Part shown: positions 1 through 30,764 of the stretch, piece by piece
Layout: every line of letters starts with the position of its first letter
Position numbering within the stretch: the stretch's first letter is position 1
The notes under the pieces: model-generated
What the model was told of the DNA's origin: nothing
What the model saw: only the letters and a program-made list of their open reading frames with translations
Database searches by the model: none
Program-made: the position numbers and the translations under genes
From: a virus
Reading direction: 5' to 3' (one strand)
Virus record (IMG/VR): IMGVR_UViG_3300049830_000158
Coordinates: 1 to 30,764 of that record
Length of the DNA: 30,764 nt

Positions 1-1162
1 CCGCGATTCTAGTAGACCAATAGGCTTTACGAGCTGAGATCTCCGTTGATATAGAATTCATATTGGATACAGTAAACTTACCATTAACACCTGAAAAGCT
101 AAGATTAAGCCAGCCACTAGGAGTCGGCAAGGAATCAGTACCTATCAGTGTCAATGCTGCATTTACGTTATTAGTCGCTATGATGTTCTGAGCCAATTGA
201 GTAGGTCTGGTGTCGTTTTGATACCCTAGATTAACTTGCTGCCCTTCTAGGTTATTCTTCCAGCTACGAATTAACAATATAATGAGATTGCCTAAGTTAT
301 TCAAATATTCGTTCCATATTGGATGAACCATATTCTGACGCTCAGTAGATGAAAAAGCTGGGATAATACTAGCTACATAAGACTCGCTACCGACAGAAAT
401 ACCTACTTGAGTGGGAATAACGCTGTCAATTAATATATAAGCGTTACTGCCAAAATATGCAGCGCTTTTAACGGTATAAAGTCCGCTATATCCAGTTGAT
501 CCATCATATATAACGACTAAATCTCCGGTATTAAATATAGAAACAAAGGGCTCTAACAGAGTGACTTGAAAATTTGTTAGATTTCCAGCAGGTATTGCGG
601 TTAGATTACGAGCCGTCGTCGTCCCCGGGGAGATACCCCCAGATGGCGGAGATAGCGGATTATCGAGTAAATATATTGCATCAGATAATTCTAATACTCC
701 ATTATAAGGATAATTGCCTATTGTCGCAGGACTATTTAATATAGAACCTTCGTAGATAGAGTCAGTGGAAACGGGATGAAATCTTCCTCTAATCTTTGTG
801 CTGATAGCGTATTCAGAGATGTTGGGAATAAAGCGAATGTAGGTTGAAGCTGGGAAGAAAGGCGATCCTGCTGGATTTTGGTCTTGAGCTGCGATATGAA
901 TATCATCACCAACATACGGGTAGAGAGTATTTTCATTATATTTATCAGATACTTTCCCATCAATTCCTCTTGCTTCATTCTCATAAGCTTTTGCTTGAGT
1001 ATTATAAAAGTCATAAAAAACAGTATTAGCATTATCCACGCTTAGAAGTTTCAGTTTTTCTGCGGCAACTCCCGCAGCAGTTTTAGCATAGGCGGCATTC
1101 TCTACTTGTAAGTTGAGCATTCTACGCGTTATATTTTTTCTATCTGCTGCACTAAATATCAT
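1..1162 (-). CDS. Baseplate/tail-associated structural protein, 3' end cut by window edge
   Basis: An open frame runs from an ATG at 1162 to the left edge with no stop, giving at least 387 residues; the C-terminus lies outside the window. It begins one base after the TAG of the spike gene, so it is the next gene of the hub-spike unit. The N-terminus (MIFSAADRKNITRRML) is followed by a helical stretch rich in Ala, Lys and Asn to about residue 80, then by a beta-rich Gly/Ser/Thr/Pro part with a Pro-Gly-Thr linker near residue 180. No signal peptide or membrane segment is visible. I do not recognise a family. Its place after the spike suggests a baseplate wedge, tail-tip or fibre-attachment component, which is inference from gene order only. 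Confidence 0.75.
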   Translation of the reverse strand, partial: MIFSAADRKNITRRMLNLQVENAAYAKTAAGVAAEKLKLLSVDNANTVFYDFYNTQAKAYENEARGIDGKVSDKYNENTLYPYVGDDIHIAAQDQNPAGSPFFPASTYIRFIPNISEYAISTKIRGRFHPVSTDSIYEGSILNSPATIGNYPYNGVLELSDAIYLLDNPLSPPSGGISPGTTTARNLTAIPAGNLTNFQVTLLEPFVSIFNTGDLVVIYDGSTGYSGLYTVKSAAYFGSNAYILIDSVIPTQVGISVGSESYVASIIPAFSSTERQNMVHPIWNEYLNNLGNLIILLIRSWKNNLEGQQVNLGYQNDTRPTQLAQNIIATNNVNAALTLIGTDSLPTPSGWLNLSFSGVNGKFTVSNMNSISTEISARKAYWSTRIA

Positions 1163-1163
1163 A

Positions 1164-2258
1164 CTATGTTCCTGCAAATACGGTGAAAGATCCCGTTAAG
1201 AGTTGAGAAATAACTGGAGAGCCCATCGAATCAAATCCCAACGATATCGAAATTCCAGCAATTCCGACAGGAAAAGAACCTTGACCTAATAAAGTAATAG
1301 GGGCTTTAACCTGAACCACGCTTCCGCCTTCTAGAATAGCCACCGCTCCACCTTTGGCTTTGAAATTGGCTCCAGCATCTAAATTCATCGTGGCATCTGC
1401 CTTCATGTTCATGCTAGCTTTTGATTTTACAGTCAAATTAGATCCGCTGCTTATATTATAGTCTTTATCTGATGAACTATCAATAGTACCCTTTGAATCT
1501 ATTTTGATAGAATTCTTAGAATTGACACTAATCTTATCTGTCGAGATCAATGATATAGTGTGATTCTGCTTATCTACGCTTATAGATTCGGTGCCATTAC
1601 CCCAAGTAGATATCTTGTCTACCCTATTAAATAAAAGGAATTGCCCTTCATTATCTGATAAAGTGAGCTTTCCGTCCTTATCAATCTTAACGCTAGTTCC
1701 AGCTGCCTGCTCATTAGCTTTTTTACCCTTGATATCAACTTTACTATTGAATATTAAGGAATATTCGCCGTCATTGTTAATATTTACGTTTATTCCGTTA
1801 AAATTAAAATCATAGAATTGGCCATCAGAAGCAGAGGGGATGTAATTTGTATCGGTCTTATCAAGACCGCCTAATATAATGGCAGAGCCGCCTTGTGAAT
1901 TGCCACCTACGCATAAAATAAGAACAGATGCTCCTTTAGTATTGACATCATCTCTAGCTTGATATGTATGATTAGTGCTATTGTTGGCTGAGCCGAAAAG
2001 GTTACTAACTACACAATTATTATATATATTAAGATTAGAAGATCCGTATAGATTCTTTTCTAAAACAGCCACATGGTATTCTATTAATTTTTTACTCAAA
2101 TTATGAATATCTTCTGGATATAATATCTGTATTACATTACCGATTTTCAAAGACCCATTATTATTTAAAAATTCTTTAGACCTCTGAGTCAATGCATGCG
2201 GAGTGTTAACCGCTAAATTAGATTCAACAATGGTTCCATCACTTAATCTATTACGCAT
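1164..2258 (-). CDS. Baseplate spike protein (gp5/gpV/VgrG-like)
   Basis: 364 residues. Residues about 35-140 look like an OB-fold with a long insertion. From about 145 there are short alternating beta repeats rich in Asp, Lys, Ser and Asn (for example GTSVKIDKDGKLTLSD and SKASMNMKADATMNLDAGA), as in the intertwined beta-helix needles of gp5 and VgrG proteins. The end (VISQLLTGSFTVFAGT) resembles the tip of phage spikes. A gp5-like lysozyme domain is not visible. The ATG overlaps the TAA of the hub gene by one base (TAATG), so the two are probably translated together. In known phages this protein trimerises under the hub and pierces the outer membrane. Family call from architecture and context; good confidence. 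Confidence 0.8.
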   Translation of the reverse strand: MRNRLSDGTIVESNLAVNTPHALTQRSKEFLNNNGSLKIGNVIQILYPEDIHNLSKKLIEYHVAVLEKNLYGSSNLNIYNNCVVSNLFGSANNSTNHTYQARDDVNTKGASVLILCVGGNSQGGSAIILGGLDKTDTNYIPSASDGQFYDFNFNGINVNINNDGEYSLIFNSKVDIKGKKANEQAAGTSVKIDKDGKLTLSDNEGQFLLFNRVDKISTWGNGTESISVDKQNHTISLISTDKISVNSKNSIKIDSKGTIDSSSDKDYNISSGSNLTVKSKASMNMKADATMNLDAGANFKAKGGAVAILEGGSVVQVKAPITLLGQGSFPVGIAGISISLGFDSMGSPVISQLLTGSFTVFAGT

Positions 2259-3988
2259 TATTCGCTCTCACTTGATATTCCAGAACTAAACTGATTCTGT
2301 ATATCTTTTATTTCTTTAGAATCTAAAGATGAATCAACAGATATTCCCCTACTCAAAGATATGCTACTAGAAAAAGATCTGCTTCCTCCGTTCTCATCCT
2401 GAGTATAGCTGTGAGATACGGCTTCTATGTGAAGTAATTTATTCGCAACCTGTAAATTATCGCCTACGCATATGGGTAAAGATATTCCAGCACAATTAAT
2501 AGACCCATTAAGCTTTAAGTGACCATTCTTGTACCAATCAGATATCATCCTGGTCCACGTAGCTGGTCCAAATTTATTATTAAAATTGATAAAATTAGTA
2601 TAAGCAGTAGTTATCATATTTCTTGGACCACTTCTTTCAATATCTCTTTCGTAATCTTCTAAATTTCCTTCAGCGATTGACTGATACTGTTCCCATAATT
2701 TTGGAAGATTCGGATCAGCAGTATCTGTTGCTGTATAATGAGCAAAAACAGAGAAGAAATTAAATCTAGAAGCATCTGAATTGCCAATATTAAAGGAATA
2801 TACGGGCCAAGTCGGAGATATATTCCATATGGGCAAGGTAGAGAACTTAGTGTGGCTGATTTGTTGTTGTTCTTTTAATCCATTCTTGCCTTTAATACTA
2901 AAGGTATCTGCTATATACTTATCGGTATTAAATGGGATCTGACGCAATATAAAATGAGGTGATATGGTGTCATCTACATTAAGTTTTAGAGTGTTATAGC
3001 ATTCATTTAAGGTTCCATTTTTATAGTTATCAATTAATGACCATATTGTAGAATCAAATGAATCTGGAGGAGTTAGCATGTTGCCGACTACTTTATTTTT
3101 TGATTTAAAAACGGTACTTCGTTGAGGATCTTGATCTACTATTGGATAATATTGAGATCCATCGGTGTTCTGAATTCCAAGCAATCTATAAAATACGTCA
3201 GAAAAGTATACTGCTGAAGAATCGGCTCCAAATACTTCAGCAACTCTTTTAGGAATTAAAAAAGCCGTACTTGACGTTTTCTTGACACTTCCAGCCTTTT
3301 TCCTTTTCGGACCCTCTCCTAAGAATACATCTATGAAGAAATCAACAAATGATTGAGAAGATAGGTAATCATCAGTTTTGGCACCACTAAGGGGAAATAT
3401 TAAAGATCTCCACTTAGCGGATACTCCCGCTATGAAGTTATCAGCCGCAAATACTTGAGACTTGCCATCAAAAGAAGGATCATATAATAGAGGATTGTAA
3501 TATATAGTAGCGCCAAATTCACTAAATCCAGATAATGATAGATTATATCTCGTAGTTTTAACTCCAGTAGACTGAGTAGAGTAATTTGTCCTGACAGATG
3601 TAACCCTGCCATAGAACTTCAATCCAGACTCTTTATCATTACAGCTATCGCCATTTTTAAGGTTTTCCTTAAGCGCTATGAGATTGGTAAGATCATCACC
3701 CATCCATATGAATATATGGTCCCCGGGGTTCAGCTTAGATTGATAATTATATCTCCCAGAGGCAAGGACCACACTTGCAGATGTCTGGTAATCTGATTTA
3801 CTGCTTTGAGTCTGAACCATTAGAATGTCTTTATCAATTATTAGATCTTCAGTCAGCATCGAATTCTCTCGCGTCAATCCATCTTGTTGTGGATTAACAA
3901 AAGGCAAAGCAAGAATATAGCACCACGGAGTAGACTGGTGACTATCGGAAGAATTCGGTGATATATCAATACTAAAGGGTTTGCTCAT
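2258..3988 (-). CDS. Baseplate hub protein (gp27/gpD-like)
   Basis: 576 residues, soluble, with no signal peptide. The N-terminal 200 residues alternate beta strands and contain the phrase NPGDHIFIWMGDDL, followed by LKFYGRVTSVRTNYS. This is the kind of strand pattern found in hub domains that bind the tube and set the threefold symmetry. The C-terminal part (NGSINCAGISLPICVGDNLQVANKLLHIEAVSHSY, about 505-540, given here only as a description of a late-control-like beta region) resembles the gpD/gp27 fold in which the hub holds the spike. It lies between tape measure and spike, overlapping each by one base (TAATG). It is longer than T4 gp27 (about 390 residues), so it probably carries inserted domains. 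The call rests mainly on position and strand pattern. Confidence 0.65.
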   Translation of the reverse strand: MSKPFSIDISPNSSDSHQSTPWCYILALPFVNPQQDGLTRENSMLTEDLIIDKDILMVQTQSSKSDYQTSASVVLASGRYNYQSKLNPGDHIFIWMGDDLTNLIALKENLKNGDSCNDKESGLKFYGRVTSVRTNYSTQSTGVKTTRYNLSLSGFSEFGATIYYNPLLYDPSFDGKSQVFAADNFIAGVSAKWRSLIFPLSGAKTDDYLSSQSFVDFFIDVFLGEGPKRKKAGSVKKTSSTAFLIPKRVAEVFGADSSAVYFSDVFYRLLGIQNTDGSQYYPIVDQDPQRSTVFKSKNKVVGNMLTPPDSFDSTIWSLIDNYKNGTLNECYNTLKLNVDDTISPHFILRQIPFNTDKYIADTFSIKGKNGLKEQQQISHTKFSTLPIWNISPTWPVYSFNIGNSDASRFNFFSVFAHYTATDTADPNLPKLWEQYQSIAEGNLEDYERDIERSGPRNMITTAYTNFINFNNKFGPATWTRMISDWYKNGHLKLNGSINCAGISLPICVGDNLQVANKLLHIEAVSHSYTQDENGGSRSFSSSISLSRGISVDSSLDSKEIKDIQNQFSSGISSESE

Positions 3989-6129
3989 TACTGTCCTGCC
4001 CTAGATTGAGGACTTTTTTCTAAAAACTCAGGAACAGATTCACTAAGCCCCTGAAGGGCTTCTATAACATTTTTAATATTATTTCGAAATCCAGAAGAGA
4101 GACCAGCTTTTGTGCCAGCAGCAGCGGCGGCAACAGTTTCTCCCATTACTTTCGCATCCATATTTATGGTACTAGAATCTAAAACCACTTCTTGAGTTAT
4201 GGCACTCTTACCAATCTCTCCAGTTACCGATTCATTAATTCTTTTATTTTTAGCTATTACCTCAGGAAGATAATCTTTGATATTATTAGGATTTAAAGCA
4301 TTATACTTATCCTGTCCAATTAAAGAAGTAGAATAGGCGCTTAAAGATTCTGGGTTTAGATTGGATACGGGACCCCTTGCTCTTATGTAATTGGAAGTTA
4401 AAAGCCTAGCCTGTTCAGGAGTTTTTCCTTGCTTAATATAGCTATCAAAAATAGATGAAGCGTTAACTCCATACATTTGTAAATTACCGCTTAAAATATC
4501 AGTTACGGAGTTATTTGCACTCTTAACGAATTTATCTTTATTTTTAACCAGCGCCATTAGTGCCGGATCGTTACCTATGTTTCTTAATTTTTCAGGATCT
4601 TGTGAATATTCTTTTAATAGAATCGGAAGAGCTAATGCTGGATTATCAGTTTGAGCTGCTAATTTTTTAAAAACTTGCATAGCTACTAATTGACTAGTTC
4701 CACCCGCTTGCATTCCTTGAGCTTGGGATGCTGATAAGCCCAAAGCTCCAGCAACGGTTCTGGAATTAGTTTGTCCATTAGGACTAATTGCTACCGCAAG
4801 TTCAGATATTCTCTTAATATTAGCGGTAGGATCTCCCATCATTCCAGTTTTTTCAATGGCTTGAATACTGTATTGGGTTACTTTTTCAGCTAAAGCAGAA
4901 TCTTCTATCCCATGCTTGAAAGCTTTACCCATTATTTCTATGGTTTTATTTTCATTTGGAATTTCGCCGCCAGAAATAGTTCCTAACGATCCAAGCATAG
5001 AAGTAGATAATCCTAAATCTGTGCCGAATTTTTTACGAATTAAACCCGCCTGACTAGCAGATAAAGATCCAGCCCTAGACCCAAGTGCATCTCTTAGAGC
5101 CCCAGAAACCCCTTGAGTTTCTGATTCTGACATTAGCTGATCTCTTCCTTCATTAGCTATATTGAACCTTTGAGAGTCATTAAGACCGAACTGCCTTTGG
5201 AATGCAAGTCTAGATGAATTAACTCCAGTTAAATAATTAAGCTTCTCTGGATTCATATTCGAGTTCTTTATATTTTCAAAATTTTCCAACGCGCCTTGAG
5301 CTGCACGTTTTTTCATCTCAGAAGTGTAATTAAGAGGGGAAGTAGTAAGAATCGTTCTTATGCTATTTTCGATAGTTTTTAAAGGATTATTAGTATAAGT
5401 CTCTAAATCAAACAACTTACCTTCTGTACCAGCTGCATGCCTAGCTCTTTTCGCCGCAGTAGGATCAGTTATCATGGTATATGCTGTTGATAAATCTCCA
5501 CCCATTCCAGATTTAAAATATCCTCTAGACACATCGGCTAAAGCTCTATTGTTCGAAATTGCTTGTGCAGGGCTATTACCCATTAAAGATAAAGCTTTAG
5601 CAGCTATAACGCCGACCGCTGCAGGAGTAGCAAGCATGGGAATGCCCATAGCCCCAGCCATCCCCTTCATGAATCCTCCAGCAGATCCTTGAGCTTCTGT
5701 GCCTAAAGCTTGTGCAGTCTGATTATATCCAGACATTGCTCCGCTTAATCGCTGATTAGCTGAACCCATGATACCTTGAATCCTACCCGCCCTAGCTCTA
5801 TCCCCAGATTGACTGGCTTTATCTAGTTCACGTTGTAATATTTGAATTCTTTTATATTGAGCCTCAGCCCTTTTTTCAAACTTTTGCATGTCGCCTTCAA
5901 GAACGCCCTTCATGCCTTTTTGAAATACGGTAAAAGTTTTAGATAGGTTTTCATTAGTCTTAGATATATTCTTAATGAATTTATCCATGGCTCCATATTG
6001 TTGATTAAGGCTGGTTCCTCTATTAAGATTTGAAACAACTTTCTGAGCATCGGCAACGGATTTCTTAAGGTCGGTATTATCGCCTTTGAATTTGATTAAA
6101 ATCTGCTTTATAATATCTTTACTACTCAT
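3988..6129 (-). CDS. Tail tape measure protein
   Basis: 713 residues. The N-terminal 150 residues are helical and rich in Lys, Gln and Ala (heptad-like, for example KRIQILQRELDKASQSGDRA), followed by a Gly/Ala/Met-rich hydrophobic stretch at about 150-190 (KGMAGAMGIPMLATPAAVG) typical of tape measure proteins. The rest is mostly helical, Ser/Asn/Leu-rich and without Cys. It directly follows the two chaperone-like frames, overlapping the second by 8 bases, and precedes hub and spike, which is the usual myovirus order. It sets tail length during assembly and is thought to leave with the DNA. By the usual rule of about 0.15 nm per residue it would give a tail near 105 nm. Confidence 0.85.
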   Translation of the reverse strand: MSSKDIIKQILIKFKGDNTDLKKSVADAQKVVSNLNRGTSLNQQYGAMDKFIKNISKTNENLSKTFTVFQKGMKGVLEGDMQKFEKRAEAQYKRIQILQRELDKASQSGDRARAGRIQGIMGSANQRLSGAMSGYNQTAQALGTEAQGSAGGFMKGMAGAMGIPMLATPAAVGVIAAKALSLMGNSPAQAISNNRALADVSRGYFKSGMGGDLSTAYTMITDPTAAKRARHAAGTEGKLFDLETYTNNPLKTIENSIRTILTTSPLNYTSEMKKRAAQGALENFENIKNSNMNPEKLNYLTGVNSSRLAFQRQFGLNDSQRFNIANEGRDQLMSESETQGVSGALRDALGSRAGSLSASQAGLIRKKFGTDLGLSTSMLGSLGTISGGEIPNENKTIEIMGKAFKHGIEDSALAEKVTQYSIQAIEKTGMMGDPTANIKRISELAVAISPNGQTNSRTVAGALGLSASQAQGMQAGGTSQLVAMQVFKKLAAQTDNPALALPILLKEYSQDPEKLRNIGNDPALMALVKNKDKFVKSANNSVTDILSGNLQMYGVNASSIFDSYIKQGKTPEQARLLTSNYIRARGPVSNLNPESLSAYSTSLIGQDKYNALNPNNIKDYLPEVIAKNKRINESVTGEIGKSAITQEVVLDSSTINMDAKVMGETVAAAAAGTKAGLSSGFRNNIKNVIEALQGLSESVPEFLEKSPQSRAGQ

Positions 6130-6583
6130 CTATATCTTTCTTAATGCTCTTCAAATCACTAGTCAGAGCTGCAATTGCTTCGTGAGTCTTTTTTATAATA
6201 TCAGACTGCTCAAGCTCTTTTTTTTTCTTGGCTTCTTCTTCACGTTTAAGTTCTAGGTTCTGCTGAGCTATCCAAGTCTCATCGTCTACGACTGCCAATT
6301 CTTCGTCTTCGATATCTTGGAGTACTGGCTCAAGCTTGTTATTGATGGTCTTTAATACGTCTTCCATTTGATCCGAGGTGTATTCAAGCATCTCGTCTTC
6401 CATGAAAACTTGGCAAACTCGTTCTGATGGGACTTTATAAGCTTCTTCTAACGGAGTGTGGTAATTCTTAGAATAATATCTATAACATTTTTCCACGAAA
6501 AACTCCACAGAATCCTCTCTAATGTTCTTATAAGCTATGCGCTTAATATTAATTAGATTGCGGAGGAATAACATTCCCATCAC
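6122..6583 (-). CDS. Tail assembly chaperone, second frame (gpGT 'T'-like)
   Basis: Up to 153 codons from a GTG at 6583. The first part (KRIAYKNIREDSVEFFVEKC) is followed by a helical acidic region and a coiled-coil end rich in Glu and Lys. It overlaps the preceding frame by 35 bases and the tape measure by 8. The start is uncertain. GTG 6583 has no good ribosome binding site. GTG 6508 has AGAGAGGA four bases upstream and would give 128 residues. The frame is also open back to 6601, so it may be reached by a +1 (or -2) shift from the upstream gene. Overlapping chaperone frames just before the tape measure are a standard arrangement in tailed phages. Function is inferred from that. Confidence 0.6.
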   Translation of the reverse strand: MMGMLFLRNLINIKRIAYKNIREDSVEFFVEKCYRYYSKNYHTPLEEAYKVPSERVCQVFMEDEMLEYTSDQMEDVLKTINNKLEPVLQDIEDEELAVVDDETWIAQQNLELKREEEAKKKKELEQSDIIKKTHEAIAALTSDLKSIKKDIDE

Positions 6584-6947
6584 CCATTTCAGCCATTTTA
6601 TCTACTTCGTCAGACCACGCCTTTTGAGCCTTAGAGCATTCTTGCATTAGATCATATAAAGGATTCATCTCAGCCATGAGCTGACCGCCACGAGTCGAAT
6701 CCCACCAAGATGGTCCACTAGCTACTCTTACCGCTAATTCAGCGATAGTACTTGCTTCGATTTTTTGCTCCTCAGAAGGAGTCGTACCGACTGGCATCAA
6801 CTTAGAGTATATCCTCTCGATTTCGAATCGATCAGCATTAGATAGGATAGCCTTGACTTCGAACGAACCAGTCCATCTTTGCTTAGTGACATCACCAAGG
6901 CAATCAATCGTAACGGTTTTATATATTGAAGGTAATTTCACCATCAT
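6549..6947 (-). CDS. Tail assembly chaperone, first frame (gpG-like)
   Basis: 132 residues from ATG 6947; the second codon is also ATG (6944) and sits at better spacing (five bases) from the AGGAG ribosome binding site, so 131 residues is more likely. The N-terminus (MVKLPSIYKTVTIDCLGDVT) is beta-rich and the rest is helical with a conserved-looking SGPSWWDSTRGGQLM patch, ending in a Gln/Asn tail. Size, helical content and place just before the tape measure match gpG-type chaperones, which coat the tape measure protein until the tube polymerises. It is the first gene after the promoter at 7014-7048, with a leader of about 60 bases. No direct family motif is recognised. Confidence 0.6.
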   Translation of the reverse strand: MMVKLPSIYKTVTIDCLGDVTKQRWTGSFEVKAILSNADRFEIERIYSKLMPVGTTPSEEQKIEASTIAELAVRVASGPSWWDSTRGGQLMAEMNPLYDLMQECSKAQKAWSDEVDKMAEMGDGNVIPPQSN

Positions 6948-7013
6948 GGCTCCTAATTAGAATGTAGTCATTGCAACTATTAGATAAAGGACATGGCAAT
7001 AGCCATAAAATGA

Positions 7014-7048
7014 ATATTACGATTTTGAGATAAATAGCTGATATTATT
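7014..7048 (-). promoter_or_regulatory. Late-type bipartite promoter, copy D
   Basis: On the minus strand AATAATATCAGCTATTTA (7048-7031) is followed at the standard distance by TAATAT at 7019-7014. ATCAGC (7042-7037) and TAATAT are 17 bases apart, exactly as in three other copies. The box starts within the TAA stop codon of the 97-residue gene. The predicted start of transcription is near 7006, about 60 bases before the chaperone gene. A 5-bp hairpin (ATGGC/GCCAT, 7006-6993) would lie at the 5' end of the message. Confidence 0.75.
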
Positions 7049-7340
7049 AGAAATTATAGGAATAAATTACGCCTAATTCGGTAGGCTTAAATCTAAAGAA
7101 TACGGTCTGGTTATTGAAAAATGGGATAGTTGCTTCTCTTTTAGCTAACAAAGCTACGAACGGGACCAATCCATTCATCATTCTAGGACCTAAAACCGAC
7201 TCAGCCCTTTTCTTGGCCATATCAGACAACTCGTTAGCTCTGATCTCAATAGCTGGATTGTAATAAAAGTATTGATTGGACAGCTCATTACAGTGTCCAA
7301 CATTTGTACATAGTCCTAATAGGATAGCCTCTAAAAGCAT
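7047..7340 (-). CDS. Small protein of unknown function
   Basis: 97 residues. The first 12 residues are hydrophobic (MLLEAILLGLC) and two Cys lie at 11 and 17, but there are no basic residues before the hydrophobic stretch and no proper lipobox, so export is doubtful. The rest contains a helical region and ends in an aromatic segment (FFNNQTVFFRFKPTELGVIY). It follows the two-helix membrane protein by 35 bases and lacks a clear ribosome binding site. Its stop codon forms part of the next promoter. I do not recognise it. A lysis role can be guessed only from its neighbour. Confidence 0.55.
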   Translation of the reverse strand: MLLEAILLGLCTNVGHCNELSNQYFYYNPAIEIRANELSDMAKKRAESVLGPRMMNGLVPFVALLAKREATIPFFNNQTVFFRFKPTELGVIYSYNF

Positions 7341-7375
7341 GGTTTATCGTAACACAGAATAGTAACAAATAGTAG

Positions 7376-7657
7376 CTATTTCTCTTCTTCTGGTTCAGTT
7401 TCTTCTACTTTTGGAGCCGCTACTTGTCCATCTACTTCGATCTTCTTCTGCAATACCTTAGATCCTAAGCCTGCGCCAAGGAATACCGAGCAGATAACCG
7501 ATGCAGAATCAAGGCTAGTGCCTTTATAAAGACATACGCCTGCTATCGTACACGCCATTAAAACGCATATAAGGCATAAAAAACGAGTCATGGATGGCAT
7601 AGTTTGACCTTGTTGCTCAGCTAATAAGGCTGTAAACCATTTTCTAATATTTTTCAT
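7376..7657 (-). CDS. Small membrane protein with two transmembrane helices, holin-like
   Basis: 93 residues. A short amphipathic N-terminus is followed by two hydrophobic segments at about residues 25-45 (FLCLICVLMACTIAGVCLY) and 51-68, then a charged tail ending in a run of Glu and Lys (about 75-93). Size, two helices and charged C-terminus match many phage holins, which open the inner membrane at lysis. AAGAGG sits four bases before the ATG. It is transcribed away from the plus-strand gene at 7741. The nearest candidate lysis enzyme is the hydrolase at 8126-8647. No motif is specific to holins, so an unrelated phage membrane protein remains possible. Confidence 0.5.
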   Translation of the reverse strand: MKNIRKWFTALLAEQQGQTMPSMTRFLCLICVLMACTIAGVCLYKGTSLDSASVICSVFLGAGLGSKVLQKKIEVDGQVAAPKVEETEPEEEK

Positions 7658-7665
7658 AAAACCTC

Positions 7666-7694
7666 TTGACTGTACTGTTTTGATACTATATTAT
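7666..7694 (+). promoter_or_regulatory. Sigma70-type promoter for the 7741 gene
   Basis: TTGACT at 7666-7671 and TATTAT at 7689-7694 are separated by 17 bases. This is five of six matches to each host consensus box. Transcription should start near 7701, leaving a leader of about 40 bases that holds AAAGGAG ahead of the GTG start. Confidence 0.7.
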
Positions 7695-7740
7695 AGATAT
7701 AACAAGATTAAGATAATGACTTAAATAAAGGAGATCATTA

Positions 7741-8139
7741 GTGAAACTAAGTAAAATCATGAGCCCAGAATTCCAGAGTTCTCTTCGAGAGCTTAACAGT
7801 CAAAAGCTGCCTATTAGAACCGCCCTTATGCTTTCAGCTATCACTGATAAACTAGAGGCAGAGATTAAACGATTTGAAGAGGCTAAGCTTAAGTCAATTC
7901 GTGACGCAGGAGTTAAAGACGATAAAGGCGAACTGGTCCCCGACGAAGCTGGCAATATTCAACTATCTCCAGAAGAAAAAGTACGGGTAGAGGCTGAATT
8001 GGCTGATGCGTTAAGTCTTGAGATTGATATGCCAATGATCAAGATGTCAGAATTAGGTGCGTCTAGCGCTTTAGTTAGTGTTGCGGACTTATTCCAACTC
8101 AAAGGCAACGTCTTATTGGATGACGTTACAGCTCAATAA
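7741..8139 (+). CDS. Small helical protein, unknown (possibly DUF1617-like)
   Basis: 132 residues from a GTG preceded by AAAGGAG. It is helical and charged in the first half (KLEAEIKRFEEAKLKSIRD), then has a predicted hairpin with KDDKGELVPDEAGNIQLS and a final beta/helical part. The layout (long helix, acidic 'DEDGN' turn, then 'DMPMIKMSEL') recalls the DUF1617 family of small phage proteins of unknown function; this is from memory and not tested. It is the only plus-strand gene within the late region, has its own strong promoter, and its 3' end overlaps the opposing hydrolase gene by 14 bases. Confidence 0.7.
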   Translation: MKLSKIMSPEFQSSLRELNSQKLPIRTALMLSAITDKLEAEIKRFEEAKLKSIRDAGVKDDKGELVPDEAGNIQLSPEEKVRVEAELADALSLEIDMPMIKMSELGASSALVSVADLFQLKGNVLLDDVTAQ

Positions 8140-8647
8140 CTGAACAAACTTCTGGATGAGATTTTAATAAATCTTGGACAATCTTATTTGAATCCGAGGG
8201 AGTGATATAATCAAGCTCCTTCGGTACATCTATTTTAGCTACCCTACAAACTCTCATAGAGAATTCTGAGCAGATAAATTCTTTATCTCTGTTCCTTACG
8301 TTAACTTCGAAGTGGAATGCTTTTTTAATCCCTATTAAGAGAATAGCAAGTCTATCGTATTCTTTGCCTTTGTTTTGTTGAATAAACGTAATTATATCTA
8401 CGAACTCTTCATCAGTACATTTTATTAAATACTCTTCAACTATGATATTATCTTCTTTGAATATCTCATAGCTTACTTCATTAACGTACCCATGAGAAGC
8501 CTGAGATACGACTTCCACTCCGCTTATTGAGCAAGTATGTCTTATATAGACGTGAGAATAATCTCTTTTTTCACCCTCTTGGATCATCTTACTGCCTATT
8601 TTCCATGGACTTCTAGATCTTGAATAGCCGATTATAAATGTTTTCAT
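8126..8647 (-). CDS. Permuted papain-like hydrolase (YiiX / NlpC-P60 type)
   Basis: 173 residues. His32 in the motif YSHVYI and Cys126 in FICSEF, followed by TPSDSNKIVQDL near residue 149, are the order seen in circularly permuted papain-like enzymes (YiiX/G6R group), where His precedes Cys. A Tyr-Asp pair at about 97-98 fits the strand between them. No signal peptide or membrane segment is seen. Such enzymes cut peptide or amide bonds in peptidoglycan, or lipids or protein conjugates. A lysis or cell-entry role is plausible for this phage. The ATG overlaps the stop of the previous gene by one base (TAATG), placing it at the end of the fibre unit. Confidence 0.65.
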   Translation of the reverse strand: MKTFIIGYSRSRSPWKIGSKMIQEGEKRDYSHVYIRHTCSISGVEVVSQASHGYVNEVSYEIFKEDNIIVEEYLIKCTDEEFVDIITFIQQNKGKEYDRLAILLIGIKKAFHFEVNVRNRDKEFICSEFSMRVCRVAKIDVPKELDYITPSDSNKIVQDLLKSHPEVCSVIEL

Positions 8648-9069
8648 TATACTAATACCTTGTGTAAATTGTAATTAATTGCGAAAGAAGAGGAGGCGGT
8701 GTTTATTGATGTATATACGACTCTCAGGTAAAGATTACCGTATACCTTCGCAGGATATGGCACTTCTACTGGAAAGGTAGAATCACCATTGGCAACAAGC
8801 CAACCTGACACGAATTTATTTAAGACAAATCCTGCACCATATCCCATAATGTTATCGGTATCAACGATTGCAAGATCTATTTTATCCCCAAATTTACCGC
8901 CTACAATAATAACTCTACCGCCAGTAATTAAGCAATCATCAAGAAGCTTGTAATCAATATTAGTTACCGCATTAGGAGCGCATGTCGCAGACACTCCGAT
9001 TCCATTAAAATTTAATTTACTTGCTTCGAAATCACTTACCTTTACTGGCTTATATGTCGAATTTAACAT
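8647..9069 (-). CDS. Small beta-rich structural protein, fibre-associated
   Basis: 140 residues from ATG 9069. This start is chosen over an upstream one at 9111 because GAGGTG lies five bases before it and the longer version would overlap the fibre gene by 41 bases. The stop codon of the fibre is one base upstream. The protein alternates beta strands with many Gly, Val, Asn and Thr (for example GGRVIIVGGKFGDKIDL), and ends in NYNLHKVLV. The composition suits a virion surface or fibre-tip protein. The family is not recognised, and the role is inferred from its place between a giant fibre and a hydrolase. Confidence 0.65.
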   Translation of the reverse strand: MLNSTYKPVKVSDFEASKLNFNGIGVSATCAPNAVTNIDYKLLDDCLITGGRVIIVGGKFGDKIDLAIVDTDNIMGYGAGFVLNKFVSGWLVANGDSTFPVEVPYPAKVYGNLYLRVVYTSINTASSSFAINYNLHKVLV

Positions 9070-9070
9070 A

Positions 9071-12000
9071 TTACACCTCAGTCCATTCAATATATAGGTC
9101 GAACGAACCACCAGTTATTGTGGCACCATTAAGGTTGATCGCTATCACCTCAGTAGTGCCTCTCAGAGTTATAGGCTGTTGACCAGCTTCACCACCGAGC
9201 ATAAATTCAAACGGTTGAATACCATTCGTAGTCGCGGTAGTAGGAAAATCCATTTTTGCAGATCTGACAGATCCTACTGATGTACCGACAGTAGGATTAG
9301 CAGTGTATGATCTAACAACGGCAGTAGCTGCTGCATTAGTAGAATCTAGAGGAACAGCAGTTGGAGTAGTTGAAGTCCCTCCAGTATTAGCCGTAGATCT
9401 CTTAATGACTACAACAGAAGTTCTAACGCCACTGGTAGAAGTACCAGAAATAGCGATTTTAGTTATTCTCACTGTTTTAGTAGCTGAGCCAGTTATCGTG
9501 AATATATCAGTTGCTGCGGCAACGGCGGCAACACTCGTTATTACTGCGGTATATGTAGCAGTAGTCGAGGCTCCGATAGATATAGGAAGAGTTGATTGGT
9601 TTGAAGCAAAGGTGACAGGTAAGGATGCTGACATCGTGGCCTGACCCAGAGAAAGCATTGAACCATTGACTTCATTTATAGATATTGGAGAGTACCCTAA
9701 ATTAGTAACTGCTGGTAGAGTTCCATAAGCAGTATTAATATTAAGAGTAGTCGTAGCTGATGCACCTGTATTTTGAAATGTTAAATTGAAATAATTACCA
9801 TTAGCGGAGAACGCACGAGAAAAAGGGACTCCAGCAGCTATCGAGAATACCCAATCGCTTACGATCCTAGTGCCAGCAAGATCAATATATTGTTTTATAT
9901 GAAACGTACCTGGCTGATCGGAAGTTAATAATAATGAAATTGTTTGTTGGTTAAATACCGTCTCTATTAAACCAGTAAAAGTAGCTGACGCCGCTAATTG
10001 AGTGGTTGTAGAATTTACAGAGGATAAAACGAATTGGGTAGCAGTTTGGACAACATTTAAACCGTTTAATCCTGTACCAGAATTTAAAGTATCAATATTA
10101 GCGCCAGTGGAGTCTACTAATTGAGTTTTCTGATTACCATTAGTTTGATTCGCAGAGGTACTTGCACCAGTAGGAAGAGGAAGTGAAGTCGCAGAAATAG
10201 GTTGAACCGTAGCTGACGAATCAGTTCTTAATGCTCCAGCAGTTGTTAACGAAAGAGGATTACTGGTGGCAGTCGTGTAAGTCGGAGCCGCAGTAGTTGT
10301 TGCGCCTAAAGATAATTCACCAGTTAAACCTGCAGTTGCAGCTCCCTGAGCCGTCATCGTAGTATTAGTAGCAATAGTAGCTAATGAAGCGTTCCCTGTC
10401 GTCTGTAAGGCACTAGTTGATGCGCCTGTTGGTAATGGTAAAGTCGCAACACTAATAGGTACTAAATCATTAGTAGCAACGGTTACGCGTAATGTACCAG
10501 AATCTCTTACCCCAGTATTAGTAGAAATGGCATTACCATTAAATTGAGTCAAGCTCGTAACGGCAGCTAAAGTGCTTGCTGGTTTCAATAATGAATTGAC
10601 AGAAGTATCTAATGCTAAGCCGTTTGTAGTACCGATATTAGCGGTTACAGTACTTAAAGGAGTTAACGTCGTAAGTTGAGCTGCTGTCAAAACAACAGGA
10701 ACTGATGCTGCTGCTAAGGCTTGTCCAAGAGCAGGGGTTTTAGTATCCATTGACGCTAATGAAGTATTACCCGTGGTTTGCAATGCACTCGTAGCTGGAG
10801 AAATCTCTACACCAGAAGCATCTCTCAAATTAACATGTAAACCACGCTGAGCAGTAAGCCTTAGGGCTCCAGTGGTGCCAGCAGTTAATGAAGGAGCCGT
10901 ATCTTGGAATACGCCGCCAACAGGTTGCTGAACGCTGGTTCCATAAGTAAATGCGGTTTTATCAGCAATACCAGTTTCAATCTGTATAGCATCGCCTTTA
11001 ATATTTACATCTAAGGCTCCGCTTGTAGATGTAATCGCATTCCCAGATCCGTCTTGTAATTTTGCAGGGATTGCGGTTTGATCCGTAGGGAATACGACTC
11101 TTTGGGTCTGAGCAGAGGTTGTACCTGCACCAAAATCTGCTACTCCAGAAGCGTTACCGAGAATAGCAGCAACTCTTAATGCAGCCGTTGCTACGCCAAA
11201 GCCATCAACTAATTTACTATCAATACTCGCTAAAGAAGTATTACCAGTAGTTTGTAGAGCAGATGTAGCTGCTCCAGTAGGAAGAGAAACGGTTCCTGAA
11301 ATATTTGTTATATTCCAAGTACCTGATTGGGTAGAAAGAATGTTAGAATCGTTTGATATAGTAAATCTTGGGATACCTAATCCACTTGCTCCTGTACCAG
11401 TAACTACATTGTTTCCGCCAAACTGAGCCACGTTTTGACTCAAAGATACAGATGAACCAATATCTACGAGTAGTCTGCCAGAAGAATCTAATTGAAGAGC
11501 TGCTTGTTGACCATTGGTCAGAGTAGGTAAGGTGGTATTAAATACTCCACCAGTTAATAATGAATTCGTTGCACTAGTCCCACCCGTTAATGAGCCTATA
11601 ACTGAGATTTGATTTGCACTTGTAGCGGCTCCAGATGGCAAAGGTAAAGATGCGGCAGCTATATTAACAGTGCTAGTGATAGACCCTAAAGTGGTAACTG
11701 CTGCTAATGTAGAAGAGGGTTTTAATAGACTATTAACACTTGTATCTAATGCTAAGCCATTTGTAGTCCCAATATTAGCAGTAATAGTTGATAAAGGAGT
11801 TAAAGTAGTTAATTGGGATGCAGTTAGAACCACGGGAACTGAGCTAGCAGCCAACGCCTGTCCAAGTGCAGGAGTTTTAGTGTCGATACTAGCTAAACTC
11901 GTATTCCCTGTAGTTTGCAGGGCACTTGTAGATGCATTTGTGGGAAGGGCTGAGCTGATTACGTTTACAGACACTTCACCAGAAGCATTTGTTTTAATTT

Positions 12001-13525
12001 TTCTGTCCGTGGTTCCGTCATTACCATAGATTAAAATATTATCAGTCGTATGATCTAAAGATACGTTTAAAGTAATACCTGATTTAATATTTACATCTAA
12101 AGCATTACTAGTAGAGCCAATTACATTGCCAGATCCATCAACTAACTGAGTTTTTTGACTACCATTAGTTTGATTAGCTGAAGTAGATGCCCCACTAGGT
12201 AATGGCAAAACAGTAGCCGAGATAGGTTGAACCACTCCGCTACTATCAACTAAAAGTCTAGTCGCGGTTACAGTTAATCCAGATGGTATTTTAGTATTGA
12301 GAGCAGAAAGCGTCGCTTCAGTAGCAACACCTGCAATAGTTCCAAGATTTGCGGTTATTGTTCCAGAAACTACCCACGGAGAGGTTCCTTGAGTTACGGG
12401 GATAGAAGTATTTGTAATATTGACATTCCATGTTCCTGATTGAACAGAAGATACGGAATCGGTTCCAGACGTTAATGTCCAAGTTCTACCCGTAGACCAT
12501 ATCCCACTTTGAGTAACGGCTTGAGTAGCTGGGAAATTATTAACGGAAACAGTTAGAGGAGAAGTAAGTTTAGAATCAATGCTTGCTAATGAGGTATTAC
12601 CAGTGGTTTGCAAAGCGCTAGTAGATGCATTTGTTGGTAATGGAAGAGTAGTTGCTGAAATAGGCTGAGTAGTCGCAGATCCGTCAACTGATAAGACACC
12701 AGTAGACGAAACCTTAAATGCGCGTAGATTGGTTCCGTCTGATCCTCCGACCATAGTCGCTGACGCAGGAATTGGAGTTCCAGTAGTAGATACAGAAGGA
12801 TTAGTGGCGTTAACCGTACCAGTGACGGCTATTGGGCTGGTTAACTTTGAATCAATAGAACTTAAAATAGTATTGGCAACAGTTTGTAGAGTACTTGTAC
12901 TTGCATTTGTTGGTAATGGAAGAGTAGTTGCTGAGATGGGTTGAACTACTGCTGAGCCGTCTACTTTCATAGCATTGGCAGATGTAATTATGACGCCACG
13001 TTTGATGCCAGTTTTCGTACCATCGCTAGAGCCCGTAATCATTACGGAGTCTGGATTTGTGGCGTCGAAGCCATCCATATCTACGCGAAGCCCGCCTGTA
13101 ATTTCAAAGGTTGCGCCTTCGACTTGAACAGGAAGGGGGAATTCAAGATATTCGCCATATTTATCAACTAATATACTTCTCTTGGCCACAATTGGTTCAC
13201 GAGAATATGTTGCGTTTTCGATATCTTTAGGGTCGATCTGACGCATGCTTTGATAAGCAGCTCTAATGGAAGCCCCATCAGCGACAAGGAATAGACTTAG
13301 CTTAAAGTAATCATTTATGGATGTCCCGATAGGACCTAATCTGACCTGAGTTTTTGACGTGACTTCTTTTACTTCAAGATCTAGAGTAGTCTGTGTAGAA
13401 GAACTTAAAGCTACCTTCATTTTGACATACAGACCGAAGGTGTTTGCTACCGAAATGTAGCCATTATCATCACCATTAGCCGTAACTACAGCTGGACCGT
13501 ATTGTTGCCAATTCCGTTCGTTCAT
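9071..13525 (-). CDS. Giant repeat-rich tail fibre or virion surface protein
   Basis: 1484 residues. Residues 1-170 form a non-repeated N-terminal domain that could attach to the virion. From about 180 to 1170 there are about nine copies of a motif near LPLPTGASTSALQTTGN followed by SLASIDSKL or similar, mixed with VTQSGTW/VQSGTWN units. Two 79-residue blocks at about 534-612 and 913-991 are nearly identical. The last 200 residues are non-repetitive beta (ending DLYIEWTEV). Ser, Thr, Ala and Val dominate and Cys is absent, typical of extracellular beta fibres. AGGAG precedes the ATG by seven bases, and promoter A lies 30-66 bases upstream. Receptor binding is the usual role. A decoration protein is the alternative. 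Confidence 0.75.
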   Translation of the reverse strand: MNERNWQQYGPAVVTANGDDNGYISVANTFGLYVKMKVALSSSTQTTLDLEVKEVTSKTQVRLGPIGTSINDYFKLSLFLVADGASIRAAYQSMRQIDPKDIENATYSREPIVAKRSILVDKYGEYLEFPLPVQVEGATFEITGGLRVDMDGFDATNPDSVMITGSSDGTKTGIKRGVIITSANAMKVDGSAVVQPISATTLPLPTNASTSTLQTVANTILSSIDSKLTSPIAVTGTVNATNPSVSTTGTPIPASATMVGGSDGTNLRAFKVSSTGVLSVDGSATTQPISATTLPLPTNASTSALQTTGNTSLASIDSKLTSPLTVSVNNFPATQAVTQSGIWSTGRTWTLTSGTDSVSSVQSGTWNVNITNTSIPVTQGTSPWVVSGTITANLGTIAGVATEATLSALNTKIPSGLTVTATRLLVDSSGVVQPISATVLPLPSGASTSANQTNGSQKTQLVDGSGNVIGSTSNALDVNIKSGITLNVSLDHTTDNILIYGNDGTTDRKIKTNASGEVSVNVISSALPTNASTSALQTTGNTSLASIDTKTPALGQALAASSVPVVLTASQLTTLTPLSTITANIGTTNGLALDTSVNSLLKPSSTLAAVTTLGSITSTVNIAAASLPLPSGAATSANQISVIGSLTGGTSATNSLLTGGVFNTTLPTLTNGQQAALQLDSSGRLLVDIGSSVSLSQNVAQFGGNNVVTGTGASGLGIPRFTISNDSNILSTQSGTWNITNISGTVSLPTGAATSALQTTGNTSLASIDSKLVDGFGVATAALRVAAILGNASGVADFGAGTTSAQTQRVVFPTDQTAIPAKLQDGSGNAITSTSGALDVNIKGDAIQIETGIADKTAFTYGTSVQQPVGGVFQDTAPSLTAGTTGALRLTAQRGLHVNLRDASGVEISPATSALQTTGNTSLASMDTKTPALGQALAAASVPVVLTAAQLTTLTPLSTVTANIGTTNGLALDTSVNSLLKPASTLAAVTSLTQFNGNAISTNTGVRDSGTLRVTVATNDLVPISVATLPLPTGASTSALQTTGNASLATIATNTTMTAQGAATAGLTGELSLGATTTAAPTYTTATSNPLSLTTAGALRTDSSATVQPISATSLPLPTGASTSANQTNGNQKTQLVDSTGANIDTLNSGTGLNGLNVVQTATQFVLSSVNSTTTQLAASATFTGLIETVFNQQTISLLLTSDQPGTFHIKQYIDLAGTRIVSDWVFSIAAGVPFSRAFSANGNYFNLTFQNTGASATTTLNINTAYGTLPAVTNLGYSPISINEVNGSMLSLGQATMSASLPVTFASNQSTLPISIGASTTATYTAVITSVAAVAAATDIFTITGSATKTVRITKIAISGTSTSGVRTSVVVIKRSTANTGGTSTTPTAVPLDSTNAAATAVVRSYTANPTVGTSVGSVRSAKMDFPTTATTNGIQPFEFMLGGEAGQQPITLRGTTEVIAINLNGATITGGSFDLYIEWTEV
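10552..10789 (-). repeat. 79-residue coding repeat in the fibre, copy 2
   Basis: It encodes a block from ALQTTGNTSLASMDTKTPAL to LLKPASTLAAVTSL. It matches the block at 11689-11927 almost residue for residue, while the DNA differs at many third codon positions. Confidence 0.85.
11689..11927 (-). repeat. 79-residue coding repeat in the fibre, copy 1
   Basis: It encodes a block from ALQTTGNTSLASIDTKTPAL to LLKPSSTLAAVTTL, with only a few conservative changes (Ile/Met, Ser/Ala, Ile/Val) from the copy at 10552-10789. Confidence 0.85.
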
Positions 13526-13554
13526 TAAAATTCTCCTAGCCTAACCCATAGACA

Positions 13555-13591
13555 ATATTAAGTTTTTGACTTAAGTCGTTGATTTTACTTA
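13555..13591 (-). promoter_or_regulatory. Late-type bipartite promoter, copy A
   Basis: TAAGTAAAATCAACGACTTA at 13591-13572 on the minus strand is identical over 20 bases to copy B at 23531-23512. ATCAAC (13583-13578) is followed after 17 bases by TAATAT (13560-13555). Transcription should start near 13548, leaving a leader of about 22 bases with AGGAG ahead of the fibre ATG. A ten-base palindrome GACTTAAGTC overlaps the box at 13568-13577. Confidence 0.8.
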
Positions 13592-13603
13592 ATAAATAAT
13601 CGC

Positions 13604-13631
13604 TTGTATTTTCGTAATATTATGCTATTCT
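13604..13631 (+). promoter_or_regulatory. Extended -10 promoter for the plus-strand block
   Basis: TGCTATTCT at 13623-13631 is an extended -10 element; a weak -35 (TTGTAT, 13604-13609) lies 16 bases before TATTCT. Transcription would begin near 13638, about 11 bases before the ATG at 13649, just leaving room for GGAGA. TTGACT at 13566-13571 is a possible alternative -35 but has a poor partner. Confidence 0.5.
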
Positions 13632-13648
13632 GTATGAGTTGGAGACGT

Positions 13649-13828
13649 ATGGATAAAATCAAAAAGCTCATAGAATTGAAGTTGGATATCCTAAGCCATT
13701 GCAAGAAAACCGTAATGAAAACTTATGTAACTGGGTCCATTAAAGAGCAGCAGGAAAAGCAGATAGAAAGACTGACTAAAGAATTGACAGATCTTAAGGT
13801 AAAACCGTCCATAATTGAAAAGGCGTAA
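13649..13828 (+). CDS. Small coiled-coil protein, unknown
   Basis: 59 residues from ATG 13649, chosen because TTGGAGA lies just ahead; an in-frame TTG at 13604 would place the start inside the promoter. It begins MDKIKKLIELKLDILSHCKK and is Lys/Glu/Leu-rich with heptads through residue 50, so probably a short helical hairpin or dimer. It is the first gene of the plus-strand block, and its TAA is directly followed by the ATG of the PDZ gene. The family is not recognised. Confidence 0.65.
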   Translation: MDKIKKLIELKLDILSHCKKTVMKTYVTGSIKEQQEKQIERLTKELTDLKVKPSIIEKA

Positions 13829-14302
13829 ATGTCTAAGCTTTACTTATTTTTAACCATATCAATTATGTTGCATTTGGCAGCTTTTATATCACTTGACAAG
13901 ACTGAGCCGATTAAACAAGATTCTATTGAAATTACGGTTGAAAGTAAGGGCGACTCTGATACTAATCAAATAACGTCCGATATTATCCCTAAAGAAGAAG
14001 ATGGGAATAGTGAAGAGATTCCTTCAGATAAAGGCTATTACGGTATTGGAATTACGAGCCGTGATCATTTCGTTGATGGGCGATTCGTAGTCGAGATTTT
14101 AATGGTTAGCTTTGGATATCCAGCTGATTTGGCTGGATTACAGTCTGGTGATATCATTATCGAAGTTAACGGGATGCCTATTACTACTGGTCAAGAGATT
14201 AAAGGCGAGGGTAAAACCTCTTTAACCTTGAAGGTTAAGAAAAGAAATGGTATGATTACATTCATGCGATTAACTCGTGATTTTATCAGGACGGAAAACT
14301 AA
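13829..14302 (+). CDS. Membrane-anchored PDZ-domain protein
   Basis: 157 residues. A single hydrophobic segment at about 4-22 (LYLFLTISIMLHLAAFI) is followed by an acidic, Ser-rich linker (about 25-68) and a PDZ-like domain at about 70-150. The domain contains YGIGI, the carboxylate-loop-like SFGYPADLAGLQSGDIIIEV and a following NG, which is the typical 'A.AGL..GD.I..vNG' pattern. PDZ domains bind protein C-termini or internal turns. The topology suggests that the domain faces the periplasm or outer surface. There is no protease domain on this protein, but a membrane-anchored trypsin-like protease is encoded in the same block at 18896. The stop overlaps the next ATG by one base (TAATG). Confidence 0.8.
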   Translation: MSKLYLFLTISIMLHLAAFISLDKTEPIKQDSIEITVESKGDSDTNQITSDIIPKEEDGNSEEIPSDKGYYGIGITSRDHFVDGRFVVEILMVSFGYPADLAGLQSGDIIIEVNGMPITTGQEIKGEGKTSLTLKVKKRNGMITFMRLTRDFIRTEN

Positions 14303-14898
14303 TGGATGCTTTTGATATCAAAGTCAATGAAATTGAATTCAAGTATATGGCTGACGATGTTAGTCTTGAGAAGTTCAATGAAATGGCTGAGAGTTTAAAT
14401 CCAATAGAATACAAAGAAGTTAGTTCTTGGGATACTTATTTCAGTGGCGACGGATTGCCATTTGAATTTATCAGGTATCGACAAGGCAATACTCCTGAGT
14501 TAACGATTAAGATTAAGAAAAAAGACACGAACAATAATAGCCGAATTGAGTATGATGTTCCTTTGAGCGGGAATACGCCTAAGAAATTACTTAGCTTACT
14601 AGTTAAGGGATTTTGTAGCGCGTTTGGATTTACCGAGAATTTTAGCGTACATAAGTACTGCAGTATTTATTTTTATGAAAAAGTGGATATGGTATTCTAT
14701 ATATGCTACAATAAGTCGATGAGAGAAATCGGTCGTTTTATCGAGATCGAGTACAGAAAAGATGTACCATGCAGCAGCGAGGAAGAAGCAATGAACGTAG
14801 TTAAAGAATTTGAACAACATCTACTTAAATTTGATATATCAGCAGCCAATCGTACTAAGCGTTCCTTATGGGAACGATATCGCAATAGCAATAAATAA
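14302..14898 (+). CDS. CYTH-like triphosphate tunnel metalloenzyme
   Basis: 198 residues. The N-terminal motif Glu10-Ile-Glu12-Phe-Lys14 is the ExExK signature of the CYTH superfamily. Later strands carry the expected pairs of basic and acidic residues: FIRYRQG near 58, TIKIKKK near 69, RIEYDV near 83, and GRFIEIEYRK near 143. The C-terminal helix region ends in RSLWERYRNSNK. CYTH proteins use a beta tunnel to bind a triphosphate and metal ions, and include class IV adenylate cyclases, thiamine triphosphatases, inorganic triphosphatases and RNA 5' triphosphatases. Which substrate this one uses cannot be told. The gene sits between the PDZ gene and the ribonucleotide reductase genes. Confidence 0.75.
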   Translation: MDAFDIKVNEIEFKYMADDVSLEKFNEMAESLNPIEYKEVSSWDTYFSGDGLPFEFIRYRQGNTPELTIKIKKKDTNNNSRIEYDVPLSGNTPKKLLSLLVKGFCSAFGFTENFSVHKYCSIYFYEKVDMVFYICYNKSMREIGRFIEIEYRKDVPCSSEEEAMNVVKEFEQHLLKFDISAANRTKRSLWERYRNSNK

Positions 14899-14922
14899 TA
14901 CATTTTAATACAGAGGAGATCT

Positions 14923-15885
14923 ATGGGGATTCTAGTGCCTAGGATGGAATATGGACCGTTCGAGTATCCAATATTCTATGATTTTTGGGAAAAGCAACAA
15001 TCAGCTCACTGGCTACATAGTGAAATATCTATGGCTAGTGACATTAATGACTGGAAAATAGTTCTGAGTGATAAAGAAAGACATTTGATCGGGTCAGTCC
15101 TTAAAGGATTTACTCAATCGGAGATTTTTATCGGTAATGATTACTGGGTAAAAGTAGCTCGTAATTTCAAAAAGCCTGAGATTCAGATGATGGCTACAAC
15201 CTTCTCAGCATTTGAATCTATCCATGCGGCTTCATATTCTTATCTAGAAGAATCATTAGGCATTCAAAACTATAAGAGCTTTCTTGAGGAACCTACGGCA
15301 AAGGCTAAGATCGAGCGTTTAATGAAAACTAAGGGTAAATCTAAAGAAGAGATGGCTTTGTCGCTAGCTATCTTTTCTGGATTCAATGAAGGCGTAAATC
15401 TATTCAGCAGCTTTGCCGTACTTCTTAACTTCAGCCGTTTTAATAAGCTAAAAGGCGTAGGACAAATCATAGCATTTTCTATTGCTGACGAGACTTTACA
15501 TTCTAAGGCAGGTATCGAATTATTTAATATTTTAATGAAAGAAAATCCTGAGATTAAAACAGAAGCTTTTAATGAAAAGGTATTAGAGGCTGCACGACTA
15601 ACTATTGAATTAGAAGATGCTTTTTTAGAACAAGCCTTTAAATTAGGTGATATCGAAGGCTTATCCTTATCAGATATGAAGAACTTCATCAGGAATAAAT
15701 GTAATGAAAAGTTAGTCGAAATGGGTTTCCCTAAGAATTGGAAAAATGTTAATAAGGAATCATTGGACAGAATGCAGTGGTTTGATGTACTCTCAAATAG
15801 CAACTTAGGGCATCAGGACTTTTTCAGTGGTCGGGTCTCGACCTACTCTAAAGGAATACAAGATTGGAACGAGGTATTTGAATGA
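14923..15885 (+). CDS. nrdB: Class I ribonucleotide reductase, small (radical) subunit
   Basis: 320 residues. It makes the radical used by the large subunit to reduce ribonucleotides to deoxyribonucleotides. The metal ligand pattern is present: Glu67, Glu98, His101, Glu156, Glu190 and His193 (FESIH, FNEGVNLF and ADETLH). The radical Tyr is Tyr105, four residues after His101 as in E. coli. The first ligand is Glu instead of the usual Asp84; spacing to Glu98 (31 residues) matches E. coli Asp84-Glu115. It is shorter than E. coli NrdB (376). AGAGGAGA precedes the ATG. The stop overlaps the start of the large subunit gene (ATGA), so the two are coupled. Confidence 0.92.
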   Translation: MGILVPRMEYGPFEYPIFYDFWEKQQSAHWLHSEISMASDINDWKIVLSDKERHLIGSVLKGFTQSEIFIGNDYWVKVARNFKKPEIQMMATTFSAFESIHAASYSYLEESLGIQNYKSFLEEPTAKAKIERLMKTKGKSKEEMALSLAIFSGFNEGVNLFSSFAVLLNFSRFNKLKGVGQIIAFSIADETLHSKAGIELFNILMKENPEIKTEAFNEKVLEAARLTIELEDAFLEQAFKLGDIEGLSLSDMKNFIRNKCNEKLVEMGFPKNWKNVNKESLDRMQWFDVLSNSNLGHQDFFSGRVSTYSKGIQDWNEVFE

Positions 15886-17597
15886 CTTTAATGGAACTAA
15901 AAGAAGCTGGCGAAATTCCTGCATGGGTAAATGAAGATTCTCTGAATACGCTCTCTAGGGGTTATCTTTTAGAAGGAGAGACTGTTAAGGGTGCCATCAC
16001 TAGAATATCTAGAGGCGTTGCTAATGAGCTTAATAATCCCCATCTTGGAGATTTATTCTTTCAGGCTATCTGGAATAACTGGCTATGCTTGGCTTCGCCT
16101 ATCTGGAGTAATTGCGCGACTGAACGAGGGCTACCTATTAGTTGCAATAGTATTTCCCTCGGTGATTCCGTTGATTCAATATTTCAAAAAAATCACGAAC
16201 TAGCTATGTTATCAAAAAACGGCGCTGGAGTCGGCATTTACATAGGTGATGTTAGGGGCCGTGGCTCGGAGATTACTGGCAACGGTAAATCTGAAGGCAT
16301 TATTCCTTGGATTAAAGTACTAGAGACTACAACACTAGCTGTTAGTCAGGGCGGGACTCGCAAAGGTGCATCTGCTTGTTATCTTCCTATTACTCATCCA
16401 GATTATGAAGAATTTATTCAGATCAGGAGAGCTACTGGTGATCATAATCGACGAGCTAGAAGTATGAATATTGGAGCATGCATTGACGATAACTTCTTAA
16501 ATGATATGCTGACTGGTAATAAAACTAATCAGCATCTATGGCTTGAGACATTAAAGGAACGAGTCGAAAATGGCGAGCCTTATTTATTCTTTTCAGATAA
16601 TGTAGAAAAGCAAAAAGGTCTGGCTTATAAAAATAATAATCTAAACATCAAAACATCAAACATATGCAATGAAATCTATTTACATACAGACGAGGATCAT
16701 ACCTTCGTATGTTGCCTTTCGTCTCTTAATTTAGACAAATTTGACGAATGGTATTCTTTTAAGTTTGAGAATGGGATGTCTCTCCCTCAACTAGCTACTT
16801 GGTTCTTAGATGGAGTATTATCTGAATACATCCGTAAAGCAAAGCATAAAAGCGGCTTTGAATCTTCCATAAGATCTGCAGAAAAGGGTCGAGCCATAGG
16901 TATTGGAGTTTTAGGATATCATTCTTATCTACAAGCTAACATGATTGAAATGGACAGTTTTCAAGCCATGATGATAAATTCAAAAATATTCAAATTCATA
17001 GATGACGAATCAAGACTTGCGTCTCAAGATTTAGCTAAGGAATACGGCGAACCTTTATGGTGTAAAGGTACTGGGCTTAGGAATACACATCGTATGGCTG
17101 TGGCACCAACCGCAAGTAATTCTATTATATCTGGGGGCATTTCTGCTGGAGTAGAGCCGATATCGTCTAATTGCTTCTCACTTAAATCAGCTAAAGGCAC
17201 ATTCATAAAGAAGAATAGAGACTTAGAAAAACTTCTTGACTCTAAAAAAGTTAATACTGTCGAGGTGTGGGCTCAGATTATCAAGGATAACGGCTCTATA
17301 AAAAACATCAAACAGCTTTCGGAAGAAGAAAAGTCTGTATTTTTGACGGCACGAGAATTGAATCAGCATACTTTAATTAAAATGGCTTCGCAGCGGCAAA
17401 GATTCATTGATCAAGGTCAGTCTATAAACTTGTTCTTTAATTCTAATGCATCAGCCAAGTACATCCATGAGGTTCATTTAGAGGCGTGGAAACAGGGTTT
17501 AAAGGGGCTATATTACTTAAGAAGTGAGACAGCTCTTAATGGTAGCAAGACTCAATCGTACCAAAGCGCCGATGAATGTAAGGCTTGTGAATCATAA
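15882..17597 (+). CDS. nrdA: Class I ribonucleotide reductase, large (catalytic) subunit
   Basis: 571 residues, against about 760 for E. coli NrdA; the N-terminal ATP-cone is missing, so dATP shut-off of overall activity is probably lost. Catalytic residues are visible: Cys88 (PISC) and Cys277 (FVCCLS) as the redox pair, Asn260, Cys262 and Glu264 (SNICNE) as the thiyl radical site, and a Tyr-Tyr pair (GLYYLRSETA, near 549) for radical transfer. The C-terminal CKACES is the CxxC tail that passes electrons from thioredoxin or glutaredoxin. GAGG lies eight bases before the ATG, which overlaps the nrdB stop. No thioredoxin gene is seen here, so a host or distant phage reductant is needed. Confidence 0.93.
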   Translation: MTLMELKEAGEIPAWVNEDSLNTLSRGYLLEGETVKGAITRISRGVANELNNPHLGDLFFQAIWNNWLCLASPIWSNCATERGLPISCNSISLGDSVDSIFQKNHELAMLSKNGAGVGIYIGDVRGRGSEITGNGKSEGIIPWIKVLETTTLAVSQGGTRKGASACYLPITHPDYEEFIQIRRATGDHNRRARSMNIGACIDDNFLNDMLTGNKTNQHLWLETLKERVENGEPYLFFSDNVEKQKGLAYKNNNLNIKTSNICNEIYLHTDEDHTFVCCLSSLNLDKFDEWYSFKFENGMSLPQLATWFLDGVLSEYIRKAKHKSGFESSIRSAEKGRAIGIGVLGYHSYLQANMIEMDSFQAMMINSKIFKFIDDESRLASQDLAKEYGEPLWCKGTGLRNTHRMAVAPTASNSIISGGISAGVEPISSNCFSLKSAKGTFIKKNRDLEKLLDSKKVNTVEVWAQIIKDNGSIKNIKQLSEEEKSVFLTARELNQHTLIKMASQRQRFIDQGQSINLFFNSNASAKYIHEVHLEAWKQGLKGLYYLRSETALNGSKTQSYQSADECKACES

Positions 17598-17615
17598 TAA
17601 GACTATAGCTAATAA

Positions 17616-17644
17616 TTCTTGCATTTTGTCAAATATGATATAAT
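17616..17644 (+). promoter_or_regulatory. Extended -10 promoter giving a leaderless message
   Basis: TGATATAAT at 17636-17644 is a perfect extended -10 (TGN plus TATAAT). A weak -35 (TTCTTG, 17616-17621) lies 17 bases upstream. The expected start of transcription, 17651-17653, coincides with the ATG at 17653, and there is no ribosome binding site. Confidence 0.7.
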
Positions 17645-17652
17645 CTATATAA

Positions 17653-17979
17653 ATGGAAAAGCCAACTAAGCTTCTGTCTAAATTAGAAAGAGTTACGAGA
17701 ACCATAGAGTATTATGTCGGCTTTGATCTTAAAGCTAATAAATGGCGTATTATGAGATTTAATGGCCACATCTTTGGTAGTTTCCTTAAAAAAGAAAGCG
17801 CTAAGGAATACGCCAAGGTAGCTGCGACGATTGAATACCGAAAGTCTCAAAATAGTAAAGAAACAGATTTTACTATTGACGGCATCTATTATAATGATAT
17901 AATGTTTGAAGAGATGGTAATAAACAATGTCGAATGCGATTTAGCTGACGACGAATTCCTTGGAGGGGATTGTGAATAG
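17653..17979 (+). CDS. Small protein of unknown function, predicted leaderless
   Basis: 108 residues. The first half is basic and mixed alpha/beta (RTIEYYVGFDLKANKWRIM, then FNGHIFGSFLKKESAKEYAK); the last quarter is acidic and ends in LGGDCE. There is no membrane segment. It follows nrdA by 55 bases and appears to have its own extended -10 promoter, whose start of transcription would be at or within two bases of the ATG. The family is not recognised; possibly a small regulator or host-takeover protein, but nothing shows it. Confidence 0.65.
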   Translation: MEKPTKLLSKLERVTRTIEYYVGFDLKANKWRIMRFNGHIFGSFLKKESAKEYAKVAATIEYRKSQNSKETDFTIDGIYYNDIMFEEMVINNVECDLADDEFLGGDCE

Positions 17980-18187
17980 AGAAGAAATGTCCGAAGTCTA
18001 TGGCGATGAGTTTATGGACGAATTTGACCAAGAATTTGATATTGCTCCTGAAGATATGAAAGTATCGTTCCGTTATAAGCTGACTCGCTTCTTGACCAAT
18101 TTATTAGATAATAAATTGGTTTGGTACGCAGCTGGCTTTATTGATGCCATTATCGTCGCATACGCGCTTAGTTTATTTTTAAAATAG
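17972..18187 (+). CDS. Small single-pass membrane protein, unknown
   Basis: 71 residues from GTG 17972, chosen over TTG 17960 because GGAGG lies five bases before it; ATG 17987 is too far from that site. The first 25 residues are acidic (SEVYGDEFMDEFDQEFDIA). A hydrophobic segment at about 48-70 (LVWYAAGFIDAIIVAYALS) ends the protein, so it is probably tail-anchored with the acidic part in the cytoplasm. It overlaps the preceding gene by 8 bases, suggesting coupled translation. The family is not recognised. Confidence 0.65.
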   Translation: MNREEMSEVYGDEFMDEFDQEFDIAPEDMKVSFRYKLTRFLTNLLDNKLVWYAAGFIDAIIVAYALSLFLK

Positions 18188-18195
18188 GAGATTAG

Positions 18196-18903
18196 ATGCT
18201 TATTATAGGTATTAGTGGAAAAATTAAATCTGGTAAAGATACAGCTGCCGAACTTCTCATTAAGGAGTTCGGCTTTTCTCGTGTGGCATATGCTGATCCT
18301 TTAAAGGAAAACGTAGCACGAGATTTCAATATTCGACTCTCAGATCTTCATTCTCAAGAAGGTAAGGAAGCCCCTCTTCGTGATATGCCAGTTTATTGCA
18401 AAGATGAATTTGCAGTAAATTTCAATAAATTCATGTTTCGTGAATTCAGAACTTTGGATGGGAATCGACCATTGCATTTTGAAATCGAGGATGATGGCAG
18501 AATGATTACTATGCAAGAAGGTAAAGTTAAGGGGCTTTACTGGAATCGCCGGGCCCTGTGCATCGCTGAAGGATCTACTAAGCGATCAGCTAATCCAGAC
18601 TATTGGGTTGAGAAGGCTATTCAATCAGCTAAAGATAGTGGTAAACAATTAGTTGTTATATCTGATTTGCGTTATTTGAATGAGGTAGCAGCTACTAAAA
18701 TGGCTATCGATAATAACACGGATAAATTTGTAACCGTCCGTATCAATCGATTCGACAAAACAGAATCAACGGACCCGTCAGAGTGCAACCTCGATAATGC
18801 AACATTCGACTACGTCATCGAAAATAAAGGCACATTAGAAGAGTTTTTAAACAAAGTTAAACAAATAGCTACGAAAGAGCTAGAAGAGGTAAATAATGGG
18901 TAA
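18196..18903 (+). CDS. Deoxynucleoside monophosphate kinase (T4 gp1-like)
   Basis: 235 residues. The N-terminal P-loop GISGKIKSGKDTAAELL (5-21), with the Lys-Asp-Thr ending, is typical of phage dNMP kinases such as T4 gene 1, which phosphorylate dNMPs (including modified or rarer ones) to dNDPs. FSRVAYADPLKENV (27-40) is the usual second conserved part, and VVISDLRYLNEV near 153-164 is the Walker B/lid area. It fits with the ribonucleotide reductase genes upstream, which make dNDPs. TAGGAGA lies just before the ATG. The stop overlaps the protease gene by 8 bases. Confidence 0.88.
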   Translation: MLIIGISGKIKSGKDTAAELLIKEFGFSRVAYADPLKENVARDFNIRLSDLHSQEGKEAPLRDMPVYCKDEFAVNFNKFMFREFRTLDGNRPLHFEIEDDGRMITMQEGKVKGLYWNRRALCIAEGSTKRSANPDYWVEKAIQSAKDSGKQLVVISDLRYLNEVAATKMAIDNNTDKFVTVRINRFDKTESTDPSECNLDNATFDYVIENKGTLEEFLNKVKQIATKELEEVNNG

Positions 18904-19738
18904 GTTGGGTAAAATGGTTAGTAAATTATTGGGAGATAATGTACTTCGAGTCCTTCTCGTTGTCGTATTAGGCTTAGCTGCTTATATGATGGGCTCGGAT
19001 GTATTCGGTCGAAAGTATATGAGTTCATATGAAATGGTAAAAGATTTACCGCCTTATTCGTTGTCTGAGAATAACAAACAAAGCGAGGATCAAACACTTC
19101 CAGCAGTGATTCGACTCCATACTGGTAAGCCGACTGAAATGGAAAAGCTTAAGTCCATGGTTGGTTTAGGCAGCGTACAAGAAGAAGGTCAGTTTTTTTG
19201 TTCCGCATTCGTAGTATCGGATAAATACGCCATCACTGCAGGTCACTGTTTAGAGGGTGAAGACGGCATTAATAAAAAAGATATCGAGATTTTCATTTCT
19301 TCTCAAAGCGAAGGTATGGTTACTCCTACGGCTAGAGATACGTCTGTAACGGCTAAAGCCGTAGGTATAAATCGTCTAGGCGATACTGGATTACTAATTG
19401 GTGATTTTTCAAAGTTTAGAAAAGTTAAGTTTACGCCATTCGCTAAAGACTTACTTGATATTATTCGAATCGCAATGATGAATAATGGTCAGTTAATTTC
19501 CGTAGGATTTCCTTACGGTGCAGCTCCATTCGTTACTCCAGTTCAATTCGTAGGCGTTCATGAGTTTCAATTATATGGTCGTGCCTTCTTGTACCCTGGT
19601 CAATCTGGTGGCCCATTGATTGAGCCTAATACTGGATACGCTATTGGTATCAATAGTTCAGTAGATGGCAGCGGCGGTTGTAATTTCTCTAGTTTAATCG
19701 GTTTTCTTGATTCTTTAAAAGTTGAAGTCGTAGAATAA
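18896..19738 (+). CDS. Membrane-anchored trypsin-like serine protease
   Basis: 280 residues. A basic N-terminus and a hydrophobic helix at about 16-32 (LRVLLVVVLGLAAYMMG) anchor it in the membrane with the protease outside. The chymotrypsin-fold triad is complete: His117 (ITAGHC), Asp163 (GDTGLLIG) and Ser237 (PGQSGGPL). Cys102 and Cys118 match the disulfide that holds the catalytic His loop in this family, again pointing to an oxidising compartment. No PDZ domain follows, unlike DegS/HtrA; a separate anchored PDZ protein lies at 13829. AGAAGAGG precedes the ATG, which overlaps the kinase gene. Targets are unknown; envelope proteins or other phage proteins are possible. Confidence 0.9.
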   Translation: MGKLGKMVSKLLGDNVLRVLLVVVLGLAAYMMGSDVFGRKYMSSYEMVKDLPPYSLSENNKQSEDQTLPAVIRLHTGKPTEMEKLKSMVGLGSVQEEGQFFCSAFVVSDKYAITAGHCLEGEDGINKKDIEIFISSQSEGMVTPTARDTSVTAKAVGINRLGDTGLLIGDFSKFRKVKFTPFAKDLLDIIRIAMMNNGQLISVGFPYGAAPFVTPVQFVGVHEFQLYGRAFLYPGQSGGPLIEPNTGYAIGINSSVDGSGGCNFSSLIGFLDSLKVEVVE

Positions 19739-19742
19739 TTAC

Positions 19743-19760
19743 AATCTCATCGATGAGATT
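19743..19760. repeat. Perfect 18-base palindrome after the protease gene
   Basis: AATCTCATCGATGAGATT begins five bases after the protease stop and is followed by ATTTT. As RNA it would be a 7-bp stem with a four-base loop; as DNA it could be a dimeric protein site. It is too AT-rich, with too short a U-run, to be a strong terminator. Confidence 0.7.
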
Positions 19761-19767
19761 ATTTTGG

Positions 19768-19824
19768 GGGCATAAGCCTAAAGGTGTGAAAGCCTTCTGA
19801 GGAGTGGAAACACTCCTCTTTTTT
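19768..19824 (+). terminator. Structured RNA region ending in a strong rho-independent terminator
   Basis: The stem GAGGAGTG/CACTCCTC (19799-19806 with 19811-19818) closes a GAAA tetraloop and is followed by six T (19819-19824). Two smaller hairpins precede it: GGC-ATAA-GCC (19769-19778) and AAGG/CCTT (19781-19796). The terminator ends only 11 bases before the next ATG, so the gene at 19836 must be reached by read-through or regulated attenuation. Confidence 0.85.
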
Positions 19825-19835
19825 AGGGAGATATC

Positions 19836-20111
19836 ATGAAACTTGGTAGAGAAGAAATATTAATAACAGAAAAATGGTTCCAAAATTCGTTTAATGGAAT
19901 TTTTAAAAAAGATGATAAAAAATTAGCCTATGCTAGAGTCGAACGTACTGAAAAAGGACTTAGTTTTACTATGTTAAGACTTATGATCGGAATGAGATTA
20001 GAAGATTTAACGGGAAGTAAATTACATTTATACCATAGAAGAGACAATGATTTAATAGAAGTGGTAGATATTACTCATCCGTTATATGCAAATATTACGA
20101 TGATTTTATAA
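19836..20111 (+). CDS. Small protein of unknown function behind a terminator
   Basis: 91 residues, basic, mixed alpha/beta, without membrane segments or Cys (for example REEILITEKWFQNSFNGIF and SKLHLYHRRDNDLIEVVDI). AGGGAGA precedes the ATG by five bases and directly abuts the terminator T-run. No promoter is visible between terminator and gene. It ends right at the opposing tail-tube terminator. The family is not recognised. The position suggests expression by read-through only. Confidence 0.65.
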   Translation: MKLGREEILITEKWFQNSFNGIFKKDDKKLAYARVERTEKGLSFTMLRLMIGMRLEDLTGSKLHLYHRRDNDLIEVVDITHPLYANITMIL

Positions 20112-20137
20112 AAAAAGGCTAGATATTACTCTAGCCT
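20110..20137 (-). terminator. Rho-independent terminator of the sheath-tube unit
   Basis: On the minus strand AGGCTAGA/TCTAGCCT forms an 8-bp stem with a six-base loop followed by seven T (20116-20110). It lies about 25 bases past the tail tube stop. On the plus strand the stem lacks a T-run but could still slow convergent transcription from the gene ending at 20111. Confidence 0.85.
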
Positions 20138-20161
20138 ACCAATTAAACGATTGAATATTGA

Positions 20162-20626
20162 TTACGTACCAGAAGTGATAGTAGAAGCTCCAGCGCCTTC
20201 GTCGTTAACGCCTGATTCATCAGAAGCTAAGCGACCCATGAATTGAACTGAGAACGTGCTAAGCGACCGACTTTGTTGCCCGGAACTCCACGACACAGGC
20301 CTAACTCCAATGACTGACAGTACGGATTTATTTGACTGTCTATCAAATAACTCAATAGATATTTCATTGTGACCCATCAATTCCTGAAGTTTAGGCATTG
20401 AAGCCGCAACATATGCGCCGTTATCAATTACTCTAAATCCAGTAGCACTTACTGAAACCACGTCTTGTCCGACATAAGTCAGTTCTGCCGCTGAGTAACG
20501 ACCAAGGATAAATGCAGGCTGTACGTCGTAGTTTACGCCATAAGAAACGTCACTAAAAACTCCAACTTTTTTACCATTTACAATCAGCTGTGCTCTCGCA
20601 CCGTGAAATATTTTTTGATCAGCCAT
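20162..20626 (-). CDS. Tail tube protein
   Basis: 154 residues. The phrases FHGARAQLIVNGKKVGVFSD and YDVQPAFILGRYSAAELTY, followed by VSATGFRVID, belong to the tube proteins found next to sheath genes in many myoviruses with this type of tail. The last 20 residues are a Gly/Ser/Glu-rich tail (DESGVNDEGAGAS). It stacks in hexameric rings to form the inner tube through which DNA passes. AAGGAG lies five bases before the ATG. It follows the sheath gene by 17 bases, and a terminator follows, so sheath and tube form one unit from promoter B. Sheath before tube is the usual order. Confidence 0.88.
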   Translation of the reverse strand: MADQKIFHGARAQLIVNGKKVGVFSDVSYGVNYDVQPAFILGRYSAAELTYVGQDVVSVSATGFRVIDNGAYVAASMPKLQELMGHNEISIELFDRQSNKSVLSVIGVRPVSWSSGQQSRSLSTFSVQFMGRLASDESGVNDEGAGASTITSGT

Positions 20627-20643
20627 TATAACTCCTTATTTAA

Positions 20644-23454
20644 TTATGCAGCACTTGAAGACTTGATGCCTTCAATTTGTAAACTGATTGGAGCAAACTT
20701 AATAGTAGTTGCTTCAATCGCACACACTTCGATTGTTAATACAGATCCGCTAATGTCGATTGAAATAGATTTCCAACCAGCAGGGAATTGGTTGGTTCCG
20801 ACAGTCCATTTAAGACCTTTGAATTCAGCCATTTTAGCCTTGATAAAGCTCTCCACAGCACCAACAGTAACATCTGCTACGCTATCACCGATGAAAGCCT
20901 TCTTAATGCTCTCAGCTAAGCTTAACGCCATTAAATCCGCGATATAAACGGCTTGCATAGAGTTGTAGATTTCGCTATTGTCGAGGCTATACGTCATTTG
21001 ATCAGAAGCCCAGCTGAATGTTCCATTTTCGTTTTTAACGATAGGAGCTAAACCAGCTAATAATGCATCTTCGATATCAGAAGTGTTTTCATTATCAAAG
21101 TCACCAGCGGCTTGGCTAGCAGCAGAGATATTGATTACTCTCTTAGGACCAAAGATACCTTGGTAAGAAGCAGCGGCTTGCATACCAGCACCTTTAACAG
21201 CAGCCATCCAAGGCTGATATGTTTGAATATTACCAGTAGAAGCGCTTAAATCATTAACATCTTCAAACGGATGGAATACTCGGAAAGAAGCCATAGACTG
21301 AGCTGATGTCTTACATTCAGAGAATGTGCCACGTTTAGAAACCACGGCGATTCTATGACGCTTAACTTTAGCAGTAGACATAGAGAGCACATGAGCTTTA
21401 CAAGCTTGATTAACTGCATCAACCATATAAGTAGAGGCAGATTCGGTGTCACCAGTTAAGATATCCGCAGAAGCATCTTGAGATACTAATGGAACCACGA
21501 AGTTACAACGAACGGCTTGGAGCGCATCAACGGCTTTACTAAACTGTAAACCAGTGGTTGAGCCTTTTGCGCCGCCAGATAAATAAGACGGAGCCTTATC
21601 TTCTGGAAGACCTGCCGTAGCGATAGGAGAATAAGAGATAAGAACTGAACCAGCCAAACCTTTAGCAGATTTAGTTAAAGCCCATAAGTCATTTTTAACT
21701 CTTCCAGCCATATTTTGTAGATTAGAAGCGATTGAGAATGTCATCTGATCTAAGTTATATGGAGATTGCTGACCAGCGGCTACACTTGCTGCTGCGGCTT
21801 TATAGCCAGGGTTCTGATTGATCCTAGAAACTAGCTGTCCAATCGTGGCAATTTTAGATAAATCAATATCTAAATTAGAGCCTGATCCAGCTACAACATT
21901 TGTTTGCAGTTTTAAGATATCACCAACTAAGCCAATAGTAGCGCTTGCAGTTGTGCCATCATAACCCAAAGTCATCATGATATCGCCACCGACTACGAAT
22001 GACTCTTGAGTATTCGTGCCGTCTTTAGAAGTAGAGAAAGTCTTTTTAAGTTCAGAAGAAGAAACCATTAAAGTCTCAAGCCAAGAAGCCGGAGAATCAA
22101 CACCTAAGTTTTTAAATTCTGTATTGATATTTACTGCACCAGCATTATCGTAAATCTCTAAAGCCTTACCTAAACCAGCGATTTGTGGATCACTAATTGA
22201 AACATCACTTGTTGCAGAAATTGCAATAGCCGATACAGATACAGGAGAACCATTAGAAAGACGTTGAGCCTTGATAGAAGCTGAAGTAGTTGAGTTTGAA
22301 ACCGTAACGACTTGATACCAGCCAACATTCTCAGATGAGCCGCCTGCTACTACTGAACCAGAAGGGATGTACATTAAATCATTAACAGCTGGTTTACCAC
22401 CAAATACTTGACCCGCAGATAAAGAAATTGATAAAGAAGAAAGGATTGCATCTGCTTTAATGTTTTGACCGACAAGAGAGACTAATACGTTTCTATTAGT
22501 TCCGCTTTCGTTATCAATACGCATATAGCTGTAATTGATTAAATCGTTATTAGGAGTGGCAGTAATTGCAACCGCAGCAACCGCTACTGGAGCACCTGAA
22601 GTTATTTTTTTAGCCGTGATTGAGGCGTCTGAAATATTGTTAGATACTCCAGTTACTAAATACCAGCCGACATTAGCAGCTAAAGCACCTTGAATAACTG
22701 AACCAGAAGGGATACGAACAGTATCGCCAACTTGTGGAGCAGATGAGAATAACTGACCCAAGGCCAATTTAATGCTTACGTTTTGACCAGATATAAGATC
22801 TAATTCGATGTTTTGTCCAGTTAAAGAAGCGATAGCGTTACGATTAACGCCGCCGACTACGTTAATGCCAGACATAGAAGTGAGAGTAGCTGCTAAAGCA
22901 GAAGGGATTGTATTCGCAGAAATAGCCAATACTTGCTTAGCTCCGCCATTAACGCGAAAAGCCATACTAGAACCAGAAGATGAAGGAACATAAGAAAAGG
23001 CTTGAGTTGAGGCTGCTTGTTCTCGATTAGAAGAAGTGATGGCATTTATGATATCATTACCAGCAAGTCCACCACGTTTAGCTTTAGAAACGCCATGAAC
23101 AAGAGTTAATTGAGCCTTACTAGAATCATTAGTTTTGATCAGGATTGCACGATTAGGGGAACCATTGATACCTTGAGAAGCAGGTGACATAAGACCACGG
23201 AAAGCATCTACGAGACGTCCTGAACCATAACGAGCTAATACTTTATTGATATCGGTAGGTCCAAATGAGTTATCTGAGGCTTTTTTACCATTAGCTGAGT
23301 CTTGAACCCAAGAATCACCTTCATCTGCCTCGCCAACCAAAGCTATGATACCAGAAGTCGCTACACCACCAGGGTTGTTAGCAACAAAAACATCAATAGA
23401 GCTGTCGGGTTGAATTAAGACGGCCCCAGAAGGAAGGGTTATGCTATAAGCCAT
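20644..23454 (-). CDS. Tail sheath protein with an internal tandem domain
   Basis: 936 residues. The N-terminus (FVANNPGGVATSGIIALVGEADEG and NSFGPTDINKVLARYGSGRL, described as separate short motifs) and C-terminal part (residues about 690-930, with SVADVTVGAVESFIKAKMAEF) are those of contractile tail sheaths; the core beta-alpha domain at about 600-930 carries the interlocking arms. Between them lie two related blocks at about 204-300 and 320-415, both containing 'GQNI', 'PSGSV' and 'NVGWY'; sheath insertions of this kind project from the outside of the tail. It is longer than T4 gp18 (659), mainly through these blocks. AAGGAG precedes the ATG. Transcription should start near 23488 from promoter B. 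Confidence 0.9.
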   Translation of the reverse strand: MAYSITLPSGAVLIQPDSSIDVFVANNPGGVATSGIIALVGEADEGDSWVQDSANGKKASDNSFGPTDINKVLARYGSGRLVDAFRGLMSPASQGINGSPNRAILIKTNDSSKAQLTLVHGVSKAKRGGLAGNDIINAITSSNREQAASTQAFSYVPSSSGSSMAFRVNGGAKQVLAISANTIPSALAATLTSMSGINVVGGVNRNAIASLTGQNIELDLISGQNVSIKLALGQLFSSAPQVGDTVRIPSGSVIQGALAANVGWYLVTGVSNNISDASITAKKITSGAPVAVAAVAITATPNNDLINYSYMRIDNESGTNRNVLVSLVGQNIKADAILSSLSISLSAGQVFGGKPAVNDLMYIPSGSVVAGGSSENVGWYQVVTVSNSTTSASIKAQRLSNGSPVSVSAIAISATSDVSISDPQIAGLGKALEIYDNAGAVNINTEFKNLGVDSPASWLETLMVSSSELKKTFSTSKDGTNTQESFVVGGDIMMTLGYDGTTASATIGLVGDILKLQTNVVAGSGSNLDIDLSKIATIGQLVSRINQNPGYKAAAASVAAGQQSPYNLDQMTFSIASNLQNMAGRVKNDLWALTKSAKGLAGSVLISYSPIATAGLPEDKAPSYLSGGAKGSTTGLQFSKAVDALQAVRCNFVVPLVSQDASADILTGDTESASTYMVDAVNQACKAHVLSMSTAKVKRHRIAVVSKRGTFSECKTSAQSMASFRVFHPFEDVNDLSASTGNIQTYQPWMAAVKGAGMQAAASYQGIFGPKRVINISAASQAAGDFDNENTSDIEDALLAGLAPIVKNENGTFSWASDQMTYSLDNSEIYNSMQAVYIADLMALSLAESIKKAFIGDSVADVTVGAVESFIKAKMAEFKGLKWTVGTNQFPAGWKSISIDISGSVLTIEVCAIEATTIKFAPISLQIEGIKSSSAA
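22210..22497 (-). repeat. Sheath internal repeat, copy 2
   Basis: It encodes residues about 320-415, from RNVLVSLVGQNI through NVGWYQVVTVSN to VSVSAIAISAT. It parallels copy 1 element by element, with roughly half of the residues the same by eye. Confidence 0.8.
22555..22845 (-). repeat. Sheath internal repeat, copy 1
   Basis: It encodes residues about 204-300, from RNAIASLTGQNI through NVGWYLVTGVSN to VAVAAVAITAT. About 20 residues separate it from copy 2. Confidence 0.8.
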
Positions 23455-23494
23455 GAGATAATCTCCTTAAATATTAAAATAAGTAACAAAACTA

Positions 23495-23531
23495 TTATTA
23501 GGTTTATACGATAAGTCGTTGATTTTACTTA
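23495..23531 (-). promoter_or_regulatory. Late-type bipartite promoter, copy B
   Basis: TAAGTAAAATCAACGACTTA (23531-23512) is identical to copy A. ATCAAC (23523-23518) and TAATAA (23500-23495) are 17 bases apart. It lies between the 84-residue gene and the tail sheath, with a predicted leader of about 34 bases. Confidence 0.8.
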
Positions 23532-23544
23532 CATTTAATAACAT

Positions 23545-23799
23545 TTATTTTTTACTTTTCTCGATAGGTATACCGAAGTGTTTTACGCCTTCAAGCCACT
23601 TAGATTGATTATCATACCAACCTAAAGCCCGTAAGTGTTCCTTAGCAGAATTCATGAGAAAGTAGTCTTGCCCTTTAATGCATGAATACCAGAACTCTTC
23701 AAAGCTAGAGTAGATAAAAATAGGCGGAGTATTCTGAACGTATTCATCAGCACACTCGTCAACTACTTCAATTTTACCCTTACCATTATTCTTTGACAT
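23545..23799 (-). CDS. Small protein of unknown function
   Basis: 84 residues. The N-terminus is polar (MSKNNGKGKIEVVDECADEY), the middle aromatic (FIYSSFEEFWYSCIKGQDYF) and the end contains a helix and LGWYDNQSKWLEG. It begins immediately after the stop codon of the Lys-rich protein (TAGATG), so translation is probably coupled. It ends the unit that starts at promoter C. No family is recognised; the particle-gene context suggests a morphogenesis or virion role. Confidence 0.65.
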   Translation of the reverse strand: MSKNNGKGKIEVVDECADEYVQNTPPIFIYSSFEEFWYSCIKGQDYFLMNSAKEHLRALGWYDNQSKWLEGVKHFGIPIEKSKK

Positions 23800-26202
23800 C
23801 TACAATTTGCCTCTTGAATCAGAAGTATCAGAATCTGAATGCATGAAATCCATTTGTCCAGTTGGATGAAGAAGATATGTATGACTTCCCCACTCTTTTA
23901 CTGGTTGGTTGTGGACTCCAGTTATTACATTTCTGCCATGATATTCATTTAAAGCCTTGGCGTCATCAATATACTGCAAAGTCTTTTGACCTCGTTCATG
24001 AAGAGGATTCGGTTTACCGTTAACCGTAGAATTAAAATGCTGATCAACGGTTACATATTTAGGAGCATCAAGTTTAATATTCTCAGGAAGAAGAGACTCT
24101 AAATGCATTTTACGCCTAGAAGCTTCTGCTTCCTTTTTTACCTTAGCCTCGGCTTCAGCTTTTTCACGATGTGGACGATTAAGTTCATCTCGATCAGCTT
24201 TAGCTTTTAAAGCGCGTTGAAGCGCGGTTAAGCCATCGGCACCTTTAGGGAATCTAGATTCTTCTTTTTTTAAGCTATTTTTGGACTTTTTTTTTAAGCC
24301 TTCCGATTTCTGAGTAGGCTCTGATTTAGGAAGATTAGGTTTAGGCATAGCTTTAAGTTCTTTAAGCTTATCTGAATGTAATTGCTTAGATCTATCCATA
24401 TATTTAGAAGCATCCTCAGATGGAGCTTTATTATGGGTGCTTCCATAAAATAACTTTCCTTCTTTAGCAGCATTAGCTGATCTTACAGCTCCACCAGCAC
24501 TAGAATTACCAGCTGATGTAGACATTGGAATACCTTCAGAAGACACAGTAGTATGGACACCTTTTTCGTGTCCAGTTGGAGGATTTTTACCATGTGAAGC
24601 TGGCATTTTTTTATGTTGACCCTCAGAAGATTTATCTAATTTAGTCGCATAGCACCTACTAAGACCTTGATGTAAGATTCTTTTCTTAGCTAAGTACTCA
24701 GGGCTTGATTTGTCGAGAAGCGTCCCTGGCATGTGAGACTTAGGATCAATCTTATTCATATCTTCACTTTTAGGAAGATTAGGCTTAGGCATTGATTTTA
24801 ATTGAGAAAGAACATTCTCATGACGAGTTTTACCCTCAGAAATATTACGCTTATCATTACTTACTGATTTGCCACCAGCTATGGAGTCTCCAGAACCTCT
24901 TACTAGATTATTATGAACTCCCATGACTGGGGATTTTACTGAATTACTAGCTCTAATATGAGCTTTTACTGCAGCGACTGCTGGATTCTTATTAGCTTCA
25001 GGAGTACCCATGCCTGCATGAGTTTCGAAACGGTTGGCTTTTTCAAGATTGCCATCTAAAGCTTTTTTTAATGATTTAGCTAACTCATTTTTCTTCATAG
25101 GCTTCTTCTCTACTTTCGGTTGCGGTCCACCACTAGGACTAGCTCCATTTGCATATCCACTAATTACGTCAGGTCCACTCATATAATGTCGGCCAGTGTT
25201 AGTTCTGCGTTCATTAATAATTACAGGAGCGCTAACGTCAGCAGGAGTTGGAGCTGCGTATTTCTTTTCAGATTTTATAGTTGAATAACTAGGCTTTGCA
25301 TTAGCCTCTTTATTACCATTAGCGTCAAAACCTAATAAATTCTGAGATATTCTCATGCCTTCTGGTTTACTTCTTTTCCACACATCGCCGACAAACTTAG
25401 CCGCAATCTCTCTATGAGGATGTTCATGAGGAACAATTGCACCACTAGATAAGAAAGAATGTAATTCTTTAGGAACTGGAACTCCAGAAATATGAGTCAC
25501 GGAAGATTGTGGAACGGCTGCGGGTTTAACTGGAGCAAGGCTTAAATTCTGCTGTTTAATGCTTTGGGGACTGATACCACTCTTAATAGATCTTAAAGGC
25601 ACAGCTGCTTTATCAAGCTTTTCCTTATATTCTTTTAATTCAGCGCCCTGCTTTTTAGCTTCTTTCATATCGTCCTTATGACTTGGAGACTTAAGTACAT
25701 TAACTAGTTCTTTATGCTCTTTTACGGCTTGCTTAGCCGTCATAGTAATAGGAGTTTTTTCGGAAGCAGCAAGTTTATTAGGTTGGTCTTCAACTTTAGG
25801 AGAACTAGGTTCCGCAATTTTAGGAGCGGATTGAACTGGCTTCATTTTAGATCCTACCCATTTCTTCATCTTATCTACAAAAGTCGGATTAGCTATTCTA
25901 GCTTCGATCTTAGCTCTACGGATTTTACCTTCGGCATGGATCTTTTTCTTATAGTCATCATAAAACATCTGATCTTCTATTGACTTATCAATAGGTTCAG
26001 ATAGCTTAGGCTTAGGGCCTTCTTTGATTTGATTCAATTTAGCTCTGTGTAAGAACTTCTGAATCTCTGGATTTTTGCTCTTCCCAGACATCATGCCATA
26101 ATCTTTACGTTCCCAACTAGATGCGCGTTCATCACGAGCTGCTTTTTTATCAGCTACGCTCTTACCTTCATCTATTTTGGCTTTGACTAGTTTTTTAGAC
26201 AT
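23800..26202 (-). CDS. Large Lys-rich, low-complexity protein, possible internal virion protein
   Basis: 800 residues from ATG 26202, which overlaps the upstream stop by one base (TAATG); an in-frame GTG at 26211 would add three residues. It is strongly basic and rich in Lys, Ser, Pro, Ala and His, largely disordered, with no Cys-rich or membrane part. Two longer repeats end in LKSMPKPNLPKSE and LKAMPKPNLPKSE (near residues 470 and 625), each preceded by 'GVH..' and 'AGG' elements. The last 150 residues look folded (VDQHFNSTVNGKPNPLHERG and HTYLLHPTGQMDFMHSDSD). I do not know the family. Basic disordered phage proteins of this size are sometimes packed with DNA; that is only a possibility here. 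Confidence 0.65.
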   Translation of the reverse strand: MSKKLVKAKIDEGKSVADKKAARDERASSWERKDYGMMSGKSKNPEIQKFLHRAKLNQIKEGPKPKLSEPIDKSIEDQMFYDDYKKKIHAEGKIRRAKIEARIANPTFVDKMKKWVGSKMKPVQSAPKIAEPSSPKVEDQPNKLAASEKTPITMTAKQAVKEHKELVNVLKSPSHKDDMKEAKKQGAELKEYKEKLDKAAVPLRSIKSGISPQSIKQQNLSLAPVKPAAVPQSSVTHISGVPVPKELHSFLSSGAIVPHEHPHREIAAKFVGDVWKRSKPEGMRISQNLLGFDANGNKEANAKPSYSTIKSEKKYAAPTPADVSAPVIINERRTNTGRHYMSGPDVISGYANGASPSGGPQPKVEKKPMKKNELAKSLKKALDGNLEKANRFETHAGMGTPEANKNPAVAAVKAHIRASNSVKSPVMGVHNNLVRGSGDSIAGGKSVSNDKRNISEGKTRHENVLSQLKSMPKPNLPKSEDMNKIDPKSHMPGTLLDKSSPEYLAKKRILHQGLSRCYATKLDKSSEGQHKKMPASHGKNPPTGHEKGVHTTVSSEGIPMSTSAGNSSAGGAVRSANAAKEGKLFYGSTHNKAPSEDASKYMDRSKQLHSDKLKELKAMPKPNLPKSEPTQKSEGLKKKSKNSLKKEESRFPKGADGLTALQRALKAKADRDELNRPHREKAEAEAKVKKEAEASRRKMHLESLLPENIKLDAPKYVTVDQHFNSTVNGKPNPLHERGQKTLQYIDDAKALNEYHGRNVITGVHNQPVKEWGSHTYLLHPTGQMDFMHSDSDTSDSRGKL

Positions 26203-26585
26203 TATTCCCACTTCTTATTTTTCTCGAAATTGACGATAGCAGAAACCACGTCTTTAATGTTATGGAAATACTGCGGAGAGCGGCTTGTTTCTTCATCTTT
26301 ATCTAAGACGCTTATTGAGTAGCATGGCTTTTTATCAGCCAGTTTCTTTAGATCAGCTACTATGTGATACTGTTTACTGTCACCTTCACGTCCTAAGATG
26401 TGTCTAAACTCAGCATTAGGGCCTTTAGTCACCCCCATATGCTTGATTGGATGGCTTTGAATTAGCTCATTTATAGCTTCGGCATCGTTAGCTTTATGGA
26501 GTCCTGATTTTTTGATTTCAGCAATAGCATGACGAAGATCTTTCAATCCAGCCAATTTACCCTTTAAAGCCTCGTATTTACTCAT
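26202..26585 (-). CDS. Small protein of unknown function, predicted leaderless
   Basis: 127 residues. The first 50 are helical and Lys-rich (KYEALKGKLAGLKDLRHAIA), followed by alpha/beta with HPIKHMGVTKGPNAEFRHIL and a C-terminal helix (NIKDVVSAIVNFEKNKKWE). Promoter C places the start of transcription at about the ATG, and no ribosome binding site lies ahead of it. An in-frame TTG at codon 11 has AAAGGG ahead of it and could be an alternative start. It is coupled to the Lys-rich gene. The family is not recognised. Confidence 0.65.
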   Translation of the reverse strand: MSKYEALKGKLAGLKDLRHAIAEIKKSGLHKANDAEAINELIQSHPIKHMGVTKGPNAEFRHILGREGDSKQYHIVADLKKLADKKPCYSISVLDKDEETSRSPQYFHNIKDVVSAIVNFEKNKKWE

Positions 26586-26592
26586 ATTTTAC

Positions 26593-26627
26593 TTATTAAG
26601 ATTTAGGGTTAAATTGTTGATATTACT
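26593..26627 (-). promoter_or_regulatory. Late-type bipartite promoter, copy C
   Basis: AGTAATATCAACAATTTA (26627-26610) begins inside the TAG stop of the upstream gene. ATCAAC (26621-26616) and TAATAA (26598-26593) are 17 bases apart. The predicted transcription start (26586-26585) meets the ATG at 26585. Confidence 0.75.
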
Positions 26628-27618
26628 ATTCTTTTTTGTCCGTCGAATCGCACGTTTCACGACAGTTACCCCATAGCTGATTATCTATGATTTCTTTAAT
26701 AGCTGCAGGTTCAGTAGCTCCACAAATACCTAAATCTAAGCCAACGCCTGAGATAAGCGGATTAGTAGATTCGATAACGGTATTAGCTACACGCCCTCTA
26801 ATAGAGACTTCGCGGTAGTACAAATTGTTCGGATCTTCTGGGTTGTATTGTTCTATTGGTCCGTAGTTATAAGATCCAATATTGAAACCACGAGCATCGA
26901 AAAGAGGCTGCTTGTAACGAGCTAGGATAACCATAAGGATAGTCCAGAGATAGATGCACTCTACGGAGTCACTACTCCAGCACTCGATTGAGTGACTCTC
27001 CCAGTACCATACGCTCTTTTTCTCATGAGCCATGTTAATATCACCAGTAGTAATTTTGAGATTGGTTAAATCTATATCTTTTGTCGGCTCAATCATTAAA
27101 TCATGAGATCCGATAACTAAGGTAATTTCATGTTTTTTATTATTTTTAGTATCTAATACGTAATGCCCATCAAATATTTGCAGCGCGTCTAAATCTACGC
27201 TGTCGCCAAAAGTCATTTGACCAGTAAGGGCATCATAAGAAACTGGAGTTATATTCTCGGCTAATATCTTAGAATCAGGGAAGGCTCCGCCAAGTGATGA
27301 GCCGTCTATTTTTTCAGATTCCAAATAATCATTAAGAGATTCTCTAGAAGAATCTTCGGTAGCCCCGCCTAATTTAATGACGAAGCAAGGAAACTTAGCA
27401 GAATTAATGGATTGCTTGTGGGCTAGATAAATTTCTATATTCTTATCAATCAACTTAACGAATCGTTCAGCTTCGGCTTCGCCCCATTGATCCTTAAGGA
27501 ACGGATCATCAACTACTTGTTCGTAGGCATCCTTGAGGACGAATTTATTACGTCGAAGATCGGCTAAGCCAAGTTTTAATGCTGAGAATAGAACCAAATC
27601 TGCTTGAAAGATTCCCAT
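26626..27618 (-). CDS. Virion structural or connector-like protein, unknown
   Basis: 330 residues, acidic. It starts with a helical region (FQADLVLFSALKLGLADLRR) and has a beta-rich centre (LDALQIFDGHYVLDTKNN) and a Trp-rich part (KSVWYWESHSIECWSSDSVE). After it come a hydrophobic LWTILMVILARYKQPLFDAR and a C-terminal part with 'SIRGRVANTVIES' and NPLISGVGLDLGIC. There is no export signal. AAGGAA lies six bases before the ATG, which overlaps the stop of the 30-residue gene. Size and place in the head-tail region suggest a neck or tail-completion protein. That is inference, and I recognise no family. Confidence 0.6.
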   Translation of the reverse strand: MGIFQADLVLFSALKLGLADLRRNKFVLKDAYEQVVDDPFLKDQWGEAEAERFVKLIDKNIEIYLAHKQSINSAKFPCFVIKLGGATEDSSRESLNDYLESEKIDGSSLGGAFPDSKILAENITPVSYDALTGQMTFGDSVDLDALQIFDGHYVLDTKNNKKHEITLVIGSHDLMIEPTKDIDLTNLKITTGDINMAHEKKSVWYWESHSIECWSSDSVECIYLWTILMVILARYKQPLFDARGFNIGSYNYGPIEQYNPEDPNNLYYREVSIRGRVANTVIESTNPLISGVGLDLGICGATEPAAIKEIIDNQLWGNCRETCDSTDKKE

Positions 27619-27710
27619 TACTTATTCCTTGCCGCTTTACGCGCTGCGAGATAAAATGACAACGGAACTCTAGGATTAAAATTCTTCCACTCTTCAATAA
27701 GTTTTTTCAT
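27618..27710 (-). CDS. 30-residue gene between two TAATG junctions
   Basis: MKKLIEEWKNFNPRVPLSFY continues with LAARKAARNK and a TAA. Its ATG overlaps the TAA of the gene at 27710-28501 and its own TAA overlaps the ATG of the gene ending at 26626, both as TAATG. Filling the space exactly in phase with both neighbours is hard to explain unless it is translated. Weak GAGAGA lies before the ATG. It is a basic amphipathic helix; function unknown. Confidence 0.7.
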   Translation of the reverse strand: MKKLIEEWKNFNPRVPLSFYLAARKAARNK

Positions 27711-28501
27711 TATCTATATCTCTCTACGATTTCAACCATCATTTTTTCAAATATAGCGTCTACTTCTTTTTCCACTTCTTCAAATATATGAGCACCTTTG
27801 GATTCGGGCCAAAACCAATCGCCACTGCCTTTGGCTTTTTCAGAAATTACGCGGAACGTCATGACGCTTTGTTTAATAGATTCTTTCCCTTGTGCATTCT
27901 TAACTTTGTTTTGATAAATAGTTAAGCCTTGTAAAAGAGGTTTATTAAACTTGCTAACAAATGTTTGTCCTTTTTTATTATCTTTAACTAAATCTACTGA
28001 TGCTACTTTACCAACAATAGGATTACCTTGTGGATCTGAAACTATTTTATCTAAGCCACGCTTCTTAAGTTCGCTTTTAACAAAATTAGCCATTTTTACT
28101 TGTGAAGATGGCGTGTTTACTGTTTTCTTGTGGCTAAAAGGGATAATTTTATATCTATTACCATCTTTGCTAGTTTTAGCGGGGGCACCCCCATTGAGGA
28201 TCATATCTATACGTTCCCCAGCCGCGATATCATCCTCGATCCAGCCAGCGGCTTTATCTAAAGAGACGCTCCAGATTTCCATAGAATCATCGCCGAGTTT
28301 ATCTAAGCTAAGTGAGTCTAAATATATCTTACGCTTTTGCCCTTTGAGTTTAGCTTGAGCTTTTTCCACGACCAAGCCATGAGTTTGCGCAGCCAGTGCC
28401 TTAATTTGCCCACGAGCCTCTTTAATCATGTCTTGGGACATATTCTCTATATCCTTACCGACTTCTTTGAGACCTTCTTCTATGGAATAGGTTTTAGCCA
28501 T
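27710..28501 (-). CDS. Putative head-tail/tail completion protein, unknown
   Basis: 263 residues. Helical N-terminus (EEGLKEVGKDIENMSQDMIK) and C-terminus (HIFEEVEKEVDAIFEKMMVE), basic in the middle with FRVISEKAKGSGDWFWPESK near residue 217-236. Helix, beta core with an 'FRVIS' strand and C-terminal helix recall gp10/virion morphogenesis proteins of the neck. The similarity is only in layout. It is joined to both neighbours by TAATG overlaps, so it is translated with them. Confidence 0.55.
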   Translation of the reverse strand: MAKTYSIEEGLKEVGKDIENMSQDMIKEARGQIKALAAQTHGLVVEKAQAKLKGQKRKIYLDSLSLDKLGDDSMEIWSVSLDKAAGWIEDDIAAGERIDMILNGGAPAKTSKDGNRYKIIPFSHKKTVNTPSSQVKMANFVKSELKKRGLDKIVSDPQGNPIVGKVASVDLVKDNKKGQTFVSKFNKPLLQGLTIYQNKVKNAQGKESIKQSVMTFRVISEKAKGSGDWFWPESKGAHIFEEVEKEVDAIFEKMMVEIVERYR

Positions 28502-30764
28502 TACTGACCGCCTTTAGGCTTAGCTAGTCCGCTGGAAATATTCTTCCAAGTCCCATCTGGTTCTTTTTCTCGTCTCTGACCATCGGCATGGTCTCGGATT
28601 TGCCCTTCGGTATAAGTAGTTCTATGATTATGAGGTTTCTCATCCTGCTTAGCTCTGCCTGCAAAATTCATTTCTTGAGCCTCTGGAGACTCATCTGGGC
28701 TATCCTGTCCCATTTGACTATGTAATTCGTCTTGGAGTTGAAGTTGCTGACTAATAGCCTGTATTGACTCCCCACGGCTTTGCTTGAATACTTCGGTCAA
28801 CGAATCCATGATGGCTTGTATAGCTTTGTAAGCATCAGGATTGGCTTGCTTTAATTGTTCCAAAGCTTCTTTATTCTCTTCCATGAATTGGACCGCTTGT
28901 ATAATCTTCATGTTACTATCATCAAAGCCTTCCGCTTTCATTAAATTGAATAATTCAAATATATTCTTTTTAAAAGCTTCTGGTCTTAGATCTAAAGTGT
29001 GACCTGTATATGGTTCTTCGATTTTTACGTTTTCTAGTAAATGGTCATTAACATGCTTAGCGCCTTCGGTAATAGCTTCTGGAGTATCGACTACATTTGC
29101 GGCGGAGTTTTTAGCGTTCATCGAATGAGCTTCCATTACGGCATTAGTTGCGCTCAGTGGATTCTCATCTAAATACCGACCTGGGGTTATCCAACTCTTA
29201 ACTTCTATATCGGTAGGATCTATGTTTTGCGCAGCGCGTCTATGCTCTCTATATTTCTTATCATGCTCTTCTGAAAGCTTTGCATGTATATCCGAACGAC
29301 TAGGATCTTCGCCAAGTTCTGGCTGACTCGATAAATCGTAATGCGCATTCCACATATTAGCATGATAACGCATCGCGTCTTTATGCTTATCTACCTTTTC
29401 AGAAGACGTATTCCTTTGCTTAGCGAAAGTAGCTCTGCCTTCTTCACTCAAAGGCAGATTCTCTGCTGAATCAGGTTTAAATCCCATTTGTTTAGGGACT
29501 TTTTCATAAGATTCATTATAAACTGAATGGACTTTACTCGCTCCTGTATGAGCTGCTTTTGATTCGCCGCTATGAGTAGAAATCTTTTCAACGCCATTTT
29601 TTTCGGCTAACTTTTGAACCGCATTAAATAACTGCTCACGCCAATTTTTATGCAAAGCCATTACTCGACTTAAAGCTTCTGCATCTTCTGGTTTACCATT
29701 TTCTTTAAGATAATTCCTAGCAGCAGAATCATGGTCTCGCTGCACTTCGTCTACCATCCAATGTTTAGGATTACTCATATCAACTCGTGCCCAGCCAATC
29801 GTGTTATAATTAGTTGGATGACCAGATCTTTGACTAACTTCATTTATTTTTTTAAATACATTATAAGCCGCAGGATCAGCCTCAAGTTGTTTAATCGATT
29901 CGGGACTATGATCTAGCCTAACCACGACTTGGTTTTGCTTGTTAATATTCTGCATATTATTGGCTTTCCAAGGCACATAGGAAAGATTATATTCATTCTT
30001 AGGAAGTTCATCTATCTTTTGTTGAATTTCTTCTGATTTAAGCTTACCTTTACCGCCAGAAAATACGTTCTTCCATTGATTAACTAGATTAGGGTGTTTT
30101 TTATTTAAGGTTCCAATATCTATTGCACCACCATTAGCATCGGCGTATTTCTTAGCCATCTCTAAATGATGCTGCCCTTCGCCATGCTGATACTTAGTAT
30201 CAAATCCGTTAGGCATGAAGTCGCTTAAATAAGACTTATTATTTTGAGTCTCTTTATCGGCATCACTCCAATTCTTCATTCTTTCGCGTTCGACTTTACT
30301 TTTAGCGGCATTAGTTAAATGCGGCAGAGTATCTTGAAGATGCGCTGGATAGTATTCTTTATCGTTATGGATGTCGTCTTTAATTTCATCCATTTTTTCA
30401 CTAGCTAATTCGCTTTCTCTATCACTCAGAGAATCTCTATAACTATCGTAAATATGGCCATCATTACTTAAATTTTGTTTTTTTTGTTTTAAGGCTTCAT
30501 CAAAAGCATCGTCAGCTTCTTTTTGACGAGATTCATACTCTGGATGATCCGACTTATATCTACCACCCAAATCCTCTTCTTCATCTGGATTCTCAGGATT
30601 TTTATGAGTCCAGTCATAATGATCGTCTAGGTAATTATCAATCCAATCATCTCTATCTTCTCCCATGATATCGGATTCGTTATTATAATTATCATCAATA
30701 TATTCACTGAACGGATATTCCTCCTCGGCTTTTTCTCTAATATCATCGCCGTGGTCTTCATAAA
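28501..30764 (-). CDS. Large protein with LPD-like domain, N-terminus outside window
   Basis: At least 753 residues are visible. The frame is open through the right edge: 32 codons lie before the internal ATG at 30666, acidic like what follows, and that ATG has no ribosome binding site, so the real start is outside. Counting from ATG 30666, residues 1-150 are acidic and helical. Residues about 240-400 contain 'VVRLDHSPE', 'IGWARVD', 'WMVDEVQRDHDSA' and 'LHKNWREQLFNAV'. This order resembles large polyvalent protein-associated domains of phage proteins (Glu-Val/Ile-Gln-x-Asp, then a Trp-rich helix). The end is Gln/Glu-rich and then has EGQIRDHADGQRREKEPDGT. The domain's function is not established here. 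Confidence 0.7.
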   Translation of the reverse strand, partial: YEDHGDDIREKAEEEYPFSEYIDDNYNNESDIMGEDRDDWIDNYLDDHYDWTHKNPENPDEEEDLGGRYKSDHPEYESRQKEADDAFDEALKQKKQNLSNDGHIYDSYRDSLSDRESELASEKMDEIKDDIHNDKEYYPAHLQDTLPHLTNAAKSKVERERMKNWSDADKETQNNKSYLSDFMPNGFDTKYQHGEGQHHLEMAKKYADANGGAIDIGTLNKKHPNLVNQWKNVFSGGKGKLKSEEIQQKIDELPKNEYNLSYVPWKANNMQNINKQNQVVVRLDHSPESIKQLEADPAAYNVFKKINEVSQRSGHPTNYNTIGWARVDMSNPKHWMVDEVQRDHDSAARNYLKENGKPEDAEALSRVMALHKNWREQLFNAVQKLAEKNGVEKISTHSGESKAAHTGASKVHSVYNESYEKVPKQMGFKPDSAENLPLSEEGRATFAKQRNTSSEKVDKHKDAMRYHANMWNAHYDLSSQPELGEDPSRSDIHAKLSEEHDKKYREHRRAAQNIDPTDIEVKSWITPGRYLDENPLSATNAVMEAHSMNAKNSAANVVDTPEAITEGAKHVNDHLLENVKIEEPYTGHTLDLRPEAFKKNIFELFNLMKAEGFDDSNMKIIQAVQFMEENKEALEQLKQANPDAYKAIQAIMDSLTEVFKQSRGESIQAISQQLQLQDELHSQMGQDSPDESPEAQEMNFAGRAKQDEKPHNHRTTYTEGQIRDHADGQRREKEPDGTWKNISSGLAKPKGGQ

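Follow-up and report, generated by a model that had tools for sequence, protein, structure and literature searches.

A short bipartite sequence recurs on one strand of the 30,764-nt stretch of viral DNA analysed here (hereafter the window), raising the question of whether it is a phage late promoter and what would read it. A first-pass annotation had reported four copies, and all were recovered by exact pattern matching, with exactly 17 bases between ATCARC and TAATAW in each (minus-strand spans 7042-7014, 13583-13555, 23523-23495 and 26621-26593). These are the only four occurrences of ATCARC-N17-TAATAW in the window, all on the minus strand, and shuffles contained none. Moreover, ATCARC-N3-TT-N12-TAATAW was matched 4 times in the window, compared to 0 in 100 dinucleotide shuffles. 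Permitting up to one mismatch in ATCARC-N17-TAATAW gave 8 matches (1.8 expected), the 4 additional hits being without the remainder of the element. The 20-base identical run that had been described is present and is common to the sites at 13583 and 23523. Four copies is not the complete set: there is a fifth site at 7733 on the minus strand (CTCCTT-N17-TAATCT, matrix score 26.1), which had been overlooked because of its poor upstream hexamer.

Predicted late promoter 1 (7014..7048, minus strand; AATAATATCAGC...TAATAT; exact match, matrix score 34.0) is found 5′ of a tail chaperone, tape measure, hub and spike unit (1164..6947, minus strand). This unit encodes a 132-aa tail chaperone-like protein, a 153-aa protein, a 713-aa tape-like protein, a 576-aa hub-like protein and a 364-aa spike/baseplate protein, with 1164-2258 matching phrog_3216 (baseplate assembly). 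Counterparts of this site lie 5′ of the orthologous gene in three related genomes (G001, 1847; G002, 1742; G003, 131637). The fifth predicted promoter (7705..7739, minus strand; ATGATCTCCTTTATTTAAGTCATTATCTTAATCT) precedes a 93-aa minus-strand ORF (7376-7657), with 50 b between TAAT and the start of the ORF. Predicted promoter 2 (13555..13589, minus strand; AGTAAAATCAACGACTTAAGTCAAAAACTTAATAT; exact match, matrix score 41.1) precedes a unit (8126..13525, minus strand) made up of a repetitive, fibre-like protein of 1484 aa plus two small ORFs. The G001 ortholog of the fibre-like gene, at 135695, is likewise preceded by the element, and a copy of promoter 2 with one base changed over ATCAAC..TAATA occurs at position 207 of contig L007. 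Predicted promoter 3 (23495..23529, minus strand; exact match, matrix score 30.8) lies 5′ of the tail sheath (936 aa) and a probable tube protein (154 aa; together 20162..23454, minus strand). The sheath shares 37% identity over its full length with the protein annotated as tail sheath in Myxococcus phage Mx1, and counterparts of the promoter precede the sheath in G001 (107970), G002 (116309) and G003 (150809). Lastly, predicted promoter 4 (26593..26627, minus strand; exact match, matrix score 34.6) precedes a unit (23545..26585, minus strand) of 127-aa, 803-aa Lys-rich and 84-aa ORFs, its predicted +1 falling ~1 base 5′ of the ATG at 26585. G001-G003 have orthologs of both the 127-aa and the 84-aa ORF, as well as counterparts of the promoter (G001, 106044; G002, 114055; G003, 153553). 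A matrix scan found no copy 5′ of the opposite-strand block (13829..20111, plus strand) of ribonucleotide reductase and dNMP kinase genes (phrog_86, phrog_84, phrog_139). The claim that no site stands ahead of plus-strand genes held, the sole plus-strand match, at 1442, being weak, within a minus-strand gene and probably due to chance.

Near-identity searches for the window matched no record and a sheath-based search for relatives in the genome_contigs set found none; the relatives were recovered only via a sheath profile with Mx1. The matrix was built from the window sites and applied to relatives at ~50-54% sheath identity under a strict threshold, as a looser one drifted and picked up plus-strand noise. 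There are 11-12 copies in each of four relatives (G001, G002, G003 and the held-out G005). The window and G001-G003 together contain 43 matrix sites, compared to 0-1 in Markov or reversed controls, and of those scoring at least 20, 41/42 (41:1) are on the structural-gene strand. Comparison of matrix sites with gene starts, as the first-pass annotation had proposed, placed a same-strand start codon 5-100 b downstream of 34/41 late-strand sites, against 2.2 at random (maximum 6 in 200 random placements). No start is called within 150 b of 5/41 predicted sites, and 7/41 fall inside called ORFs, some of which are short. Across these four sequences the element precedes orthologous operons for the tail chaperone, sheath, 127-aa gene, portal, protease, capsid, baseplate J and fibre. 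In held-out G005 all 11 sites are on the plus strand with scores of 26-37, the best shuffle reaching 14.4; its sheath start has no copy immediately 5′, the closest being ~430 b upstream. A further 2 matrix sites were found in G013, which is probably the same phage as G005. Same-strand orthologous structural operons downstream in independent genomes, together with the strong single-strand matches in the held-out genome, support the earlier suggestion of a phage late promoter.

The proposal of two separate boxes did not survive alignment. The conserved stretch is continuous, running from ~ -41 to -6, with the consensus A.TAA..WWCA.....TTA....(A)AAA.CTTAATNTT (~36 bp, spacing rigid; window and G001-G003). 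Further invariant parts are a TTA exactly 9 b 5′ of CTTAAT, an A-run preceding CTTAAT and a CT directly 5′ of TAAT. C-14, T-13, A-10 and T-9 are near invariant in the aligned sites, and TAATNT retains T-12, A-11 and often T-7. The -10 part alone is common, as had been stated, with 179 late-strand and 139 early-strand copies of CTTAAT in four genomes. Independently of the matrix, TTA is found exactly 9 b 5′ of 38/179 late-strand versus 6/139 early-strand copies; for CA at exactly 17 b 5′ the figures are 35/179 and 10/139, respectively. The element departs from the sigma70 consensus (TTGACA at -35 and TATAAT at -10, ~17 b apart), having WWCAAn and (CT)TAATNT.

A phage activator or sigma factor had been suggested as the reader, a view strengthened by the presence of one RpoD-like sigma gene in every complete relative examined (G001, G002, G003, G004, Mx1 and G013), in each case adjoining a helicase gene; an ORF next to the sigma gene is GroES-like by inspection. 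The sigma gene is absent from the window contig, which is a fragment. Regions 2-3 are present in the relatives' sigmas, which match positions 111-320 of the RpoD profile (E 5e-15), the homology ending before region 4.2, and Sigma70_r3 is over cut-off in G001. The proteins terminate at LTxxExkxLxLKG, short of the -35-reading helix 4.2, and no helix-turn-helix 4.2 was found in any frame downstream of the genes. All of them, including those of Mx1 and G004, carry a conserved extra N-terminal domain of ~130 residues ahead of region 2. The sigma belongs to PHROG 351 and gp55 to PHROG 234, with no detectable relation between the two (hhalign probability 0.6%). A Sigma70_r4 family search for a separate region-4 protein gave weak matches only, Pfam revealed no region-4 candidate or convincing activator among ten clade-conserved proteins, and the list of clade-only proteins, an example of which is a 129-aa ORF of the sigma operon (G003, 27100-27489), contained no convincing activator. 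One candidate for the missing region 4 was an Mx1 gene upstream of terminase that has a helix-turn-helix-like segment; it was rejected, as its position and shape suggest the small terminase subunit. The structure model of the sigma was poor over regions 2-4 (mean pLDDT 62) with no significant fold match, and therefore no conclusion was built on it.

The matrix did not find the full element in Mx1, G004, G014, G008 or G011, and it was for this reason that a -10-only core came to be found. Mx1 is the nearest named phage; in it, as in other distant relatives, only the downstream core YAATCT(T) is seen, at the same genes, and alignment of the Mx1 promoters revealed no upstream box. Of 32 plus-strand copies of YAATCTT in Mx1, 15 are followed after 10-60 b by an annotated gene on that strand, compared to 0.8 expected. 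YAATCT is also found 5′ of the sheath in G004, L009, L060, L061, L063 and G014.

Taken together, we consider it highly probable that the sites are the late promoters of a large phage with a contractile tail, a distant relative of Mx1, and that they are read by RNA polymerase carrying a phage sigma. The promoter call itself is well supported by the comparative sequence data, whilst gene content points to the 'late' timing and the gene known from relatives suggests the link of the element to a phage sigma. Host core RNA polymerase with this sigma would read the element, sigma region 2 contacting the -10 part (CTTAATNTT in the window's clade, YAATCTT in Mx1) and transcription starting ~7 bases past it. 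Early genes, transcribed from host sigma70-type promoters, would make the sigma first and the late promoters would fire afterwards. As helix 4.2 is missing from this sigma, the stretch from -41 to -24 (WWCA, TTA), found only in the window's clade, would be read by something other than region 4. An additional factor may read the upstream box, most likely a phage activator docked at the usual position of sigma region 4, with the sigma N-terminal domain as the alternative. We give roughly even odds to the window's clade combining a sigma that lacks the -35-reading helix with a new sequence-specific phage activator on the -41 to -24 box in fixed register. At the same even odds, this pair would make a two-protein late promoter reader that arose on top of an ancestral promoter with the -10 part only, a form which the Mx1-side relatives retain.

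Chance similarity in A+T-rich intergenic DNA would fit the frequency of the -10 part alone and could account for single weak sites, but is excluded for the set: it was not reproduced by shuffle, strand, placement, ortholog or held-out tests, and the element is equally prominent in G003 despite 54% G+C. A function as an operator, or as an RNA-level signal within the 5′ leader, instead of as a promoter is very improbable. Whilst the element does sit between upstream genes and ribosome sites, and read-through from upstream may reach some operons, RNAalifold gave no consensus RNA structure in the element (0.0 kcal/mol) and the most conserved part is the -10-like core. Moreover, just 10-16 b separate the core from the start codon at promoter 4 and at several sites in Mx1, which suits a -10 element and leaves no space for a leader signal.

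That host sigma70 polymerase is appropriated by a phage MotA-like activator at ~ -30, as at T4 middle promoters, with the phage sigma serving other promoters, appears unlikely. The 17 b gap from WWCA to TAATNT equals the sigma70 spacer, the sigma70-like bases of TAATNT are kept and TTA lies near where the MotA box ends, by its generally known T4 position. However, sigma70 does not require the near-invariant C-14, T-13, A-10 and T-9, the same -10 core occurs without a box 5′ of late genes in Mx1, good sigma70-type sites in Mx1 number 16 on the early strand versus 1 on the late, and the genes downstream are structural. A more tenable, though still doubtful, variant differs from our preferred explanation in its last step only, the phage sigma alone reading the whole element via its N-terminal domain or region 3. 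The rigid spacing, as for one protein, the conservation of that domain and the lack of an activator candidate in the Pfam and clade-only searches would fit, yet Mx1 and G004 share the domain and the aligned Mx1 promoters are without the box.

The element and its proposed reader have partial parallels in known phages. T4 middle promoters join a MotA box to a sigma70 -10 element and serve middle genes via host sigma70; there too an activator-type box replaces the -35 element at a fixed distance from the -10 part, whereas the element here has a non-sigma70-like -10 part and structural genes. SPO1 late promoters use the split sigma gp33/gp34, and a split sigma would account for the pairing of a bipartite promoter with a sigma that lacks region 4; the Sigma70_r4 search here gave weak matches only and no region-4 partner. 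The late promoters of T4 depend on gp55, gp33 and the clamp gp45; they carry no conserved sequence at -35, and gp33 does not itself read DNA (PMC2988020). They share a sigma-like protein without a -35-reading domain, a -10-type core and late structural genes, but the T4 core is TATAAATA with no upstream element. Middle/late promoters of phiEco32 consist of a single -10-type element, tAATGTAtA, read by the region-4-less sigma phi32_gp36 (PMC8948821). Like the system proposed here, phiEco32 combines a phage sigma on host core polymerase, opposite-strand late genes and sigma70 early promoters (PMC8948821). This design is matched by the Mx1-side relatives, with YAATCTT alone; the core sequence differs, and the window's clade, whose sigma is likewise without helix 4.2, nevertheless has an additional upstream box at rigid spacing. 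Late promoters of phage 7-11 are bipartite (GTAAtg-16-aCTA) and 5′ of late genes, their placement being kept at the operons of single-element relatives, but their sigma, SaPh711_gp47, has region 4 (PMC8948821), whereas the sigma here ends before region 4.2.

These findings offer a code for late transcription in a group of large myophages that has hardly been studied, Mx1 being the only named isolate found here, and late operons of this group can be called from sequence. Moreover, as the sigma has the same architecture whether or not the promoters carry an upstream box, the group provides a clean natural comparison for asking how -35-type specificity is gained by a sigma without region 4.2.

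The four minus-strand promoters proposed in the first-pass annotation were recovered at exactly the positions given there, as matches to ATCARC-N17-TAATAW at 7042-7014, 13583-13555, 23523-23495 and 26621-26593 of the window. With the shared TT added to the pattern there were four matches in the window against none in 100 dinucleotide shuffles, and the extra matches in the window when one mismatch was tolerated all lacked the rest of the element. The window already covers the entire virus record (30,764 bases), so a search of the complete genome has to make use of relatives. No relative was found with the window at the DNA level. By protein comparison, its sheath shares 37% identity over the full length with the tail sheath of Myxococcus phage Mx1, the nearest named phage. 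A profile of these two sheaths recovered three large IMG/VR contigs with 50-54% sheath identity (L006/G001, 146.7 kb; L007/G002, 135 kb; L008/G003, 154 kb), together with shorter, more distant contigs; a second profile search retrieved L059/G005 (116 kb) as well as fragments that are more distant.

A matrix seeded with seven sites, the four of the window and three from relatives, converged on 43 sites in the window, G001, G002 and G003 (minus/plus strand 5/1, 12/1, 12/0 and 12/0, respectively), with 0-1 sites per genome in Markov and reversed controls. The fifth minus-strand match in the window, at 7733, lies upstream of a 93-aa ORF, and the sole plus-strand match is weak and intragenic. With TAATNT assumed to be the -10 hexamer, the consensus consists of an A at about -41, WWCA near -33, TTA at -26 to -24 and an A-run, followed by CTTAATNTT. 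Independently of the matrix, TTA lies exactly 9 bases upstream of CTTAAT in 38/179 copies on the late (structural-gene) strand vs 6/139 on the opposite, early strand, and CA exactly 17 bases upstream in 35/179 vs 10/139. Neighbouring spacings gave no comparable peak; the spacing is therefore rigid, as the first-pass annotation had already observed for its 17 bases.

The comparison of matrix hits with gene starts that the annotation proposed was run on the window and its relatives, and the sites do cluster there: 34 of 41 late-strand sites have a same-strand start codon 5-100 bases past TAAT, against 2.2 (maximum 6) under random placement, gene starts outside Mx1 being those of our own simple gene caller. 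In G001 and G003 the two strands carry nearly equal shares of the coding bases, so the one-strandedness of the element is not trivial. Moreover, orthologous sites precede the tail chaperone operon (window 7042, G001 1847, G002 1742, G003 131637), the sheath (23523, 107970, 116309 and 150809) and a 127-aa gene (26621, 106044, 114055 and 153553), and beyond the window they lie upstream of portal, prohead protease, scaffold/capsid, baseplate J and other genes. In G005, held out of matrix building, 11 sites were found with scores of 26-37, every one of them on the same strand (best shuffle 14.4); together with contig G013, 11/13 sites lie within 80 bases of a start and 12/13 within 115. At the level of sequence, these data establish a specific, rigid, strand-specific and orthologously placed element upstream of structural operons.

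Host-type promoters (TTGACA-17-TATAAT-like) favour the early strand in Mx1 (early:late 16:1) and G003 (13:4), with no clear strand bias in more A+T-rich genomes. The window has a sigma70-like TTGACT-17-TATTAT at 7666 (+) upstream of ORF 7741-8139 (+, phrog_1401); this site and the fifth candidate late promoter, on the minus strand, stand back to back. Also on the early strand, the ORF at 18896-19738 (+) resembles a trypsin-like serine protease, and a trypsin-like gene (PF13365) is also found on the early strand of G003 (17295-18218 of its stretch L029).

One sigma region 2 match each was found in G001, G002, G003, Mx1 and the Mx1 relative G004, in a protein of ~330 aa whose gene adjoins a helicase gene and is annotated in Mx1 as a putative RNA polymerase sigma factor. 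A sigma relative is carried by G013, a contig that shares its source metagenome with G005 and is probably the same phage; the sigma gene is absent from the window contig. The sigma profile matches RpoD/SigA across regions 2 and 3 and into region 4 as far as its first helix (E 5e-15). Every relative's sigma stops at that helix, that of G001 continuing into a GroES-like gene, and on inspection the downstream DNA encodes a GroES-like protein instead of helix 4.2. As read from their genes, then, the relatives' sigma factors lack helix 4.2. In G001 the two genes are in frame, giving a 428-aa fusion (L040 991-2277, +); in the remaining relatives the GroES-like gene is a separate next ORF. There was no match to T4 gp55, and a structure model was too weak for use. 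The RpoD region 2.3-2.4 residues (WW pair) appear not to be conserved, which fits a non-sigma70 -10 sequence. In a more distant relative (L081, IMGVR_UViG_3300029985_000693), a 755-aa sigma (2932-5199, +) appears intein-interrupted beside region 2.4 (putative junctions ...GRITGNLIEA/CIDENT...IVTSN/SETMVHFYP...), with an endonuclease-like ORF nested in another frame (3848-4795).

We propose that the phage sigma would read the -10 part, that the downstream genes would be late, and that initiation would fall ~7 bases downstream of the core. Several promoters have a predicted start only a few bases from the start codon, such as site 4 (26585-26627), and Mx1 sites (L005, L045) lie 13 bases upstream of ATG; near-leaderless late mRNAs would be expected. 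For the upstream box (about -41 to -24) we prefer a dedicated activator as reader, a choice with roughly an even chance of being right; the main alternative is the sigma's own N-terminal domain. Among several candidate readers is a 129-aa ORF of the sigma operon (L029 7100-7489, -), which has no family match, is conserved in the window's clade (G001, G002, G003 and G005/G013), and was not detected in Mx1, G004 or G014.

In phiEco32 a sigma without region 4 is paired with a single -10-type element, and the sigma that accompanies the bipartite promoter of phage 7-11 possesses region 4 (PMC8948821). In T4, late promoters lack a -35 sequence, and gp33 reads no DNA (PMC2988020). In none of these three is a truncated sigma found together with a bipartite promoter, as it is in the window's clade. 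The announcement of the Mx1 genome makes no mention of promoters, and we found no published description of the element in the open-licence literature.

The matrix search found the full element absent from Mx1 and G004. A de novo search of the sequences preceding late genes in Mx1 returned the motif CAATCT, and in this phage YAATCTT occurs 32 times on the late strand vs 9 on the other, 15 of the 32 lying 10-60 bases upstream of an annotated late-strand gene (0.8 expected); the aligned sites show no conserved upstream sequence. A YAATCT-type core precedes the sheath in G004, G014, L009, L060, L061 and L063; L062 has only CAATCC, and the core was not found in L064 or L065. The core is kept at Mx1-side late genes without the upstream box; the -10 part is thus old in this group, and the upstream box belongs to the window's clade.
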